A stretch of 64,000 bases of DNA from assembly GCF_003390845.1 (NCBI RefSeq), contig NZ_QMEK01000001.1:1240001-1304000 (forward strand), in the 5' to 3' direction. Both the position numbers and the translations under genes were made by a program. The notes under the pieces were generated by a model, which saw only the letters and a program-made list of their open reading frames with translations, did no database searches and was not told where the DNA came from. How positions within the stretch are numbered: position 1 is the stretch's first letter; each line of letters opens with the position of its first letter. The DNA comes from Tropicimonas sp. IMCC34043 (GTDB taxonomy: Bacteria > Pseudomonadota > Alphaproteobacteria > Rhodobacterales > Rhodobacteraceae). Below are positions 1 through 64,000 of this stretch, piece after piece.

Positions 1-1
1 C

Positions 2-622
2 CTGTTCGGCAAGGTCTCCCCGATCCACTGGATGCCCGGTCTGATCGTCCTTCTCGGCGGTCTTGCCGTCATCGACCGGCTGATGCCGTCGCGATATCCG
101 CACGATGCCTTCGGGGCCTGTAACGCCGTGACGCTGATCCGCGGTGTCCTTGCGGTGGCGCTCGTCACCCCGCTGGTCGCGGGAACACCGCAGAGCTGGG
201 CGGTTTTTGCCGTGGCGTTCGTTGCCGTGCTGCTCGATGGCGTGGACGGCAGGCTGGCGCGGCAGAGCGGTCTTGTGTCCGGCTTCGGTGCGCGGTTCGA
301 TATGGAGACGGACTCCTTTCTCGCCCTCGTCCTTGCGCTGCACGCCCTTGCGGACGGCCTGGCCTGGCCCTTGGCGATGATACTCGGGGCGTCGCGCTTC
401 ATCTTTCTCGGCGCAGCCATGCTCGCGCCCTGGCTTGGCCGCCCGCTGCCCCAGCGTTTTGGCCGAAAGGTCGTTTGCGTGTTCCAGTTGTCGGTTCTGG
501 TCGCCCTGCAGGCCCCCCCGGTTTCCGGCTGGCCGGCGGTCTGGCTGGCCGCCGCGGCCGCCACGGCCGTTCTGGCATCCTTCGGGCGCGACATCGTCTG
601 GCTGTGGACGCAGCCGAGGTGA
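2..622 (+). CDS. CDP-alcohol phosphatidyltransferase family protein (5' end outside window)
   Basis: Membrane enzyme that moves a phospho-alcohol head group from a CDP-activated donor onto an acceptor alcohol. The family signature D-x2-DG-x2-AR-x8-G-x3-D-x3-D is complete, starting at DGVDGRLAR (about 236-262) and ending in FDMETD (about 298-315); these Asp residues bind the metal and CDP. Several hydrophobic segments follow. The frame is open from base 2, so the first visible ATG at base 32 need not be the start and the gene probably begins upstream; 206 codons are visible. It overlaps the next gene by 4 bp (GTGA), so it heads or continues a coupled operon. The actual lipid or polyol substrate cannot be told from sequence. 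Confidence 0.85.
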   Translation: MFGKVSPIHWMPGLIVLLGGLAVIDRLMPSRYPHDAFGACNAVTLIRGVLAVALVTPLVAGTPQSWAVFAVAFVAVLLDGVDGRLARQSGLVSGFGARFDMETDSFLALVLALHALADGLAWPLAMILGASRFIFLGAAMLAPWLGRPLPQRFGRKVVCVFQLSVLVALQAPPVSGWPAVWLAAAAATAVLASFGRDIVWLWTQPR

Positions 623-2250
623 CGGGATCGCCGCCGCGAAGCTGGCTGCGCCCGGCGCTGGCCGCGGCCCTGCTGGTGCTCGTGCTGATCCAGCCGGACC
701 GCGCTTCGGCCATCAACATGGGGCTTTTGCTGCAGTTTCCGCTCGAGCTGCCGGTGATCCTTTTTGCGATGATGGTGTTTGGGGACAGGCGGTCAGGCCG
801 GATGGTCCGGGCCGGGGTCGTCGTGGCGCTGACCGCGATCTTCGTTCTGCGGAGCGCCGATATCGCAATGACTCTGGCGCTTGGACGCGGCTTCGATCCG
901 GTCTCGGACTTGCCGCTGATCGATGCCGCATTTCGGTTCATCGACGGGTCGTTCGGCCGCCTTGCGGCGGTAGCCGTCGCGATCTGCGCAACCCTTCTGA
1001 TCGCTGCGGTCGCGGCGGCAATCTGGTGGGCGACCGGTGTCTGGGCGCGCATCGATCTGCCCTTTCCCGGCCGCCGTATCGCCGCCGCAGGCCTTGCGCT
1101 CGCCATGATCGCGACCGTCGCAGGTGCCGGGCTGATGCCCGGAGGCTGGAAGACACCAGAGTTTCTCGGGACTGCCGGCACGACGAGGTTCGCGGCAAAA
1201 ACCATCGTGCAGGCCCGGGACACCATGGCCGGGCTCAGGGAGTTCGCCACGGCCGCGGCGCAGGACAGATTCGCGGGGGCGGAGGGCTTGCTCGATGCCA
1301 TCGACCGCGACGTGCTGATCGTCTTCATCGAAAGCTATGGCCGCACCAGCATCGACACGCCCTATTACGCGGAACTGCACCGGGCCACGCTCGATGCCGC
1401 CGCCGCGCGGCTGTCGGGGCTGGGTCTTGCCATGCGCTCGGCCTACCTCGCGTCGCCGACCAGCGGAGGGCAAAGCTGGCTTGCCCATGCGAGCCTTGCG
1501 AATGGTCTTTGGGTCGACGACCAGTCGCGCTATCGCGCCGTGCTGGCAAGCGGTCGCCAATCCCTGTTTCATATCGCGTCGCGCAGCGGCTTCCGCACCG
1601 CTGCCGTCGAGCCGGCGATCACCATGCCCTGGCCCGAATCGCAGTCGATGGGCTTCGACACCGTGCTGGCCGCGAAGGACCTCGGCTATCGAGGCAAGCC
1701 GTTCAACTGGGTGACGATGCCCGACCAGTTCACGCTGGCCGCGCTGGACCGCAATCTCAGGTCCGGTCAGGACCCGCGGCCGCTGTTTGCCGAAGTGGTC
1801 CTTGTCTCGTCCCACGCCCCCTGGGTGCCGGTGCCGGTGCTGCTCGACTGGGACAGGCTTGGCGACGGGCACGTCTTTGACGAGATGGCGACATCGGGCG
1901 ATCCGCCGAAGGTGGTCTGGAGCGACCCTGAGCGGGTGCGCGCGCAATACCGGATGGCAATCGATTATGCGCTGACGACTGTCTTCGACTACGCCGCCCG
2001 CCATGCCAAGGATCCGCCGCTGATGATAATCCTTGGCGACCACCAGACGGCGGGCTCGATTGCAATGGACGAACGGGCGCAGGTTCCGGTCCATCTGATC
2101 GGACCGCCGTCACTGATCGATCGAACCGCGGCCTGGGGATGGAGCGAGGGGCTGATCCCGGCGCCGGAACCGGTGATCCCGATGAGCCGGATGCGCGACA
2201 TGATCCTGCGCGCCTTCACGACCGACACGGGCACCGGGGGCGCGGGATGA
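619..2250 (+). CDS. Membrane-anchored sulfatase / alkaline phosphatase superfamily protein
   Basis: A 543-residue protein with about four to five N-terminal membrane segments (residues 1-180) followed by a periplasmic sulfatase-fold domain, the architecture of LTA-synthase-like or phosphoethanolamine-transferase-like enzymes. Visible fold landmarks are VFIESYGR near residue 235, a Thr/Ser nucleophile region PTSGGQSW, SSHAPW and the late metal-binding LGDHQ near residue 471. I choose the GTG at 619 because it overlaps the stop of the previous gene (GTGA); an upstream in-frame start at 475 would overlap that gene by 150 bp. Neighbouring lipid-head-group and flippase-like genes suggest modification of a lipid or glycan at the outer membrane face; the donor and acceptor are unknown. 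Confidence 0.78.
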   Translation: MTGSPPRSWLRPALAAALLVLVLIQPDRASAINMGLLLQFPLELPVILFAMMVFGDRRSGRMVRAGVVVALTAIFVLRSADIAMTLALGRGFDPVSDLPLIDAAFRFIDGSFGRLAAVAVAICATLLIAAVAAAIWWATGVWARIDLPFPGRRIAAAGLALAMIATVAGAGLMPGGWKTPEFLGTAGTTRFAAKTIVQARDTMAGLREFATAAAQDRFAGAEGLLDAIDRDVLIVFIESYGRTSIDTPYYAELHRATLDAAAARLSGLGLAMRSAYLASPTSGGQSWLAHASLANGLWVDDQSRYRAVLASGRQSLFHIASRSGFRTAAVEPAITMPWPESQSMGFDTVLAAKDLGYRGKPFNWVTMPDQFTLAALDRNLRSGQDPRPLFAEVVLVSSHAPWVPVPVLLDWDRLGDGHVFDEMATSGDPPKVVWSDPERVRAQYRMAIDYALTTVFDYAARHAKDPPLMIILGDHQTAGSIAMDERAQVPVHLIGPPSLIDRTAAWGWSEGLIPAPEPVIPMSRMRDMILRAFTTDTGTGGAG

Positions 2251-3245
2251 GGTTTTGGGATCGGTTCCGCCAAAGCCGCCTGATCCATGTGGTGCAGGTC
2301 GTGTTCGCCTCTGTCCTGCTGGTGCTGCTGTGGCGGATCGTCGATGGCGACGCCGCGCTTGGCCTTCTGGCCGAGGCCGACAAGCGCTGGCTTCTGGCGG
2401 CCCTTGTCGCGCTGACGGCACAGACCGTCCTGACGACGCTGCGCTGGCGTCTGACCGCCCGGCAGCTTGGCCTTGCCCTGCCGTTCGGCCCGGCACTGCG
2501 CGAATATTACCTCTCGCAGATGGTGAACCAGACCCTGCCCGGAGGCATGGCCGGCGATGCGGGCCGCGCCTATCGCTCCCGCCAGAGCGCCGGGCTGGTC
2601 GTTTCGGGCCAGGCGGTCATCTTCGAACGGCTCGCCGGGCAGGCGATGCTGTTTGTCGTGATGACCCTGGGTTTCGCCTGGGCCGCCCTTAGGCCGGATG
2701 CCATCGATCTGCCCGGCTGGACGGTCTTCCTTGCGATACCGGCCGCGGCGACCGTCGCGCTCGCTCTCGCGCTGGTCTGGGGCGCCCCCGTCTTGCCCGG
2801 ACCTGCGGGACGGGTCCTACGCGCCCTTCGGGGTTCCGTCGTCATGGCGTTCTCGGGCCCGCGCGTGCTGACACGCCAGATCGGGCTGAGCCTTTCCGCG
2901 ACGATCTGCAACCTTCTGGCATTCGCGTTCTGCGCCCGCGCAATCGGAACCGCGCTTTCCCCCGCCGAGGTCATGGTTCTGGTACCGCTGATCCTGTATT
3001 CGATGGTCATTCCGCTGTCGGTCAGCGGCTGGGGCATCCGGGAAGGCGTCGCCGCCACCCTGTTTCCGATCGCCGGCGCCACGGCCGCAGCCGGGCTTGC
3101 CGCCAGCACGGCCTTCGGGCTCGTGTTCCTGATAAGCACGCTGCCCGGTCTTGCGGGCCTTCTGGTCCGGGGCCGGGCCGAGATCACGCCGAAATTCCCG
3201 GCACAGCCGCCGCCACCAGCTTGCCGTCCACGGATCAGCCACTAA
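2247..3245 (+). CDS. Lysylphosphatidylglycerol-synthase-TM / YbhN family membrane protein
   Basis: A 332-residue integral membrane protein of the UPF0104/YbhN type, the transmembrane half of MprF without the aminoacyl-transferase domain. It has about eight hydrophobic segments, and the conserved patches LSQMVNQTLPGG...GDAGRAYR (residues 88-110) and SGWGIREG near residue 256 are typical of the family. It starts at ATG 2247, overlapping the previous stop as ATGA. Relatives are thought to translocate or present lipids. Together with the CDP-alcohol transferase and sulfatase-fold genes it suggests a small lipid or glycolipid tailoring operon; this is inference. Confidence 0.78.
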   Translation: MRFWDRFRQSRLIHVVQVVFASVLLVLLWRIVDGDAALGLLAEADKRWLLAALVALTAQTVLTTLRWRLTARQLGLALPFGPALREYYLSQMVNQTLPGGMAGDAGRAYRSRQSAGLVVSGQAVIFERLAGQAMLFVVMTLGFAWAALRPDAIDLPGWTVFLAIPAAATVALALALVWGAPVLPGPAGRVLRALRGSVVMAFSGPRVLTRQIGLSLSATICNLLAFAFCARAIGTALSPAEVMVLVPLILYSMVIPLSVSGWGIREGVAATLFPIAGATAAAGLAASTAFGLVFLISTLPGLAGLLVRGRAEITPKFPAQPPPPACRPRISH

Positions 3246-3279
3246 GGTAAAGACTGTGCAGAGGAGACCGAGGACACCC

Positions 3280-4278
3280 ATGGCCCCAGTACATCTTTCC
3301 CGCCGCAGAGTTATCGCCGGGGGCAGCGCCGGTCTGGCCGCGCTCGGCCTGGCCCTTTCCGCCCCGCGCGCCCGCGCACAGACCGCCGTCGGCCTGCAAC
3401 TGTCCTGGCTGCACTCGGTTCAGTTCGCCGGAAGCTATATCGCGCTGTCGCGCGGCTGGTGGCAGGACGCGGGCCTCGACGTCTCGCTCCAGCAAGGCGG
3501 ACCGAACGCCCCAGTCGAACCGCCGGTGGTCTCGGGTGCGGCACTGGTGGGGATCTCGGCCGCAGACTATACCGCGGCCGCCGTCGAACAGGGGGCACCG
3601 TTCCGGATCATCGGCGTCGCGATGCAGAAAAACCCCTTCGTCATCGCCTCGCTGCCTGCCAACCCGGTCAATGTCCCGGCCGATCTGGAGGGCAAACGGA
3701 TCGGCATGGCGCTGGCCAACATGCCGGTCCTGCAGGCGCTGTGCACGCTCAACGATGTCGACATCGACCGGATCGAGGTCGTGCCGACCCAATACTCCGC
3801 GCAGCCGCTGGTGGCGGGGGACGTCGATTGCCTGCTTTGCTGGGAGACCGATCTGCCGGTCGCGATGGCAATGCAGGGCATCGAAAGCGTCACCATGCTG
3901 ATGGCCGATTTCGGCTATGCGCTGCATTCCCAGACCTATATCGCAACCGAGGACAGTCTGGCCAATCGCCGGGATGAACTGGTCGCTCTCATGGCGGGCG
4001 AGGCGCGTGGCTGGGACGCCTATCGCGAGGACACCGACGCCGCCGCCGCGCTGGCGGTCGAGATGTTCCCCGATGCCGGCCTCGACCTTGCGACCCAGAA
4101 GCTGCAGGCGGTGCGGCAGGTGCCGCTGATGTTCTCGGATCTGACCGACACCTACGGCTTTGGCTGGTGGACGGACGAAGCGGTGGCAAACAACATCGCG
4201 ACCCTGGCGCTGCTCGGCCATAACGTGACACCCGATCTCTGGGACCGTTCCATACTCGAAGAGGTTCATGGGATCTGA
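3280..4278 (+). CDS. ABC transporter substrate-binding protein, NMT1/THI5-like
   Basis: A 332-residue periplasmic binding protein with a twin-arginine signal peptide (SRRRVIAGG followed by a hydrophobic stretch ending in ARAQ). The mature part, starting VGLQLSWLHSVQFAG, matches the NMT1/ThiY fold that binds pyrimidine precursors, sulfonates or related small molecules. ATG 3280 follows a purine-rich GAGGAGACCGAGG stretch. It is the binding component for the ATPase and double permease that follow with overlapping stops and starts. I see no TPP riboswitch in the 34 bp upstream gap, so a thiamine-precursor role is not supported by context. Confidence 0.82.
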   Translation: MAPVHLSRRRVIAGGSAGLAALGLALSAPRARAQTAVGLQLSWLHSVQFAGSYIALSRGWWQDAGLDVSLQQGGPNAPVEPPVVSGAALVGISAADYTAAAVEQGAPFRIIGVAMQKNPFVIASLPANPVNVPADLEGKRIGMALANMPVLQALCTLNDVDIDRIEVVPTQYSAQPLVAGDVDCLLCWETDLPVAMAMQGIESVTMLMADFGYALHSQTYIATEDSLANRRDELVALMAGEARGWDAYREDTDAAAALAVEMFPDAGLDLATQKLQAVRQVPLMFSDLTDTYGFGWWTDEAVANNIATLALLGHNVTPDLWDRSILEEVHGI

Positions 4279-5071
4279 GGCGGATATAACGGAGTCCCCC
4301 GGCATACAGTGCATCGGCCTGAGCAAGGCGTTTCCGGGGGGCGTGGAGGTTATACGGCCACTCGATCTGACGCTCGAGGGCGGGCGGACGACGGCGCTGG
4401 TCGGTCCGTCTGGCTGTGGCAAGTCCACGCTTTTGCGCCTGATCGCGGGGTTGGAGGCGCCAAGCGCTGGCGAGGTTCTGATCGGCGGTGCCCCGCCCGC
4501 CGAGATCCTGCGCAAGGCCGGTCTTTCGATGGCGTTTCAGGACCATTCGCTGCTGCCGTGGCGGACCGTGCGCGGCAATATCGAACTGGCGCTGAAACTT
4601 GCCCGCAAGCCTGCCGATCCGCGCGCGGTCAGGGACCTTGTCCGGCTCGTCGGCCTCGACGGCTTTGCCGAAACCCGCCCCGGCGCGCTGTCGGGCGGGA
4701 TGCGGCAGCGCGCGGCCATCGCGCGCGCCATGGTGACCGAACCGCGGCTGCTTTTGCTCGATGAACCGTTCGGTGCGGTCGACGAGATGACCCGCCGGCA
4801 ATTGGCAGACGATCTGCCCCGGATCTGGGAGCAGCGTCGGACCACAACACTCCTAGTGACCCATTCGATCCCCGAGGCCGTGCTTCTGGCCGACCGGATC
4901 CTGGTGCTGTCGCCCCGGCCCGCCAGGATCGTTGCAGACCTTGCGGTGCCGCTGCCGCACCCGCATGCGCCCGGCGTTGCCGCGACGCCGGAATTCAATG
5001 CAATCGTCCAGGCCGTGTCGGCGGCTCTGGCCCGGGGGATGGCCGCGGCAAAGCCGCTGGCCGCGCAATGA
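4268..5071 (+). CDS. ABC transporter ATP-binding protein, nitrate/taurine/thiamine-precursor type
   Basis: A 267-residue ATPase with all expected motifs in order: Walker A GPSGCGKST, Q-loop AFQDHSLLPW, signature LSGGMRQR, Walker B LLLLDEPFGAVDE and H-loop VTHSIPEA. The LLPW and FGAVDEMTR patterns are those of the SsuB/TauB/NrtD group. It overlaps the binding-protein gene by 11 bp and the permease gene by 4 bp (ATGA), so translation is coupled. It powers import by the adjacent fused permease. Confidence 0.88.
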   Translation: MGSEADITESPGIQCIGLSKAFPGGVEVIRPLDLTLEGGRTTALVGPSGCGKSTLLRLIAGLEAPSAGEVLIGGAPPAEILRKAGLSMAFQDHSLLPWRTVRGNIELALKLARKPADPRAVRDLVRLVGLDGFAETRPGALSGGMRQRAAIARAMVTEPRLLLLDEPFGAVDEMTRRQLADDLPRIWEQRRTTTLLVTHSIPEAVLLADRILVLSPRPARIVADLAVPLPHPHAPGVAATPEFNAIVQAVSAALARGMAAAKPLAAQ

Positions 5072-6645
5072 TCCCGACCGCGAAGCGGCCGGTGTCGCGC
5101 CCCGACTACACAGGGCTTCTTGGCGTCGCCGCTGTGCTGCTGGTCTGGGAACTGGCCGGGCGGGCGCTGGCGGGTGCCTATATCCTCGCCACGCCCTTGG
5201 ACGTTCTGGCTCATATCCTGCAGAACGCCGGCCTGATCGGCCGCGCGCTGCGCGAGACGCTGGGCAATGCCGCAATCGGATTTGCCGCCGGCAATGCCGT
5301 GGCGATCCTGCTCGCATCGGCCGCACTTGCCTGGCCGCGAAGCGAGCCCGTCGTCTCGGGCCTTGCGCTGCTGGTCTTTTGCCTGCCGCTGGTGGCGACG
5401 GGTCCGATCCTGCGGGTTCTCTATGGGCCCGGCAACGGGCCGCAGATCACGCTGGCGGCGCTTGCGGTCTATTACACGACCTTCGTGCCGCTGCTTGTCG
5501 GGCTGCGCGCCGCGCCCGCGGTCTGGTTCGATCTTGTCCGCAGCTATGGCCGCGGCCGGATCGCCGAGCTTCGTTTTGTCCGGGCGCGGGCCTCGCTGCC
5601 CTATCTATTCGCCGGTCTGCAGATCGCCGCGCCCGCCGCATTTCTGGGCGCCATGGTTGGCGAGTTCACCGGGGCCGAACGCGGTATGGGCGTTCTGACC
5701 ATCCGGGCCATGCGCGCGCTCGATGTCAGCGCAATCTGGGCGCTGGCGAGCGTTGCAGCCGCCGTGTCGATTCTGGCCTATGCCGCGGTCGGTCTGCTGG
5801 CGCGCCTGACCCTGACCGAAAGCCCGCCGGTGATCCTTGCGCCGCCGCCGCAGCCCCGGCTGACCGGGCGCCATGTGCCATTCGGAAATGCGGCACTGGT
5901 CCTCCTGTTCGCCCTGCTGATCTGGTGGGGCGCGATGGAGGCGTTTCACCTCAGCGCGTTCTTCGCCAAGCGCCCCGTCGATGTCTGGCAGGCGCTTGTG
6001 ACAGCGCCGGACGCGGCCGAAACCCGGGTAAGGCTGGCCGTCGCGCTTGGCGAGACATCGGTGTTCCTGCTGCCGGGGGTCGCCGCGGGGCTTGCGCTTG
6101 GCGCGGGCCTTGCAATCGCGCTGATGCTGGCCCCGGCACTTGGCGCGGGCGCGACCTTTGTCGCCGTGGCGCTGCGATCTGTCCCCATCGTCGCAACCGC
6201 CCCCCTTGTCGTGCTGGCGTTCGGGCGCGGAGCCGTCGGGACCATTACGCTCGTTGCAGTCATGGTCTTCTTCCCGACCTTCGTCGCCTGCCGCCATGGG
6301 CTGCGGCAGGCGCCGGGCCAGGTGCTCGACGTTTTCGACAGCTATGCGGCCGGCCCCGTTCTGCGGCTTTGGCATGTCCAGATCCCGGCGATGCTGCCCG
6401 CCTTCTTCGCGGCGGCGCGGATGAGCGTGCCCGCCTCGGTGCTGGCAGTGACCGTGGTCGAATGGCTCGCCACCGGCCGCGGCATCGGCAGCCTGATGGC
6501 CCTTTCGGCCTCGCTGTCCGATTATGACCTGCTGTGGAGCTCGGTGGTGATCGTCGCGCTGCTGTCGGTCCTCGGCTATGCCGGGATCGGCGTCATGGAA
6601 CGGCGTATTCTGGCGGTCTACGCGGCCGAGCAGGTCACGCGATGA
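5068..6645 (+). CDS. ABC transporter permease, two fused BPD_transp_1 halves
   Basis: A 525-residue permease with two repeats of the binding-protein-dependent permease domain in one chain, roughly residues 15-260 and 275-520, each with about six membrane segments. Cytoplasmic coupling regions are visible in both halves: GRGRIAELRFVRARASLPYLFAG in the first and FDSYAAGPVLRLWHVQIPAMLP in the second (each a long loop just before GxxP-like sequence). Most SsuC/TauC/ThiX permeases are about 250-280 residues and dimerise; this one is a natural tandem fusion. Overlaps both neighbours by 4 bp. Confidence 0.85.
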   Translation: MIPTAKRPVSRPDYTGLLGVAAVLLVWELAGRALAGAYILATPLDVLAHILQNAGLIGRALRETLGNAAIGFAAGNAVAILLASAALAWPRSEPVVSGLALLVFCLPLVATGPILRVLYGPGNGPQITLAALAVYYTTFVPLLVGLRAAPAVWFDLVRSYGRGRIAELRFVRARASLPYLFAGLQIAAPAAFLGAMVGEFTGAERGMGVLTIRAMRALDVSAIWALASVAAAVSILAYAAVGLLARLTLTESPPVILAPPPQPRLTGRHVPFGNAALVLLFALLIWWGAMEAFHLSAFFAKRPVDVWQALVTAPDAAETRVRLAVALGETSVFLLPGVAAGLALGAGLAIALMLAPALGAGATFVAVALRSVPIVATAPLVVLAFGRGAVGTITLVAVMVFFPTFVACRHGLRQAPGQVLDVFDSYAAGPVLRLWHVQIPAMLPAFFAAARMSVPASVLAVTVVEWLATGRGIGSLMALSASLSDYDLLWSSVVIVALLSVLGYAGIGVMERRILAVYAAEQVTR

Positions 6646-7697
6646 GGGCGCCTGCGGCCTTTGCGATACCGGGCGACATCGATACGCTGACGGGCGGCTA
6701 CATCTATGAGCGGTCCCTTCTGGAAGGGCTGAGGGCTGTCGGCCATGATGTGCTGCACCTGCCGCTTGGCGCCAGCTTCCCCGAACCCTCGGACGCGGAC
6801 ATGGCAGAGGCCGTTGCGGCCCTCGCCGCCGTGGACAAGGACTGCCCGCTGATCCTCGACGGGCTTGTCTTTGGCGCAATCGACACGGCCGGGCTGGCGA
6901 AGGTGACGGCACCGATTGTCGCCATGATCCACCACCCGCTCGCGCTCGAAAGCGGACTGTCCGAGGACCTGCGCGACCATCTGTTCCGAACCGAATGGAA
7001 CAACCTTCGCCTCGCAGACCATGTCCTGGTGCCAAGCGCCCACACCCGCTCGATCCTGATCGGCCGGTACAACGTGGAACCGGGAAAAATCACCATCGTC
7101 CGGCCCGGCGTGGTGCCGCCGTCGGGGCCCTCGATCCCCGTCGAACCGCCGCTGATCCTGTCGGTCGGCATCCTACATCCGCGCAAGGGGCACGACATCC
7201 TGATCGAGGCGCTCGGCCGGATCCGGCACCTCGACTGGACTGCGGTCATCGTCGGCAGCGCCTGGGATGCCGCACATGCCGAGGATCTGGCGCGCGAGGT
7301 GGCCCGCTTGACCCTTGGCGACAGGGTGCACCTTGCCGGCCGGATCTCGACAGAGGATTTGCAGGGCCTCTATCGCGCCGCGAGCATCTTCGCGCTGGCC
7401 ACGCGCTACGAGGGCTATGGCATGGTGTTCGACGAGGCCGTGAGCTACGGCCTGCCCATCGTCTCCTGCCGGACCGGCGCCGTTCCCGACACCGTGCCGC
7501 GCGACGCGGGGCTGCTGGTACCGTCTGACAATCCCGTGGCATTCGCCGACGCCATGGCACGCCTGCTTGGGGATGGGGACCTGCGTCAGTTCATGTCCGA
7601 TGCGGCCCTTCGTGCCGCCGCCAAGGCCCCGGACTGGGCCCAGCAATCGAGCATCGCCAGCAAGGTTCTGGACGGGCTGGCCGCGAAGGGCCGGTGA
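6642..7697 (+). CDS. Glycosyltransferase family 4-like protein
   Basis: A 351-residue GT-B glycosyltransferase. The C-terminal donor-binding half is clear: LSVGILHPRKGHDILIEAL (residues about 166-184), HLAGRISTEDLQGLYRAAS, and the acidic EGYGMVFDEAVSYGLPIV motif (EX7E) typical of GT4. The N-terminal half begins with FAIPGDIDTLTGGYIYERSL, a GG-loop acceptor region. It starts at ATG 6642 overlapping the permease stop (ATGA) and is the last gene of the operon. Sugar donor and acceptor are unknown; operon context suggests a glycolipid or surface glycan. Confidence 0.85.
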   Translation: MRAPAAFAIPGDIDTLTGGYIYERSLLEGLRAVGHDVLHLPLGASFPEPSDADMAEAVAALAAVDKDCPLILDGLVFGAIDTAGLAKVTAPIVAMIHHPLALESGLSEDLRDHLFRTEWNNLRLADHVLVPSAHTRSILIGRYNVEPGKITIVRPGVVPPSGPSIPVEPPLILSVGILHPRKGHDILIEALGRIRHLDWTAVIVGSAWDAAHAEDLAREVARLTLGDRVHLAGRISTEDLQGLYRAASIFALATRYEGYGMVFDEAVSYGLPIVSCRTGAVPDTVPRDAGLLVPSDNPVAFADAMARLLGDGDLRQFMSDAALRAAAKAPDWAQQSSIASKVLDGLAAKGR

Positions 7698-7727
7698 CCC
7701 CTGCCCCGCACCTGTCCCGCGGGGACG

Positions 7728-8684
7728 TTAGAAGACCGCATGTGCGCCCCGGTCGTCCGGGAGATCTTCGGTGGCAAGTCGCCTGTAGTGATCGGCGAGC
7801 GTTTCGCTGCCGAACTCGGGAGTTGCATCGGCATCGTATCTTCCGGTCGCCTCGTTCCAGACCAACATGGATTCGGTGGCATAGTAGCGGCCGATGCGCG
7901 CCAGTTCGGCCTTGTCGCGAAGCCGCGGAGAAAACGTCCCCAAAACCGAGAGGCCGGCGATGATCGCCGACATCATCGCGACGGGCACATGTTTGAACCG
8001 CGGCGTCAGACCCAGGGCCTGAAACAGCATTTCGCCCTGCGCGCGCGGGGTGATGGCAGGCCCCGGACCACCGATCGGCAGGATGCGGTTCTGCAGATCG
8101 GGATCGGCCAGGCATTGCACCAGATAGCGTGCCAGATCGTCGTCGCCGATCGGCTTGCAGGCGGTCAACGCGCCATTGCCGAACAGCAGAAACGGCTTGC
8201 CCGCACGCAGACGGTTCAACTGGCCCGAGAGCGACTTGAAGTAGGCGGTGGGGCGCACGATGGACCAGACAATCGGCGCGGCCTGCAGCTCGGCCTCGAA
8301 GGCGAGCTTGGCGTGCTGGAAGGCCAGCGCAGGTTTCTGCACGCAGATCGCGGACAGAAGGACAAACTGCGCGACCCCGGCGCCTTGGGCCGCGCGCAGG
8401 GCTGCGCTGTTGAGGTGGTGGTCGACGGCGCGCGCCTCGGCCGGGGCGCCGCTACGCGACGCCAGGCAAGAGATCACGGCATCGCAAGCATGCTCTTTCA
8501 TCAAGGTCGCAAGGACGGGTTGTGTCAGCGCGCTGGGGACAGATGACGGCAGGGCGCTGGTGTCAGCGCCCGGACGCACCGGCGCGATGACCCGGTGGCC
8601 AGCCGCCGTCAGGGCCTTGGCTGTGGCGCGGCCAATCGTTCCGGTAGCCCCGAGCAACAGCACCGATCTGGGTGAAGGTGTCAT
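7728..8684 (-). CDS. bciA: BciA-like 3,8-divinyl chlorophyllide 8-vinyl reductase (NAD(P)-binding SDR)
   Basis: A 318-residue atypical short-chain dehydrogenase. The Rossmann motif GATGTIG lies near residue 12. The later signatures YFKSLSGQ, KPIGDDDLARYLVQC, GLTPRFKHVPVAMM and RYYATESMLVW agree with my recollection of the BciA-type 8-vinyl reductases of Rhodobacter relatives, which use NADPH to reduce the 8-vinyl group in (bacterio)chlorophyll synthesis. No other photosynthesis genes are nearby, as is usual for bciA. Other SDRs acting on isoflavones or flavonoids share the fold, so the function needs confirmation. It is convergent with the glycosyltransferase operon. Confidence 0.72.
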   Translation of the reverse strand: MTPSPRSVLLLGATGTIGRATAKALTAAGHRVIAPVRPGADTSALPSSVPSALTQPVLATLMKEHACDAVISCLASRSGAPAEARAVDHHLNSAALRAAQGAGVAQFVLLSAICVQKPALAFQHAKLAFEAELQAAPIVWSIVRPTAYFKSLSGQLNRLRAGKPFLLFGNGALTACKPIGDDDLARYLVQCLADPDLQNRILPIGGPGPAITPRAQGEMLFQALGLTPRFKHVPVAMMSAIIAGLSVLGTFSPRLRDKAELARIGRYYATESMLVWNEATGRYDADATPEFGSETLADHYRRLATEDLPDDRGAHAVF

Positions 8685-8993
8685 GCCGGCGACGCTACCT
8701 CAGACCCTTCACGCGGGACATGCGGGTTTTTCGCACCGAACTCAGAAGACGTCCGTTCGCCGCGGGCTCTGATCCCGTCACCGCACCCCGGCGGCGTCGA
8801 CGTGCCCGCAAGCCGCCGCCCCAGGCAGCATGTCATTGCCGGCCATCCGATCACGATTGCGGTCGCTGTCCGGCTTCCCGGCATCCGCTGGACCCTCCGC
8901 ACCAACCGCCAAGGCGGTCTCTCGACAGTACCTGCCGGGGTTGCAGCCCGCGGCGCATCAAGGCAAGGATCGCGGAGCCGTGAGGAGACCACC
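8685..8993. other. Divergent intergenic region, no gene recognised
   Basis: 309 bp between the divergently transcribed bciA-like gene and the monooxygenase gene. I see no TGT-N12-ACA pair of the PpsR/CrtJ type and no convincing ORF; promoters for both genes must lie here. A ribosome-binding sequence TGAGGAG sits at its right end just before ATG 8994. Confidence 0.5.
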
Positions 8994-9302
8994 ATGATCG
9001 AGACAGCCCAACACAGCCCCCGCGGCCTGCGCCTGAGCGGCCACATCGATGTGCCTGCGGCGCGGCTTGCGGCCGTAACGGCCGCGCTGCCCGATCATAT
9101 CCGGCTGAGCCGTGCGGAACCGGGATGCCTGCTGTTCGATGTCACGCCCGATCCGGCCCGACCGGGACGTTTCAACGTCTCGGAACGTTTTGTCGACAGG
9201 GCTGCCTTCGAGGCGCACCAGGCCCGCGTAGGTGCATCGGACTGGGGAAAGATCACCGAGGGCCTGCCCCGCAGCTACCGGATCGAGGAGGACCGGGCAT
9301 GA
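8994..9302 (+). CDS. Antibiotic biosynthesis monooxygenase (ABM) domain protein
   Basis: A 102-residue ferredoxin-like-fold protein of the ABM/quinol monooxygenase type: beta strand LRLSGHIDVP, helix AAVTAALPDHIRLSRAEPGCLLFDV, NVSERFVDRAAFEAHQ, ending RSYRIEEDRA. The pattern of Glu-Pro-Gly-Cys followed by FDV and the E-R-F-x-D-x2-AF-x-x-HQ helix is characteristic. Start ATG 8994 is preceded by TGAGGAG; an in-frame ATG upstream at 8802 lacks one. It overlaps the exporter gene by 4 bp (ATGA), so the two are co-translated. Confidence 0.75.
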   Translation: MIETAQHSPRGLRLSGHIDVPAARLAAVTAALPDHIRLSRAEPGCLLFDVTPDPARPGRFNVSERFVDRAAFEAHQARVGASDWGKITEGLPRSYRIEEDRA

Positions 9303-10186
9303 GCGCGACCCTGCGCGCCGCGCTCTGGATGGTCGGCGGCATCGCCTCGTTTTCGTTGATGGCGGTCGCTGGCCGGGTGCTGTCCTCGGCGCACGACACG
9401 TTCGAGATCATGCTCTATCGCTCGGTCGTCAGCTTCGTGATCCTGCTGGTTGCGGCGCGGGTCCTTGGCTCGCTCGGCCAGGTCACGACGCGCAAGATGG
9501 GGCTGCAGCTGACCCGCAACCTGTTTCACTTCGTGGCCCAGAACCTGTGGTTCCTGGCGCTGGCGCTGATCCCGCTGGCGCAGGTCATCGCGCTCGAATT
9601 CACCTCGCCGATCTGGGTGGCGCTGATGGCGCCGCTGGTGCTGGGCGAACGGCTGACCCGGGTGCGGGCGCTGGCTGCCGTCATCGGCTTTGCCGGGGTC
9701 CTGATAATCGTCCGCCCCGATGTCGGTGGCATCAGCCCGCCGATGTTGGCCGCAGCCTTGGCCGCCGTCGGCTTTGCGGCCTCGGCCCTGTTCACACGCA
9801 AGCTGACACGGACCGAGACCGTCACCTGCATCATGTTCTGGCTGACCTCGATGCAGGCTGTCATGGCGCTGATCTGCGCGGGCGCCGACGGACAGATCGC
9901 GCTGCCTCCCGCCTGGGCCCTGCCCTGGTTCCTGATCATCGGAGCGACCGGACTTTCGGCCCATGTCTGCCTGTCCTCGGCGCTGGCGCTCGCCCCGGCC
10001 GCCGTCGTCATGCCGATGGATTTCCTGCGGCTACCGGTAATGGCGCTGATCGGCGCGCTGTTTTTCCACGAACCGCTGCAGATCACCGTCCTGATCGGCG
10101 CCGCGATCATCTTCGGGGCGAATGCGCTCAATTTGCGATCTCGGAGTCCGGAGGATATGCCGCAAGGTCATGTTGGCAAAACATAA
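9299..10186 (+). CDS. EamA/DMT-superfamily exporter
   Basis: A 295-residue membrane protein of the drug/metabolite transporter superfamily with ten predicted hydrophobic segments arranged as two EamA repeats (residues about 5-140 and 150-285). The first-repeat end EFTSPIWVALMAPLVLGERLTRVR and the second-repeat equivalent MDFLRLPVMALIGALFFHEP are typical half-repeat endings. Substrate unknown. Confidence 0.85.
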   Translation: MSATLRAALWMVGGIASFSLMAVAGRVLSSAHDTFEIMLYRSVVSFVILLVAARVLGSLGQVTTRKMGLQLTRNLFHFVAQNLWFLALALIPLAQVIALEFTSPIWVALMAPLVLGERLTRVRALAAVIGFAGVLIIVRPDVGGISPPMLAAALAAVGFAASALFTRKLTRTETVTCIMFWLTSMQAVMALICAGADGQIALPPAWALPWFLIIGATGLSAHVCLSSALALAPAAVVMPMDFLRLPVMALIGALFFHEPLQITVLIGAAIIFGANALNLRSRSPEDMPQGHVGKT

Positions 10187-10187
10187 C

Positions 10188-10332
10188 TTGACAGCAAATC
10201 ACCTCCCCGTGCCAAAGTGTCTCTGCGTAGAAAATAATCCCGATGATGAGTGTTTCCAACATTTCGGAACACAAAATCAGGTATTCAGGGGCACAAAGAG
10301 ACGGCTGCGCATTTTGCGGGGGACAGAATACC
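10188..10332 (+). promoter_or_regulatory. Leader region of the FadL-type gene with a TTGACA -35-like box
   Basis: A TTGACA hexamer lies at 10188-10193, just after the exporter gene. A good -10 hexamer at normal spacing is not visible, so the promoter itself is uncertain. The region is distinctly AT-richer than its surroundings, which fits a promoter and 5' untranslated leader. Confidence 0.35.
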
Positions 10333-11532
10333 ATGAAGATCATTATCGCCAGCGTGTCAGCGGCCCTAGTGACGGCAGGTGCAGCATCTGCCGGCGGACT
10401 CGACCGGACCGGACAACCTATCGGTGTTCTTTTCGAGGATGGCGGGGCGACGGGCGGATATGCCGAGATCTCGTTGTCCTTCACCAACCCCAGCGTTTCC
10501 GGAACCGGCGAGGGCGTGCCAGCGACCCCGCCGTTTCTGCCGGGCAACGAGGCGGGCTTCGACTATGACGACATGGTCAACGATTTCTACACTGCCGGCG
10601 TTGCGCTGAAATTCAGGTTCAGCGACGCGTGGTCAGGCGCGCTGATCTTTGAAGAGCCCTTCGGTACCGACCTGCTTTACAACGGCAATCCCGCGACCAC
10701 CGACCTTGGCGGCACCAAGGCCGACGCCGAAACCTCGACCCTCACCGCCCTGTTGCGCTACAAGTTCTCCGACAACTGGAGCGCCTATGGCGGGGTGCGG
10801 ATCCAGCGGATCAAGGGCCAGATCTCGCTTGGCGGCCAGGCCTATGGCTATGTCAACGGCTACAACGTCGATCTCGATGGCAGCACGGCGGCCGGTTACG
10901 TCATAGGCGGCGCCTACGAGATCCCCGAGATCGCGCTCCGGATCGCGCTGACCTACAACTCGGCGATCACGCACAGCATGAACACGACCGAATCGGGCCC
11001 CGACATCCCGGTCGCAATTCCGGGCTACGGCGTCGTGATGGCCGATCTGCTGAACGGATCGTCCGTTACCGAGGTCAAGACGCCACAATCGATCAACCTC
11101 GACTTTCAAACCGGTGTCGCCCGCGACACGCTGCTGTTCGGCTCGGTCCGCTGGGTGGACTGGAGCCAGTTCCTGGTCGACCCGGTGCTGTTCACCTCTG
11201 TCACAGGCGTTGGCCTGGTCGAGATCGAGGATACCACCACCTACACGCTCGGCGTCGGGCGGCAGTTCACCGACAAACTCGCCGCCTCGGTCTCGGCCAG
11301 CTACGAGGCCAGCGCCGACGAGATGATCTCGCCGCTGCAGCCCTACACCGGGTTTTTCGCGCTGGCGCTCGGCGCCTCTTATGACGTCGGGGATTTCGTT
11401 ATCTCGGCCGGGGTCCGGCACGCCTGGCTTGGCGACGCCAAGCCCTCGACCGGCGATCCCCTGGTCGCCCGCGCGGTGTTCGAGGACAATACCGCCACCT
11501 CCTTCGGTTTCCGCGTCGGCTATAATTTCTAG
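10333..11532 (+). CDS. OmpP1/FadL family outer-membrane transport protein
   Basis: A 399-residue outer-membrane beta-barrel. It has a Sec signal peptide ending SAG near residue 22, alternating amphipathic strands throughout and a C-terminal aromatic residue (GFRVGYNF), the recognition signature for outer-membrane insertion. The order of an early variable loop, strands such as LKFRFSDAWSGALIFEEPFG and late repeated strands matches the FadL/TodX family that imports hydrophobic molecules. ATG 10333 starts the signal peptide directly. Monocistronic by appearance. Confidence 0.85.
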   Translation: MKIIIASVSAALVTAGAASAGGLDRTGQPIGVLFEDGGATGGYAEISLSFTNPSVSGTGEGVPATPPFLPGNEAGFDYDDMVNDFYTAGVALKFRFSDAWSGALIFEEPFGTDLLYNGNPATTDLGGTKADAETSTLTALLRYKFSDNWSAYGGVRIQRIKGQISLGGQAYGYVNGYNVDLDGSTAAGYVIGGAYEIPEIALRIALTYNSAITHSMNTTESGPDIPVAIPGYGVVMADLLNGSSVTEVKTPQSINLDFQTGVARDTLLFGSVRWVDWSQFLVDPVLFTSVTGVGLVEIEDTTTYTLGVGRQFTDKLAASVSASYEASADEMISPLQPYTGFFALALGASYDVGDFVISAGVRHAWLGDAKPSTGDPLVARAVFEDNTATSFGFRVGYNF

Positions 11533-11691
11533 GCGCGGCGTCCGGTCGTCGCCTTGTCCTTCAGCGGCCTGCGATCCTTCCGGATCCTGCGCTGTGGCGC
11601 CCGCCCGCGAGCCGCGGGATTTCGCCGCTGCAGTGCGGCAGGTGTCGCAACCCCCCTAGTGAATCCCGCGTGGCCCGGCTACCACCGGGGC

Positions 11692-12567
11692 ATGAGCTTC
11701 GTCCCACGCCTTTACCCCGATGCGGCCTCCTGGCATGCCGCGCCCGAGAAACGGATCCTGCTGTTCGGCATGTCCGGCCTTGGCAAGACACACGCGTCAA
11801 CCATGCTGCGGGCTGGTGGCGACTGGTTCCACTATTCCGTCGATTACCGGATCGGCACCCGCTACATGGGCGAGCTGATCGCGGACGATTTCAAGCGCGA
11901 GGCGATGAAAGTGCCGCGCCTGCGCGAGTTGTTGCTGTCGGATTCGATCTTCATCGGCTCCAACATCACTTTCAACAACCTCACGCCGCTGTCCAACTAT
12001 CTGGGCAAGCCCGGCGATCCGGCCCTGGGCGGGTTGCCGATCGACGAATACCGTAAGCGCCAGGATCAGCACCACACGGCCGAGGTTGCGGCCCTGCTCG
12101 ACGCCCCGCGCTTTATCGAGCGCGCCGACACGATCTATGGCTATCCGCATTTCGTCTGCGATTCCGGCGGCTCGATCTGCGAGGTGGTCAACCCCGACGA
12201 TCCCGAGGACCCGGTGCTGCGCGCGCTTGCGGGCTCGATGCTGATGGTCTGGATCGAAGGCTCCGAAGCGCACCGGCAGGAGCTGATCCGCCGTTTCGAC
12301 CGGGCGCCGAAACCGATGTGCTATCGCCCCGAGTTCACCGACGCCTGCTGGCAGGACTACCTGAAGGAAAGCGGCTCCGAGCCGGAGGCCGTCGACCCCA
12401 ATGCCTTCGTGCGCTTCGCCTATGGCCGCGCGCTTGCCGCCCGCCAGCCCGCCTATGCCGCCATGGCGCGCAACTGGGGGGTCAGCCTGCGCGCCGACGA
12501 GGTCGCGGCCGCACAAACCGCCGGGGCCTTCCTCGACCTGATCGGCGAGGCCCTCGACCGGTTGTGA
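11692..12567 (+). CDS. P-loop ATPase of unknown function
   Basis: A 291-residue soluble protein with a Walker A motif FGMSGLGKTH near residue 27 and a following HYSVDYRIGTRYMGELI segment resembling a kinase acceptor-binding region. A downstream acidic patch MLMVWIEGSEAHRQELIRRF could carry the Walker B-like function. I recognise it as an ATPase or kinase-like protein seen in Rhodobacteraceae but cannot name a substrate. Start ATG 11692 puts the P-loop at the normal N-terminal distance; the reading frame extends upstream to 11554 without convincing protein-like sequence. Confidence 0.7.
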   Translation: MSFVPRLYPDAASWHAAPEKRILLFGMSGLGKTHASTMLRAGGDWFHYSVDYRIGTRYMGELIADDFKREAMKVPRLRELLLSDSIFIGSNITFNNLTPLSNYLGKPGDPALGGLPIDEYRKRQDQHHTAEVAALLDAPRFIERADTIYGYPHFVCDSGGSICEVVNPDDPEDPVLRALAGSMLMVWIEGSEAHRQELIRRFDRAPKPMCYRPEFTDACWQDYLKESGSEPEAVDPNAFVRFAYGRALAARQPAYAAMARNWGVSLRADEVAAAQTAGAFLDLIGEALDRL

Positions 12568-12722
12568 TCGCCCGCGTCCGCTGACGTCGGGAGGCAATGG
12601 TGCTGCGACTGTCGCCTGCGCAGTCCTGGCACGGACCGCTGTCGATTCCCGCACATGCGCTTGCGCTTGAGAACCGTTCGTGACTGACCTATGTCTGCGA
12701 TCTGTTCAAAAGGACCTTGACG

Positions 12723-13649
12723 ATGCCGATAACCCTGCCTGAAAACCTGCCCGCCTTCGACGTTCTGCAGAACGAAGGCGTGATGGTCATGGGCGAGGGT
12801 CGTGCCGCGCGCCAGGACATCCGCCCCCTGCGCATCGGGCTGCTGAACCTGATGCCCAAGAAAATCCAGACCGAGACCCAGTTTGCCCGGCTGATCGGCG
12901 CGACGCCGCTGCAGATCGACCTGAAACTGATCCGGATCTCGAGCCACGAGACCCGGAACACCGCAGCCGAGCACATGGAAGAATTCTATCGGCCCTGGAC
13001 CGAGGTCGCCGACGAGAAGCTTGACGGGCTGATCATCACCGGCGCCCCGATCGAACACCTGCCCTACGAAGAGGTCACCTACTGGGACGAGATGAAGCAG
13101 ATCTTCGACTGGACCCAGACCAACGTGCATTCGACCGTCGGTGTCTGCTGGGGCGGCATGGCGATGATCAACTATTTTCACGGTGTGCCGAAACATCTGC
13201 TGGACCAGAAGGCGTTCGGCTGTTTCCGGCACCGCAATCTTGCCCCGGCCTCGCCCTATCTCAGCGGCTTTTCGGACGACCTGCTGATGCCGGTCAGCCG
13301 CTGGACCGAGGTGCGCCAGCACGAGGTCGACGCGGTCGCCGACCTGATCCCGCTGATCGGCTCGGACGAGACCGGCCCGGCGCTGGTCTCGGATCCGGGG
13401 CGCCGTGCGCTCTATGTTTTCAACCACTTCGAATACGACAGCAACACGTTGAAGGAAGAATACGACCGCGACGTTGTCGAGGGAAAGGCGATCTCCGTGC
13501 CGGTGAACTACTATCCCGACGACGATCCCGAACTGCCGCCGACCAACCGCTGGCGCAGCCACGCTCACCTTTTCTATGGCAACTGGATCAACCAGATCTA
13601 TCAGAGCACGCCGTTCGACATGGAACGGATCGGGCTCGAATCGATGTGA
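12723..13649 (+). CDS. metA: Homoserine O-acyltransferase MetA (acetyl-CoA-type by Glu111)
   Basis: A 308-residue MetA/HTS-family enzyme that activates homoserine for methionine synthesis. Numbered from ATG 12723, the catalytic Cys falls at residue 142 in VGVCWGG and the specificity position 111 is Glu in TGAPIEHL. In characterised enzymes Glu111 goes with acetyl-CoA and Gly111 with succinyl-CoA, so this is predicted to be an acetyltransferase despite the usual succinyltransferase label. AAGGA at 12710-12714 supports ATG 12723 over the TTG at 12717. The catalytic His is probably in the FNHFEYD segment. I looked for a SAM-II riboswitch in the 155 bp upstream and did not recognise one. Confidence 0.92.
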
Positions 13650-13694
13650 GGGTGTGATGGGACGACGCACGGCGCGCACCACGAGGCACCGCCC

Positions 13695-14573
13695 GTGACC
13701 GGATCGAAGGCCGAACAGGACTATCCGCCCGAGGGCGAATTCCTGACCATCGACGGCCGGCGGCTGCATGTTCTGGTGCAGGGCAGCGGCCCCGACGTGG
13801 TGCTGATCCACGGCGCCTCGGGCAACCTGCGCGATTTCACCTATGACCTCGTGGACCGGCTGGTACCGCGGTACCGGGTGATCGCCGTCGACCGGCCGGG
13901 ACTGGGACATTCCGACCGGTTGCACGACGACGGCGAAAGCCCCGCCGAACAGGCCGCAGTGCTCGACCGTGCCGCGGCGATGCTGGGCGTCGAACGCGCC
14001 GTTGTCGTCGGCCATTCCTATGGCGGGGCGGTGGCCCTGTCCTGGGCGCTCGACCATCCGGACCGCGTCGCCGCCGTCGTCTCGCTGGCCGGCGCCGCAA
14101 TGCCCTGGCCGGGCGAGCTTGGCCCCTGGTACCGCGTCGCCTCGACCGGGATGGGCGGGGCGACGCTGGTTCCCATGGTCGCGGCATTGCTGCCATCCGT
14201 GGTTGTGCGCCGGCTGATCGGCAAGATCTTTTCGCCGCAGGATGCGCCCGCCGGCTATGCCGACCATGTCGGCGTCGATCTGAGCCTGCAGCCCGACGTG
14301 CTGCGCGCGAATGTCCGTCAGGTCGGCACGCTCAAGGACCACCTTGCCGTCATGGCGCCGCGATACCCCACGCTGCGGCTGCCGATCGAGATCCTGCAGG
14401 GCACGGCCGACACGATCGTGCCCGCCGTTGTCCATGCCCGGCCGCTGCGCGAGATCGCTCCCGATGCCCGGCTGACCGAACTGCCCGGGGTCGGCCACAT
14501 GCTTCACCATGTCGATCCTGCGGCCACGGTCGCGGCAATCGACAATGCGGCACGACGGGGCGGATTGAACTGA
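13695..14573 (+). CDS. Alpha/beta hydrolase
   Basis: A 292-residue alpha/beta-hydrolase. The nucleophile elbow is GHSYGG, with an oxyanion-hole HGASGN near residue 40, a late Asp in QGTADTIVP and the catalytic His in GVGHMLHH. The substrate is unknown; members act on esters, epoxides or halides. It starts at GTG 13695, 45 bp after metA, and no other start with a clearly better ribosome-binding site is visible. Probably co-transcribed with metA. Confidence 0.85.
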   Translation: MTGSKAEQDYPPEGEFLTIDGRRLHVLVQGSGPDVVLIHGASGNLRDFTYDLVDRLVPRYRVIAVDRPGLGHSDRLHDDGESPAEQAAVLDRAAAMLGVERAVVVGHSYGGAVALSWALDHPDRVAAVVSLAGAAMPWPGELGPWYRVASTGMGGATLVPMVAALLPSVVVRRLIGKIFSPQDAPAGYADHVGVDLSLQPDVLRANVRQVGTLKDHLAVMAPRYPTLRLPIEILQGTADTIVPAVVHARPLREIAPDARLTELPGVGHMLHHVDPAATVAAIDNAARRGGLN

Positions 14574-14618
14574 CCGGGTCCTCCTGCCAAGATCGGTCCG
14601 ATACCGGAGGTACCTACG

Positions 14619-15488
14619 ATGAATATGCCATTCGATGGTGCGATCAGCACCTTCTACAAGAAAAAGGCACCGAAGGATGTCCGCGAGGCCATAGATGAGG
14701 CCAAGGGGCACACGATCCTGAACGGCAGCTATCCCTACAAGACGCGGATGGATGCTGACGACTATGAAAAGACGCTGCTTTTGCTGCAGATCGAACTGGT
14801 CAAGCTGCAGGCCTGGGCACGCGAGTCCGGCGCCAGAATCGCGATCCTGTTCGAGGGTCGCGATGCGGCCGGCAAGGGCGGCACGATCAAGCGGTTCCGC
14901 GAACATCTGAACCCGCGCAGCGCGCGCGTGGTCGCCCTGCCCGCACCCTCGGACCGCGAGGCCTCGCAATGGTATTTCCAGCGCTATATCGAACACATGC
15001 CGGCAGGCGGCGAGATCGTCATGTTCGACCGGTCCTGGTACAACCGCGGCGTGGTCGAACCGGTGTTCGGATTCTGCACCAAGCCGGAACGCCAGGCGTT
15101 CTTCAAGCAGCTTCCGGATTTCGAAAAGCTGCTGGTCGAGGACGGGATCACCCTGTTCAAGATCTGGCTGAACGTCGGCCAGGCCGAACAGCTCAACCGG
15201 ATGCTGGCACGCGAAAGCGATCCGCTCAAGCAATGGAAGCTGAGCCGTATCGACGTCGAAGGGCTGAGTCTGTGGGAGGAATACACCCAGGCCATCACCG
15301 AAACGCTGCACCTGAGCCACGAAATATACGCCCCCTGGACGGTCATCCGCTCGGACGACAAGCGCCGGGCCCGGATCCAGGCCATGAAACAGGTGCTGAG
15401 CCAGATCGACTACAAGGGCAAGATCGACAAGGTCGTGGGCGAGATCGATCCGCTGATCTGCGGGGGTCCTGCCCTGCTTCATGCCTAA
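14619..15488 (+). CDS. ppk2: Polyphosphate kinase 2 (PPK2) family protein
   Basis: A 289-residue single-domain PPK2 that transfers phosphate between polyphosphate and nucleotides. Walker A is [11 protein letters not shown], the lid and Walker B region is [17 protein letters not shown], and the family helix [16 protein letters not shown] follows. The length is that of class I PPK2 enzymes, which prefer nucleoside diphosphates to triphosphates, though class needs assay. The start is ATG 14619 after a GGAGG at about 14606; a second in-frame ATG lies two codons on. The 3' end overlaps the TetR gene by 8 bp. Confidence 0.9.
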
Positions 15489-16098
15489 GCGCGGCTATCA
15501 TCACGGCAACCTGCGCCAGGCGCTGGTCGATGCCGCGCTCATCCTGATCGAGAGCAAGGGCCCGCAGGGCTTCACGCTGACCGAAGCCGCCAAGGCGGCG
15601 GGCGTCACGCCCGCTGCGGTATATCGCCATTTTCAGGGCCGCGAAGAGCTGATCGCCGAGGCGGCGCACCAGGGATTCGAGATCTTCGGCGACCTGATGG
15701 AATACGCCTTTCAAAAGGGACAGCCCTCGGCGCTTGCCAGTTTCGAGGCCACGGGGCGCGCCTATCTGGCCTTCGCCGAAAAATATCCCGGTCATTATCA
15801 GGCGATGTTCGAAAGCGGCATCCCGATCCGCGCCACGCCCGAGCTTGCCTCGGTCGCCGACCGTGCGATGGGGGTGCTTGAACGTGCCGCGCGCGAGCTG
15901 TCGGCCCATATCCCGGCCGACAAGCGGCCGCCCGCACAGATGGTCGCGGCGCATATCTGGGCAATGTGCCACGGCGTGGTCGAGCTTTATGCCCGTGGCA
16001 GCCCCGGCCGCCGCACCCCCTTTCCGCCCGAGGATCTGCTGGAAAGCGGCATCGGCATCTACCTGCGCGGCCTCGGCCTGCTGCCTCCCGACGACTGA
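15481..16098 (+). CDS. TetR/AcrR family transcriptional regulator
   Basis: A 205-residue regulator with an N-terminal TetR helix-turn-helix (residues about 10-55: [21 protein letters not shown]) and a C-terminal ligand-binding domain of the TetR_C_13/33 style ([20 protein letters not shown]). It overlaps the end of ppk2 by 8 bp, so the two are translationally coupled and the regulator may control its own operon. The effector is unknown. Confidence 0.88.
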
Positions 16099-16351
16099 TC
16101 GGCGCCGCCCGCGTGGGCAAATGCGCAACACATCGGCATTCATCCAATCCGCCCCCAGACACCGGCAAAATTCCGCTCAAATGCAGCAATTCTGACGGCC
16201 CGGGCGGCTGTTTTTACTGGAAGAACTTCGCCAGAATCGCCACGCTGTCACTCAGTTGAGTTCTTTGTTTGCCAGTGTGTCGTGCGACCCCGCCGGATCG
16301 CGCCCCGTTTTGTGGCGGCGCAGGTGCCGGCCAGAACAGAGGATCATACGG

Positions 16352-16573
16352 ATGACCTGGAGCGATATCCTGACGGAATGGACCGACCACCTCGCGCAAC
16401 TCGGTCAGATCTTTCCCCATGCCGACGCTGCCGCTTTGGCACGGTTTCGCGGCAACAAGCTGCTGCTTGCCGAATATATCGCCGACACCCATGATCTGAC
16501 GTTCCGCGAAGGGCTCGAAGCTGTCGAGATGCGCCTGCTTCCCTGCGCCCGCCCGCTGCGCGACGCCGCCTGA
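16352..16573 (+). CDS. Small conserved-looking hypothetical protein
   Basis: A 73-residue acidic, helical protein that I do not recognise. ATG 16352 is preceded by AGAGGAT at normal distance, and the codon pattern is that of the surrounding genes. The frame is open upstream to 16256, but that part has no ribosome-binding site. No membrane segment or metal motif is visible; there are single Cys and several His/Asp residues. Confidence 0.55.
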   Translation: MTWSDILTEWTDHLAQLGQIFPHADAAALARFRGNKLLLAEYIADTHDLTFREGLEAVEMRLLPCARPLRDAA

Positions 16574-16639
16574 GCGGCACAGCCCGCAAATCGTTCCTGT
16601 CAGACCCACAAAGGCGGGATAAGGCGCGCTATCCCGGGC

Positions 16640-16999
16640 TCATTCCATGGGTGAAAGGATCTCGACTTCGTCGCCCTGACGGATCGCAGTATAGAAGCAG
16701 CTGCGGCGATTGGTGTGGCAGGCCGGACCGCTCTGATGCACCAGAACCAGCAGGCAGTCGCGGTCGCAATCGACGCGCATTTCGACCAGCTCCTGCACAT
16801 GCCCCGAAGTCTCGCCCTTGACCCAGAACGATTGTCTTGATCTAGACCAATATGTTACACGGCCTTCTTCATGCGTTTTCTGAACGGCCGCGGCGTTCAT
16901 CCAGGCCATCATCAGCACCTCGCCGGACTCGGCGTCCTGGGCGATGGCTGGGATCAGCCCCTGTGCATCAAAGCACAGGCTTTGCGGATCGAAGGCCAT
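16640..16999 (-). CDS. hisI: Phosphoribosyl-AMP cyclohydrolase
   Basis: A 119-residue HisI that opens the purine ring of phosphoribosyl-AMP in histidine synthesis. The zinc and magnesium ligand segments are intact: DCDRDCLLVLVHQSGPACHTNRRSCF carries the three conserved Cys and the Asp cluster (about residues 76-100), and the N-terminal MMAWMN and TYWSRSR motifs are standard. Length and order match the stand-alone alphaproteobacterial enzyme (no HisE fusion). It is divergent from the NifU-like gene, 80 bp away. Confidence 0.93.
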   Translation of the reverse strand: MAFDPQSLCFDAQGLIPAIAQDAESGEVLMMAWMNAAAVQKTHEEGRVTYWSRSRQSFWVKGETSGHVQELVEMRVDCDRDCLLVLVHQSGPACHTNRRSCFYTAIRQGDEVEILSPME

Positions 17000-17079
17000 G
17001 GCTGCTCCTTTTCTTTGCCGGAAGGCGCTACTATGTTTGTCGCTATTGTCTCTGAAGACAGTCTGAGGACGGACAGCAA

Positions 17080-17526
17080 ATGGCCAGCGATATCGACCTC
17101 GTCAAGCTTTATTCCGGGCGGATCCTTGCGCTTGCGGCCGAGATTCCGCATCTCGGACGGATCGAGCGGCCCTCGGCCACAGCGCGCCGCCGCGCACCGA
17201 TGTGCGGGTCGACCGTGACGGTGGACCTGGTCATACGCGACGGCCGGATCGCCGATTTCGCTCAGGACGTGAAGGCCTGTGCCCTGGGCCAGGCGGCAGC
17301 CTCGGTGCTGGGTGCCCATGTGATCGGGCGCAGCCGGGCCGAGGTCGAGGCGGCGCGCGACCAGTTGCACGCCATGCTGACCGCCGAAGGCCCCGTGCCC
17401 GACGCGCCGTTCGAAGACCTTGAGGTGCTGCTGCCGGCCCGCGAGTTCCGCAATCGTCACGGCTCGATCCTGCTGGCCTTCGATGCGACCGCAGAGGCGA
17501 TGGCCGAGGCCGAGAAGGCCGCCTGA
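17080..17526 (+). CDS. NifU/SufU-like iron-sulfur cluster scaffold protein, two-Cys form
   Basis: A 148-residue IscU-fold protein. Two of the three cluster-binding Cys are visible, in PMCGSTVTVDL (residue about 42) and VKACALGQAAAS (about 67), but the third (usually near residue 105-128) is missing: the corresponding PAREFRNRHGSILLAFDA stretch has no Cys. That form is common in alphaproteobacterial chromosomes and its ability to hold a cluster is doubtful. It starts at ATG 17080, divergent from hisI. Confidence 0.75.
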   Translation: MASDIDLVKLYSGRILALAAEIPHLGRIERPSATARRRAPMCGSTVTVDLVIRDGRIADFAQDVKACALGQAAASVLGAHVIGRSRAEVEAARDQLHAMLTAEGPVPDAPFEDLEVLLPAREFRNRHGSILLAFDATAEAMAEAEKAA

Positions 17527-17688
17527 CGCCACCGTCTCCGCCCCTCCCCCAAACGGCGATTTTTCCCGGCCGACCGGGCCGGTGCGACGGGTTTTGTCCG
17601 GTTTCGTCATATCCGTTTCACATGCGGGGTCTTGGATCGCCCTGCGGGGTCGCCTGTACCCCGGAGTGAAACAAGGAGCCTCCCCGAA

Positions 17689-18012
17689 ATGCGAATGATC
17701 CTCGCCGCCACCGCCACCGCCATTGCCGTTCTGACAACCGGCGCCCATGCCGAGGTTCCCGCCTTCGATGCCCAGTGCCCGGGCGGCGTCAACGTGCGTG
17801 CCGAGGCCGGTGGCCCGGTCACCTTCGACGGCCGCGCGGCCGAGGTCGAGATGACGGGCGATACCACCTATGAGGCGACCCGCAAGAAGGACACCGCTAC
17901 CATCACAGTCCATGAAGACGGCTCGGCCGCGGTTTCGTTCGAAGGCGGGCACACGATTGGCGGGGCCTGCACGCTCATCCGTTCTTCATCCCCGACAGAG
18001 AGCGACAGCTAG
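17689..18012 (+). CDS. Small exported hypothetical protein
   Basis: A 107-residue protein with a clear Sec signal peptide (cleavage after AHA near residue 22) and a small beta-rich mature part with two Cys (AQCPGG and GGACTLI) that could form a disulfide. AAGGAG before ATG 17689 fixes the start. I do not recognise the family. Its 3' end touches the edge of an IS remnant, so the last residues may have been altered. Confidence 0.6.
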   Translation: MRMILAATATAIAVLTTGAHAEVPAFDAQCPGGVNVRAEAGGPVTFDGRAAEVEMTGDTTYEATRKKDTATITVHEDGSAAVSFEGGHTIGGACTLIRSSSPTESDS

Positions 18013-18137
18013 GCACCGTTCCTGAAGAACCCCCTGCGCGGCGCAGTCGCTGCCGGGATGGGCCTGCCCGAGGACTGGTCCCGGGCGATCCGGCGAGCCA
18101 TGGACGCGCCACGGGTCCGAGCGACCATGGTGAGGAA

Positions 18138-18993
18138 TTGATCCGATCGCTTCATGAGGGCCTTCTGGCGGACGCAATCGCGGTGCCGCTGACCAAGCTC
18201 TGCGCGTGGTTCGGTGTTCCGTGTCGGACGGTCTACTACAGGCCGAGCAAGGCGGCGGCGAAGGTCGATCCCCGCTTCGCAGACCCTATCAAGGCAATGA
18301 TCGAGGCGGAGCCGTCTTGGTTTCGGGACGACCGCATGGCTGCTCGGGCTGAACAAAAATACGGTGCCGCGACTATTCCAGATCAAGGGCTGGCAGGTCA
18401 GGAAACGGGCTGTCGGCATGCGCCCAGGTATCCAGGCCGTGCCTTCTGTCGCGTCGCCACTGTCGCTCGGACCAATGGCACAATCATGGCGACCGCCGAA
18501 TGAACGTTGGTCCACTGATCTGGCGCGCGTCTGGACCGGAAAGGATGGCTTGGCCTCGCCGGCTCTGGTGATCGACTGCCACACAGGCAAGCTTCTGGGC
18601 CGGCACCTGTCGCGGTCCGGAAAGGCAACCGCGGCAAGCGCAGCCCTCGAGCATGCCCTGAATGCCAGGGTCGGCGCTCTCCGCCGGGTCGCGGAAGAGT
18701 TCCTTCTGAGGTCGGGCAATGGGCTGGTCTTCGCAAGTCGCCACTTCACGGCCATCGTCCGCAGCCATGGCCTGAAGCAGGCGTTCATCACGCTGCACTG
18801 CCCCCGGCAGAATGGCATGGTCGAGCGCGTGATCCGGACCCTCAAGGAACAACGCATCCACCGTCATCGCTTCGAGAGCATCCGACACGCAACCCGCATC
18901 AACGGCGACTGGATCAGTTTCCTCAACAACCGCCGCCCTCATCAGGCTCTTGCCATGCGCAGGCCTGCCCGGGCATTCAGATTGGCGGCTTAA
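18138..18993 (+). pseudogene. IS3-family transposase orfB remnant, frameshifted and catalytically dead
   Basis: Two overlapping frames (18138-18503 and 18364-18993) together spell an IS3-type integrase-like transposase: VPLTKLCAWFGVP, then after a frame change near 18330 a segment reading LFQIKGWQVRKRAVGMRP, then the DDE core NERWSTDLARVW, LLRSGNGLVF and NGMVERVIRTLKE, ending HQALAMRRPARAF. In relatives the second catalytic residue is Asp in RSDNG; here it is Gly. The frameshift, the mutated Asp and the absence of a recognisable orfA upstream make it a pseudogene. Terminal inverted repeats were not recognised. Confidence 0.8.
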
Positions 18994-19051
18994 CCCGCGC
19001 GGAGTCCGCTGGGCCGATACAGAATTGCATCCTCAGACCGGGATCAAATAC

Positions 19052-20458
19052 CTAATAGGCGCGACGCGTGTCGAGCAGGCTGATCGGCGTTCGCAGCAGG
19101 ATCATCAGGTCAAACCACAGCGACCAGTTCTCGATGTAATAGATATCATGGGCAAATCGCGCGCGGAGGCTGTCGGGATCGTCCACCTCCCCCCGCCAGC
19201 CATTGATCTGCGCCCAGCCGGTGATCCCCGGCGGCATCCGGTGGCGCGCCGAATACCCGTCCACGATCCGGTCGAACGCCTCCTGCCGCGAGGACCGCGC
19301 CGCCACGGCATGCGGGCGCGGCCCCACCAGCGACAGCGTCCCGCCCATCACGTTGAAGAGCTGCGGCAGCTCGTCGATCGAGGTCTTGCGCAGAAACCGC
19401 CCGACCCGCGTCACCCGCGCGTCGCCCCTGACCACCACCTGCGCTGCCGTCGGGTCGGTCTGGTCGGCGCGCATGCTGCGGAACTTCCATACCCGGACCG
19501 GATGGTTGTTGAACCCGTACCGCTCCTGCCTGAAAAAGACCGGACCGGGGCTGTCCAGCCGCACCGCCAGCGCAGCAACCAGCATCACCGGCGAGAGCAG
19601 CACCAACAGGACAGCCCCAAGGCAGAGATCGAACGCCCGCTTCACCGCCCGCCGCTCCGGCTGGAAACTTGCGGGCAACAGCGCGCTCAGGCCCTCCGGT
19701 CCGTCTTCGAACCGGAAGTCCTGACTGAAGGCCGACAGGTGCACCGGCACCGGCAGAACCCGAAACCGTGCCAGCAACTGAGCGATCCGGGTCGCTGCCT
19801 CGGGCGGGAGCGTCACGATGATCAAATCGACCTCCGCCTGCCGACAAAAGCCGACCAACTCGGCAAAGCGGCCGATCTTCGGCACGTCGAGCACTAGGTC
19901 GGGCGACCGGTCGCGACCGCGGTCGTCGAAGATCCCGCAGATCCGGATGTCGTTGCCGGGCCGCTGTGCGAGCCCCCGGATCAACGCCGTGGCCCCCGCT
20001 CCGCCGCCGACCAGCACTGCCCGCCGTTCCGTCAGGCCTTGCTGCACCGCCCATTTCGTTGCACTGGCCAGCGCCAGTCGAAGCACAACCAGTGCGGGCA
20101 CACAGGCCACCGCAATGACGACCCCCGGCCCGTCCGCGAACCAAACAAGCGCCGTGCCCGCCGCAAGCCCTGCGAGTGCGGACAGCACGCCCCGCCGGAC
20201 ATGCAGCATCCTGTCCAGCCGGTAGCCCCTGAGCACCGCGGTCAGCGGCACGGCGCACCCCGCGACCAGCAGCGCCAGGAGAAGACCATGACCGCCGGAG
20301 AACTCATACACCACAGCATATTGCGCGAACCACGCGGCCAGCACGATCGCCGACGCCTCTGCCCCCGCCGCCAGAAGCGCGATGCGCACCGGCGCAAGCG
20401 ATGACCGTCGCATCCGCCAGGCGACGTTCCGTGCAGCCTCGGTCAGTCCTTTGTCCAA
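19052..20458 (-). CDS. Undecaprenyl-phosphate sugar phosphotransferase (WcaJ/ExoY-like polyprenyl transferase)
   Basis: A 468-residue initiating transferase for exopolysaccharide. It has four to five N-terminal membrane segments, a CoA-binding-like Rossmann segment (VLVGGGAGATALIRGLA, about residues 148-164) and a C-terminal bacterial sugar transferase domain from KRAFDLCLGAVLLVLLSPVM, with WKFRSM, KTSIDELPQLFNV, LSLVGPRP and GITGWAQINGWRG. It would load a sugar-1-phosphate onto undecaprenyl phosphate at the inner membrane. No other polysaccharide genes lie next to it, unusual for this family, and it sits between IS remnants. Confidence 0.88.
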   Translation of the reverse strand: MDKGLTEAARNVAWRMRRSSLAPVRIALLAAGAEASAIVLAAWFAQYAVVYEFSGGHGLLLALLVAGCAVPLTAVLRGYRLDRMLHVRRGVLSALAGLAAGTALVWFADGPGVVIAVACVPALVVLRLALASATKWAVQQGLTERRAVLVGGGAGATALIRGLAQRPGNDIRICGIFDDRGRDRSPDLVLDVPKIGRFAELVGFCRQAEVDLIIVTLPPEAATRIAQLLARFRVLPVPVHLSAFSQDFRFEDGPEGLSALLPASFQPERRAVKRAFDLCLGAVLLVLLSPVMLVAALAVRLDSPGPVFFRQERYGFNNHPVRVWKFRSMRADQTDPTAAQVVVRGDARVTRVGRFLRKTSIDELPQLFNVMGGTLSLVGPRPHAVAARSSRQEAFDRIVDGYSARHRMPPGITGWAQINGWRGEVDDPDSLRARFAHDIYYIENWSLWFDLMILLRTPISLLDTRRAY

Positions 20459-20762
20459 TGACGCCTCCAGGCGAGATCACAGGGTTCCGGTTTCGACACC
20501 GCGTTCAGATCCGGGCAGGAAGGGTCAGGCATGGGACCTGACCGGAGTTCCCGCAGTGGGGCGCCCATACTTGCACGTGGGGTCTGCCTCGTCCGCTCGG
20601 ATCGGGCCGCCGGGTATGCCGCAAAAGGCTCGAACGCTGAAGTCCCCGGAGCCCCGGGACGGGTCATATTCGCGGTCGACGCGCTCGGGCCGACCTTCGA
20701 GCCGGTTGCGGTTGTTGTCGTCGGTCCCGGTGGGTTTCCCTCAGCCAGAAAATTCGACGCTC
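20459..20762. other. Intergenic region without recognised gene
   Basis: 304 bp between the start of the sugar transferase gene and the end of the diguanylate cyclase gene, both on the minus strand. ORFs exist on both strands but none looks like a protein or has a good ribosome-binding site. The promoter of the sugar transferase gene should be here; I cannot place it. Confidence 0.45.
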
Positions 20763-23345
20763 TCAAATCCCCACCACATTGCCGCCCCGACCGAAGGCCG
20801 CCACGCCAGCAGCGTCCTGCGCCTTGAAGATCTTTTCGACCTCGCTGTTCGGGCGGGGTTTGCTGAACAAGAGCCCCTGGTACAGGTTGCAGCCTTCGCT
20901 GGCGATGATGGCGCGTTGCTCCTCGGTTTCGACGCCCTCGGCGATGGTCGCGATGCCCAGGCTGCCGCTCAGCCCGACGACCGCCCGCACAATGGCGAGG
21001 CTGTCTTCCTTGCGCGGCAGATCATGTATGAAGGATTGATCGATCTTGATTGTGCTGAACGGGAAACTCTGCAGGTAGCCCAGCGAAGAATAGCCCGTGC
21101 CGAAATCGTCCATCGAGATTCGGATCCCCAGATCGCGGAACCGATGCAGCGTGGCAAAGGCGCCGTCGCGTTCGTCGATCAGCACAAGTTCGGTTATTTC
21201 GAGTTCAAGCCTGCTGGCCGAAAGCCCCGATTCCGCAAGCGCGTCCTCGACAGATTGCACGAGGTTCCTGTTTTTGAATTGAACCGGCGAAAGATTGACT
21301 GCGACCGAGAAATGCTTTGGCCACCGCGCGGCGTCGGCACAGGCTTGCCGCAATACCCAATCGCCCAAAGGCACGATCAGCCCTGTGGCCTCTGCCACCG
21401 GAATGAAGACGTCCGGCATTACCATTCCCCGCTCGGGGCTGCGCCAGCGCAGCAATGCCTCGCAACTGACGACCTTGCCGGTTTTGACATTGACCACCGG
21501 CTGGTAGAGCAATTCGAATTCGCCGCCGGCATGGAGCGCCCTGCGCAGGTCGAGCTCGATCCCGAGCCGGGCCTGCATGCGCGCATCCATTTCCGCCTCG
21601 AAGAAGCGGCAGACACTGCCCCCGTCGGCCTTTGCGCGATAGAGCGACAGATCGGCGTGCTTCATCAGGATATCGGGCGCCGTGCCGTCAACGGGCGCGA
21701 CGGCAACACCGACGCTGACCCCTATGATTACCTGACGGCCGTCGAAATCATAAGGCGCCCCGACAGTCTCTATCACCCGATTTGCAAGTGCGGTGATATC
21801 CGATGCGTCCCCAGCCGGGATCTGGAGGATGGCGAACTCGTCGCCGCCCAGCCTTGCGGCAATGTCCCCCTTGCGCAGACAGCTTCGAATCCGCGCGGCC
21901 GCTTCCTGCAAAAGCCGGTCGCCGACGGGATGCCCGAATATATCGTTGACAGCCTTGAACTTATCCAGATCCAGGCTCAGCACGGCGACGGATTCTGCGC
22001 GCCGCCGGTGCTTCATGGTGACGTCTATCTGTTCGTAAAAGCTCGCGCGGTTCGGCAGGTTGGTCAGGGCATCGAAATTGGCCATGTGCCGGATCTTTGC
22101 CTCGGCGGCGAGCCGCTCGGTAATGTCCTCGAACGTTAGCACGAGTCCGCCGCCGGCAATCGGCCGATAGGAAATGGCAATGCTCCGGCCGTCGCTCAGA
22201 TTCTGGATGTGGGATCCTTCGGTTTGCTGAATGCGGGCAGTCCTGATCTTGGTGAGCGTGCCCTCGCCGTCCAGATCGTCCAGGCCAGAGTGTGAAACCG
22301 AGATCGCCATGAGATCCTGCGCTGTCATGCCCAGCACAACCTGCTCGGGGGGCAGGCCGTAAATCTCGATGTAGCGAGGATTGAACAGCACCAGCTTGGC
22401 CTCTGAATCAATCGTCATGAGGCCATGCGACATGTTTGCCAGCGTGGTCCTGAGGTTCGCTTTCGAGGCCAGGAGGGCCTGCTCCACCGACTTCTGCCTG
22501 GTTATGTCCTGATTGACGCCATACGTCTTTATCGCCCGCCCTTCCGCGTCCTTGACGATGACGAGACGTACCGCAACAAAGCCCGGCGTTCCGTCACCGT
22601 AGGACATGCGGTGCTCGAACGTGCGGGCGCCGTCGGGAACGGTTGCCTCGAAAGCTGCCTTCACTTCAGAGTCCACATAGTCCACGTCTTCAGGATGAAT
22701 GAACCTTCGGTCGAAGTCGGCGGAACTCAATGTATAGCCGCCGACCGCCGCAGCGGTCGTGCGGTATACGTCGTAGAACATGTCGTTCAAGGTGAAGCGG
22801 TCCGTCGCAACGTCATATTCCCAGCCGCCGGCCCCCATGATTTCGAGCGCAATCGCGTATTTGGCCTCGCTGGCGCGCAGGTCGTTTTCCACCTGCTTAC
22901 GGTCGCTGATGTCGATCATCACACCGACGACGGCAGGGTCTCCTTGAAAATTTCCGACGAAGGCATTGACGAGAAGGTCGACGGTCTTGCCGTTTTGGTC
23001 AACGATCGCGCTCTCGAACTGAACGGAACGGCGCTCGCCGGATACCAGGGTCTGCAGGATTCTGGCATCGGCCACCTTGTTGCGATCCGAAACGAAATCG
23101 AAAAGACGCTTCCCTAGCAGGTCCTCCGGCGAACCGCCGATCAGGTTGGCGAAATAGGTGTTGATATGGACGATGGTGCTGTCACTGCGGACTATGACCA
23201 CGCCGACGATGCTCTGGTCGAACTGGTCATAGCGTTTTTTTCCACCCCAGAATCGCGTTCTCTCAACGTTCGGCAAGGACCGAATCACCTTCGCAGGCCG
23301 TGAATTTGGCCCCTTGGGTCGATTGCCCCCACCGGATTCCGTCAT
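20763..23345 (-). CDS. PAS-GGDEF-EAL cyclic-di-GMP signalling protein
   Basis: An 860-residue cytoplasmic protein. It has three PAS-type sensor segments (about residues 35-160, 160-280 and 295-405, the last beginning around ANMSHGLMTIDSEAKLVLFN), a GGDEF domain with intact active site RLGGDEFAIL near residue 499, and an EAL domain starting with CEALLRWRSP near 626, including DDFGTGYSSL and a late AEGVETEEQ. Both catalytic signatures look intact, so it could make or degrade c-di-GMP. Lies next to an exopolysaccharide initiation gene, a plausible functional link. The start ATG 23345 follows a GGAGGGGC stretch. Confidence 0.9.
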   Translation of the reverse strand: MTESGGGNRPKGPNSRPAKVIRSLPNVERTRFWGGKKRYDQFDQSIVGVVIVRSDSTIVHINTYFANLIGGSPEDLLGKRLFDFVSDRNKVADARILQTLVSGERRSVQFESAIVDQNGKTVDLLVNAFVGNFQGDPAVVGVMIDISDRKQVENDLRASEAKYAIALEIMGAGGWEYDVATDRFTLNDMFYDVYRTTAAAVGGYTLSSADFDRRFIHPEDVDYVDSEVKAAFEATVPDGARTFEHRMSYGDGTPGFVAVRLVIVKDAEGRAIKTYGVNQDITRQKSVEQALLASKANLRTTLANMSHGLMTIDSEAKLVLFNPRYIEIYGLPPEQVVLGMTAQDLMAISVSHSGLDDLDGEGTLTKIRTARIQQTEGSHIQNLSDGRSIAISYRPIAGGGLVLTFEDITERLAAEAKIRHMANFDALTNLPNRASFYEQIDVTMKHRRRAESVAVLSLDLDKFKAVNDIFGHPVGDRLLQEAAARIRSCLRKGDIAARLGGDEFAILQIPAGDASDITALANRVIETVGAPYDFDGRQVIIGVSVGVAVAPVDGTAPDILMKHADLSLYRAKADGGSVCRFFEAEMDARMQARLGIELDLRRALHAGGEFELLYQPVVNVKTGKVVSCEALLRWRSPERGMVMPDVFIPVAEATGLIVPLGDWVLRQACADAARWPKHFSVAVNLSPVQFKNRNLVQSVEDALAESGLSASRLELEITELVLIDERDGAFATLHRFRDLGIRISMDDFGTGYSSLGYLQSFPFSTIKIDQSFIHDLPRKEDSLAIVRAVVGLSGSLGIATIAEGVETEEQRAIIASEGCNLYQGLLFSKPRPNSEVEKIFKAQDAAGVAAFGRGGNVVGI

Positions 23346-23639
23346 GTGCCGCCCCTCCTTATGCCAGGTTAAAAGATCGCCGTTTTTCAGCCTCTACGTA
23401 TTACGCTCCGATTTGAACCGATTTAGACCGCATTAAACCCGGACGCTTCCGGCAAAACCATGCAGCGCGCGGTCGTCATTCTCGCCGCGCGCGGTCGTCA
23501 TTCTCGGGCAATGCAGAAATTCATCCATAACAGGACTGCCGTCCCGTACTCTAATTGTTCCGTTAGCGCCCGACAATGATACAGATTGGAGTGCAGCCTG
23601 CATTCCCCACAGCCGCGTCGACAAAAGAGATTCACGTCG

Positions 23640-23873
23640 GGCGGCGGCCGTTGCTCTGCCCCTGGAAACTGGAGCGCCTGAAGTTCGAGGTTTCCTCGAT
23701 CGCCTTGAGACGTCTGGCATCCGAGACCTCAAGCCCGCCGAACCGAGCCTTGTATTTGTCGAACGTCGCCGTGCTGACCCCGTGCTTGCGGCAGACATCG
23801 GCCGTCGCATGCCCGCCTCATGCTCCTTCGGCATCCCGATGATCTGCTCTTCCGTGACCCTTGGTCGCTTCAT
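23640..23873 (-). pseudogene. IS3-family orfA remnant
   Basis: On the minus strand the sequence starts MKRPRVTEEQIIGMPKEHEAG, the standard start of an IS3-type orfA helix-turn-helix protein, then loses frame: the intended GVSTATF and RFGGLEVSDARRLKAIEE segments are read in another phase, consistent with loss of one G near 23815. The remnant stops after that segment with no orfB next to it. The region 23346-23639 beyond it carries no recognisable gene. Confidence 0.75.
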
Positions 23874-24051
23874 CGTCCGTCTCCTGGTTGGGGCGGACTC
23901 TACCTCAAGAGGGAGGAAGAAACGGGCCGCAGGTCAGGTGCTACCATCATTCACGAAGGATCTCGCAACGCACAGGCAACTCAGGTTTGAAGGGTTTCTC
24001 GATCCCTGTCGGTTCGGATCGCTCCTCAGGACAACCTTGTCGGGTGTTCGG

Positions 24052-24708
24052 TCAATTTCCACCAAGTTTGATTATTGCCCAATCCGGCACGCTGAGGTTC
24101 CATCGAATTGCGGCAGCTCGAATTGCAAAAATGATCAGGGCGCAAACGGTGCCGAGGGCGACCTCGCTTTCCGGGAAGTATGGCAGTGCCACGACATAGA
24201 TCACGGTGCCGAGCGTAACGGGCACGGCGTAAAGCTCCTTCTTCATCAGCAGGGTTTCGTTGCCCGACAGCACATCCCGAATGAGCCCGCCACCGATGGC
24301 GGTGACGATACCGAGAAGGATCGGGGCGAGCGGTACGCCGAACTCCTGCGCGACCACCTTGGACGCCGCCTGGATTGCAAACATCGCGACCGCAATGCCG
24401 TCGAGATAGAGCATGAGGCCGTAGACATGCTTGCTCGCCATCATTTGCTGGGCGTAATAGGCGATCACGCTGGCGCCGAGCGCAACCCAAATATAGCTCA
24501 GGTCGCTGGCCCAGAAGACGGGAACGTCGAGGATCACGTCTCGGATCGTCCCGCCACCCACGGCGGTAATGATTCCCATGATGCAGGCGCCGAACAGGTC
24601 GATGCCTTTGGGCGCGACAGCCAGAACGGCGGTCACGGCAAAGGCCACTGTGCCGCCCATGGCGATCCACACCACGAACGCATTCAGGGCCGGACTGATT
24701 TCCTGCAT
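24052..24708 (-). CDS. TRIC-type / UPF0126 membrane protein
   Basis: A 218-residue protein with seven hydrophobic segments containing two copies of the family repeat: GACIMGIITAVGGGTIRDVILD (residues about 42-63) and LLGIVTAIGGGLIRDVLSG (about 127-145). The GGGxxRD motif identifies the trimeric intracellular cation channel / YadS family, thought to be cation or glycine channels. I take ATG 24708 because the 23 codons before it read as non-protein; the ribosome-binding site is weak, so the start is uncertain. Confidence 0.82.
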   Translation of the reverse strand: MQEISPALNAFVVWIAMGGTVAFAVTAVLAVAPKGIDLFGACIMGIITAVGGGTIRDVILDVPVFWASDLSYIWVALGASVIAYYAQQMMASKHVYGLMLYLDGIAVAMFAIQAASKVVAQEFGVPLAPILLGIVTAIGGGLIRDVLSGNETLLMKKELYAVPVTLGTVIYVVALPYFPESEVALGTVCALIIFAIRAAAIRWNLSVPDWAIIKLGGN

Positions 24709-24983
24709 GATCGGGGGCTTCCTGTATCGGCAGAGGAGCTTGCTTTGCTTCGGTGATCGGGGGCTATCTGAAGGCACGGCGCATCATCTGTCCACTGACC
24801 GTCAGGGAACCAGAGGCCGCAAGTTGGCGGATCAAAGACCATCCCGACATCGCGGCCATGTTCCGGAACAGTTTCAACAGCCGCTGTCAGAAATCGACAG
24901 CGATGGGCTGTTTGAGGTCCCACCCCGTTCGTTGCTTTCACTCTTGCGTCGGCACGCCTTGGCAGGCGCTGAGTTCGATGCGT

Positions 24984-26318
24984 TCATTTCTTTGCAAGCG
25001 TCTGGACGATCGCGCGCGCCATGATCTCTTCCTGCTGCTTGCCGGTGCTGAACCACACGACCACCGTGTCGGTCGAAGGCGAGATATAGATGCCCTGACC
25101 GCCGACACCGCCCTTGTAGAAATCGCCATCGGGGAAGACGATGTCCCACTGATAACGATTGGCGAGCCCCTTGATGTCGGGGAAGGACGCCTGCATTTCC
25201 CTGCCGACGAAGCCATTGAGATAGATTTCCGGCTTGCCGCCGTTCTGGATCGTATCGATCAGTGAATCCGGAATGATCTGTTCCTTGCTGACCTTGTTCC
25301 AGCTGGGCGAGAACAGCATGGCGAACCGGCCCATGTCGCGCAGGGTGCTGTTCGTGAAGCCCCATGAATTGCCCAGCCCGTATTTGGTCACGCCTACAAA
25401 GGCATCGTTCTGTGCGCCCATCTTGCGCCAGACCCTGTCGCCGAACACCTCATTGATCGTCTTGCCCGTGACTTCGTTGACGATCAGTTCGAGCACGAAG
25501 GTGTTGATCGAATTGTACTCGAAGGCGGTATGGCCAGGCTTGACCTTCTTCATGCCGCGAAGCACGTCGAAGGGCGACTGGTTAAGGTTGTCCTTGTCCT
25601 CGAAGAGGCCGATGCTGACGGCCCATTTGTACCACCCGCGCTCGGGATTGGTGCGGGCATCGTCATTGGGTTCCTCGTGCTCGGTGGAATCGAGACCGGT
25701 CGCCATGTCGAGAGTTTCCTCAACCGTAACCTTGTCCCAATCCGAGCCCTTGAGTTCCTTGACATAGTCCGACACCGGCTTCTTGACGTCGATCTTGCCC
25801 TCGCTGGCGAGCAATTCGACCATGGTGCCGGCAATCACCTTGCCGCTCGAGAACCACTGGTGTTTGTCAAAGGGGCGCATCGAGGTGTAGCGCTCGAACA
25901 CGACATCGCCCTTATGCAGCACCAACAGCCCATCCATCGTGGCGGTATCGAGATGCTGGTTCACGGTTTCCGGCGACATACCCGGGCGGGTGAATGAAAT
26001 CTCGCCGATTGCCGGGTCGATCCTGGCGGGCAGTTCGCTGATCGGCCCATCCCGCTCGATCTGCATGGTGTACTGGAACCCGGACATGTTCTGCCAGGCA
26101 TAGTGCGTCTTGTCGCTGGGGACCTGAATCTGCACCACGTTCGCTGGAGTGTGGAAATAGCTGAAGATGTCGCGGATGGTCTGCAACGGTGTGTCGGTCG
26201 ATACGACCGGGTGATCGAGTTGTTCAGAGGAGGCGTCGTTTGCATGTCCTTGGGTGCTGGCCGCGATTGTCCCCGCAAGGATTGTCGACACCAAAAGTGC
26301 GGCTCCAGTACGTTTCAT
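24984..26318 (-). CDS. Exported serine hydrolase, beta-lactamase/class C fold
   Basis: A 444-residue protein with a Sec signal peptide (MKRTGAALLVSTILAG... ending near residue 26). The SxxK catalytic motif is SSGK, within WFSSGKVIAGTMVELL, and the YxN motif is YNSIN; the latter part GGVGGQGIYISPSTDTVVVWFS is the class C/EstB-type third box. Such proteins act as esterases, amidases, peptidases or beta-lactamases. AAGGA fits ATG 26318. It is the last of five clustered hydrolase genes on this strand. Confidence 0.82.
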   Translation of the reverse strand: MKRTGAALLVSTILAGTIAASTQGHANDASSEQLDHPVVSTDTPLQTIRDIFSYFHTPANVVQIQVPSDKTHYAWQNMSGFQYTMQIERDGPISELPARIDPAIGEISFTRPGMSPETVNQHLDTATMDGLLVLHKGDVVFERYTSMRPFDKHQWFSSGKVIAGTMVELLASEGKIDVKKPVSDYVKELKGSDWDKVTVEETLDMATGLDSTEHEEPNDDARTNPERGWYKWAVSIGLFEDKDNLNQSPFDVLRGMKKVKPGHTAFEYNSINTFVLELIVNEVTGKTINEVFGDRVWRKMGAQNDAFVGVTKYGLGNSWGFTNSTLRDMGRFAMLFSPSWNKVSKEQIIPDSLIDTIQNGGKPEIYLNGFVGREMQASFPDIKGLANRYQWDIVFPDGDFYKGGVGGQGIYISPSTDTVVVWFSTGKQQEEIMARAIVQTLAKK

Positions 26319-26350
26319 GTTCAAGTCCTTTTTTTTGGTCATTTCCGGTG

Positions 26351-27286
26351 TCATGCATTGGTGAAGTATTTTCGCAGATCGATCTCCTGCCAGGGGCCGC
26401 GGGTGGGAATCCGCCACCACACCTTGCGCTCGGCCGGCTTGGTCGCCACCTGGTAGGCCGTCCAACTATCAAGTCCCAAGGTATTGTTGAGGAAAAACGC
26501 CGAGCCGTCGTGCAGCTCCCGGTTCTGGAATAACTCCTTGCTGAGGTAGGCCCGGTGCTTCGCGTCGTCGTTGGTCTTCGGATCCTTCTGGAAATGGGCT
26601 ACGAAATTCTCGCGGCGCGGCTTCGAGTATTCGGCCGTGCGTGTGGGGTACGAATCCGGCAACTGCCACTCGTCGTTGAGCGCGAGGTTCGAACGGCTGG
26701 TCATCGTGCCAAATTCCGGCTCGGTCTTGACCGTCCTGAAGTGCGACACCTCGTAGTAGCGCGCTTGCGTGGGATCGGCTCCCATGACGTTGAGCCCGGC
26801 TGAGGAACTGATGTTCGGCATGACGTAGTCGAGTTCGTCGACGCTGGTGTAGTCCTCGATGAGCTGCACCATCCAGTTGCCCATGGAACGTTCCTTCGAA
26901 TACACGTAGGAGATGACGTTCCAGGCGTTGTTGCATTCGATGTAGAGCCCGGCGCTGTTCATGGCGTCGACCGAAAAGGTGATCTGGCCGGCGCGGGCGG
27001 CAATACTGTGCGAAAGAATCGCGCCGGTGGGGTTCATCACCACCCACACGCCGGCCGCTTCGAGGTTGTCCCGCCAACTCATGCTGAAGTCGTGGTTGCG
27101 ACCGGTGTAGAGCGCCCCCTCGCGGCTATGTTCACCCCAGCAGGCCAGGCGGGAGCACATGTTGACACTCCGGCCCCACATAACGACGTTCATCATCTCA
27201 TCGAGGATGGCATGCTCCATGCGTCTCATTGCCGAGTTCTGCGTCGGACATGTCCCTGCCGAATGCATCGTGAGTTCCGCGAACAA
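26351..27286 (-). CDS. Ntn-type linear amide C-N hydrolase / C45-like protein, divergent paralogue
   Basis: A 311-residue protein resembling the neighbouring Ntn amidase: NMCSRLACWGEHSREGALYTGRNHDFSMSW resembles the N-terminal nucleophile strand of penicillin V acylase/choloylglycine hydrolases, but the candidate Cys is near residue 43, so activation would need removal of a propeptide as in the C45 family. The start is weak: the first usable codon is TTG 27286, ATG 27268 is an alternative, and the frame continues upstream into the preceding gene without a start codon. The gene may have lost its true 5' end. Confidence 0.6.
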   Translation of the reverse strand: MFAELTMHSAGTCPTQNSAMRRMEHAILDEMMNVVMWGRSVNMCSRLACWGEHSREGALYTGRNHDFSMSWRDNLEAAGVWVVMNPTGAILSHSIAARAGQITFSVDAMNSAGLYIECNNAWNVISYVYSKERSMGNWMVQLIEDYTSVDELDYVMPNISSSAGLNVMGADPTQARYYEVSHFRTVKTEPEFGTMTSRSNLALNDEWQLPDSYPTRTAEYSKPRRENFVAHFQKDPKTNDDAKHRAYLSKELFQNRELHDGSAFFLNNTLGLDSWTAYQVATKPAERKVWWRIPTRGPWQEIDLRKYFTNA

Positions 27287-27335
27287 GGCGATCCCGCGCT
27301 GCGTTTCGGCAAGGACTGCTGTCCGGCGCCCCGGA

Positions 27336-28343
27336 TCAGGCCGCCGGCCTCCAGGTGACGACGGTGCCGGCCTTCTGGAACACCAGCGGGTCCGTGGGCT
27401 TGAACTTCCCTGAGACCTCGCCCGAGGCTTCGAGATCCGCAGCCAGGTCGAAGATCAGGGTCGGGGCGCCTGCGTCGAGATTCAGGTTGGCCAGATCGAC
27501 CCATACGACGTTGGGCATGTCGCAGAACTCGAAGTAGTAGCGCTTGTTGGTGCAATCGCTGATCGAGCGCCAGATGGTCGCCGAGATGTTGGGGCGGACG
27601 GGATCGTTTGCGCCGAAGGGTGTGGCCATGTTCCGGATCACGCTCAGCACGCCGGCCACCGCCGCCTGATACGACCCGGGGTCATCGGGCAGTTTCGTCA
27701 GGTAGAAGGCACCGCGTGCGAAGCGGTCTTCGGCCTCCATCGTGCCGGGAATGGGTTTTTTCCCGCCCAGGCCCTCGTACTGCTTCAACAGCACCAGTTG
27801 CTCGTCGAATGGCGGCGAATTTGTCATCACGTTGTACTGGGGGCCGTGGTGAATCTGCGTTTCACCATCGAGAACCTCGACGATTGCGGAGTCGCCGCTT
27901 GGATCCGAAAACGACAGGTGAACCGGGGCGTCCGCCTTTTCCCCCTTGTGGATCAGTTCGATCGGCTGGATCTGAAATGACTTCGCGGCCTCCACCGCCT
28001 CGGCTACCGTCGCGCAGGTGTCGAGGAAATACTGGACCCAAAGAGCGACCGAAAGGCCGGGGCGGGACGGATCCCTCTCACCGTACTTCGACTCTGCCAG
28101 ATACAGGAGATTGACGTTCAGCCCTGCGTCGTTAAGCCCGTCGGCCGTTGCGCAGTCCCAGACCGCGGATACCACGCTGCCGTATTTCGAGGTCCACTGG
28201 AGCGGGTTCACGTCTGTCAGCCCGTCACGCTCGATACCCCTCGGCATCGCCATGAGCTTGGTTCCCATTCTCGCCGTCCAGTCCATGTTCCGTCCGACGA
28301 TGACGGGCTGTCCGTCTGCCTTCCACTGAATGCGTGAGCACAT
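27336..28343 (-). CDS. Ntn linear amide C-N hydrolase (choloylglycine hydrolase/penicillin V acylase family)
   Basis: A 335-residue Ntn hydrolase with Cys at position 2 (MCSRIQW), exposed as the nucleophile after removal of Met. Family residues follow: Arg and Asp in GRNMDWT, a beta-hairpin around DGLNDAGLNVNLLYLAES, then the conserved VMTNSPPFDEQ (Asn) and later Arg in NISATIWRSISD. It has no signal peptide, unlike most of the adjacent genes. Such enzymes cleave bile-salt, penicillin V or acyl-homoserine-lactone amides. GGAGAG precedes ATG 28343. Operon with the M20 gene (59 bp upstream). Confidence 0.83.
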   Translation of the reverse strand: MCSRIQWKADGQPVIVGRNMDWTARMGTKLMAMPRGIERDGLTDVNPLQWTSKYGSVVSAVWDCATADGLNDAGLNVNLLYLAESKYGERDPSRPGLSVALWVQYFLDTCATVAEAVEAAKSFQIQPIELIHKGEKADAPVHLSFSDPSGDSAIVEVLDGETQIHHGPQYNVMTNSPPFDEQLVLLKQYEGLGGKKPIPGTMEAEDRFARGAFYLTKLPDDPGSYQAAVAGVLSVIRNMATPFGANDPVRPNISATIWRSISDCTNKRYYFEFCDMPNVVWVDLANLNLDAGAPTLIFDLAADLEASGEVSGKFKPTDPLVFQKAGTVVTWRPAA

Positions 28344-28402
28344 TTTCTTCTCTCCTAGATGATGTAAAACTGGGCGGCTGCAGCGTCATGGGACGAGTTA
28401 TC

Positions 28403-30019
28403 TCAATTGACTGCCCTATCCCTCAGAGGTTGGCCTACCACGGCATATAGCAGCGCCGGATAGGCGCGCAGGGCTCTCTCCCAACTGGTGAGACGCATGT
28501 ATTCATTGTTACCATGAAAGTTCTCATCCGCCTGCTGAAAGCCGAAAGAGATGAGCTTCGGGCCACCGGCGTCTGCAATGAAAGAGGCCGGACCGACTCC
28601 GCCCCCCACATAGAGAATCTGCGGCGGCTTGCCGAACACCTCGGTCTGGACAGCCTTGCTGATCTGCAAGCCTCGCTCGTTTGTATCGATCCATACAGGG
28701 TTGCAATTCTGCACGTTCGTCATTTCGACTCTCAGGCCCCATGGAACATTTTTCCTGATATGTGCCATAATTTGTTCACGGGTCTTCACGGCATCCATTC
28801 CGGGGCCCAGTCTGGCCATGACCCGGAACCAGGCGGTCTCAGGAATAATGGACGCAGCACCTTCAGTGTAACCGCTCTTTAGTCCGGTGACGTCCAATGA
28901 TCCCCGAATCCACGTCCTTTCAATTGGCGAATAGTCCGCTTCACCGATAAACTGGGGTACCTTGTGGTTTGTGAGAAACGCGTCAAAATCCATGGTGGCC
29001 GAAATGTCAGAAATTTCCAGACGTATCTCTTCCGGCATCTTCATTTGATCGTCGTACCAGCCCTCAATCGCCACGGTGCCGTCATCGTTGTACATAGATG
29101 CGATGACTTTTGCTGCGGCAATGGCCGAATTCGGGACCGCACCGCCGAACCCGCCTGAATGCAGGGGGCCGCTGGCAGAAGTCAGCGTGACCTCAACATC
29201 GGTAAATCCGCGAAAGCTCCTCCAGATCAACCCTTGGCTATCGCTTTGAATAGCAGCATCGACGTTGAAGCCATAATCGGCCTTCGAGATCCATTCTTTC
29301 ATCTCGGGCTCAGCCAGCCATTTCGGCCAGGTCGCGCTGCCGTATTCCTCGGAGCCGTCCAACGTCAGCATGACGTTGACCGGCAATTTTCCGTCGAGTT
29401 TCAACATCGCTTCGAGTGAACTAAGCAGTGCAACAACCGGTCCCTTGTCATCGGTTGCGCCGCGGCCATACATCTTGCCGTCATGGATCTCTGCCGTCCA
29501 GGGATCGGTATTCCACTGGCTCGCGTCCACAGGCTGGACATCGAAGTGGCCATAAAACAATGCGGTCGGCTGGCCCGGAGCGTTCATCCATTCGGCCGTC
29601 AAGGTATAGTACCCATCCGTATTGTGAATGGTGGCATTCTGCATGCCCATGTCGTCCAGTCGTTTCTTGACCCATTCTGCGGCTTTCAGCACGTCAGGAG
29701 CGTGTTCAGGCGCCATGGCCAAGGACTGGATAGCTACCAACTCTTTCAAGTTATTGAGGTGACGCTCATCATTGTCCTTGAAGAAGGTATCATAGGCCCT
29801 GATCTGTTCTTCGCTGGCATGATTGACTTTCAGCAGGCTACCGGCAGCTCCGGGAGCGCCAGGCTGGTCCATTGGCTTGGCATACCCTGGGTCAACATTG
29901 TCGTACGCGCCCGCTTTTTTAAGTGCGTCTGCGTTTCTGGGATCCTGGGCGAAGGTGGCGCCTGTCCCCAGGATGGTCAGGAAGGCTGACACGGCGATTG
30001 CGGTGAATACCCGTTTCAT
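28403..30019 (-). CDS. Exported M20-family metallopeptidase/deacylase
   Basis: A 538-residue protein with a Sec signal peptide (cleavage near FAQ, residue 25) followed by an M20 dizinc peptidase: metal ligands in GHFDVQPVD, bridging Asp in RGATDDKGP, catalytic Glu-Glu in GSEEYGS, further ligands later and the His in ENFHGNNEYMRL. A lid/dimerisation domain lies between. ATG 30019 has a strong GGAGGAG. Substrates are probably dipeptides or N-acyl amino acids. It lies 38 bp after the amidohydrolase gene. Confidence 0.88.
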   Translation of the reverse strand: MKRVFTAIAVSAFLTILGTGATFAQDPRNADALKKAGAYDNVDPGYAKPMDQPGAPGAAGSLLKVNHASEEQIRAYDTFFKDNDERHLNNLKELVAIQSLAMAPEHAPDVLKAAEWVKKRLDDMGMQNATIHNTDGYYTLTAEWMNAPGQPTALFYGHFDVQPVDASQWNTDPWTAEIHDGKMYGRGATDDKGPVVALLSSLEAMLKLDGKLPVNVMLTLDGSEEYGSATWPKWLAEPEMKEWISKADYGFNVDAAIQSDSQGLIWRSFRGFTDVEVTLTSASGPLHSGGFGGAVPNSAIAAAKVIASMYNDDGTVAIEGWYDDQMKMPEEIRLEISDISATMDFDAFLTNHKVPQFIGEADYSPIERTWIRGSLDVTGLKSGYTEGAASIIPETAWFRVMARLGPGMDAVKTREQIMAHIRKNVPWGLRVEMTNVQNCNPVWIDTNERGLQISKAVQTEVFGKPPQILYVGGGVGPASFIADAGGPKLISFGFQQADENFHGNNEYMRLTSWERALRAYPALLYAVVGQPLRDRAVN

Positions 30020-30057
30020 CGTTTTCTCCTCCGTATTATCGTATCTTCGTCCGATAA

Positions 30058-31398
30058 TCATTTGACGGTGTTCTTGTAGATCTTCCCGTCCTTCATGATC
30101 ACCAGGAAGTTCTTCCAGGGGTCGGCGATCAACTGGATGTTCTCGAGCGGGTTGCCATCCACGAGCAGTAGATCGGCGAGTGCGCCTTCTTCGACGACAC
30201 CGTTCTTGCCGGGATAAGGATCGCGGGGGCCAGACATCTTGAAGATTTCCTGGTTCAGGCTGGTGCCGATCCGGAGGACCTCGGCCGGCTCATACCAGCG
30301 CGTCAGCTTGGCGAGTTGGGCGCCTTGTCGGCGCGTCAATTCGGGGTCGTTCTGACTATCGGTGCCGAACCCGGCCTTGATGCCGTACTTCTTGGCGAGT
30401 TCATAGGCATTGTCGGTGCCAGAGATCATCTGCTGATATTTCTGTTCCTGGAACGAGCCCGGCGGGAACTGGATCGCATCCTGATCGTCGAGGAAGGGCT
30501 GCAAGCACAGGACGGCGCTGTTTTCAGCGATCATCTTCGCGGTCTCTTCGTCCAGCAACTGTCCGTGCTCGATGCTCTTGACGCCGGCGCGCAGGGCCGC
30601 CTGTATTGCCTTCGGTGTGTAGGCGTGTACGGCGACATATGTGTTCCATGTCTCTGCCACCTCGACTGCGGCTTTGAGTTCGTCACCGACGAACTGGCTG
30701 ACGTCGAGCGGATCCGATGGAGACGCAACGCCGCCGCCGGCGGTCAACTTGATCTGCGATGCCCCCTTCATCAGGTTTTCGCGAACCCGCTGCATCACGG
30801 CGGGGACGCCGTCCGTAACCGCCATCAGACCAAACTGCTCTTGGGGAGTGAGGTCGCGCCCAAGCCCCCTTGGAACTTCGATCGGGTTGCGGAAATCGGC
30901 GTGGCCGGATGTTTGTGTGATAAGTGCCCCGGATGGGTAGATTCGAGGTCCCTCATACAGCCCCTCGTCGATTGCTCTCTTAAGGCCGAAGACGGGACCG
31001 CCCATGTCGCGGACTGTCGTGAAGCCTCGCATGAGCGTATCTCTCGCCCCGGCGGCCGCGACGAGAGTGAAGTAGTCGAGGCCGGAGGCCAGTAACACAT
31101 TGTTTGTGGTGTTTGCCTGAACGACGTGCCAGTGGCAGTCCGACAGCCCTGGCATCAGCGTTCGGCCGCCGCCATCAATGACGGTGGCGCCGTCCGCGGC
31201 AATGGCCTCGGCGGAGACCAACTTGATCAGGTTGCCCTCGACCAGCACGTTGACGTTCTCCGTCAGCGCTTCGCTCATGCCGTCGAAGACGTTGACGTTG
31301 GTGAACAGCGTTTTCGGCTCAGGCGCGGACTGCTGGGCGGCCGCCGGGACGGTAATTGCGGTGGCCAGCGCTGCAAACAGACATTTGAACGAATTCAT
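30058..31398 (-). CDS. Exported amidohydrolase, imidazolonepropionase/prolidase-like
   Basis: A 446-residue metal-dependent hydrolase with a Sec signal peptide (cleavage after AAA, near 21). TIM-barrel ligands are the H-x-H of SDCHWHV, the carbamylated-Lys candidate in IKLTAGGG, His in VAVHAYTP, His in SIEHGQL and Asp in GTDSQND. The family includes enzymes acting on peptides and lactone/amide substrates such as Sgx/Xaa-Pro dipeptidases. First gene of the hydrolase cluster by transcription order. Confidence 0.87.
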   Translation of the reverse strand: MNSFKCLFAALATAITVPAAAQQSAPEPKTLFTNVNVFDGMSEALTENVNVLVEGNLIKLVSAEAIAADGATVIDGGGRTLMPGLSDCHWHVVQANTTNNVLLASGLDYFTLVAAAGARDTLMRGFTTVRDMGGPVFGLKRAIDEGLYEGPRIYPSGALITQTSGHADFRNPIEVPRGLGRDLTPQEQFGLMAVTDGVPAVMQRVRENLMKGASQIKLTAGGGVASPSDPLDVSQFVGDELKAAVEVAETWNTYVAVHAYTPKAIQAALRAGVKSIEHGQLLDEETAKMIAENSAVLCLQPFLDDQDAIQFPPGSFQEQKYQQMISGTDNAYELAKKYGIKAGFGTDSQNDPELTRRQGAQLAKLTRWYEPAEVLRIGTSLNQEIFKMSGPRDPYPGKNGVVEEGALADLLLVDGNPLENIQLIADPWKNFLVIMKDGKIYKNTVK

Positions 31399-31626
31399 CG
31401 GACGTACTCCGTGCTTACGTTGGTAGTTTGGTTCCCGCTTTACGTGTCGTGACGACAGCCGCAGCCCTCGCCGATCGCGGGTTTCGATCCGTCGCGCTCC
31501 ATCGGTCCCGGGCTCGGGCCTTGGCCGACGGTGACCGCGCCCGTCGTGCTAGGGACAGGCGAGGAGATTTCTCAGCGTTGGCCGAGACCGAATGGCTGGC
31601 CGCTGCGATGGGCGAGAAAAACGTGT

Positions 31627-31947
31627 TCATCGACGAGATCCTTTGTCGTCGTGCGGGTTCTGAAGCGCGCAGAACTCGGCTTTCCCAGACGTTGCTGGTC
31701 CTGCCGTATCGGTGTCTGGGCGTCGCAGGTGCGCCGCGAGTTCCCCAGCGAGTTCGCCGACCAGCATCCTGTACTGCGCGGCCTTGGCCGTGCCTTCCGG
31801 GCCGGCAGCCTCCCAGTAGCGCAGGGCACCTAGGGCGTCGCAGAAATCGCAGCAGATGGTCCGCAGGCATTCATCCGTCTTCAGTCTCCGGCGGATTGCG
31901 AATTCCTGATCGGGGAAATGTTGATAGAGGGCCGTAAAGGTTGACAT
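31627..31947 (-). CDS. Small hypothetical protein
   Basis: A 106-residue, predominantly helical protein: the segment ECLRTICCDFCDALGALRYWE followed by AAQYRMLVGELAGELAAHL looks like a family of small soluble proteins found in proteobacteria with arrangements of a hydrophobic helix and an LVxEL helix. No function is known to me. It is transcribed toward the hydrolase cluster; no other convincing ORF lies between 31399 and 31626. Confidence 0.5.
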   Translation of the reverse strand: MSTFTALYQHFPDQEFAIRRRLKTDECLRTICCDFCDALGALRYWEAAGPEGTAKAAQYRMLVGELAGELAAHLRRPDTDTAGPATSGKAEFCALQNPHDDKGSRR

Positions 31948-32170
31948 GGTGGACTACCGCCGCAGCCAGACTCATGGTCTTAATCGTCTACGGTCAAAGT
32001 CCGGTCGCCAACGTGCGAACATGTTACATCGCCTCTGTTTCCCAGCGAAAAATTCCACTATCATACTGAAACTAATATATAATTCATGATATCGTTAATG
32101 GTGCGCAATGCCTTCCGGAGTGGCGCCCGAGGCCGGACTATGTTAGGATCGGGCAGTCACGAACCTGCCG
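31948..32170. other. AT-rich divergent intergenic region
   Basis: 223 bp between the small minus-strand gene and the plus-strand TPR gene. The middle (about 32040-32100) is markedly AT-rich (runs such as CTAATATATAATTC) in an otherwise GC-rich region, as expected of a divergent promoter region. Exact promoter elements cannot be fixed. Confidence 0.45.
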
Positions 32171-33991
32171 GTGGACGTGATCGTCGCGCGGCCCAAGCCA
32201 TGCCATTCGGAGGGGGAGTTGAGATCCGATCAAACCCATCCCTCGTCAACGGCGAAGGTGGAACCCGGCAAGGACGAGATCCGCGAGCAGTTGGAGCGAA
32301 TCCTGGCCAACCGCGGTTTCGTGTCCAGTCCCGCGCGGCGAGAGATGCTGCGCTACGTGGTGGAGCAGACGCTTGCTGGCCACGACGATCTGCTGAAGGG
32401 CACGGCGATCGGGTTGGCAGTCTTTGGCCGCGACGCGGATTTCGACCAGACCTCTGACCCGATTGTGCGCATCGAGGCCCGTCGTCTGCGCCGAGATCTG
32501 GACACCTACTACATGGGATCGGGCACGGACGATCCCGTGCGGATCAGCATCCCGAAAGGCGGATATCGCCCGCAGTTCGACGTCCGGCCAGCGGTATCGG
32601 CGGTCAGCCCGCCCGATCCACCGGCGCCGGTCGGCGGCGCACAGTCTGCCCGTCGAAGCGGCGCAGGCGCCTGGGTGGGCCGCATGGCAGCGGGGCTGCT
32701 GGCCGTCGTCTTGCTTGGCCTCGGCGCGTCCCTCCTCCTGCAGGGACGGGAAGAGGGTCGCGTGGACCCCGTCGCGGCGTCGGCGGTCTCGCCGCCGTCC
32801 GTGCTGGTGCGCCCGTTCGAAGCTCGGAGTGCGGATGCTTCGGATCAGTATCTCGCCGACGGGGTAACTGAGACCCTGATCGCCAGTCTCATGCACTTTC
32901 CGGATCTCCGCCTCTATTCCGTTGGAGACAGCTTCCGCCTGAGGGACGGAGAAGACACGAGCCTTTCGCCCTCGGAAGACGCCACTTTCACGGTCGAGGG
33001 CAGCGTTCGGACCGAGGCGGGCCGGGTTCAGGTCCTGGCCCGAATGACCGATGGCAACCAGCGCGTGCTCTGGAGCGGATCCTTCCTCCGCGAGCTAACC
33101 GGAAGGAACTTTCTGGCCCTGCAGGACGAAATTGCTTCCGAGATCGCAAGCGCCCTCGGCCAGCCCTATGGTGTGATCCGCACCACATTGGCGCGCGATC
33201 TCTCAGACCTGCCCGACCCCGACCTCTCCGGCTTTGCCTGCGTGCTGAAGGCCTACGACTACAGACGAACGAGCAAGACCGAGCTTTACCGCCCGACCAG
33301 GGATTGCCTCGAAGCCGCCGTCAAGGCGGATCCCGAATATGCCGAAGCCTGGGCAATGCTGACCTACCTGCGCATGGATGCGGGACGGTATGGATACGAT
33401 GAGGGCGTCAGCCGTGAGAGCGCCTTCAAGCTTGCAAGCGACGCGGGTGTACGGGCGCTCGCCCTCGACCCCCAGAACGTTCAGGCCCTGAAGGCCCTTT
33501 CATTCATCTCGCACTACACGGGCAATTACGCGCAGGCCCAGGAGCTTGCGCGGCGCGCGCTGGACGCTAACCCCTACGATCCCGATACGATGGCGCAATT
33601 GGGCTGGCGTCTTGCCGTTCGAGGCAACTTCGCAGAGGGCATTCCGTATATGCGCGACGCCGTGGAGCGGTCAATCAATCCTGCCCCGTGGTATTTCCAC
33701 ATGATCGCGATCGATCACCTGATGCGGCAGGAATACCCTCAGATGCTGGAGGCTGCCGAGCGCGCGTCGGCCGACGGATCCAGCATCAGCCAGTCGCTGT
33801 TGGCCATCGCTCACGGCGCCCTTGGCCACCAGTTGGAAGCAGACAAGGCGCTGGAGCTGATGGCCCGGAAATGGCCCCTGCTCGGAGAGGATCCAGCCGC
33901 CGCCTACGCCGTCCATCACGTGAGCGATGAGATTTCGGCAGCAATCGTGTCCGGTCTCGAGCAGGCTGGCTGGGATTCCCCCAAGCGCTGA
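32171..33991 (+). CDS. Winged-helix / TolB-like / TPR regulatory protein
   Basis: A 606-residue protein with an N-terminal segment (residues about 30-120) typical of adenylate-cyclase-associated winged-helix domains, including DQTSDPIVRIEARRLRRDL and SIPKGGYRPQF, one membrane helix near 170-192, a TolB-N-like domain (SVLVRPFEARSADASDQYLADGVTETLI, about 215-242) and TPR-like helical repeats from about 370 to the end. Relatives act as transmembrane regulators, but the N-terminal domain lacks a clear wing-helix signature I can verify. The start is GTG 32171; later ATGs also fit. It lies next to the hydrolase cluster and may regulate it. Confidence 0.7.
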   Translation: MDVIVARPKPCHSEGELRSDQTHPSSTAKVEPGKDEIREQLERILANRGFVSSPARREMLRYVVEQTLAGHDDLLKGTAIGLAVFGRDADFDQTSDPIVRIEARRLRRDLDTYYMGSGTDDPVRISIPKGGYRPQFDVRPAVSAVSPPDPPAPVGGAQSARRSGAGAWVGRMAAGLLAVVLLGLGASLLLQGREEGRVDPVAASAVSPPSVLVRPFEARSADASDQYLADGVTETLIASLMHFPDLRLYSVGDSFRLRDGEDTSLSPSEDATFTVEGSVRTEAGRVQVLARMTDGNQRVLWSGSFLRELTGRNFLALQDEIASEIASALGQPYGVIRTTLARDLSDLPDPDLSGFACVLKAYDYRRTSKTELYRPTRDCLEAAVKADPEYAEAWAMLTYLRMDAGRYGYDEGVSRESAFKLASDAGVRALALDPQNVQALKALSFISHYTGNYAQAQELARRALDANPYDPDTMAQLGWRLAVRGNFAEGIPYMRDAVERSINPAPWYFHMIAIDHLMRQEYPQMLEAAERASADGSSISQSLLAIAHGALGHQLEADKALELMARKWPLLGEDPAAAYAVHHVSDEISAAIVSGLEQAGWDSPKR

Positions 33992-34236
33992 GAAGGGTGC
34001 TGAAAGCCGAATTTCTTGCGACCGGTGCCGCTCCGAAGCCGCAGACGCCGCGGGCCGGAGCCACGATTGCGTGGTGTTGCCGTCAACCGCCATTTGACTG
34101 CGCACTGATCGCTGAGGGTCGCGTTGGCCGGCTGTCGTTCGTCAGAGATATCTGCAGTAACCGGAAGAGCCGTGAAGATCCCGGAAGAGCGCGCACCGAG
34201 GCCTCTCATCGTGCCGCGTCTGTCCCTGAAGGGTAC
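33992..34236. other. Intergenic region without recognised gene
   Basis: About 245 bp between the TPR gene and the promoter of the split host tRNA. An ORF spans it but does not look like a protein. No hairpin with a U-tract was noticed. Confidence 0.4.
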
Positions 34237-34265
34237 TTGACCGGCCCGAATGGTCGCCATATCTA
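34237..34265 (+). promoter_or_regulatory. Promoter of the split host tRNA-Gly, now reading into the element
   Basis: TTGACC at 34237-34242 and TATCTA at 34260-34265 are separated by exactly 17 bp, and the tRNA 5' end begins 10 nt later at 34275. This is a good sigma-70-type promoter. Because integration has removed the 3' half of the tRNA, transcription from it now runs through attL toward the integrase gene at 34454. Confidence 0.6.
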
Positions 34266-34274
34266 CGGTCGGGC

Positions 34275-34311
34275 GCGGGTGTAGTTCAATGGTAGAACGG
34301 CAGCTTCCCAA
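34275..34311 (+). pseudogene. 5' half of host tRNA-Gly(CCC), cut in the anticodon loop (attL)
   Basis: The acceptor strand GCGGGTG, D arm GTTC-loop-GAAC, left anticodon stem GCAGC and loop TTCCCAA are present, then element sequence begins. The missing half lies 14.7 kb away at 49023-49066; joining both restores perfect acceptor, D, anticodon and T stems. The gene as it stands cannot give a mature tRNA. Confidence 0.9.
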
Positions 34312-34318
34312 ACATACG
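34305..34318 (+). repeat. attL core: TTCCCAA followed by arm ACATACG
   Basis: The 7-bp core TTCCCAA (34305-34311) is followed by ACATACG (34312-34318). At the other end CGTATGT (49016-49022) precedes the same core. In the excised circle these would form a symmetric site: CGTATGT, core, ACATACG. This is the expected layout of a tyrosine-recombinase core site with a 7-bp crossover region. Confidence 0.8.
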
Positions 34319-34421
34319 CGTTTACCCCCGACACCTTTGAGAACGTTGCAAGACGGTTGATTTCATTGCACTAATCGCCGCAACGTCACCACGACGTGTT
34401 ATACCGCGTCCCAATCGGCGA

Positions 34422-34441
34422 CCTACAAAGCGCCTACAAAG
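34422..34441 (+). repeat. Left arm-type repeats CCTACAAAG x2
   Basis: CCTACAAAG at 34422-34430 and 34433-34441, 11 bp apart, just before the integrase start. The same word recurs with the same spacing at the right end of the element. Likely integrase arm-binding sites. Confidence 0.6.
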
Positions 34442-34453
34442 TGGTGATGAGAG

Positions 34454-35542
34454 ATGTCCAAACGCACAACGGTCAAGCTGACCGAAACCTCCTGCAAAGG
34501 TGCGCCTGCAAACGCGAAGCTCTGGGACTCAGAGATCAAGGGGTTCGCGCTGTTCACAGGCAAGACGACGAAGACCTTCTACTTTCAGAAGGACGTTCAC
34601 GGCAGAACGACGCGCGTGAAGATCGGCAACTTCCCCGAGGTGTCGGCGGGCATCGCGCGCGGCGAAGCGATCCAGCTTGCCGCCGAACATGCGACGGGCG
34701 TCGCAGCGAAGAAGCTGCGGGCCAAGCGGATACCCACGCTTGAGGACGCAACGACGGCTTACCTCGCGCGCCCGAAACTGCGGTCTGAGCACAACAAGGA
34801 CTCCGTTCAGCGGCAGGTTCACAACCACTTGAAAGACTGGCTCAAGAAGCCGCTCGACGAGATCACGAAGGACATGTGTGTGAAGGCACACGCGCGCATC
34901 GCACCGAACGGTCAACGGGCGGCGAACCATGTCCTCAAGTCATTCCGTTCAATCTACAACCACGCGCGGCGTGTCCACGATCTGCCCGAATGCCCGACGA
35001 TGGCGATTGAGTGGTTCCCTGAACTGCCGTCGCAAGAGATCATCGACGATCTCGGCGCGTGGCGCGATGCCGTGTCAGCCCTCGAAAACCCTGTTCACAC
35101 GGCCTACTATCGCTTCTTGCTGTTCACGGGCCTTCGCTTCGACGAGGCGCGTTCTCTGCGGTGGGATCAGGTTCACGATGACCACCTGCACCTGCCCATG
35201 ACGAAGAACGGACGCGCTTTCGACCTGCCCCTGTTCGACCTGCACCACGAGGTGTTGAAGCCGATGCGGCAGTTTCACAGCGAGTATGTTTTCCCCGGCA
35301 CGCGTCACGCCGTGCACCTGAAATCGCCTGAGCGCATCGCATGGTCGGCACACACGCATCGGCGCACCTTCGCGACCATCGCGACGACGGAGGCAGAACT
35401 GCTTGAGGAAACAGTCGGTCGGCTGCTGAACCACACGCCCGCATCTGTGACAGGGGCACATTATATCGTGGTTGACCACCAGAAACTCCGCAAGCCAATG
35501 GGTCAGGTCGTCGAGGCGTTTAAACGCATGGACCTGATCTGA
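34454..35542 (+). CDS. int: Tyrosine recombinase (integrase)
   Basis: A 362-residue phage-type integrase. An N-terminal arm-binding domain of the DUF4102 style (residues 1-90, including LWDSEIKGFALF and VKIGNFPEVS) is followed by a SAM-like core-binding region and the catalytic domain: Arg in TGLRFDEARSLRW, Lys in MTKNGR, His-x-x-Arg in HTHRRTF, His in LLNHT and nucleophile Tyr in GAHYIVV. All six catalytic positions appear present. ATG 34454 is 143 bp from attL, with arm-type repeats in between. Confidence 0.93.
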   Translation: MSKRTTVKLTETSCKGAPANAKLWDSEIKGFALFTGKTTKTFYFQKDVHGRTTRVKIGNFPEVSAGIARGEAIQLAAEHATGVAAKKLRAKRIPTLEDATTAYLARPKLRSEHNKDSVQRQVHNHLKDWLKKPLDEITKDMCVKAHARIAPNGQRAANHVLKSFRSIYNHARRVHDLPECPTMAIEWFPELPSQEIIDDLGAWRDAVSALENPVHTAYYRFLLFTGLRFDEARSLRWDQVHDDHLHLPMTKNGRAFDLPLFDLHHEVLKPMRQFHSEYVFPGTRHAVHLKSPERIAWSAHTHRRTFATIATTEAELLEETVGRLLNHTPASVTGAHYIVVDHQKLRKPMGQVVEAFKRMDLI

Positions 35543-35558
35543 CTGCGCGTTTAAACGC
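35516..35558. repeat. Tandem 31-bp repeat with palindrome GCGTTTAAACGC
   Basis: The 12-bp palindrome GCGTTTAAACGC occurs at 35516-35527 and again at 35547-35558, each followed within 11 bp by CCTGAT, giving two tandem copies of a unit 31 bp long that straddle the integrase stop codon. A perfect palindrome spaced about three helical turns apart looks like a repressor or excisionase operator. Confidence 0.6.
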
Positions 35559-35839
35559 AACTACCTGATTTAGTGAGATTTTCTACTTGATAAGACTTGC
35601 AGGACGGTCGAAGGCGCGCTATCTTTCGACTCGTTAGAAACCCGTCTTGGCCGTGATGGAACGTGCACGGCTCAAGGCTGCGGATTGACCCGAGAGGGTT
35701 GACCACGGGGATCAACAGAGTTGGGTGGTTGTGGGTCAGCCAATAGTGATCCCATCCAAGCTTATGGAAAGCTGAGAAGCCAAGCTCTGCCTCGGGACGC
35801 GCAGCGAGACATCCAACCCTTGAACGGGAGATGTCTACT

Positions 35840-36046
35840 ATGCGTGCATCCACGACTGAACTGATCGACCCTGCCTTCGATACGGCGCAAGCCGCTCACT
35901 ACATCGGCTACTCCAAATCCACCCTCGAATGGTGGCGCACGGATGGTCGCGGTCCCCGCTACTACAAGGCCGCTGGCCGCGTTCGCTATCGTAAGTCCCA
36001 TCTCGATGAATGGCTCGCGAGAGGCCTCGTCGAAACGCGGGGCTGA
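35840..36046 (+). CDS. Excisionase/AlpA-like helix-turn-helix protein
   Basis: A 68-residue protein built around a MerR/excisionase-type winged helix: FDTAQAAHYIGYSKSTLEWWRTDG, then the typical GPRYYKAAGRVRYRKSHLDEWL. GGGAG at 35826-35830 sits at good distance from ATG 35840; the upstream ATG 35831 is too close. Such proteins act as recombination directionality factors or early activators (AlpA-like). The stop is 2 bp before the primase ATG, so both are probably co-translated. Confidence 0.85.
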   Translation: MRASTTELIDPAFDTAQAAHYIGYSKSTLEWWRTDGRGPRYYKAAGRVRYRKSHLDEWLARGLVETRG

Positions 36047-36048
36047 TC

Positions 36049-38493
36049 ATGGAAATCATCAAACAGTTGGCAGCCCTCGGTAACACGGGGGCGCACACCG
36101 AAGGCTATGTTGACCGTGCGAAGGGCAAGTTTGCCTATCGCAAGGTCGATGGGCCTATCACGGTGGACATGATCGCGGCACACCTCAACGGCACACAGCC
36201 GCTCGGCATGTATCTGAACGTGGACGAGGCGCAGCAGAAGTCACACTTCCTCGTGCTCGACTTCGACGATCACGACAAGAAAGGCATCGCCTATCAGCCG
36301 ACGCTCGAAGTCGCGATGCACCTTGCCGCGCGCGAAATCCCGTTCCTCGTGTTCCGCTCCGGCGGAGGGCATGGCTATCACATCTGGCTTGCCTTCGAGA
36401 ATTCGCGCCGCGTCGATACGATCAAGGAGGACGCGAAACGCCTGCTCGCAGGCGTGGAAAGCGACGGCGCGACCTTTGTCGCCGTGTCGTCGGGCAATCT
36501 CAACCGCGCCGTCATGAACGCCAAAGGGCAGAAGATCGGTGTTGAGCATGGCGTCGAAGTTCTGCCCAAGGGCTTCGGCGAGCAGAACGTCGCTCTGCCT
36601 TGCTCACGCGCGAGTGTGCCCATGCGCCTCGAAAAGGACGGCACGACGGTCAGCCTTGTCGAGTGCGCGCTTGACGACCTCGAATTGCAGTTCGTGCCGA
36701 CAAAGAAAGCTGGCCGCAAGAAAGCAGACGACGCCGCAGGCGTGGACAACGACGCGGCCTTCGATGCCTTCATTCAGAAATATGATCCCGACAACCGCGA
36801 CGAATGGGGCGCTGCGGGCATCTGCCTGCAAGCGGCGTTTGGCAAGGAAAACGCATGGGCGCGCGGGCGATGGGTCGAATGGTCGAAGACCTCGCCGAAA
36901 TATCGCGCAGGCGATGAAACCGAATGGGACGGCCTGTCAGGCGCGAACCAATACTCACCCCTGTCGTTCTGGCGCATCGCGAAGGAACACGGCTACAGCG
37001 GCGATTGGCCGTTCAAGGCGGCAGAGCAGCGAAAACTGCTCGCGCTCGACTTCCTCGCCGACACGCGGATTCTGCGCGACCAATCCGACGTTGCCTATGC
37101 CGAGTTGAAGCCGCGCGAGTGGGTTCGCATCGACACCAACGACTTCAAGAACCGCTGCGCCTACGGAATGCTTCGCGAATACGGCAAGCTGCCGCAAGAG
37201 CAGGACGTGAAAGGCGCGCAGATGATCGCACTTGCACAGGCAGCAGAGACCGCGCCTGAGCATGTCGATTTGCGGTTCGCGCGTGTCGGCGGCAAGCGAT
37301 ATGTCTTTCTCGCCGATCCTGCCCGCACGATCATCGAGATCGACGACGAGGGTTGGCGCGTCAACAACGATGCCCCTGTGCAGTTCCGCAAAGGCGTCGG
37401 CTTGCCCATGTCGCTGCCCGAACAAGGCGAGTTGTCAGACCTGATCAACTTCTTGAACGTGGACGATGACTCGATGGTGTTCCTGCTTGCGTGGATGGTC
37501 ACGGCGATCATCAACCCCGGCCAACAATGCCCTATCGCCATTCTCGACGGTTCGGCTGGCTCGGCCAAGTCATCGACCCTAGCAACCCTGATCGAAATCC
37601 TCGATCCGCGCGTCGGTGCGCAGGCAGGCGAACCTGGCTCGGAAGATGACCTCGTCGTGACTGCCTATCAATCGGCTGTCATGTCCTTCGACAACGTTGA
37701 AGCCCTAGCGCGCCTGTCTGACGCCTTGTGCCGCCTCTCGACGGGCGGCGGGTTGAGCAAGCGAAAGCTGTATTCTGACGGTGACGTGTTCGCGGTCGAT
37801 GCGATGCGGCCTTTGCTGATCGCGGGCCTCGATCCAACGTTCTACAAGCAAGACCTCATCGAGCGGATCGTTCGCGTCACCCTGACACGCCCCAAAGCCT
37901 ACATGGACGAGGACGAGTTTCGCGCCTATCGGGCGGCGAACATGGCGCGGTGGCGCGGCGCGCTTTACAGCCTCGTCTCGCGCGTGCTGCGCGACGTTCA
38001 TTCGGTCAAGCAGACGAGTTCGCGTTTCGGCGTGTTCTCTCGGGCAGGCGAGTGTGTCGCGCGCGCGCTCGGCAAGCCTGACGGCTGGTTCGGCCTCGCC
38101 TATGCCAAGATGCGCCTTGAAATGGCCGAGGAAGCAGCGACGGCGGATAGCGTCTACATCTTCCTCGTCGATTACCTTGCCGCAGGTGACAACTTCATCG
38201 GCACCAAGGTCACGGCGACGGCGGCTGAGTTGTTCCTTGAGATGAAAAGCACGCTCGCCGATCTGTCGAACCTGATCTCGATGAAAGACGTTCCGGGGAA
38301 CGCGCGGGCGATCTCGCCGCGCATCGTGCAGGCATCGACGCTGCTTGAGAAGGCCCACGGCTGGCGCGTGTCGCGTGGTCGGCATCGCGAGTTCATCTTT
38401 GAGAAGGTCGCGAAGGTCGAGGCAACGGCAGACGACATTCTTGCCCTGATGCGTGACCATCAGAACGGCATCGCTGACGCCGCAGGCTTCTGA
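36049..38493 (+). CDS. Primase-polymerase/helicase fusion protein
   Basis: An 814-residue replication protein. The N-terminal archaeo-eukaryotic-type primase domain has its catalytic DFD at residues 71-73 and the SGGGHGYHIW motif at 104-113, like the TOTE-type and phage-satellite primases. A PriCT-like helical domain follows (around 240-330: YDPDNRDEWGAAGICLQAAFG and YSPLSFWRIAKEHGY). The C-terminal superfamily-3-like helicase has Walker A DGSAGSAKSS near residue 502 and Walker B VMSFDNVE near 543, with a later Arg-rich segment RIVRVTLTRPK. ATG 36049 immediately follows the previous stop. It probably replicates the element from the adjacent repeat region. Confidence 0.85.
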   Translation: MEIIKQLAALGNTGAHTEGYVDRAKGKFAYRKVDGPITVDMIAAHLNGTQPLGMYLNVDEAQQKSHFLVLDFDDHDKKGIAYQPTLEVAMHLAAREIPFLVFRSGGGHGYHIWLAFENSRRVDTIKEDAKRLLAGVESDGATFVAVSSGNLNRAVMNAKGQKIGVEHGVEVLPKGFGEQNVALPCSRASVPMRLEKDGTTVSLVECALDDLELQFVPTKKAGRKKADDAAGVDNDAAFDAFIQKYDPDNRDEWGAAGICLQAAFGKENAWARGRWVEWSKTSPKYRAGDETEWDGLSGANQYSPLSFWRIAKEHGYSGDWPFKAAEQRKLLALDFLADTRILRDQSDVAYAELKPREWVRIDTNDFKNRCAYGMLREYGKLPQEQDVKGAQMIALAQAAETAPEHVDLRFARVGGKRYVFLADPARTIIEIDDEGWRVNNDAPVQFRKGVGLPMSLPEQGELSDLINFLNVDDDSMVFLLAWMVTAIINPGQQCPIAILDGSAGSAKSSTLATLIEILDPRVGAQAGEPGSEDDLVVTAYQSAVMSFDNVEALARLSDALCRLSTGGGLSKRKLYSDGDVFAVDAMRPLLIAGLDPTFYKQDLIERIVRVTLTRPKAYMDEDEFRAYRAANMARWRGALYSLVSRVLRDVHSVKQTSSRFGVFSRAGECVARALGKPDGWFGLAYAKMRLEMAEEAATADSVYIFLVDYLAAGDNFIGTKVTATAAELFLEMKSTLADLSNLISMKDVPGNARAISPRIVQASTLLEKAHGWRVSRGRHREFIFEKVAKVEATADDILALMRDHQNGIADAAGF

Positions 38494-38790
38494 TCCAAAT
38501 TGGTTGGATCGAAATAGTTGGATCGCGGTTTTCGCGGTCCGACGCCTTTTCGCGGGCAGCGTTGTAACAGTTCGTGACCTGCGGTCGATCCAACTAATTC
38601 ATGGATCGGTTGGGGCACGTTCGGGCTGGCTATGACGCGGTGCGATGCGCTCGGGCGTTGGGCGCAACGCAAAAACGCAAATCGGGGTGGATTTCAAATC
38701 TATATACGCGAAATCAATGGATGGATGGATCGCAGGTCACAGCTTTGTTTCATCCATCCATCCAACTATTACGCGCAAGGGATTTTAAAA
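38490..38790. repeat. Repeat-rich candidate replication origin
   Basis: TGGATCG (either strand) occurs five times: 38505, 38519, 38586 (inverted), 38602 and 38726. TAGTTGGAT occurs three times: 38515-38523, and inverted at 38588-38596 and 38760-38768. An inverted pair GTGACCTGCG (38574-38583) / CGCAGGTCAC (38731-38740) and TGGATGGATGGATCG / CATCCATCCATCCAAC blocks add symmetry, and ATTTTAAAA follows at 38782. Iterons next to a primase-helicase gene are the layout of a replicon origin. Confidence 0.6.
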
Positions 38791-39150
38791 CCCATGGTGG
38801 TTTGCCGTTTTGCGTTGCGCCTGACGGATTCTCTCAGGATCGCCCGAACCGAATACGGGGCAGCGACTCCACCTTCTTTCGTGCTCGCTGCCTGCCCGAT
38901 GATCGCTCACCTACAAGCCACCTACAAACCGCATTACCGCACCAAGCAATATCAATAGGTTAGCGGGCCAGAACGTATGTTGTCTGACCATACGTCAGAA
39001 GGCAGGCACAACATGTCGTGGTGGGTGGATCATAGCACCACAATACTCACCCGATGCAACAGAAGGCCCGAAGGGGACCCCCTCCCACTGAGAAGCGGAC
39101 CCCCGCACCACCCTCGGACAGAATTTTTCAGAATTTTTCGCACAACCGCA
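38494..39150. other. 657 bp intergenic region after the primase-helicase
   Basis: No protein-like ORF. The left part holds the iteron cluster described at 38490-38790; the right part holds two CCTACAA words at 38910 and 38921 (11 bp apart), the same words as in the integrase arm sites. The remainder, up to the HEPN-like gene, shows nothing recognisable. Confidence 0.5.
38910..38928 (+). repeat. Internal pair of CCTACAA words
   Basis: CCTACAAG (38910-38917) and CCTACAAA (38921-38928), again with an 11-bp period. They match the arm-type repeats at both ends of the element but lie in its middle; they may be an additional integrase or regulator binding site. Confidence 0.45.
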
Positions 39151-39693
39151 TCAAACATCGTCAGGTGGTCCCGGCCAAGCCCACGTCCTGCCTGAGACCT
39201 TGGTGAGGTGCGCAAGCTGAGCATGGACCGTATCTGAGACATGGGCATTGACCCAATCCACCAAATCCTCCCAATGGCGCGGTGCACCTAGGCAGAGTGT
39301 CATGTTGATGGTGAACTTTACGTCCACCCGATCCGGCTGAACATCATAGTCGATAGCGGTGCCCACGGTTTCGTGGTCGCCATGATGTGCATGACGCTTG
39401 TGCCGAAGGTCCATCAGTTCATCGTGAGTGGGTTGAAGGCGTTCGGGAACTTGCGCGCGGGTCAGTTTGGTTACACCCGTTGTCTCCGTGAAAAGTCGGC
39501 CATACGCGGTGACAAGCGCGGAAGTCAAAGTCTCGACCTCGAGCATGAATTCCATCGTCAGTTCGACTTCGAGGGATTTCAACCGCCCATACGCATACGC
39601 GACTTGCTGCGCTGCATTCATCATAAGGATCGCTCGCTCTAAGCGTTTACGCTCCCTATCGAATTGAGCCAAGAATTCATCGTTTGACATCAC
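39151..39693 (-). CDS. HEPN-like accessory protein, possible defence or toxin gene
   Basis: A 180-residue, mostly helical protein on the strand opposite to the rest of the element. The segment DELMDLRHKRHAHHGDHET contains Arg followed by four to six residues and His, the shape of the HEPN ribonuclease active-site motif, at the end of a long helix. Helices before it (YAYGRLKSLEVELTMEFMLEVETLTSALVTAYGRLF) fit the HEPN four-helix bundle. Accessory genes at this location in satellites often confer phage defence. Homology is not proven; it is a hypothesis from motif and position. Confidence 0.5.
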   Translation of the reverse strand: MMSNDEFLAQFDRERKRLERAILMMNAAQQVAYAYGRLKSLEVELTMEFMLEVETLTSALVTAYGRLFTETTGVTKLTRAQVPERLQPTHDELMDLRHKRHAHHGDHETVGTAIDYDVQPDRVDVKFTINMTLCLGAPRHWEDLVDWVNAHVSDTVHAQLAHLTKVSGRTWAWPGPPDDV

Positions 39694-39829
39694 CCCTCCC
39701 TTTGTCCGCCCAAATTCGGCGAAGCAATGTTTCTTCGCGATTGCAGCATTTTAGGACGATCTGGCCTGAACTCTGGTCGAGATTCAATCGAAGTTTGCCG
39801 ATGATCGAAATGCGCAGCGACTGGCCCCT

Positions 39830-39875
39830 GTGGGCGGCGGTTTCGCGCGCCTAGCTCCTTCTGGCCGCCGCCCAC
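39830..39875. promoter_or_regulatory. Perfect 11-bp inverted repeat upstream of the packaging genes
   Basis: GTGGGCGGCGG (39830-39840) and CCGCCGCCCAC (39865-39875) flank a 24-nt spacer and end 17 bp before ATG 39893. As DNA it could be a divergent operator; as RNA it would form a stable hairpin close to the ribosome-binding site. Either fits control of the late packaging operon. Confidence 0.5.
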
Positions 39876-39892
39876 AACCCTTGTGAGGAAAC

Positions 39893-40156
39893 ATGCAGAT
39901 CATCATCGAAGACAAAGGCGACGCGGTCGCGCTGATCGAGAAAACGGACTCGTCCTCGTCGCAACTCGTCATCCCCGTGTCGAAGGCACAACTCATCCAC
40001 GGGATGAAGGAAGTCCTCGGCGATCCCTTCAAGACGGACGTGTTCATCGGCGACGTGATGCTCGCGAAAACCCGTGACGGCTTGGCCGTTCACACGCAGG
40101 TCGGGCGGTTCTCGATCCCCTACGTTCACGCGTTCCCGCTGCTGTCGGAGGCGTGA
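39893..40156 (+). CDS. Hypothetical protein, first gene of packaging operon
   Basis: An 87-residue protein with alternating beta and helix segments (MQIIIEDKGDAVALIE, AQLIHGMKEVLG, TDVFIGDVMLAKTRDGLAVH). No family is recognised. GTGAGG provides a ribosome-binding site before ATG 39893. It ends just before the portal-like gene, with the stop overlapping GTG 40153. Confidence 0.6.
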   Translation: MQIIIEDKGDAVALIEKTDSSSSQLVIPVSKAQLIHGMKEVLGDPFKTDVFIGDVMLAKTRDGLAVHTQVGRFSIPYVHAFPLLSEA

Positions 40157-40158
40157 TC

Positions 40159-41517
40159 ATGAGGCCGCAGAAGCCCCGGCACGACCGCCGTATGCAGGAC
40201 TACTACCTGATCCGCGACTGTCTCGAAGGCGAGCGGCAAATCAAGGATCAAGGGGAACTCTACACCCCGAAGCCTGACGGCATGTCGTCCACCAACTATC
40301 AGCATTACATCGACCGTGGGTCGTTCTACGGCGCGCCCGAGATGACCCTTCGCGCCCTCGTCGGCCTCGCGCTGCGCAAGGATCCCGTCATTCGCCTGCC
40401 TTCGCGCCTCGAACCGATGCGGCTGCGCGCGACCAACGACAAAGCGCCGTTGCAGGTGCTCATCGAAGACATGGTGCGCGAAGTCACGTCGATGGGGCGT
40501 TTTGGGCTGATGCTCGACTTCCCGCGCGCAGGCACAACGGCTATCACGACGCCGCACTTCGTGACATGGACTGCCGAGACGATTGCGGATTGGGACACGC
40601 AGTATGTCAATGGTCAGAAGGAACTGACCCGCGTCGTGCTCGTGTCAGACGAGGACTTCGACGGTGCCGACGTTTTCGTTGAACTCGTCCTTGAAGACAC
40701 GATCTACAAGATTCGCCGCTTCATCCGTGAAGGTCAGCCCGAGCGCCGCGTGGACATTGGCGACGAGATCATTCCGACGATCAACGGGAAGGCGCTGAAC
40801 TACATTCCCTTCCTGATGGTCAGCCACGAAAGCTTGCGGCCCTCGGACGTGAAACCGCCGCTGCTCGATCTGTGCAACCTCGCCATCTCGCACTTCAAGA
40901 ATTCCTGCGACCGCGAGCACGCAATCTTTCTGAGCGGATCGCCGACGCCGTGGATCGCGGGCAGCGTGCCGATTGACCGCGTGCCGAAGGCAATCGGTTC
41001 GGGCACGGTGTGGAACCTGCCCGAAGGCACGCAGGTCGGTATGCTCGAATACACAGGCGCGGGCGTCGCCTCCATGAAGGAGTTGATGCAGGAGAAAATC
41101 GACATGATGGCGACGCTCGGCGCGCGGATGTTGTCGGTCAACATGAACCGCAACGAGACCATCGACACAGCGACGCAGCGCACGCGGTCAGAGCTGTCGT
41201 TGCTGCACTCGACGGTCGTCATGGTGGAGGCGGCGCTTACCCGCCTGCTGCGCCTCGCTGCTGAGTGGCTTGCGGCATCGCCGGACGACGTGTCCGTTTC
41301 GTTCTCGCGCGACTTCATCGAGATCGCGATGGAACCGAAGATGGTCGAGGCGCAGTTGAAACTGTGGCAAGGCGGCATGATCTCCCGTGCGACCCTCTAC
41401 GAAAACCTCCAGCGCGGCGAGATCGCGCGGGCAGACCGCCCGTGGGAGGACGAGAAAGACATGATCGACGAGGAAGGCGGCGATCTGTCTGCGCCTATCA
41501 TTCGCCCCGTGGCGTGA
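40159..41517 (+). CDS. Phage portal-like protein, DUF4055 type
   Basis: A 452-residue protein resembling DUF4055 portal proteins: the N-terminal YYLIRDCLEGERQIKDQG and GAPEMTLRALVGLALRKDPVI, an IPFLMVSHESLRP stretch in the middle, a long C-terminal helix region (QEKIDMMATLGARMLS and MNRNETIDTATQRTRSELSLL) and a final acidic tail. Portals form the dodecameric DNA gate in a capsid vertex and dock the terminase. GGAGG at 40147-40151 selects ATG 40159. No capsid or scaffold gene follows. Confidence 0.75.
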   Translation: MRPQKPRHDRRMQDYYLIRDCLEGERQIKDQGELYTPKPDGMSSTNYQHYIDRGSFYGAPEMTLRALVGLALRKDPVIRLPSRLEPMRLRATNDKAPLQVLIEDMVREVTSMGRFGLMLDFPRAGTTAITTPHFVTWTAETIADWDTQYVNGQKELTRVVLVSDEDFDGADVFVELVLEDTIYKIRRFIREGQPERRVDIGDEIIPTINGKALNYIPFLMVSHESLRPSDVKPPLLDLCNLAISHFKNSCDREHAIFLSGSPTPWIAGSVPIDRVPKAIGSGTVWNLPEGTQVGMLEYTGAGVASMKELMQEKIDMMATLGARMLSVNMNRNETIDTATQRTRSELSLLHSTVVMVEAALTRLLRLAAEWLAASPDDVSVSFSRDFIEIAMEPKMVEAQLKLWQGGMISRATLYENLQRGEIARADRPWEDEKDMIDEEGGDLSAPIIRPVA

Positions 41518-41532
41518 CGCGGAGCGAACGGC

Positions 41533-42042
41533 ATGACGCCAGAGCAACACCTGTTTCTCGCCGTGATGCGTCAGAGCTTGGTCGATTTGTTCATCGGCAC
41601 GCCGTCGTCGTCAAACCCCCAAGAGGGTGATTTGATCCGACGCGAAGCCCTCGCCTTCTTCACCGATGCGACAGGCGGTTGGGCGCGCAGCCGTCAGCAC
41701 ATTTGCACGATCATCGACCGAGACCCCGATGCCGTGCGCCTCTCGATCATCGCGATACTTGAAGGGGCAGAACTGCCCTACATGGGCGACGTGCGCGGGA
41801 ACGGCCTCGAAAAAGCGCGTGCATTGTGGGCGGAACAAAAGGACCGGGAGGCAGCGGCACAGGCCGAACGCCTGAGACGGGCGACACCAACGACCGTCGC
41901 GCCGCCTGCCGCCCCTGCTGCTCCCGTTGCGCCGAAGACGGCCCGCATCAAGGAGTCGAGGAAGGCGGCAAAGCCTTGGTTGTGCCCTCCGCTCGCTCCC
42001 GAAGACTGGGCGGCCTATGACGGAATCGAAGTAACTGTCTGA
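41533..42042 (+). CDS. Hypothetical protein of the packaging operon
   Basis: A 169-residue protein. The N-terminal two thirds is alpha-helical with a conserved-looking ATGGWARSRQHICTIIDRDPDAVRLSIIAILEG segment, the C-terminal third is Pro/Ala-rich and basic and ends in a small acidic segment. No family recognised. GGAG precedes ATG 41533; 15 bp after the portal gene. Could be a DNA-binding or structural accessory protein, but that is a guess. Confidence 0.6.
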   Translation: MTPEQHLFLAVMRQSLVDLFIGTPSSSNPQEGDLIRREALAFFTDATGGWARSRQHICTIIDRDPDAVRLSIIAILEGAELPYMGDVRGNGLEKARALWAEQKDREAAAQAERLRRATPTTVAPPAAPAAPVAPKTARIKESRKAAKPWLCPPLAPEDWAAYDGIEVTV

Positions 42043-42123
42043 TACTGCAATCGTATTCTGCCCCCTGTGTCCCGCATAATGACGGTGCAAGGCAGGGAGC
42101 CCGGCATCTCTCACGTTCAGGGG

Positions 42124-42156
42124 GAGGCAGGTCTTCGGGCCTGCCTCTTTTCTTTT
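42124..42156 (+). terminator. Strong intrinsic terminator inside the packaging operon
   Basis: A 10-bp GC-rich stem (GAGGCAGGTC, 42124-42133, paired with GGCCTGCCTC, 42138-42147) closed by a UUCG tetraloop and followed by TTTTCTTTT. It lies between the 169-residue gene and the 131-residue gene, so the genes after it need readthrough, antitermination or their own promoter. Confidence 0.85.
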
Positions 42157-42173
42157 GAACGTGGAGATGACGA

Positions 42174-42569
42174 ATGAGCGAACAGAACGACAAGCTGATG
42201 GAGCAGTTCATCGAAAAGGCAGCGCCGCGCCTGCTCGATGCCCTGAAAGACTCCATCGCGAAGCAGATCGAGGAAAGCACGCGCGGGCTGAAAGAGTCGG
42301 CGACGCGGATGCTCGACGAGATCAAGGACACGAAGCGCGCAGCAGCCGAGAAGGACGACGCGCTGGCCGCGACGACGAAACTGCTCGCGGCCCTCGACGA
42401 GAACGACCGCAAGCGCGCAGCCGAAAACGCTGGTCTCGACCGTTTCTTCAAAGCAGCCGACACGGTGCGCCTGACGCGCACGCAGGCGCGCGACCCGAAA
42501 ATCTATCGCGAAGCGAAAGCGGCGGCCGAGAAAGCGGGCACGCGGCTGGAGATCACCGACGATGAATGA
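42174..42569 (+). CDS. Coiled-coil hypothetical protein
   Basis: A 131-residue protein that is almost entirely charged alpha-helix, predicted coiled coil from about residue 20 to 85 (heptad-like Leu/Ile/Ala pattern) with a short C-terminal tail. Its size and content resemble small scaffold or connector proteins, but there is no specific signature. GGAGATG fits ATG 42174. Starts 18 bp after the intrinsic terminator. Confidence 0.55.
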   Translation: MSEQNDKLMEQFIEKAAPRLLDALKDSIAKQIEESTRGLKESATRMLDEIKDTKRAAAEKDDALAATTKLLAALDENDRKRAAENAGLDRFFKAADTVRLTRTQARDPKIYREAKAAAEKAGTRLEITDDE

Positions 42570-42897
42570 AAGTCATCTCGCGCGATTGCTCGCCTCCTAC
42601 TTCCTGTTTCACCACACGGACCCAACCATGACGCGGGATCGCATTCGGATCGACGAATACGGGGGTCTTTTCGTCGATGGTGAACCGATGGACGACAAGA
42701 CGCGCCTGCGCGTCGGCGTGCTGACCTGCATCATCCTCGATTGCGTCGGCGGCGACACTGACCCCGACATCTCGAACCGTCTCGGCGATCATTTCGCCTA
42801 TCGCGACGCGACGCTCTGGGTCGCGAAACTGCTGCGGAAAGGGGCATTCATTCACGTTCTCGGTGAGTTTCTGCACAGGCGGGGGCAAGCCGCATGA
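42562..42897 (+). CDS. Hypothetical protein
   Basis: A 111-residue protein with no recognised domain; it contains an FLFHHTDPTMTRDRIRIDEYGGLFVDGE segment and two Cys. It overlaps the preceding gene by 8 bp and the terminase gene by 4 bp (ATGA), so it is clearly translated as part of the packaging operon. Confidence 0.6.
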   Translation: MNESHLARLLASYFLFHHTDPTMTRDRIRIDEYGGLFVDGEPMDDKTRLRVGVLTCIILDCVGGDTDPDISNRLGDHFAYRDATLWVAKLLRKGAFIHVLGEFLHRRGQAA

Positions 42898-43484
42898 ACA
42901 TGCACCGTGTCCTGTCAGTTCTGCCGAAAGAGACGGGCACCGGGCGTCGGGGCGTTCTTCGGAACCGTCCCGACGTAGGCGAGATCGTCGTCGATCTCGT
43001 CCTTGGCCGCCGTTCAGGTGCAGACATCGCGAAGCGCACGGGCGTCGATTACGAGACGGTTCAGCGGTTCAAGAAGCGTTTCCTGACCGACGAGGTTCGC
43101 AAGGTCGTTCTCGCGGAGTCGCAGCAGGCCGAGGCGAACAAGCTCGATGCGCAGATCAACGCGGGACAGGACGAAGTGCAGCACGGCCTTCGGTCGATCA
43201 TCGACGAGCAGAAGAAGCTCTACAAGGAAATCCGCGCGAACCGCGACCTCGACGGCAACGAAGGCATCCTCGCGATGCTGTTGCGCGACCAAGGGCAATC
43301 CCTCGAACGCCTGCTCAAGTCCTACACCGCCTTGAAGGAGAAAACGACCATCGTGCTTTCGATCAACGAAAGCCCCGAATGGTCCAAGTTGCAGGAAGTG
43401 CTCTACGCGACCTTCGCCGAACACCCCGAGGCATTCGACACCTTCCGCGCCCTCACGCGTGAGCGGAGGTTGCGGCTTGAATGA
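42894..43484 (+). CDS. Probable terminase small subunit
   Basis: A 196-residue protein with an N-terminal helix-turn-helix (GRRSGADIAKRTGVDYETVQRFKKRF, residues about 39-64), then an oligomerisation-type helical region and a C-terminal tail. This plan matches small terminases that bind the pac or cos site, and the position directly before the large terminase supports it. Overlaps upstream gene by ATGA and ends inside the start region of the large subunit. Confidence 0.7.
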   Translation: MNMHRVLSVLPKETGTGRRGVLRNRPDVGEIVVDLVLGRRSGADIAKRTGVDYETVQRFKKRFLTDEVRKVVLAESQQAEANKLDAQINAGQDEVQHGLRSIIDEQKKLYKEIRANRDLDGNEGILAMLLRDQGQSLERLLKSYTALKEKTTIVLSINESPEWSKLQEVLYATFAEHPEAFDTFRALTRERRLRLE

Positions 43485-44271
43485 ACTCGGCCTGTTCCTT
43501 CGCACCCTTGAGGAACGCGTCGATCCGACCGCGCTGTTCGAGCGTGTCGTCGGCTCGGCCTGCGATCCGTGGCAGCATCAAATGCTCACGAACACGTCGC
43601 CCTTCGCGATGGTGCTGGCCTCCCGTCGTATCGGCAAGTCGCAGACGACAGCCATTCTTGCGGCACAAACCGTTGCGGCACCTAACCAAACCGTTCTGAT
43701 CCTCTCCTATACCCTCAATCAGTCGCAGTTGCTGTTCAAGAAATGCCTGCAAGCTTGGGAGGCCATGAACTTACCCATCCAGAAAACGCGCCTGACGCAG
43801 CAAGTCATGGACCTAGAGAACGGCTCGACCATCGTCTGCGTTCCTGCGGGACAAGACGGGGCATCGGCTCGTGGCTATGGCGTCAAGGACGGCGGCATTT
43901 TGATCTACGAGGAAGGCGCGTTCATCGCGGATGAGGTTTTCGACGCGACGCTGCCCATTCGCGAAGATGGAGGTCGCATCCTCCTTATCACGACGCCGGG
44001 GCGGAAGGGCGGCTTCGCCCACAAGCTCTGGACCGAAAACGACGACGTTGAGAAGATTACGGCTCGCTCAACAGATTTGCCGCGCATGGCCGAGAAGATC
44101 GCCTTCGACCGCCGCTTCATGCCGCCGATGCAATTCGCGGTCGAGCATGAACTGCGGTGGATGGGCGGCGGCACACCCTTTTTCGACACTGACACCATCA
44201 CCAATGCCTTCACCGACACCCCTGAACTGATCCTTGGAGACTTCTATGCAGGAACTCACGCAAATCGGTGA
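43477..44271 (+). CDS. Terminase large subunit, ATPase half
   Basis: A 264-residue protein carrying the packaging motor ATPase: Walker A LASRRIGKSQTT (residues about 43-54), adenine-binding features, Walker B ILIYEE near 150, coupling motif LITTPG near 176. It ends with a DTDTITNAFTDTPEL segment, where a normal TerL continues into the nuclease. I prefer TTG 43477 because GGAGG at 43465-43469 lies 7 bp upstream; GTG 43459 is an alternative. Its end overlaps the next gene by 26 bp. Confidence 0.8.
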   Translation: MNELGLFLRTLEERVDPTALFERVVGSACDPWQHQMLTNTSPFAMVLASRRIGKSQTTAILAAQTVAAPNQTVLILSYTLNQSQLLFKKCLQAWEAMNLPIQKTRLTQQVMDLENGSTIVCVPAGQDGASARGYGVKDGGILIYEEGAFIADEVFDATLPIREDGGRILLITTPGRKGGFAHKLWTENDDVEKITARSTDLPRMAEKIAFDRRFMPPMQFAVEHELRWMGGGTPFFDTDTITNAFTDTPELILGDFYAGTHANR

Positions 44272-44956
44272 GCGGCTTGTCTTGCCCTGTTCTGACCCCG
44301 CCGTGACCGTCGTCCCCGGCTATCGCCGTTACCTCGTCGGTCTCGACATTGCGCAGTCACGCGACCAGAACGCCTTTTCGATCATACTCGACGAGCGCGT
44401 GCCGCAGTGGACAAAGTATGCGCAAGAACTCGGGCCGCGTCGCCGTGTCGTCGTCCGCGCCGAGCGCATCCCGCTCATGGCCTACACGGAACTTGCCGTT
44501 GTGGTGCGCAACCTGATGATGGACAAGATGCTGACCGACCGTGCCTATCTCGTGGTGGACGCGGGCGGGCCGGATCGCGCGTTCTGCGATCTGCTGAACA
44601 CGAAGGCCGTGATGCACACGCGGATGCAGATCGTCGGCGGCGAAAACGAGAATGAGACCCGCGAGCGCGACATCCGCTTCAACAACGTCGGCAAGAACTT
44701 CTTGATCGGTTCGCTCAACTCGGCCCTCCACACGAGCGAATTGCAAATCGGCAATTTTCCGATGCGGCGTGAGTTGCAGACCGAACTCGAGTCCTTCGAG
44801 ATGACCGTGGGCACGTCGGGGCGCGTTCGCATCGAAGGCGGCACGGACGCTGGGCACGCGGACATCGCCATGGCAACCGCGATGGCCTACTGGCTGTCCG
44901 ATCATCGAAGCGTCGGCGCGCATATCGGCGAGACGCCGCTGCGCGGCTATTGGTGA
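44246..44956 (+). CDS. Terminase large subunit, nuclease half
   Basis: A 236-residue RNase H-like domain corresponding to the C-terminal half of TerL: first acidic motif VGLDIAQSRDQNAFSI (Asp near residue 32), second in LVVDAGGPD (about 108), and a late DAGHADIAMATAMAYW with acidic residues that complete the metal site. ATG 44246 has GGAGA at 44235 and overlaps the ATPase gene by 26 bp in a different frame. The two halves together equal one TerL of about 500 residues, so this is a natural gene split or an ancient frameshift. Confidence 0.8.
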   Translation: MQELTQIGERLVLPCSDPAVTVVPGYRRYLVGLDIAQSRDQNAFSIILDERVPQWTKYAQELGPRRRVVVRAERIPLMAYTELAVVVRNLMMDKMLTDRAYLVVDAGGPDRAFCDLLNTKAVMHTRMQIVGGENENETRERDIRFNNVGKNFLIGSLNSALHTSELQIGNFPMRRELQTELESFEMTVGTSGRVRIEGGTDAGHADIAMATAMAYWLSDHRSVGAHIGETPLRGYW

Positions 44957-45164
44957 GCGCCGCAGCGAAACCGGTGTAGCGCGGGCGTTGTGGTGTCGGC
45001 GGGTATCATCGCAGGGCAAACGGCGGAACCGCCTTCGCTGACGCACTGCTGCGCCTCGTGCGGGCGGCAACGTTCTCGAATGTTAAGCAACACCCTCTGA
45101 TGGCGAGGCTTTTCGCGTCGTGAGACTTTCTCTTTGTCCACTGAACACAAGGAGCAAGGACAAC

Positions 45165-45269
45165 ATGAAGAAGTCTTACGACGAAACTTGGAGGGAAATC
45201 GAGACGCTGCGCGACTTCCTGACGGAATGTGGCACTCGTTTCAGCGTCGGCAAGGAGGTCTCGGCATGA
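45165..45269 (+). CDS. Very small protein of the packaging operon, first of two
   Basis: A 34-residue peptide, MKKSYDETWREIETLRDF at its start, encoded with a double purine-rich ribosome-binding site (AAGGAGCAAGGA) at 45150-45161. Its stop overlaps the next ORF's start by 4 bp (ATGA). The strong site and the coupling argue it is real; function unknown. Confidence 0.55.
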   Translation: MKKSYDETWREIETLRDFLTECGTRFSVGKEVSA

Positions 45270-45400
45270 GCCCCAGCGTTCGCAACAGGCTGCGCATCAT
45301 CAGCCGGGGCCTCGACCGCAGCTGCCACGTTCGGCTGACCTATCTCGGTCGCACCTACATTTTCATGGAAGGTCGGTGGTGGACCGCGCCCGACCTCTGA
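45266..45400 (+). CDS. Very small protein of the packaging operon, second of two
   Basis: A 44-residue basic peptide, predicted to fold as a small beta structure (HVRLTYLGRTYIFMEGRWW). AAGGAGG at 45251-45257 precedes ATG 45266. Function unknown; the twin tiny, well-initiated ORFs just before a terminator resemble small regulatory or anti-host proteins of phages and satellites. Confidence 0.55.
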   Translation: MSPSVRNRLRIISRGLDRSCHVRLTYLGRTYIFMEGRWWTAPDL

Positions 45401-45423
45401 CGGCATCAAAAAAATGTCACGCG

Positions 45424-45449
45424 AAGGGGCGGCCATCGAGCCGCCCCTT
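45424..45449. terminator. Bidirectional terminator between convergent transcription units
   Basis: Stem AAGGGGCGG (45424-45432) paired with CCGCCCCTT (45441-45449), 8-nt loop, followed by TCATATTCT on the plus strand. It sits between the tiny ORFs and the minus-strand DUF3489-like gene. Confidence 0.7.
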
Positions 45450-45470
45450 TCATATTCTAAGTTCGCGATC

Positions 45471-46010
45471 TCAACCAGCGGGCTTCGCCGCCGCGCGCAA
45501 AGGCACGACGTTCGACCCCTTCGGCAGCATCAGGTGCAGTACGCCATTCTCACGTCGCACGCCGAGGCCAGCGGCCTTGAGGTCGGTGTAGATCGCAGCC
45601 GAAGCCACGTCGCGTTTCCAGCCCGTGGCCGTCGCGAGTTGATCCAACGTGCAGCCGTTCAGAAGGGCCTGAACCATCGCGTGCCGCTTCGTGCCTTCCC
45701 GGATCGGGCGGACATTCGACAGATCGGTTGTCGGCTCGACGAGAACGCGGTCTGCTAAGGCGCGAACTTTTCTGATCTTCGGCATGTCAACACCGCCAGC
45801 GGCGCGGGCGTCCTGCCGCGCGTCAGCAAGCACCTTGACGGCCTTGCGAGCAGCAGCAATTGCCGCCGTCTTCGACTTCGCGCCCGTGATGGCGTTCGCA
45901 ATGTCATCGTCCGTCCAGCACTCGACGAGGAAGTCGAAGCCGTCCTTGTCATAGTTGGCGACTGCGTACTCGCGGACGGCGGCGATGAGGTCTGCTTTCG
46001 AGATGGTCAT
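45471..46010 (-). CDS. DUF3489-like protein
   Basis: A 179-residue protein. The C-terminal third, RHAMVQALLNGCTLDQLATATGWKRDVASAAIYTDLKAAGLGV, is a helix-turn-helix resembling the winged-helix DUF3489 proteins common in alphaproteobacteria. The middle is Ala/Lys-rich. GGAGC precedes ATG 46010; the extension to 46052 has no signal. It may regulate the neighbouring restriction genes or the element, unproven. Confidence 0.6.
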   Translation of the reverse strand: MTISKADLIAAVREYAVANYDKDGFDFLVECWTDDDIANAITGAKSKTAAIAAARKAVKVLADARQDARAAGGVDMPKIRKVRALADRVLVEPTTDLSNVRPIREGTKRHAMVQALLNGCTLDQLATATGWKRDVASAAIYTDLKAAGLGVRRENGVLHLMLPKGSNVVPLRAAAKPAG

Positions 46011-46082
46011 GTCAGTTGCTCCGTTGCTGGGGCCGCAGATGGCCCGTGACATGACGTTCGGACCTTCCGTAGAAGCGATGCA

Positions 46083-46097
46083 ACCGAAATATTCGGT
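46083..46097. promoter_or_regulatory. ACCGAA/TTCGGT inverted repeat, possible operator
   Basis: ACCGAA (46083-46088) and TTCGGT (46092-46097) are a perfect 6-bp inverted repeat with a 3-nt centre, in the divergent region between the DUF3489-like gene and the restriction gene, just upstream of the latter's TTGACT box. Confidence 0.45.
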
Positions 46098-46115
46098 CGT
46101 TAGTTCTATCGTGAC

Positions 46116-46143
46116 TTGACTCGTGAACAGAAGTGCCTATCTG
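46116..46143 (+). promoter_or_regulatory. Promoter of the restriction endonuclease gene
   Basis: TTGACT at 46116-46121 and TATCTG at 46138-46143, spacing 16 bp, placing transcription start about 20 bp before ATG 46169. Confidence 0.45.
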
Positions 46144-46168
46144 GTGGGGACAGAAGAAGGAGCTTCTC

Positions 46169-46972
46169 ATGCTGACCCAGATGACCAACGAAGAACTGAT
46201 GACCATTCCGAAATACGACCGCATTGCGGTTTACCTGTTTCGGCACCTGACCAAGGGATACAGCGCCGCCACGCTCCCCAATGAAATGCTTTTCGATCAG
46301 GAGACTGTCCGGCAGGCGATGCGGCAGGCGGTGGCTGATGGCGTCATTGACCGCGAGGTCGCGAACGTGCCTGACATCAAGTATACCTACGACGCCCGCC
46401 GGAATTTGCCGACCGAAATGGAGCAAGCGGGACCGATGACTTGGTTGCAGAACGGCAAAGGAAAGTACGTCTTGCGGCGCACGCGTCGGAAAAATGTGAT
46501 CGACTTTGACGCCCTCGGTGTCGATCCTGCACTTGAGCCTGTGGTCGATCAGACGCCCAAGTTTATCTCTGCGCTGCTCGGGCAGGACGAGCAGGCGGTG
46601 TTCACGCGGGTTCGCAACGCTCACCTGATTTCCACCTTCCTCGGCTTCCAGTCGATGGCCATCCAAGGCCACCATCGCACAACTGTCAGCTACGGGCAGA
46701 TCGAGATTGACGAAGTTCAGGCGGGTATCGACGGCACGCAGGAGACCATTGTCCCGATCTCGGGCAAGGGCGGGCAGGATCATTTGTCATGGTCGCAGGC
46801 GTTGAACCTGAACACCTATGGGGTTCAGAAGGCGCCGATCCCCGGCCTCGCTGTTCGCAGTCTCGGCCTTTGGCGCGATGATCTCAACACCGTCTGGATC
46901 GTCGAGTTCAGCCCCCACACCGACATTGACGAGATCGAAATCGTCAAGGTGCGGCGTTTCACTTTCCGCTAA
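46169..46972 (+). CDS. Putative type II restriction endonuclease
   Basis: A 267-residue protein located tail-to-tail with a C5-cytosine methyltransferase and near a vsr gene. An N-terminal part resembles a winged-helix domain. A segment IEIDEVQAGID, followed after about 10 residues by IVPISGKGGQDHLSWSQALNLNTYGVQ, gives acidic residues and Lys in the order expected of a PD-(D/E)XK nuclease site. AAGGAG supports ATG 46169. I do not recognise it as a named enzyme; the prediction rests mainly on position. It could have another role, such as replication or DNA repair. Confidence 0.5.
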   Translation: MLTQMTNEELMTIPKYDRIAVYLFRHLTKGYSAATLPNEMLFDQETVRQAMRQAVADGVIDREVANVPDIKYTYDARRNLPTEMEQAGPMTWLQNGKGKYVLRRTRRKNVIDFDALGVDPALEPVVDQTPKFISALLGQDEQAVFTRVRNAHLISTFLGFQSMAIQGHHRTTVSYGQIEIDEVQAGIDGTQETIVPISGKGGQDHLSWSQALNLNTYGVQKAPIPGLAVRSLGLWRDDLNTVWIVEFSPHTDIDEIEIVKVRRFTFR

Positions 46973-48273
46973 AGCGAAGCCTCGATTTCGTGTTGCTTCC
47001 GCTTCGTCGCGCCACTCTTGCGATCCCGCCGCCCGATGGGGTTTTCAATCGACCAGAAGGCGGCGGCTTGCGACATGTCCATGCGCAGCAGCGCATCGTC
47101 GCCCAGAGCGACGGCTACACTCGGTCGCGTCGGTTTTACGCCCAAAGCCTCGATGACCTTCCCAGCGATTGCTCGGGCAAGCGGCGGAGGAACCGCGTTA
47201 CCGATTTGCCGCGCCCCATGCCATTTGGTCTCGTGGAAGCGGAACCAGTCGGGGAAACCGTGGAGGCGTGCCATTTCGCGCACCGTGACACAGCGGGCAA
47301 ATGCGTAATGGATCGGCCGCGGGCTAGTGAACGCGCCTCGCGCAGCATCGGTGCCCGCGCGGAGGGTGTTCGAGACGCCATTGGGTGGCAGTTTGAAGAA
47401 ACGCGAGATCGGTTCGACTTTGCCGGGTTCAGTCGAGGCAAAGCGGCGTCGAGAGATTTCGGTGTGGTCGGTGCGCAAGCTGGAAGTCAACAGCGCAGGG
47501 TTCCAGAGCCGAGGGTGGCCGAAGTGCCATGCGTCATTCCCGATGCAGCGCAGTTCCTTAGCGTAGTCGCTTGGTTCCCCAAGGGCCTCGACAGACACCT
47601 CATCCGTCGCAAGCAAGGCGTCGAAGGCCTCGGCGTCAGGCAGATCGCCAAGTGCATCGCAACAGGTCGGGCCACTAGGACTGCCGCAGTTGGTCGTTCC
47701 TGCCGCGTGCGTCGTCTGCGCGGGGTATTCGGGAATAGGTGTGTCGCCGCGCGCGCCGAGTAGGATGAACCTCTTACGGTCCTGCGGCACACCGTGATCT
47801 GCGGCGTTCAAGACCTTCCACTCGCGCCGCACGCGATAGCCGCGCGCCTCGAATGCCTCGATGAGTTCGACGAGGAACTTCCGGTGCTTCCCGACTGTCA
47901 GCCCCTTCACATTCTCGAAAACAAAGGTCTTCGCCTTCAACTGATCGACGATCCGCACGAAGTCGAGCACGAGCGAGTTGCGAGGATCGTCGAGGGCACG
48001 CTGCCCGATCATCGAAAACCCTTGGCAAGGTGCGCCGCCGAACACCACGTCAACGTCACGGTCGCCGATGCCTGCAAGCGAACGAATCTCGTCGCCCGTC
48101 AGGTCGGTGACGGAACGAGCGATAACCGCGCAGTCTGGGAAGTTGAACTTGTGGATCGCAGCATGAACAGGGTCGATCTCGACAGCGGCAACGACATCGA
48201 ATCCAGCCTGCTCGAAGCCGAGGCTCATCCCGCCTGCGCCCGCGAATAGGTCGATTCCGATAGGCCGCTTCAT
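46969..48273 (-). CDS. C5-cytosine DNA methyltransferase
   Basis: A 434-residue modification enzyme with the motif set in order: I DLFAGAGGMSLGF, IV GAPCQGFS (catalytic Cys), VI FENVKGL, VIII QDRKRFILLG, IX region and X RQIGNAVPPPLA. The variable target region (about residues 230-330) gives no known specificity by eye. ATG 48273 follows GGAGGGG. It is convergent with the endonuclease-like gene and its stop overlaps that stop by 4 bp. Methylation by it makes a T:G mismatch hazard that Vsr repairs. Confidence 0.92.
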   Translation of the reverse strand: MKRPIGIDLFAGAGGMSLGFEQAGFDVVAAVEIDPVHAAIHKFNFPDCAVIARSVTDLTGDEIRSLAGIGDRDVDVVFGGAPCQGFSMIGQRALDDPRNSLVLDFVRIVDQLKAKTFVFENVKGLTVGKHRKFLVELIEAFEARGYRVRREWKVLNAADHGVPQDRKRFILLGARGDTPIPEYPAQTTHAAGTTNCGSPSGPTCCDALGDLPDAEAFDALLATDEVSVEALGEPSDYAKELRCIGNDAWHFGHPRLWNPALLTSSLRTDHTEISRRRFASTEPGKVEPISRFFKLPPNGVSNTLRAGTDAARGAFTSPRPIHYAFARCVTVREMARLHGFPDWFRFHETKWHGARQIGNAVPPPLARAIAGKVIEALGVKPTRPSVAVALGDDALLRMDMSQAAAFWSIENPIGRRDRKSGATKRKQHEIEASL

Positions 48274-48337
48274 CCTGCCCCTCCGTTGATGCGTTTTGCG
48301 CAACGTATCGTGGGCGACGCGATTTGCCCACCGAAAT

Positions 48338-48745
48338 CTAGGCGTCGAGGAACGCGGCGACGCGCTCGACTGTGGAAGAAAGGTCGCGTAGCTCACACTG
48401 CCAGACCACCATCGCCTGCCAGCCTTTGTCGCCGAGCAGGGTTAATACTCGGTTGTCTCGGGCCTTGTTCGCCTCGATCTTCGGCAACCAGTATTCTGCT
48501 CGTGACTTGGGGGCCTTGCCCCACCGACACCCGTGCCCATGCCAGAAGCAGCCGTGAACGAAGATCGCCTTGCGCCGTGCGGGAAAAACCAGGTCAGGCG
48601 ATCCGGGCAGGTCGCGCCGATGAAGTCGATACCGATAGCCCTGCGCGTGCAAGGCACGCCGCAGGATCAACTCGGGTTTGGTGTCTTTCTGACCGACCTT
48701 CGACATGATGAAGGATCGACGGTCGGGCGTGACGTGATCGGTCAT
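48338..48745 (-). CDS. vsr: Very short patch repair endonuclease
   Basis: A 135-residue Vsr nicking enzyme that repairs T:G mismatches made by deamination of methylated C. Conserved core: RRSFIMSKVGQKDTKPE (start), GSPDLVFPARRKAIFVHGCFWHGH (catalytic Asp, Zn and DNA-binding His/Cys) and the terminal ARDNRVLTLLGDKGWQAMVVWQCEL. ATG 48745 is the reasonable start; the longer frame simply reads through the tRNA gene on the other strand. It is 64 bp upstream of the methyltransferase on the same strand and likely co-transcribed. Confidence 0.92.
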   Translation of the reverse strand: MTDHVTPDRRSFIMSKVGQKDTKPELILRRALHAQGYRYRLHRRDLPGSPDLVFPARRKAIFVHGCFWHGHGCRWGKAPKSRAEYWLPKIEANKARDNRVLTLLGDKGWQAMVVWQCELRDLSSTVERVAAFLDA

Positions 48746-48792
48746 GCGGAAAGAATAGTGTCTCCGGTCGCTGGCATGAAGGCGCTTTGTGC

Positions 48793-48821
48793 TTGAAGCC
48801 GCCACACTGAAACGGTATTCA
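48793..48821 (+). promoter_or_regulatory. Promoter of the element-borne tRNA-Gly
   Basis: TTGAAG at 48793-48798 and TATTCA at 48816-48821 are 17 bp apart, placing the start at about 48828, four bases before the tRNA. The tRNA therefore looks independently expressed. Confidence 0.65.
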
Positions 48822-48831
48822 GATCGACGTT

Positions 48832-48905
48832 GCGGGTGTAGCTCAATGGTAGAGCATTTGCTTCCCAAGCAAGTGACGAGGGTTCGATTCCCTTCACCCG
48901 CTCCA
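48832..48905 (+). tRNA. tRNA-Gly(CCC) carried by the element
   Basis: Full cloverleaf of 74 nt including an encoded CCA: acceptor GCGGGTG/CACCCGC, D stem GCTC/GAGC, anticodon stem TTTGC/GCAAG with loop TTCCCAA (anticodon CCC, reads GGG), T stem GAGGG/CCCTT. The acceptor and T arms are almost identical to those of the split host tRNA; the D and anticodon stems differ. It lies 111 bp inside the right end of the element. Confidence 0.95.
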
Positions 48906-48908
48906 AAT

Positions 48909-48961
48909 TTTTGTAGGTGGCACGCGCTGCCTACAAAACGCCTACAAAACGCCTACAAAAC
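48909..48961 (+). repeat. Right arm-type repeats, CCTACAAAACG x3 plus one inverted copy
   Basis: CCTACAAAAC(G) at 48930-48940, 48941-48951 and 48952-48961, in perfect 11-bp register, plus TTTTGTAGG inverted at 48909-48917. These match the two repeats before the integrase gene. The 11-bp period puts every copy on the same face of the DNA helix. Likely right-hand integrase or excisionase arm sites. Confidence 0.65.
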
Positions 48962-49015
48962 ACGCGGAGCGTCTGATCTAACCGCTTGATGATGCAGACG
49001 GTTTTTGGCTGAGAA

Positions 49016-49066
49016 CGTATGTTTCCCAAGCTGCATACGAGGGTTCAATTCCCTTCACCCGCTCCA
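49016..49066 (+). pseudogene. attR: CGTATGT, core, and 3' half of host tRNA-Gly(CCC)
   Basis: CGTATGT (49016-49022), core TTCCCAA (49023-49029), right anticodon stem GCTGC, variable ATAC, T arm GAGGG-TTCAATT-CCCTT and acceptor CACCCGC with TCCA, ending at 49066. Complements 34275-34311. The half alone has no promoter of its own and cannot make a tRNA. Confidence 0.9.
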
Positions 49067-49138
49067 ACCACCCTGCCATGCTGCGTCGCGGGACCACCCG
49101 CTGGTCAAACCGCCGTTTCGGCGCGTAGGCTCTGGCAC

Positions 49139-50497
49139 ATGACAAAGCGGATTCGCCTTCTTATCCTCGTTCCTGCCACCTTGGCGCTGTTTGCGGCCGC
49201 AGTTCCCCTGCCCGCTGCCGACCGGCCCGTTCCCGATCTGCCCGCGCCGGTCACCGATGCCGACTATATGGCCACCGATCCGGCCATGGTCGCACTGGGG
49301 CGGCTGCTGTTCTGGGATCCGGTCCTGTCGGGCAACCGCAACATCGCCTGCGCCACGTGCCACCATCCGCGCTTTGGCACCTCGGACGGGGTATCGCTGT
49401 CGATGGGCGAAGGCGGCATCGGGCTTGGCCCCGAGCGCCGTGGCGACCCGGCCGACCTGCCCGAACAGCGGATCCCGCGCAATGCGCCGGCGCTGTTCAA
49501 CCTTGGTGCAACGGCCTTTACCACGCTGTTTCACGACGGCCGGATCGAGGCCGATCCGGCCAAGCCGAACGGCCTGAGGACACCGCTCGACGACGAGATG
49601 GTGCAGGGGTTCTCGGGCGTGCTGTCGGCCCAGACCATGTTCCCGGTGCTGGCGCCTGACGAGATGGCCGGGCACTATGGCGAGAACGACGTCTCGAAGG
49701 CCGTGCGCTCGGGGCAACTGACCGGGCCGGGCGGCGCCTGGGATCTGATCGCGGCCCGGGTGGCAGCGATCCCGGCCTATCGGCAGGGGTTCGAGGCAGC
49801 CCTTCCCGAGGTTGCGGCCGGGCGGCCGATTGCCTTTACCGACATCTCGAACGCCATCGCCGAATTCATGGCGGTCGAATGGCGCTCGGACGACAGCCCC
49901 TTTGATAGCCACCTGCGGGGCGAGGCGCCGCTGACCGGGGCTGCGGCCCGCGGGATGGCATTGTTCTATGGTCCGGCGGGCTGCAGCAACTGCCATTCCG
50001 GGCCGTTTCAGACCGATCACGGATTTCACGCCATGGGGGTGCCGCAACTTGGCCCCGGCAAGGCCGAGCGGTTCGAAAGCCATTCGCGCGACGAGGGACG
50101 GTTTCGCGTGACCGGCCGGGCCGAGGATTTCGCGGCCTTCCGCACGCCATCGCTGCGCAACGTGATCGCGACCGCCCCCTATGGCCACGACGGCTCGCAC
50201 CGGGACCTGACGGCTTTCCTGCGGTTCCACGCCGACCCGGTGGCGGGACTGGCCGGTTACGACCGCGCCCAGCCGGTGCTGCCGCCGCTGGAGAGCAAGC
50301 CAGACTGGGCCGAAATGGACAACCCCGAGGAACGCGCCCGGCTTGCCGCCGCCGTCGTCACCCCGCCCGTCGTGCTGAGCGAGGCGGAGATCGCGGACCT
50401 TATGGCCTTTCTGGCCAGCCTGACCGACCCCGTGGCGCTGTCGGGCCGGATGGGCATCCCCGAAACGGTGCCAAGCGGGCTGCCGGTCGACCGCTAG
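49139..50497 (+). CDS. Di-haem cytochrome c peroxidase/MauG family protein
   Basis: A 452-residue periplasmic haem protein with a Sec signal peptide and two CxxCH sites: CATCHH (residue about 75) and CSNCHS (about 286). Later Met/His-containing segments (APYGHDGSHRDLTAF) match the peroxidase domain ends. Family members reduce hydrogen peroxide or, for MauG, modify proteins; which applies is unclear. ATG 49139 is the plausible start; the longer frame at 49019 begins in the tRNA half. First host gene after the element. Confidence 0.87.
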   Translation: MTKRIRLLILVPATLALFAAAVPLPAADRPVPDLPAPVTDADYMATDPAMVALGRLLFWDPVLSGNRNIACATCHHPRFGTSDGVSLSMGEGGIGLGPERRGDPADLPEQRIPRNAPALFNLGATAFTTLFHDGRIEADPAKPNGLRTPLDDEMVQGFSGVLSAQTMFPVLAPDEMAGHYGENDVSKAVRSGQLTGPGGAWDLIAARVAAIPAYRQGFEAALPEVAAGRPIAFTDISNAIAEFMAVEWRSDDSPFDSHLRGEAPLTGAAARGMALFYGPAGCSNCHSGPFQTDHGFHAMGVPQLGPGKAERFESHSRDEGRFRVTGRAEDFAAFRTPSLRNVIATAPYGHDGSHRDLTAFLRFHADPVAGLAGYDRAQPVLPPLESKPDWAEMDNPEERARLAAAVVTPPVVLSEAEIADLMAFLASLTDPVALSGRMGIPETVPSGLPVDR

Positions 50498-50510
50498 GCG
50501 ACGCCCGCGC

Positions 50511-52865
50511 CTAGGGACCGAGCAGATCCGGCACGATTGTCACCACGCCCGGGAACAGCCACAGCAGCCCCAGCGTCGCGATCTGGATCAGGACGAAGGG
50601 CAGCACGCCGCGATAGATGTGGCCGGTCGTCACCTCTTTCGGGGCGACGCCGCGCAGATAGAACAGGGCAAAGCCGAAGGGCGGCGTCAGGAAGCTGGTC
50701 TGAAGGTTGACCGCGATCATGATCGTCACCCATTTCGGATCCATGGTGCCGCCATAGATCACCGGGCCGACAATCGGGACGACGATATAGATGATCTCGA
50801 GGAAATCGAGCACGAAGCCCAGGATGAACAGCACCAGCATGACGATCAGGAAGACCGCCAGTTCGCTGTCATAGCTGCGCAGGAAGCTCTGGATATAGTG
50901 CTCGCCGCCGAACGAGATCACGACGAGGTTCAGAAGCTGCGATCCGATGAGGATCGTGAAGACCATCGAGGTGACCTTGGCGGTCTCGCGCACAACCGGT
51001 CCCAGCACGCCCTTGCCGAGCAATACCCAGCAGGCATAGGCGATGCCGAACATCGCAAACAGGTAGGTGCCCTGGGCCACCACGAAGGCGATCCAGTTCT
51101 CCACCGCGACAGTGTCCTGGTTCATCCGCAGATCGAAGTTCACGCCGACCAGCAGCATGACGATGATCGAGAAGGTCGCCCAGATGACGATCTGGCCCTT
51201 GCCGTCCTCCTCGGCCAGCCGGCGATAGGCGGCGAGCATCAGGGCGCCGCCGGCGCCAAGTGCCGCAGCCGGCGTCGGGTTGGTAATGCCGCCCAGAATC
51301 GAGCCGAGCACCGCGACGATCAGCACGAGCGGCGGGAAGACCACCCGCAACAGCTCGTTCTTCCCCAGCATCCGGGCCGCCCCACGGCACCCCCAGAGCG
51401 TCAGCGCCAGCGGCAGGGCAAGGATCGCGACGGTCGTGCCGGGGCTGGTCAGCGGCCCGATCCAGAGCCAGTCGGCGACAAGTGCCAGCGCGACCCCGGC
51501 GGCCCCGACCAGCAGCGGCGCGGGATCGTCCCTCGGTGCGACCCCGCGCGCCGTGCTCAGCACCAGTGCGAGCAGCAGGAAGCCCGTGACGATGGCGCTT
51601 GAAAGCGGCGCGACCCCGGCGATCTTTTCGATCCTCGCTGCGTCCATCTGGTCGTCGGTCAGGCGGTGGGCCTGTTCGGATCCGCCTGCGGCATTGATCT
51701 GGTCCTGTTCGGCAACCGCGCGGTCCCAGGCCGCCTGCCCGTGCAGTTCGATCATCGCGGCCTGGCATTGCGGGCTGACATTGGTGCGCAGGCTGGCGGT
51801 GCTCCCGGCCTCGGAAAAGCTCGAGACCGTCACGTCCTGCGAACCGATCACCTGCACCTGCCCCAGAAGGATCGCGCCGCAGATCAACGCCGCCGGAACC
51901 CCGAGAAACCAGATCAATCCGTGGCTCCGCCCGATGGGATCGCCCGCGCCGTGACCCAGTTCGACCGGCGGCGCCTTGTCGGGGTTCAAAAGCGCATAGC
52001 CAAGCGCATAGGCGGCATAGAGCACCGCCAGCAGGATGCCGGGCAGCATCGCCGACTGGAACAGCGTTCCGACCGACACCACCGCAGGTTCGCCCAGATA
52101 GGTCAGCGCATCGCTGCAACCGGCAAGCTGGGCGCGCGCCTCCTGTGCCGTTGAATAGATGTCGCCGGCAAGCGTGCCGAGCAGCACGATGACGATCGAG
52201 GGCGGGATGATCTGGCCAAGCGTCCCCGAGGCGGCGATGACGCCGGTCGCAAGCTCGGGCGAATAGCGGTTGCGCAGCATGGTCGGCAGCGCAAGCAGGC
52301 CCATGGTAACGACGGTGGCGCCGACGATGCCGGTCGAGGCGGCAAGGAAAGCGCCGACAACGACGATGGAAACCGCAAGGCCGCCGGGCATCGGCCCGAA
52401 GACCCGCGCCATCGTGGTCAGCAGATCGTTGGCAATCTTCGAACGTTCAAGCGTGATGCCCATCATCACGAACATCAGCACCGCCAGCAGGGTCTCGATC
52501 GACTGCCCCGCCAGCACGCGCTCGTTCATCCGGTTGACGATGAAGCTGAGGTTGCGGTCCATCGCCTGTTCCCAGCCGCCGGGAAACAGCGGCTCGGCCA
52601 GCCGCGGCAGGTCGGGGTATCGAAAGGTCGAGATCGCGTCGGGATGAACCCCCTGCCCGGTCAGCGCGCGGTACGCCTCGGACCCGGTGTCGACGGCCTG
52701 ATGGATCAACAGCCCCGATCCGTCGAGCGCTGCAATGACGCCAAAGGCGATGATGCCCGCGCCCCCGATGGCGAAGGCGACCGGAAAGCCCGACAGGATC
52801 GCCCCGAAGAGGCAGAGAAAGACGATGATCAGGCCGATCTCGACCCCGTCCAGTCCGAAAATCAT
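50511..52865 (-). CDS. TRAP transporter large permease (DctM type), long form
   Basis: A 784-residue permease, much longer than the usual 420-430. The N-terminal portion contains FPVAFAIGGAGIIAFG and a conserved ASGTLGQIIPPSIVIVLLGTLAG near 215; the C-terminal portion contains GGITNPTPAAALGAGGALMLAAY, FDLRMNQDT-region helices and FGFALFYLRGVAPKEVTT near the end. A hydrophilic insertion of about 150 residues and extra helices separate the two. It forms the ion-driven channel with the small permease (4 genes of this transport unit lie together). Confidence 0.85.
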   Translation of the reverse strand: MIFGLDGVEIGLIIVFLCLFGAILSGFPVAFAIGGAGIIAFGVIAALDGSGLLIHQAVDTGSEAYRALTGQGVHPDAISTFRYPDLPRLAEPLFPGGWEQAMDRNLSFIVNRMNERVLAGQSIETLLAVLMFVMMGITLERSKIANDLLTTMARVFGPMPGGLAVSIVVVGAFLAASTGIVGATVVTMGLLALPTMLRNRYSPELATGVIAASGTLGQIIPPSIVIVLLGTLAGDIYSTAQEARAQLAGCSDALTYLGEPAVVSVGTLFQSAMLPGILLAVLYAAYALGYALLNPDKAPPVELGHGAGDPIGRSHGLIWFLGVPAALICGAILLGQVQVIGSQDVTVSSFSEAGSTASLRTNVSPQCQAAMIELHGQAAWDRAVAEQDQINAAGGSEQAHRLTDDQMDAARIEKIAGVAPLSSAIVTGFLLLALVLSTARGVAPRDDPAPLLVGAAGVALALVADWLWIGPLTSPGTTVAILALPLALTLWGCRGAARMLGKNELLRVVFPPLVLIVAVLGSILGGITNPTPAAALGAGGALMLAAYRRLAEEDGKGQIVIWATFSIIVMLLVGVNFDLRMNQDTVAVENWIAFVVAQGTYLFAMFGIAYACWVLLGKGVLGPVVRETAKVTSMVFTILIGSQLLNLVVISFGGEHYIQSFLRSYDSELAVFLIVMLVLFILGFVLDFLEIIYIVVPIVGPVIYGGTMDPKWVTIMIAVNLQTSFLTPPFGFALFYLRGVAPKEVTTGHIYRGVLPFVLIQIATLGLLWLFPGVVTIVPDLLGP

Positions 52866-52874
52866 GCTCGCCCT

Positions 52875-53789
52875 CTAGTGAATTTCCGCCGCGCGTTCGG
52901 ACTGCGGATCGCCCAGCCGGTCCTTGTCGAGGTATCTGCCTTCGGCCGCCTCGCCCTCGACCAGTTCCAGCCATGATCGCCAGACCACCGCCATGGCCTG
53001 CAGGAACACGAGGCCCGCGAAGGCGACGAGCAGGATCTTGAACAGGAAATAGGCGTCGAAGCCATTCGGGCTGAACCCGATCGTCTCGACGTTCCATTTC
53101 ACGATCCGCGCCTTCTTCAGCATCAGTTCGAGCTTGTCGGAGGCCGAGATCTTGGGCGTTATCAGGTGCCGCCACATGAAGAACCAGCCGTACATCCAGA
53201 TCAGGGTCGCCATCGGCATCATCAAGACCAGCGCACCGACGATATCGATGATCTTGCGGGTCCGGTAACGGACCACGGCATAGACCAGATCGACCCGCAC
53301 ATGGCCGCCCTGAACATAGGTCCAGGTGGCGCAGAGCGCGACGATCATGGCGTTGTAAAGCTTGAGCTGTTCAGACCACCACGACACGTCGTGGCTGATC
53401 ATGGTGCCGAAGCCGAAGGAGATCTGCGCGGAGGCAAATACCCGCTGCACGAAGATGATGACGATCTGCTGCACCACCATCAGGAGCCCGACCCAGGCGA
53501 CGACGCGTCCCAACGTGTTGGCGAGCGCTTCCAGTCCGATCACCATCCCCCACATGAAGCGGCGCGAGGCAAGGCCGATCCCGGTCAGGATCAGGAACAG
53601 CGTGAAGACGACGAAAAAGAACTGCACCGACCCGCCGTAATAGGCAAAGCGCATGATCGCCGCGGGATCGCTCCAGTTCAGCCACAGCGCGGGATGGGCC
53701 AGCGCGCGCACGACGTTGACGAAGGATTCGATGATGTTGGCCAGGGCCCATCCGGGGATGGTGCCGCCCCCTGCCTCGACTGGTTCCAT
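52875..53789 (-). CDS. TRAP transporter small permease (DctQ type)
   Basis: A 304-residue membrane protein with several hydrophobic segments including VQFFFVVFTLFLILTGIGL and YNAMIVALCATWTYVQGGHVRVDLVY, the latter containing the family's xGGHVRVDL pattern. Longer than the canonical 160-200 residues, matching the long large subunit. GGAGAG precedes ATG 53789. The stop is 9 bp before the large permease ATG, indicating coupling. Confidence 0.8.
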   Translation of the reverse strand: MEPVEAGGGTIPGWALANIIESFVNVVRALAHPALWLNWSDPAAIMRFAYYGGSVQFFFVVFTLFLILTGIGLASRRFMWGMVIGLEALANTLGRVVAWVGLLMVVQQIVIIFVQRVFASAQISFGFGTMISHDVSWWSEQLKLYNAMIVALCATWTYVQGGHVRVDLVYAVVRYRTRKIIDIVGALVLMMPMATLIWMYGWFFMWRHLITPKISASDKLELMLKKARIVKWNVETIGFSPNGFDAYFLFKILLVAFAGLVFLQAMAVVWRSWLELVEGEAAEGRYLDKDRLGDPQSERAAEIH

Positions 53790-53883
53790 GGTCGGGCTCT
53801 CCTGCGGTCGCGTCGCAACGTCTGCCGGGGATGGGCGGCGGGCGGTCCCTCCCCCGCCCGCCCGCCGCCCGACCCCGCAGCGC

Positions 53884-54966
53884 TCAGCCGAGCACGCGGT
53901 TGCGCTGCCGGGTAAAGACACCCTCGGATTGCTGGATCCAGCTCGAGGACGAGCGCAGCGACGCCTGATAGCTGTCGAAGATCCGCTTGTAGAGCTCGTC
54001 GCTCATGTTCTCCTGGAAGACCTCGCTGGCGGCGGCGCCAAAGGCATCCCAGACCGGGTCGGAGAACTCCATCACCTGTACGCCGCCCGACTTCAGCCGT
54101 TCGAGCGCCGCACCGTTGTTCTTGAGAAACAGCGTCAGGGTCCAGAGGTTCGACGCGATGGCCACCTGTTCGATCACCGCCTGCTGCGACGGCGTCAGGC
54201 TGTCCCAGACCTCGCGGTTCATCGCAAGCGACAGGCCCGGGCCCGGCTCGTGGAACCCTGCGGTATAATAGATCTTGGTGATCTCCTGGAATCCCGCTTT
54301 CTCGTCGGCCCAGGGACCGATCCATTCGGTGCCGTCGATCGCGCCCGAGGCAAGCGCCTGATAGACCTCGGCACCCGGCAGGTTCTGTACCGAGACGCCA
54401 AGCTTGCCCAGCACCTCGCCGCCCTGCCCCGGCATGCGGAACTTCAGCCCCTGGAAATCTTCGGGTCCGTTGATCGGCTTGCGGAACCATCCGCCGGACT
54501 GGGCGCCGGTGTTGCCGGCAAGGAAGGATTTCAGGCCAAAGATCTCGCCCAGCTCGTCGTGAAACTCGCGGCCGCCGTCGTGATAGTACCAGGTGTTCAG
54601 CTCCAGCGCCGTCATGCCGAACGGCAGCGATCCGAAAAACTGATAGCCCGGGTGCTGACCGACGAAGTAATAGTCGACGCCGTGATACATGTCGGCCTGT
54701 CCGGCGGTGACCGCATCGAACACCTCGAAGGCTCCGACAAGCTCGCCCGCCGCTTTCATCTCGACGGTCAACTGGCCATCGGTCCCGGCGGTGATCATGT
54801 CGGCACAATACTGCGCGCTGTCATGCACCCCGGCCAGACCCCGGCCCCAGGTGGTGACCAGCGTTAGCGTGCGTTTGCCCTGCGCAAGGGCCGGCGTGGC
54901 AAGAGCGGTCGCGGCGGCGGCCGACCCGCCAAGCGCCGAGGTCCTCAGAAATGAACGGCGATCCAT
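53884..54966 (-). CDS. TRAP transporter substrate-binding protein (DctP type)
   Basis: A 360-residue periplasmic binding protein with a twin-arginine signal (MDRRSFLRTSALGG). The binding domain contains the Arg segment FQGLKFRMPGQGGEVL (substrate carboxylate clamp) and YQALASGAIDGTEWIGPW, both characteristic of DctP. Ligand probably an organic acid. GGAGGG precedes ATG 54966. It is divergent from the two-component genes. Confidence 0.9.
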   Translation of the reverse strand: MDRRSFLRTSALGGSAAAATALATPALAQGKRTLTLVTTWGRGLAGVHDSAQYCADMITAGTDGQLTVEMKAAGELVGAFEVFDAVTAGQADMYHGVDYYFVGQHPGYQFFGSLPFGMTALELNTWYYHDGGREFHDELGEIFGLKSFLAGNTGAQSGGWFRKPINGPEDFQGLKFRMPGQGGEVLGKLGVSVQNLPGAEVYQALASGAIDGTEWIGPWADEKAGFQEITKIYYTAGFHEPGPGLSLAMNREVWDSLTPSQQAVIEQVAIASNLWTLTLFLKNNGAALERLKSGGVQVMEFSDPVWDAFGAAASEVFQENMSDELYKRIFDSYQASLRSSSSWIQQSEGVFTRQRNRVLG

Positions 54967-55189
54967 GTTTCCCTCCCTGGAACGTGCGCGCCCACCCTTT
55001 GGAAGGGCGGATCCTTTTTGAGTGGAAGTCACCATAGTTGCGCGAGGGCCGTCGAAAAATACCGGAAATTGCGTAGAAGCCGCGAGAAAGTTGGCTTCTG
55101 ACGCAACGGAATCTGCGATTTCAGCCGCCGGCAGCCAGACCGCCACAGGGACAGGCGCCGCGGCAAAGCCTTGCCAGCGGGACGTTCGC

Positions 55190-56710
55190 ATGAATAACCT
55201 GCGCGCCAGAGGGGCCAAAATGCCCGCCGCGTCGCACAGCCTGGGAGGAGCTCTGCTGACCGTTTTCCACCGCCTTGCGCGCCTGCGCGCCGCCCTCAGC
55301 CCGGGCTGTGACCGGAGGGTGTTCCTTCTGGCCGCGGTGCCGCTGATCCTGGCACTGGCGGCGGTCGCGGTTCTTTTCGCCTTCCAGTCGCGCCAGCTTG
55401 CCGACCGCGAGATCGCCGATCTGGAAACCCGGCTGATCGAGGCGAAGAAACGCGAATTGCAGAATTATCTCTCGCTGGCGCGCAGCGCGATCTCGATCGA
55501 CTATGGCCGCGCCGCGCCCGACGATGCCACGGCCAAGGAACGGGTAATCCAGACCCTTGCCGCCATGGTCTATGGCCAGGACGGCTATTTCTTTGTCTTC
55601 GACTATGACGGCACGAACCTTGTGGCGCCGCGCCAGACCGGGCTGATCGGGCGCAACTGGTCGGGGCTGACCGACGCCGAAGGCACGCCGGTCACCGACC
55701 GGTTGATTGCCATCGCCCGAAACGGCGCCGGCTATCACAGCTATCTCTGGCCCAAACCCTCGACCGGCGACGTGGCGCGGATGGTCGCCTATGTCGCCGG
55801 GCTTCAGGACTGGCAATGGGCGCTTGGTACTGGGATCTTCATCGACGATGTGCTCGACACCGTCGCCACCGCCCGGGCCGAGACCGAGGCACGGGTGCGC
55901 CAGACTTTCCTGTGGATCGCGCTGATCGCCGCGGCAGCGCTGCTGGCGGTGTTCCTGTCGGGGCTTGCGATGAACCTGCGCGACCGCAGTCGCGCCGACG
56001 CCAAGCTGAAGGCCTTGACCCAGCGCATCTTTGACACCCAGGAGGAAGAACGCGGCCGGGTGGCGCGCGAGCTGCACGATTCGATCAGCCAGATCCTTGT
56101 CGGCATCCGCTATGCGCTCGAACTCGCACGGCGGCGGCTGCGTTCGGGCGATGCGCGCGCCGAGGCCAATCTCGATACCGGGATCGATGCGCTGGGACAG
56201 GCGATCCACGAGGTGCGCCGGATCAGCCGCGACCTGCGGCCCGGTGTGCTCGACGATCTCGGGCTTGGCCCGGCGCTGCAGGCGCTGGTCGAGGATTTCG
56301 GGCAGCGCACCGGCATCGCGGTCGACTTCGAGACCGTGGTGTTCCGCAACCGGCTGGACCAGGAGGCACGGATCGCGCTCTACCGCATCGCCCAGGAGGC
56401 GCTGACCAATATCGAACGCCACGCCGGCGCCAGCCGGATCAGCCTGCGCGTCTTCGGCCATCCCGCCGGCGCGACGCTCCGGATCGAGGACAACGGCCGC
56501 GGCATGGCCGAGGCCCGCGCGGCCACCGGCCGGGGACAGGGCCTCGGGCTGCGCAACATGCAGGAACGGATCGACCGGCTGGACGGAAGCCTGCGCATCC
56601 AGTCCTCGCGCAGCGGCACGATGATCGAGGCGCAGGTGCCGCTCAGCCACCTGCTGCCGCCCGAAACCGAGGCCCCGCACGGCGGCGACACCGAAAGGCG
56701 GCTGGCATGA
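55190..56710 (+). CDS. NarL-type sensor histidine kinase with sCache domain
   Basis: A 506-residue membrane kinase: a membrane segment at about 45-63, periplasmic single-Cache domain (YGQDGYFFVFDYDGTNLVAP, about 130-150, within DUF-like sCache2), second membrane segment around 245-263, dimerisation domain HisKA_3 with phospho-His in RELHDSISQILVG and ATPase domain ending EDNGRGM and GLGLRNMQERI. Cache domains sense small carboxylates, and it is divergent from the TRAP genes, so it probably controls them. Starts at ATG 55190; a later Met is possible. Confidence 0.87.
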   Translation: MNNLRARGAKMPAASHSLGGALLTVFHRLARLRAALSPGCDRRVFLLAAVPLILALAAVAVLFAFQSRQLADREIADLETRLIEAKKRELQNYLSLARSAISIDYGRAAPDDATAKERVIQTLAAMVYGQDGYFFVFDYDGTNLVAPRQTGLIGRNWSGLTDAEGTPVTDRLIAIARNGAGYHSYLWPKPSTGDVARMVAYVAGLQDWQWALGTGIFIDDVLDTVATARAETEARVRQTFLWIALIAAAALLAVFLSGLAMNLRDRSRADAKLKALTQRIFDTQEEERGRVARELHDSISQILVGIRYALELARRRLRSGDARAEANLDTGIDALGQAIHEVRRISRDLRPGVLDDLGLGPALQALVEDFGQRTGIAVDFETVVFRNRLDQEARIALYRIAQEALTNIERHAGASRISLRVFGHPAGATLRIEDNGRGMAEARAATGRGQGLGLRNMQERIDRLDGSLRIQSSRSGTMIEAQVPLSHLLPPETEAPHGGDTERRLA

Positions 56711-57351
56711 GACCGACCCGGGTGCTGGTGGTCGACGATCATCCGATGGTCGCCGAAGGGCTCGAGGCGATCCTCGAAAGCTATCCCGACATCGAGGTGG
56801 TGGGCACGCTCTCGAACGGGCGCGAGGCGGTCGAGCGGGTGGCCGCGCTTGCCCCCGATGTGGTGCTGATGGATCTGAACATGCCGGGCATGAACGGGTT
56901 GCACGCCACCGAGATCATGCTCGAAAAGAACGCCGATCTGCGGGTGGTGATCCTGTCGATGCACGACAGCCCGGAATACATCTCGACCGCCCTCGACCAC
57001 GGCGCCCGCGGCTATATCCTCAAGGAGGTGGCCTCCGAAAGGATCAAGGAGGCGATCGACCGGGTGATGGCGGGCGAGCAATACCTCTGCACCGGCGCCC
57101 GCGCGGCGCTGCGCCCGGCAAGCCCGGCGGGGCGCGAACCGCTGACCAACCGCGAACAGACGATTCTGCTGCAACTGGCACAGGGGCGCTCGAACAAGGA
57201 GGTGGCGCAGGCGCTCGACATCTCGGTGCGCACGGTCGAAACCCACCGCAAGAACATCCGTCGCAAGCTCGGCATCAGTTCGACCGCCGGGCTGACCCGC
57301 TATGCGATGGAACACGGGGTACTGCAGGGCACCGGACGATCGTTGCGCTGA
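56707..57351 (+). CDS. NarL/FixJ-type response regulator
   Basis: A 214-residue regulator: receiver domain with Asp pocket VVDDHP, phosphoacceptor in VVLMDLNMPGM, Lys in YILKEVA; C-terminal LuxR helix-turn-helix (LTNREQTILLQLAQGRSNKEVAQALDISVRTVETH). Overlaps the kinase gene by 4 bp (ATGA). Partner of that kinase. Confidence 0.93.
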   Translation: MRPTRVLVVDDHPMVAEGLEAILESYPDIEVVGTLSNGREAVERVAALAPDVVLMDLNMPGMNGLHATEIMLEKNADLRVVILSMHDSPEYISTALDHGARGYILKEVASERIKEAIDRVMAGEQYLCTGARAALRPASPAGREPLTNREQTILLQLAQGRSNKEVAQALDISVRTVETHRKNIRRKLGISSTAGLTRYAMEHGVLQGTGRSLR

Positions 57352-57559
57352 TCCCGCCCCGACCACCGAGATCCCGCCGGGAATGACGCAGAACGCCGCC
57401 GCCCTCCCCCATTCTCGGCACAGCGCCAACGTCGCAACGGGCGTCGCATTCGGGCAAACGGGGTGCGGCGCCGGGGCGGGAATTGACCGGCCGCTGCCTC
57501 GGCGCCGGAGGCGCAAAGCCGGAGCGGTGCGCCCCTCCATACTCTCCAGACCCGCGACC

Positions 57560-58165
57560 TCAGCCGCCCCGCCCGCCCCGCTCCAGCAGCGACAAAAGGT
57601 TCGCGCGGACCGATGGCCAGTCCGAGGCCGTGACCGAATAGACCGCTGTGTCCCGGATCGTGCCGTTCGGCAGGATCTTGTGGGCGCGCAGGATCCCGTC
57701 GAGCCTTGCCCCCAGGCGTTCGATCGCGGCCCGGCTCTGCCGGTTCATCACATGGGTCCGGAATTCGACCGCGATGCAGTCAAGGTCCTCGAAGGCATGG
57801 CCAAGCAGCAAGAGCTTCGCCTCGGTGTTCAGCCCGCTGCGCTGGACCGAGGCTGCGTACCAGGTCGACCCGATCTCGAGCCGGCGGTTCGGGGCGTCTA
57901 TGTTCATGTAGGTGGTCATGCCGATGGCGGCGCCATCGTCGGGCCGCAGCACCGCGAAGGGCAGCATGGTGCCGGCCGCCTGCTGGGCAAGCCGGCTGTC
58001 GATCTCGCCCGCGACCTGCCCCGGGGCAGGCACTGCGGTGTACCACAGCCGATGCAGCGCCCCGTCGGCCACGGCGGTTTCCAGATCGGGGCCATGCGCC
58101 GGCGCAAGCGGCGCCAATACGACGCGCGAGCCCCGCAACGTCACAGGTGTGATCCAGTCCTTCAA
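57560..58165 (-). CDS. GNAT-family N-acetyltransferase (RimJ/RimL-like)
   Basis: A 201-residue acetyltransferase of the GNAT fold: beta strands SRVVLAPLAPAHGPDLE and RRLEIGSTWYAAS with the acetyl-CoA loop around QRSGLNTEAKLLLLGHAFEDL and a typical VEFRTHVMNRQSRAAIERLG helix. The last motif is that of RimJ/L-like enzymes that modify small molecules or protein N-termini. Substrate unknown. Confidence 0.82.
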   Translation of the reverse strand: MKDWITPVTLRGSRVVLAPLAPAHGPDLETAVADGALHRLWYTAVPAPGQVAGEIDSRLAQQAAGTMLPFAVLRPDDGAAIGMTTYMNIDAPNRRLEIGSTWYAASVQRSGLNTEAKLLLLGHAFEDLDCIAVEFRTHVMNRQSRAAIERLGARLDGILRAHKILPNGTIRDTAVYSVTASDWPSVRANLLSLLERGGRGG

Positions 58166-58331
58166 AGGTGATCCTCTCGGTGCAGGAAAGCCGGCGCAGA
58201 AAACACGATTGCCAACGGCCCCGCAACGAGTTTCCGCCGCCGCGGGGGACGCGGCGGCGGCAGTGCCGGATCGGGCACTCGACCGGACCGGTCGGTCCTG
58301 TCAGGTCTGGTCTGGCCTTGCCGGTCAGGCC

Positions 58332-59360
58332 CTAGGGCTGCGGACGCGGCGTATCGGCCGTGCTGGGAGGCAGGGTCGGATAGATCACCTGCGGCATCCG
58401 TCCGGTCAGGGCGCCAAGGAAGGCGACGATCTGGCCGACCTGGGCATCGTCAAGCTCTTCGCCCAGCTGCGCCGTTCCCATGATCGCCACCGCATCGTTC
58501 AGGTCCCAGACCGACCCCGAATGGAAATAGGGCGGCGTCAGGACGATGTTGCGCAGCGTCGGAACCTTGAAGACATATTCGTCGCCCTCGGTCCGGGTCA
58601 CGGCAAACCGGCCCTTGTCGTCAGGCGGCAGCACCGCGGCATCCGGCGCCGCCATCACGCCGAAGGGTTGATAGCTGTCACCGCCGACGTTGATGCCGTT
58701 GTGGCAGGCCACGCAGCCGCTGTCGATGAAGGTTCTCAGTCCCGCCATCTGCTCGGCGTTCATCGCCGTATCGTCGCCCTTGAGGAACAGGTCGAACGGC
58801 GCATCGGGCGTGATCAGCGTGTCCTCGAAAGCGGCGATGGCACTGGTCGCGTTTTCGAAGGTCAGCGGATCGTCACCGGGGAAGGCGGCGGCGAAATAGG
58901 CTTCATAGCCCGGGATGCCCTTGAGCTGCTCGACCACATGTTCCGGGGTCGAGCCCATCTCGACCGGGTTCACCATCGGCCCGCCGGCCTGCGCCTGCAG
59001 GTCCGCGGCGCGGCCGTCCCAGAACTGTGCCAGGTTGTAGACCGAGTTCAGGACTGTCGGGCTGTTGCGCCCGCCTTCCTGCCAGCGGTGGCCAAGCGAC
59101 ACCCGCGCCAGATCGGCGCCGCCGGTCCCGAGGTTGTGGCAGGTATTGCAGCTTATGTTGTGCCCCTCCGAGAGCCGAGGCTCGAAGTAAAGCATCTTGC
59201 CCAGTTCCACCCGTGCCGCGTCCGGGGCAGGATCGGGGGTTTCGGGGATCGGTTCGAAAATCGCGATGGCCTCTTCGCGCAGCGCCGCGGGATCCTCTGC
59301 CGCGACCGCGGCGCCGGCTCCCGCAGCGAATGCTGCAATCGCATATCCGAGATGACGCAT
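58332..59360 (-). CDS. Cytochrome c peroxidase (CcpA-type)
   Basis: A 342-residue periplasmic di-haem peroxidase with Sec signal peptide (AVAAE) and two CxxCH: CNTCHN (about residue 72) and CVACHN (about 216). Middle motifs LSEGHNISCNTCHNLGTGG, AQFWDGRAADLQAQA, PMVNPVEMG and late FKVPTLRNIVLTPPYFHSG match the bacterial CcpA family that reduces hydrogen peroxide with electrons from a small cytochrome. Good GGAGAG before ATG 59360. Second such gene in the window. Confidence 0.9.
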   Translation of the reverse strand: MRHLGYAIAAFAAGAGAAVAAEDPAALREEAIAIFEPIPETPDPAPDAARVELGKMLYFEPRLSEGHNISCNTCHNLGTGGADLARVSLGHRWQEGGRNSPTVLNSVYNLAQFWDGRAADLQAQAGGPMVNPVEMGSTPEHVVEQLKGIPGYEAYFAAAFPGDDPLTFENATSAIAAFEDTLITPDAPFDLFLKGDDTAMNAEQMAGLRTFIDSGCVACHNGINVGGDSYQPFGVMAAPDAAVLPPDDKGRFAVTRTEGDEYVFKVPTLRNIVLTPPYFHSGSVWDLNDAVAIMGTAQLGEELDDAQVGQIVAFLGALTGRMPQVIYPTLPPSTADTPRPQP

Positions 59361-59631
59361 GGAATCTCTCCACAATAGCGTTTCGACGGGTCGCACATGT
59401 CCGTTCGACCACGAAACATATTAACATATGAATGTAATATGGGGGCGATCCGCAATGTCGCGGGGGCCATGAAATCTGCGCCGCCGCCCGTGCAGAGACC
59501 GGAACGCGACAGGTGCCGCGAAAGAATGTTTCAACAGGCGCGTCACCCGCGCCACTTTGTCCAGAAAAGCCGTTGACGCCCTCCGGCGAGACTCCTATGG
59601 TCCCGCGCACGAAACCGAAGGATCCCTGAGA

Positions 59632-59679
59632 ATGATTGGCATTCTTGTACTCGTAGTGGAAAGGCGCATGGGCCGGTAA
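59632..59679 (+). CDS. ilv leader peptide
   Basis: A 15-codon ORF, MIGILVLVVERRMGR, in which seven of the first nine codons are Ile, Leu or Val. Its stop codon TAA (59677-59679) lies 5 bp after the left arm of the antiterminator hairpin. Ribosome stalling at these codons when branched-chain aminoacyl-tRNA is scarce is the classical sensing mechanism of ilv attenuation. Confidence 0.85.
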   Translation: MIGILVLVVERRMGR

Positions 59680-59733
59680 CGGTTGACCCCATTTGGTTCC
59701 CATGCGCCCTCGTTCTACGGACGGGGGTTTTTT
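59663..59733 (+). promoter_or_regulatory. Transcriptional attenuator of ilvB
   Basis: Antiterminator: GGCGCATGGG (59663-59672) pairs perfectly with CCCATGCGCC (59699-59708). Terminator: CCCTCGTTC (59707-59715) pairs with GGACGGGGG (59719-59727, including G-U pairs), 3-nt loop, followed by six T. The arms share bases at 59707-59708, so only one hairpin can form. A ribosome at the leader stop covers the left arm of the first hairpin and allows termination; one stalled upstream leaves it free. Confidence 0.85.
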
Positions 59734-59765
59734 ATTGCCGCGAAGCCTGACGATGGAGAGATGAG

Positions 59766-61520
59766 ATGGCGCAGCAGATGACCGGAGCAAGAATGGTGGT
59801 TCAGGCCCTGAAGGATCAGGGTGTGGACGTCGTGTTCGGCTACCCCGGCGGCGCCGTACTTCCGATCTATGACGAGCTTTTCCAGGATCAGGGGATCAAG
59901 CACATTCTGGTCCGCCACGAACAGGGCGCGGCCCACGCGGCCGAAGGTTATGCCCGCTCGACCGGCAAGCCCGGCGTCGTGATCGTCACCTCGGGCCCGG
60001 GCGCAACCAATGCTGTCACCGGCATTACCGATGCGCTGATGGATTCGATCCCGATGGTCGTTCTGACCGGACAGGTCCCGACCTTCATGATCGGCTCGGA
60101 TGCCTTCCAGGAGGCCGACACGGTCGGCATCACCCGGCCCTGCACCAAGCACAACTGGCTGGTCAAGGACACCGACGCCCTGGCGGCGACGATCCACCAG
60201 GGCTTTCACGTCGCAACCTCGGGCCGTCCCGGTCCGGTGCTGATCGACATCCCGAAGGACGTCCAGTTCGCCACCGGCACCTATCTGAGCCCGACCGAAG
60301 CGCCGGTCGGACATTATCAGCCGCGCGTCCGTGGCGATGTCGAGATGATCACCGCGCTGGTCGAGGCGCTGGAAACCGCCGAGCGGCCGATCTTCTATAC
60401 CGGCGGCGGCGTGATCAACTCCGGCGTTCTGGCAAGCCAGCTGCTGCGCGACTTCGTCGACGCGACGGGCTTCCCGATCACCTCGACGCTGATGGGGCTC
60501 GGCGCCTATCCGGCCAGTGGCAAGCGCTGGCTCGGGATGCTGGGGATGCACGGCCTCTACGAGGCCAACATGGCGATGCACGACTGCGACCTGATGATCA
60601 ACATCGGGGCGCGGTTCGACGACCGCATCACCGGCCGGATCGCCGATTTCAGCCCCGAGTCGCGCAAGGCCCATATCGACATCGACCCAAGCTCGATCAA
60701 CAAGGTCGTGCGCACCGACTTCCCCATTGTCGGCGATGTCGCCCACGTGCTGGAAGACGCGCTCAGGATCTGGAAGGCACGCGGGCGTCGGCTCAACAAA
60801 CCGGCACTGGCAAAGTGGTGGGCGCAGATCGAGGAGTGGAAGGCGATCCGCTGCCTTACTTACAAGCGTTCCGAAACCACGATCAAACCGCAATATGCGC
60901 TCGAACGGCTGGAGGCGCTGACCAAGAAGTACGACCGCTTCATCTGCACCGATGTCGGCCAGCATCAGATGTGGGCGGCGCAGTTCCTGAACTTCGACGC
61001 GCCGAACCGCTGGATGACCAGTGGCGGGCTCGGCACCATGGGCTATGGCCTGCCGGCCTCGATCGGGGTGCAGGTCGCGCATCCCGACGCGCTTGTCATC
61101 AACGTCGCAGGCGACGCCAGCTTCCTGATGAACATCCAGGAGATGGGCACGGCGCGGCAGTACGACCTGCCGGTCAAGCAGTTCATCCTCAACAACGAAC
61201 GCCTCGGCATGGTGCGCCAGTGGCAGGAACTGCTGCACGGCCAGCGCTATTCGCACAGCTGGTCCGAGGCGCTGCCCGACTTCGTGAAACTGGCCGAGGC
61301 CTTTGGCGGCAAGGGCTTCCTGGTCTCGGACCCGAAGGATCTGGACGATGCGATCATGGAAATGATCGCCTATGACGGCCCCGTGATCTTCGACTGTCTG
61401 GTCGAAAAGCACGAGAACTGCTTCCCGATGATCCCCTCGGGCGAGCCGCACAACAAGATGCTGATGGGCGACGCGAAGACCCAGGACGCAATCAGCACCT
61501 CGGGCGCGGTGCTGGTCTGA
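59766..61520 (+). CDS. ilvB: Acetolactate synthase large (catalytic) subunit
   Basis: A 584-residue ThDP enzyme that makes acetolactate in valine, leucine and isoleucine synthesis. N-terminal ThDP activator Glu lies in RHEQGAAHAAEGYAR; middle FAD-binding domain includes GMHGLYEANMAMHDCDLMINIGARFDDR; the C-terminal ThDP motif is GDASFLMNIQEMGTA. Full length. Preceded by the attenuator and followed 162 bp later by the regulatory subunit gene. Confidence 0.95.
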   Translation: MAQQMTGARMVVQALKDQGVDVVFGYPGGAVLPIYDELFQDQGIKHILVRHEQGAAHAAEGYARSTGKPGVVIVTSGPGATNAVTGITDALMDSIPMVVLTGQVPTFMIGSDAFQEADTVGITRPCTKHNWLVKDTDALAATIHQGFHVATSGRPGPVLIDIPKDVQFATGTYLSPTEAPVGHYQPRVRGDVEMITALVEALETAERPIFYTGGGVINSGVLASQLLRDFVDATGFPITSTLMGLGAYPASGKRWLGMLGMHGLYEANMAMHDCDLMINIGARFDDRITGRIADFSPESRKAHIDIDPSSINKVVRTDFPIVGDVAHVLEDALRIWKARGRRLNKPALAKWWAQIEEWKAIRCLTYKRSETTIKPQYALERLEALTKKYDRFICTDVGQHQMWAAQFLNFDAPNRWMTSGGLGTMGYGLPASIGVQVAHPDALVINVAGDASFLMNIQEMGTARQYDLPVKQFILNNERLGMVRQWQELLHGQRYSHSWSEALPDFVKLAEAFGGKGFLVSDPKDLDDAIMEMIAYDGPVIFDCLVEKHENCFPMIPSGEPHNKMLMGDAKTQDAISTSGAVLV

Positions 61521-61682
61521 CACGCGTCAGGCGCAGTGGCGGGGACCTTACCCCGCCACTGCATCGCTCTTCCCAATTCCCTGCGATCCTCCAGCCTTCT
61601 TCTGCCGCAGCGTGAACGAGGCCAGACACCGGAGCGCAGCCGCAAATTGCCGCCGCAGGCGGCACAAATCCGAGGAACGAAG

Positions 61683-62246
61683 ATGTCCGCACTCAAGATC
61701 GAAAAGGGCTCGTCCAGGCATTCTGCCTACGACCTGCGCAATCCCAACGACGAGATCATCGAGACCCACACCCTGGCGGTCGTGGTCGACAACGAGGCCG
61801 GGGTGCTGGCGCGCGTCATCGGCCTGTTCTCGGGGCGCGGATACAACATCGACAGTCTGACCGTGGCCGAGGTCGACCATATGGGTCATCGCTCGCGCAT
61901 CACCGTGGTCACCAGCGGCACGCCCGAGGTGATCGTGCAGATCAAGGCCCAGCTTGGCCGCATGGTGCCGGTTCACGCCGTGCACGACCTGACCGCCGAT
62001 GGCCCCTCGGTCGAACGCGAACTGGCGCTGCTGAAGGTCACGGGCACCGGCGAAAAGCGGGTCGAGGCGCTGCGGCTTGCCGACATCTTCCGCGCCAACG
62101 CGGTCGACTCGACGCTCGAAAGCTTCATCTTCTCGATTGCCGGCTCGCCCGACAAGATCGACGCCTTCACCGAACTGATGCGACCGCTCGGCCTGACCGA
62201 GATTGCCCGCACCGGTGTTGCCGCGCTGACCCGCGGCCCGAAATAA
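61683..62246 (+). CDS. ilvH: Acetolactate synthase small (regulatory) subunit
   Basis: A 187-residue subunit that confers valine feedback inhibition and stimulates IlvB. An ACT domain fills residues about 25-100 (LAVVVDNEAGVLARVIGLFSGRGYNIDSLTVAEVD), followed by the ALS_ss_C domain (ELALLKVTGTGEKR... VDSTLESFIFSIAGSPDKIDAFTELM). ATG 61683 is the start; the frame upstream to 61536 is not protein-like. Confidence 0.95.
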   Translation: MSALKIEKGSSRHSAYDLRNPNDEIIETHTLAVVVDNEAGVLARVIGLFSGRGYNIDSLTVAEVDHMGHRSRITVVTSGTPEVIVQIKAQLGRMVPVHAVHDLTADGPSVERELALLKVTGTGEKRVEALRLADIFRANAVDSTLESFIFSIAGSPDKIDAFTELMRPLGLTEIARTGVAALTRGPK

Positions 62247-62255
62247 CCCGCGGTC

Positions 62256-62291
62256 CCATTGCGGCGGCGCCCGCCCGCGTCGCCGCAATGG
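62256..62291. terminator. Hairpin downstream of ilvH
   Basis: CCATTGCGGCG (62256-62266) and CGCCGCAATGG (62281-62291) form an 11-bp perfect hairpin with a GC-rich loop. No T run follows on either strand, so it may act as a transcript 3' end stabiliser or a rho-assisted terminator. Confidence 0.45.
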
Positions 62292-62477
62292 CCCGGCAGC
62301 GGCTGACAAAAACGACCATTTCATCGATTTGACGACCTTCTTGCGCCAAAACCCACAGCCGTGGTGCGGTTGTTACCGCCAACTTGCGCGGCTTTGACGA
62401 GGCGGGCGCAGTCTGAAGGGGCTCGAAGGCATTCCATGAACGGATCGCCCGGGCACCAACCAGCACCGGAGGTCCCG

Positions 62478-62924
62478 ATGACATGCACCCCCACGACCCG
62501 CCCCGCGATCTTTTCGGCAAAGCCTGCCGCAATTGCGCTTTTCGCCGCTCTCCTTGCCGCCCCGGCGCTTCAGGCCGATCCGATGACCTCAGGCCCGGCC
62601 GTCACCGGCGACACCATCATCGTCCTTGAGTCCGCGACCGAGGGCACCGCCCTTGCCAGCGCCCGGATCGTCACCGAAACCGAATTTACCTGCCGTCCGC
62701 GGTCGGGCAGCTGCCGCCGCGTCGGACATCGCGCCGCGGTCGTCGCCGAAGCGACCCCGACCGCGGCGCCCAGTGTCTATCCGGCCTGCCGGACGCGCTC
62801 TGGCTCCTGCACGCGCAACCGGGCGCTGGAGGAAACGTCGGTCCTGGCGGGCCCTACCGTTGAACCTGTCAAAGCCTCCACGACCTGCCGTCGTCGCGGT
62901 GGCGGCTGCGCGCACAGCCAATAG
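62478..62924 (+). CDS. Exported Cys-repeat protein of unknown function
   Basis: A 148-residue secreted protein. GGAGG supports ATG 62478; a signal peptide ends near ALQA (about residue 34). The mature part carries three copies of a short motif: CRPRSGSCRR, CRTRSGSCTR and CRRRGGGCAH, each Cys-six residues-Cys with Arg before and after. They may form three disulfides or a metal- or anion-binding site. I do not recognise the family. Confidence 0.65.
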   Translation: MTCTPTTRPAIFSAKPAAIALFAALLAAPALQADPMTSGPAVTGDTIIVLESATEGTALASARIVTETEFTCRPRSGSCRRVGHRAAVVAEATPTAAPSVYPACRTRSGSCTRNRALEETSVLAGPTVEPVKASTTCRRRGGGCAHSQ

Positions 62925-62986
62925 CGATTTCGCCCGCACCCCTGATCGGCCGGCAGCCGTGGCTGCTGGCCAGGCGCCCCCAAGGG

Positions 62987-63532
62987 TCAGCCGTTCGGCG
63001 CCGATGCCTTGGCAATCGCCGGCATGATGATGCCGTCCATAATATCGCTGGTGATCGGACCGGCAAACCGCAAAACGACTTTGCCCGTGCCGTCGATCAC
63101 GAAGGTTTCGGGCACGCCATAGACGCCCCAGTCAAGCCCGGTCCGGCCTTGCGGATCGGCGGCCGAAAGCTGGAAGGGATCGCCGAGGTCGTTCAGGAAA
63201 CCCAGCGCCTTGTCGTCCTTGTCCTTGTAGTTGATCCCGAACACCGGGATCCCCTGCTCGGTCATCCGCATCAGCTGCGGATGCTCGGCCCGGCAGGGCG
63301 CACACCAGCTGGCCCAGAAATTGACCAGCGTCACCTTGCCCTCGCGCAGCGCCGCATCGGTCAGAAGCGGCGCATCGCCCAGCGGCACGACCGCCAGCGC
63401 CGGAGCCTCCTGACCCTGCAGCGCCGTTGGCAGCGAATCCGGGTTGTCGCGGATCATGCCGGCATAGAACAGGCCTGCCACGGCCAGAAACAGGACCGGC
63501 GGCAGCACCATCAGGGGGGACAGCCTAGCCAT
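62987..63532 (-). CDS. ccmG: Thiol:disulfide interchange protein CcmG/DsbE
   Basis: A 181-residue membrane-tethered thioredoxin-like protein for haem-c ligation: one N-terminal hydrophobic helix (MVLPPVLFLAVAGLFYA), then the redox active site WCAPCRAEHP and the cis-Pro region GVPETFVIDGTGKV. Reduces apocytochrome Cys before haem attachment. Overlaps ccmD by 8 bp. Confidence 0.92.
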   Translation of the reverse strand: MARLSPLMVLPPVLFLAVAGLFYAGMIRDNPDSLPTALQGQEAPALAVVPLGDAPLLTDAALREGKVTLVNFWASWCAPCRAEHPQLMRMTEQGIPVFGINYKDKDDKALGFLNDLGDPFQLSAADPQGRTGLDWGVYGVPETFVIDGTGKVVLRFAGPITSDIMDGIIMPAIAKASAPNG

Positions 63533-63722
63533 GCAATTCCGTCTCCTTCTTCGTGTCGGGGGTCACTTCTTTCGACATCCGGGCATTCTCGACCTCGCGC
63601 AGCGCCTGCCGGGTGCGAATGGACTGCCGCAGCGACACCCCGATCAGCACCAGAATCAGGGCAATCGTCACCCCATAGGCCGAAACCACCGCAACCGCGT
63701 ATTTTCCGAGATCGGGGATCAT
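63525..63722 (-). CDS. ccmD: Haem exporter protein CcmD
   Basis: A 65-residue protein with one transmembrane helix (VAVVSAYGVTIALILVLIGV) near the N-terminus and a basic C-terminal tail: the standard CcmD shape, a stabiliser of the CcmC-CcmE haem handoff. ATG 63722 overlaps the ccmC stop by 4 bp. Confidence 0.85.
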   Translation of the reverse strand: MIPDLGKYAVAVVSAYGVTIALILVLIGVSLRQSIRTRQALREVENARMSKEVTPDTKKETELHG

Positions 63723-64000
63723 GCCATGCGTTCCCGCTGCAGCAGCGCCTTCAACCGCCGCGACCGGACCTCGGTCCGGGTCCGGATCAGCACCAGCATG
63801 ACGAAAAGCCCGACAAAGCCCGCAATCGACACCAGCAGCGGCCAATAGAACACATCCGCCACGTTTTCCTCCGCATCCATCGACAGCGACGCCCCCTGAT
63901 GCAGCCCCTGGTTCCAGAACACCAGGGCATAGCGGCTTAGGATGGCAAAGACCGAGCCGACGATGCAGAGAACCGATGTCAGTTCCGCCGCGGTGTCGGG
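63719..64000 (-). CDS. ccmC: Haem exporter CcmC, C-terminal part (5' end outside window)
   Basis: The frame is open to base 64000 on the minus strand; the visible C-terminal part contains the WNQGLHQGAS haem-interaction motif of the periplasmic WWD-family loop (CcmC family W-N-x-L-H-Q), then a terminal membrane helix. CcmC delivers haem to CcmE. Operon order in transcription: ccmC, ccmD, ccmG, as usual for alphaproteobacteria. Confidence 0.82.
   Translation of the reverse strand, partial: PDTAAELTSVLCIVGSVFAILSRYALVFWNQGLHQGASLSMDAEENVADVFYWPLLVSIAGFVGLFVMLVLIRTRTEVRSRRLKALLQRERMA

Follow-up and report, generated by a model that had tools for sequence, protein, structure and literature searches.

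An element in the genome of Tropicimonas sp. IMCC34043 has interrupted the host tRNA-Gly(CCC) gene within its anticodon loop without rebuilding it, and carries, next to its attachment site, a complete tRNA-Gly(CCC) that has probably taken the place of the broken gene. Sequence comparison gives this destroy-and-replace reading, taken as a whole explanation, a probability of roughly 85%. The stretch of DNA analyzed (the window) comprises 64,000 nt: assembly GCF_003390845.1, contig NZ_QMEK01000001.1, positions 1,240,001-1,304,000 of the forward strand. All positions below are window coordinates.

The broken target gene

34275-34311, + strand: 5' half of the host tRNA-Gly(CCC) gene, ending in the anticodon loop (attL)
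34305-34311, + strand: attL copy of the shared 7-bp core, TTCCCAA (second copy, 49023-49029)
49023-49066, + strand: 3' half of the host tRNA-Gly(CCC) gene, starting with the loop (attR)

Joining the two halves at their common TTCCCAA yields a 74-nt tRNA, which ARAGORN identifies as tRNA-Gly(CCC) and in which pairing is complete in the acceptor stem (7/7), the anticodon stem (5/5), and the T-stem (5/5). The perfect cloverleaf cut in the anticodon loop, proposed in the initial annotation, is thereby confirmed. The nearest genus-mate, G001, contains an intact tRNA gene identical to the fusion at 73/74 positions and to the element-borne tRNA (the cargo) at 63/74; both halves therefore derive from one gene, rather than from unrelated tRNAs. 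In five further genus-mates the fusion and the cargo score about equally, and the anticodon arm is nearer to the fusion.

The sequence common to attP and attB is exactly 7 bp, and ARAGORN finds no tRNA in the window at either the attL or the attR junction. Thus, as had been claimed, the element shares only the loop with its target and leaves it unrestored. In attP the core is flanked by inverted arms of its own (CGTATGT-TTCCCAA-ACATACG). No empty syntenic site was found in the genus: the 10-kb flanks have no match near the tRNA in the loci examined, and the right-hand neighbor gene sits elsewhere in genus-mates.

The element-borne tRNA

48832-48905, + strand: complete cargo tRNA-Gly(CCC) (ARAGORN)

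The cargo is the only tRNA that ARAGORN finds in the window. A 74-nt query against the whole genome matches the two host halves and the cargo, and nothing else. The genome holds 45 tRNA-family matches; among the 44 besides the cargo, ARAGORN recognizes one Gly(TCC) and two Gly(GCC) genes, and no second intact Gly(CCC) gene. The element-borne tRNA of the same anticodon is thus real, and is the sole intact Gly(CCC) gene of its genome.

The suggestion that the cargo has its own promoter fared less evenly. A strict scan for sigma-70 promoters upstream of it returned none (0.2 expected from shuffles), but comparison favors the suggestion: a TTGA[A/C] box lies within 30-52 nt upstream of the cargo gene in 19/19 cases, compared with 2.7% for shuffled sequence.

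Gly(TCC) tRNA may also decode GGG by wobble, so loss of the CCC isoacceptor is perhaps tolerable and the cargo perhaps not strictly essential in the CCC clade; the window's genome has one Gly(TCC) gene that could serve in this way. By the decoding rules, loss of an only Gly(TCC) gene is expected to be hard to survive, and many members of the lineage disrupt what is apparently the sole Gly(TCC) gene of their host.

The carrier

34422-34441, + strand: two CCTACAAAG boxes at the left end, probable integrase arm sites
34454-35542, + strand: tyrosine integrase, 362 aa, with arm-binding domain (Pfam PF00589, PF13356)
36010-38493, + strand: AEP-type primase, 827 aa (Pfam AEP-TOTE, PriCT_2)
40153-41517, + strand: portal protein (phrog_145, E 1.8e-101; DUF4055)
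42894-43484, + strand: helix-turn-helix protein, putative small terminase from its position and a weak Pfam HTH match
43459-44271, + strand: large terminase, ATPase part (phrog_7579, E 7.6e-33)
44234-44956, + strand: second ORF overlapping the large terminase, probable nuclease part (phrog_27743, unknown function)
45471-46052, - strand: DUF3489-like protein (match under the Pfam cut-off)
46133-46972, + strand: type II restriction enzyme (PADLOC REase_II, E 3.9e-26)
46969-48396, - strand: cytosine-5 DNA methyltransferase (Pfam PF00145; PADLOC)
48338-48763, - strand: Vsr mismatch endonuclease (Pfam PF03852)
48909-48961, + strand: CCTACAAAA boxes at the right end, one inverted and three direct, probable integrase arm sites

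Judged from its genes, the carrier is satellite-like: it is 14.7 kb long and encodes a primase, a portal, and a terminase, with no match to capsid or tail families in PHROGs among ten window proteins or ten proteins of the relative in G179. The two-ORF terminase arrangement recurs in seven relatives. Boxes of the form CCTACAAA occur close to both ends of the element. No free form bearing the window's integrase was found among viral contigs; a search with the lineage alignment recovered three relatives at 28-36%, and five phage records matched at 21-26%.

A recurrent pattern

Among 31 distinct loci of related integrases that were examined, 29 adjoin a tRNA-Gly half cut in the anticodon loop. 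Both ends could be located for 23 elements (on different contigs in nine), and each of these carries a complete tRNA-Gly of the target's anticodon: CCC in 10 and TCC in 13. Counts from one scan for relatives are to be read as "at least", no more than five candidates per genome having been scored in it; that scan missed the remnant in G098. In 6/6 genomes, Gly(CCC) pattern matches consist of the cargo and the 3' half only. Outside the CCC clade the cargo-to-core spacing is 137 bp in 14/14 elements. Hosts include Ruegeria arenilitoris HKCCD9208, Defluviimonas denitrificans DSM 18921, Rhodobaculum claviforme LMG 28126, and Lutibaculum baratangense AMV1.

Several elements are instructive individually. 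In G380 the target has switched from TCC to CCC, and the cargo likewise is CCC. The element in G098 has shrunk to 1.2 kb, and its cargo tRNA is intact and is the sole CCC match; mutations are present in the host tRNA halves of G412, G387, and G124. The Lutibaculum and Rhodobaculum elements are about 96% identical and their cargo tRNAs identical, whereas the broken host tRNAs differ. From this comparison, a near-identical element has brought the same tRNA to another bacterial order (Lutibaculum versus the Rhodobacterales).

The pattern has edges. A distant relative in G642, at tRNA-Gly(GCC), rebuilds its target in the classical way, and none of eight more distant family integrases (36-39% identity) has a tRNA-Gly half nearby. 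G207 combines a truncated integrase and a 5' half with a far-off intact Gly(TCC) gene whose loop is altered; no 3' half adjoins the complete tRNA in G263 or G121; and in G093 two halves lie on one contig, their fusion is not a tRNA, and the cargo T-stem pairs at 4/5 positions.

Probable replacement and its alternatives

In the model proposed here, the tyrosine integrase would insert the satellite-like element at the 7-bp anticodon loop of tRNA-Gly(CCC). The host gene would be left unrebuilt, and the cargo tRNA next to the attachment site would take over. Because the loop alone must match, entry would be possible into any host with a matching glycine tRNA loop, whatever the remainder of the tRNA. 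For this anticodon, the host would then rely on the tRNA of the integrated element; given that dependence, exact excision would restore the old gene and sloppy loss would have to leave the cargo behind. The model presumes that this integrase catalyzes the reaction, and that the cargo is expressed, charged, and needed for growth.

Complementation of the damaged gene by the cargo, as the initial annotation proposed, is well supported by comparison: the anticodons match in all 23 two-ended elements, the collapsed element in G098 retains its cargo, and a near-identical element has crossed between orders. With about two dozen elements following the same pattern, members of the lineage probably swap an important host gene at each entry. 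An alternative is that the cargo serves phage or satellite expression, or resists host tRNA-cutting defenses, its match to the broken gene being incidental. Proposals of this kind exist for phage tRNAs at large (PMC10865867), and PADLOC does detect defense genes in the element. However, each element end region has a single tRNA, placed beside the attachment site and bearing precisely the destroyed anticodon, and that tRNA outlasts the rest of the element in G098; this explanation is accordingly improbable.

The initial annotation held further that recoding of the cargo's anticodon stem protects it from self-integration. As a rule this can be discarded: 9/19 tabulated cargo tRNAs have an anticodon stem and loop exactly like the host's, 8/19 are fully identical to the fused host tRNA, and the window's cargo has a natural origin. 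This cargo is an ordinary gene in other genera, matching the tRNA-Gly(CCC) genes of G079 and G098 at 74/74 positions and those of G206, G124, and G406 at 99% identity. G098 and G124 contain element remnants; no element proteins were found within 1.5 kb of the matching genes in G079, G206, and G406, so descent from another genus best accounts for the differing stem of the window's cargo. Selection for a stem that escapes attack by the integrase is likewise improbable. It draws on the 11 non-identical pairs, 10 of which differ in the stem, with differences at 38/110 stem sites and 78/627 sites elsewhere outside the loop, and on one changed loop base in the G078 cargo. Natural host tRNAs differ from one another at about 0.21-0.23 per site in the stem and 0.13-0.19 elsewhere. 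The cargo stems are denser in differences than this, so a mild protective effect may operate in some elements.

A further possibility, in which the cargo would be the original host gene and the halves the remains of an older or duplicated one, is very unlikely. In its favor, cargo and fused tRNA are alike base for base in those eight elements, and several elements have sequence upstream of the cargo that resembles the upstream region of the host gene. Against it, G001 matches the fusion and not the cargo; the cargo is internal to the element, separated from attR by element-type boxes; and Lutibaculum and a Rhodobacterales element have identical cargo tRNAs. Nested insertion in another element's cargo was considered as a source of the shared upstream sequence and rejected, the scanned upstream genes in G059 and G263 giving seemingly host-like matches or none; a similar scan in G093 gave no clear assignment either way.

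Precedents and implications

The inferred mechanism matches tRNA-dependent lysogeny, described with experiments for actinobacteriophages by Guerrero-Bustamante and Hatfull in 2024 (PMC10865867, drawn on here in part). The arrangement itself is thus not new, a precedent of which the initial annotation could have had no knowledge. In both cases a tyrosine integrase uses an attB within a host tRNA gene, the target is not rebuilt, a tRNA of the same isotype is carried, and the shared core is short (8-17 bp in those phages, 7 bp here). The present hosts differ in being Alphaproteobacteria, and the present target is in every case a tRNA-Gly gene interrupted in its anticodon loop. Here the cargo adjoins attP at a spacing fixed in 14 elements, whereas in Fionnbharth the tRNA gene and the 3' end of an opposite-strand protein gene overlap. 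Since tRNA-dependent lysogeny presupposes a temperate phage and the window element has no recognized capsid or tail gene, it is likened to that system in its working rather than classed as a lysogenic phage. The same paper describes as unclear how far the strategy extends beyond actinobacteriophages and how it relates to classical rebuilding.

What is new is an alphaproteobacterial integrase lineage whose carrier lacks recognized capsid and tail genes, and in which tRNA and attachment site move together; it is present in many sequenced hosts, and a relative of it at a sister tRNA rebuilds its target classically. Through such elements, species might exchange a core tRNA gene, and a host thereby become reliant on a mobile element that also bears defense genes. 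The balance tips modestly toward a broader reading, in which the complete tRNA, spacer, attP, and integrase form a portable destroy-and-replace module. This module would have switched between two isoacceptors with matching cargo, crossed orders, and exchanged Gly tRNAs permanently, such that part of Rhodobacterales tRNA-Gly diversity is the cargo of living or dead elements. Its origin would lie in a target-rebuilding ancestor that also targeted tRNA-Gly.

Other known systems share some of these features. In Sinorhizobium meliloti a host tRNA is replaced by phage-related sequence (PMC11476347, cited in PMC12429752; both drawn on in part): again the host is alphaproteobacterial, the tRNA gene inactivated, and a similar isoacceptor borne by the element, the prophages there, according to PMC12429752, being similar to Mesorhizobium phage Lo5R7ANS. 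Islander-type islands, as described in part of PMC4383910, likewise combine a tyrosine integrase with a tRNA target; they rebuild that target, unlike the window element with its 7 shared bp. PICMIs, in the portion of PMC10803314 consulted, are also small integrated elements without capsid genes; the window element differs in having its own portal, two-ORF large terminase, and tRNA.

Destruction and probable replacement of a host tRNA gene

The initial annotation proposed that the 14.7-kb element in the window (contig 5 of a 4.6-Mb genome) destroyed a host tRNA-Gly(CCC) gene and carries its replacement. The observation holds: a single tRNA-Gly(CCC) gene was split within its anticodon loop, and its halves rejoin in silico as a perfect tRNA (the fusion). 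The complete tRNA-Gly(CCC) inside the element (the cargo) is the sole intact gene of its kind in the whole genome and probably takes over from the broken one. The features are:

34275-34311: first half of the host tRNA-Gly(CCC)
Integrase, replication and packaging genes: integrase, AEP primase, portal protein, probable small terminase, large terminase
43459-44956: the large terminase, as two overlapping ORFs in different frames
Cargo-side genes: DUF3489-like protein (under the Pfam cut-off), type II restriction enzyme, cytosine methyltransferase, Vsr nuclease
48832-48905: cargo tRNA, after the defence genes; then CCTACAAAA boxes and the core TTCCCAA
49012-49029: attP side at attR (AGAACGTATGTTTCCCAA)
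49023-49066: second half of the host tRNA-Gly(CCC)

Genus-mates (G-numbers denote other genomes compared, L-numbers their loci) retain an intact gene. That of G001 matches the fusion at 73/74 positions and the cargo at 63/74. Across six further genus-mates, the gene scores 65-69/74 against the fusion and 66-67/74 against the cargo; the anticodon arm is nearer the fusion (14-16/17 versus 11/17). In genus-mate G004, the best match is just 74%.

The attP side (AGAACGTATGTTTCCCAA) looks like the last stretch of the host tRNA 5' half, possibly a remnant of a carried tRNA segment that used to be longer. Single halves of tRNA-Gly(CCC) occur in two other genomes. The genus-mate G002 has a loose 3' half near a contig start (contig 38, position 861; L080) besides its intact gene, and the element proteins tried found no match in that stretch. 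In G027 (contig 8; L078, L079), a 5' half and an intact gene with an identical 5' half are 52 kb apart, which may reflect a further element, one that rebuilds the 5' portion.

An integrase lineage at tRNA-Gly genes

An integrase search of 394 genomes of the family (threshold E 1e-30) matched at least 35. Among the matches listed, 25 loci, window included, show at least 53% identity; 23 of these (22/22 of one set, plus G093 contig 1) adjoin a tRNA-Gly half, its loop 130-177 bp from the integrase match, and the remaining two are truncated integrases. A named-genome scan gave nine loci, all adjoining such a half. G179, G017, and G383 (Rhodobaculum) were found in both scans, which together place a tRNA-Gly half beside 29 of 31 distinct integrase loci. 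Eight family integrases further removed in sequence (36-39% identical) had no tRNA-Gly half beside them. A 29-row tree places the elements targeting tRNA-Gly(CCC) in one clade with moderate support (92/80), except for G380, which groups with the tRNA-Gly(TCC)-using G290 (97/95).

A truncated integrase with a 5' half also occurs on contig 1 of G207 (L107, L174), where a distant intact tRNA-Gly(TCC) gene has its loop changed to TTTCCAA, as in the G078 cargo.

The cargo across elements

Both halves of the host gene could be placed for 23 elements: nine CCC-clade members (window, G017, G179, G252, G383, a Roseovarius MAG, Ruegeria, Lutibaculum, and a Tabrizicola MAG) and 14 others (G054, G059, G078, G093, G094, G164, G240, G289, G290, G361, G380, G387, G401, and G412). 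In nine of the 23, the two ends lie on separate contigs of one genome. Every one (23/23) has, toward the end opposite the integrase, a complete tRNA-Gly whose anticodon is that of the target; the G361 cargo is itself interrupted by contig ends. Cargo loop and attR loop are 137 bp apart in all 14 elements outside the CCC clade; within it the spacing varies: 119 bp in G383 and Lutibaculum, 148 in Roseovarius, 149 in G179, 161 in the window, 1199 in G252, and 1345 in Ruegeria. The G017 and Tabrizicola elements have the opposite orientation relative to the host tRNA. Ends were not identified at five loci (G121, G207, G263, and MAG loci L142 and L144).

The G093 genome has two lineage integrases (contigs 1 and 9; L122, L145, L231, L232). 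Its contig 1 halves do not fuse into a tRNA; the 5' half adjoining the second integrase, on contig 9, would instead pair with the contig 1 3' half. Two elements have probably been rearranged with one another.

Pattern searches, which would miss divergent genes, matched only the cargo and the 3' half in 6/6 genomes for Gly(CCC). The Gly(TCC) pattern matched in 15/16: cargo and 3' half alone in ten; extra matches in G412, G078, and G263 that are not tRNA-like by eye; an extra match in G361 that is the interrupted cargo; and one match in G121. It found none in G207.

Decayed elements also occur. G098 keeps a 1.2-kb remnant: a 5' half, pieces of the integrase, terminase, DUF3489-like and methyltransferase genes, and an intact tRNA identical to the window cargo, for which the genome has no other match. 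In G124, the cargo-type tRNA is intact (99% identical) and is followed by a 3' half whose loop is mutated; no integrase was found within the 40 kb searched. Broken halves carry a stem mismatch in G412 and in G387, where no mismatch occurs in the cargo; by eye, one acceptor base is altered in the G093 contig 9 5' half, and the G093 cargo also has one T-stem mismatch.

The initial annotation further held that the cargo stem is recoded against self-integration. Of 19 elements tabulated, 8 have a cargo equal to the fused host tRNA and 9 an identical anticodon stem, so such recoding is not required. Among the 11 pairs that are not identical, differences are somewhat overrepresented in the stem. The table leaves out G093 (whose fusion is not a tRNA), G078, Lutibaculum, and Tabrizicola; in all of these but G093 the cargo differs from the host tRNA (by eye), and the G078 cargo has a changed loop.

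Related systems and origin

Dependence of lysogeny on a tRNA has been published, with experiments (PMC10865867), and a Sinorhizobium paper mentions a similar tRNA replacement (PMC11476347; cited by a later paper from the same group, PMC12429752). Passages of a Paracoccus virome study place prophages in tRNA-Gly(TCC) and (CCC), those passages not mentioning replacement (PMC6536676); a Rhodobacteraceae prophage survey includes Gly among tRNA targets (PMC8224337). A literature search of titles and abstract openings, covering few subscription papers, found neither this lineage nor a satellite with a replacement tRNA described.

G642 holds a distant relative, with a related integrase, both large-terminase ORFs, each ~34% identical to those of the window, and a small-terminase-like protein at 25%. 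It lies at tRNA-Gly(GCC); a repeat of ~50 bp marks its two ends, one of which has an intact tRNA, and it thus rebuilds its target in the classical way. This one outgroup suggests that elements of a single kind moved from rebuilding their target to replacing it. In G684, one end was seen, where a related integrase adjoins a tRNA-Gly half.

The cargo upstream region resembles that of the local host gene in G054 (179 bp, 78%), G059 (177 bp, 88%), and G290 (53 bp, 91%), a sign that host-type tRNA genes were captured along with their promoters. Rhodobaculum and Lutibaculum (Hyphomicrobiales) share an element; the three stretches compared are ~96% identical. Their cargo is identical: it equals the native tRNA in Rhodobaculum, and in Lutibaculum it does not match the broken native one.

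Gene content

No capsid or tail families (PHROGs) were matched by ten window proteins or ten of the G179 relative. The two-ORF large terminase recurs in seven relatives (L077, L116, L117, L118, L136, L140, L141) and in the distant L279; the ORFs could be either separate proteins or a programmed frameshift.

The slot preceding the cargo (window 45471-48763; L077 2804-5190; L116 4076-6486) differs between elements and holds defence-type genes of various kinds: a restriction set with Vsr, DRT2 with an HNH protein, or another restriction pair. In G179 it contains a methyltransferase and a restriction-type protein; in G017, a DRT2-type reverse transcriptase; and in Rhodobaculum, the window's restriction set at 95, 93, and 74% identity.
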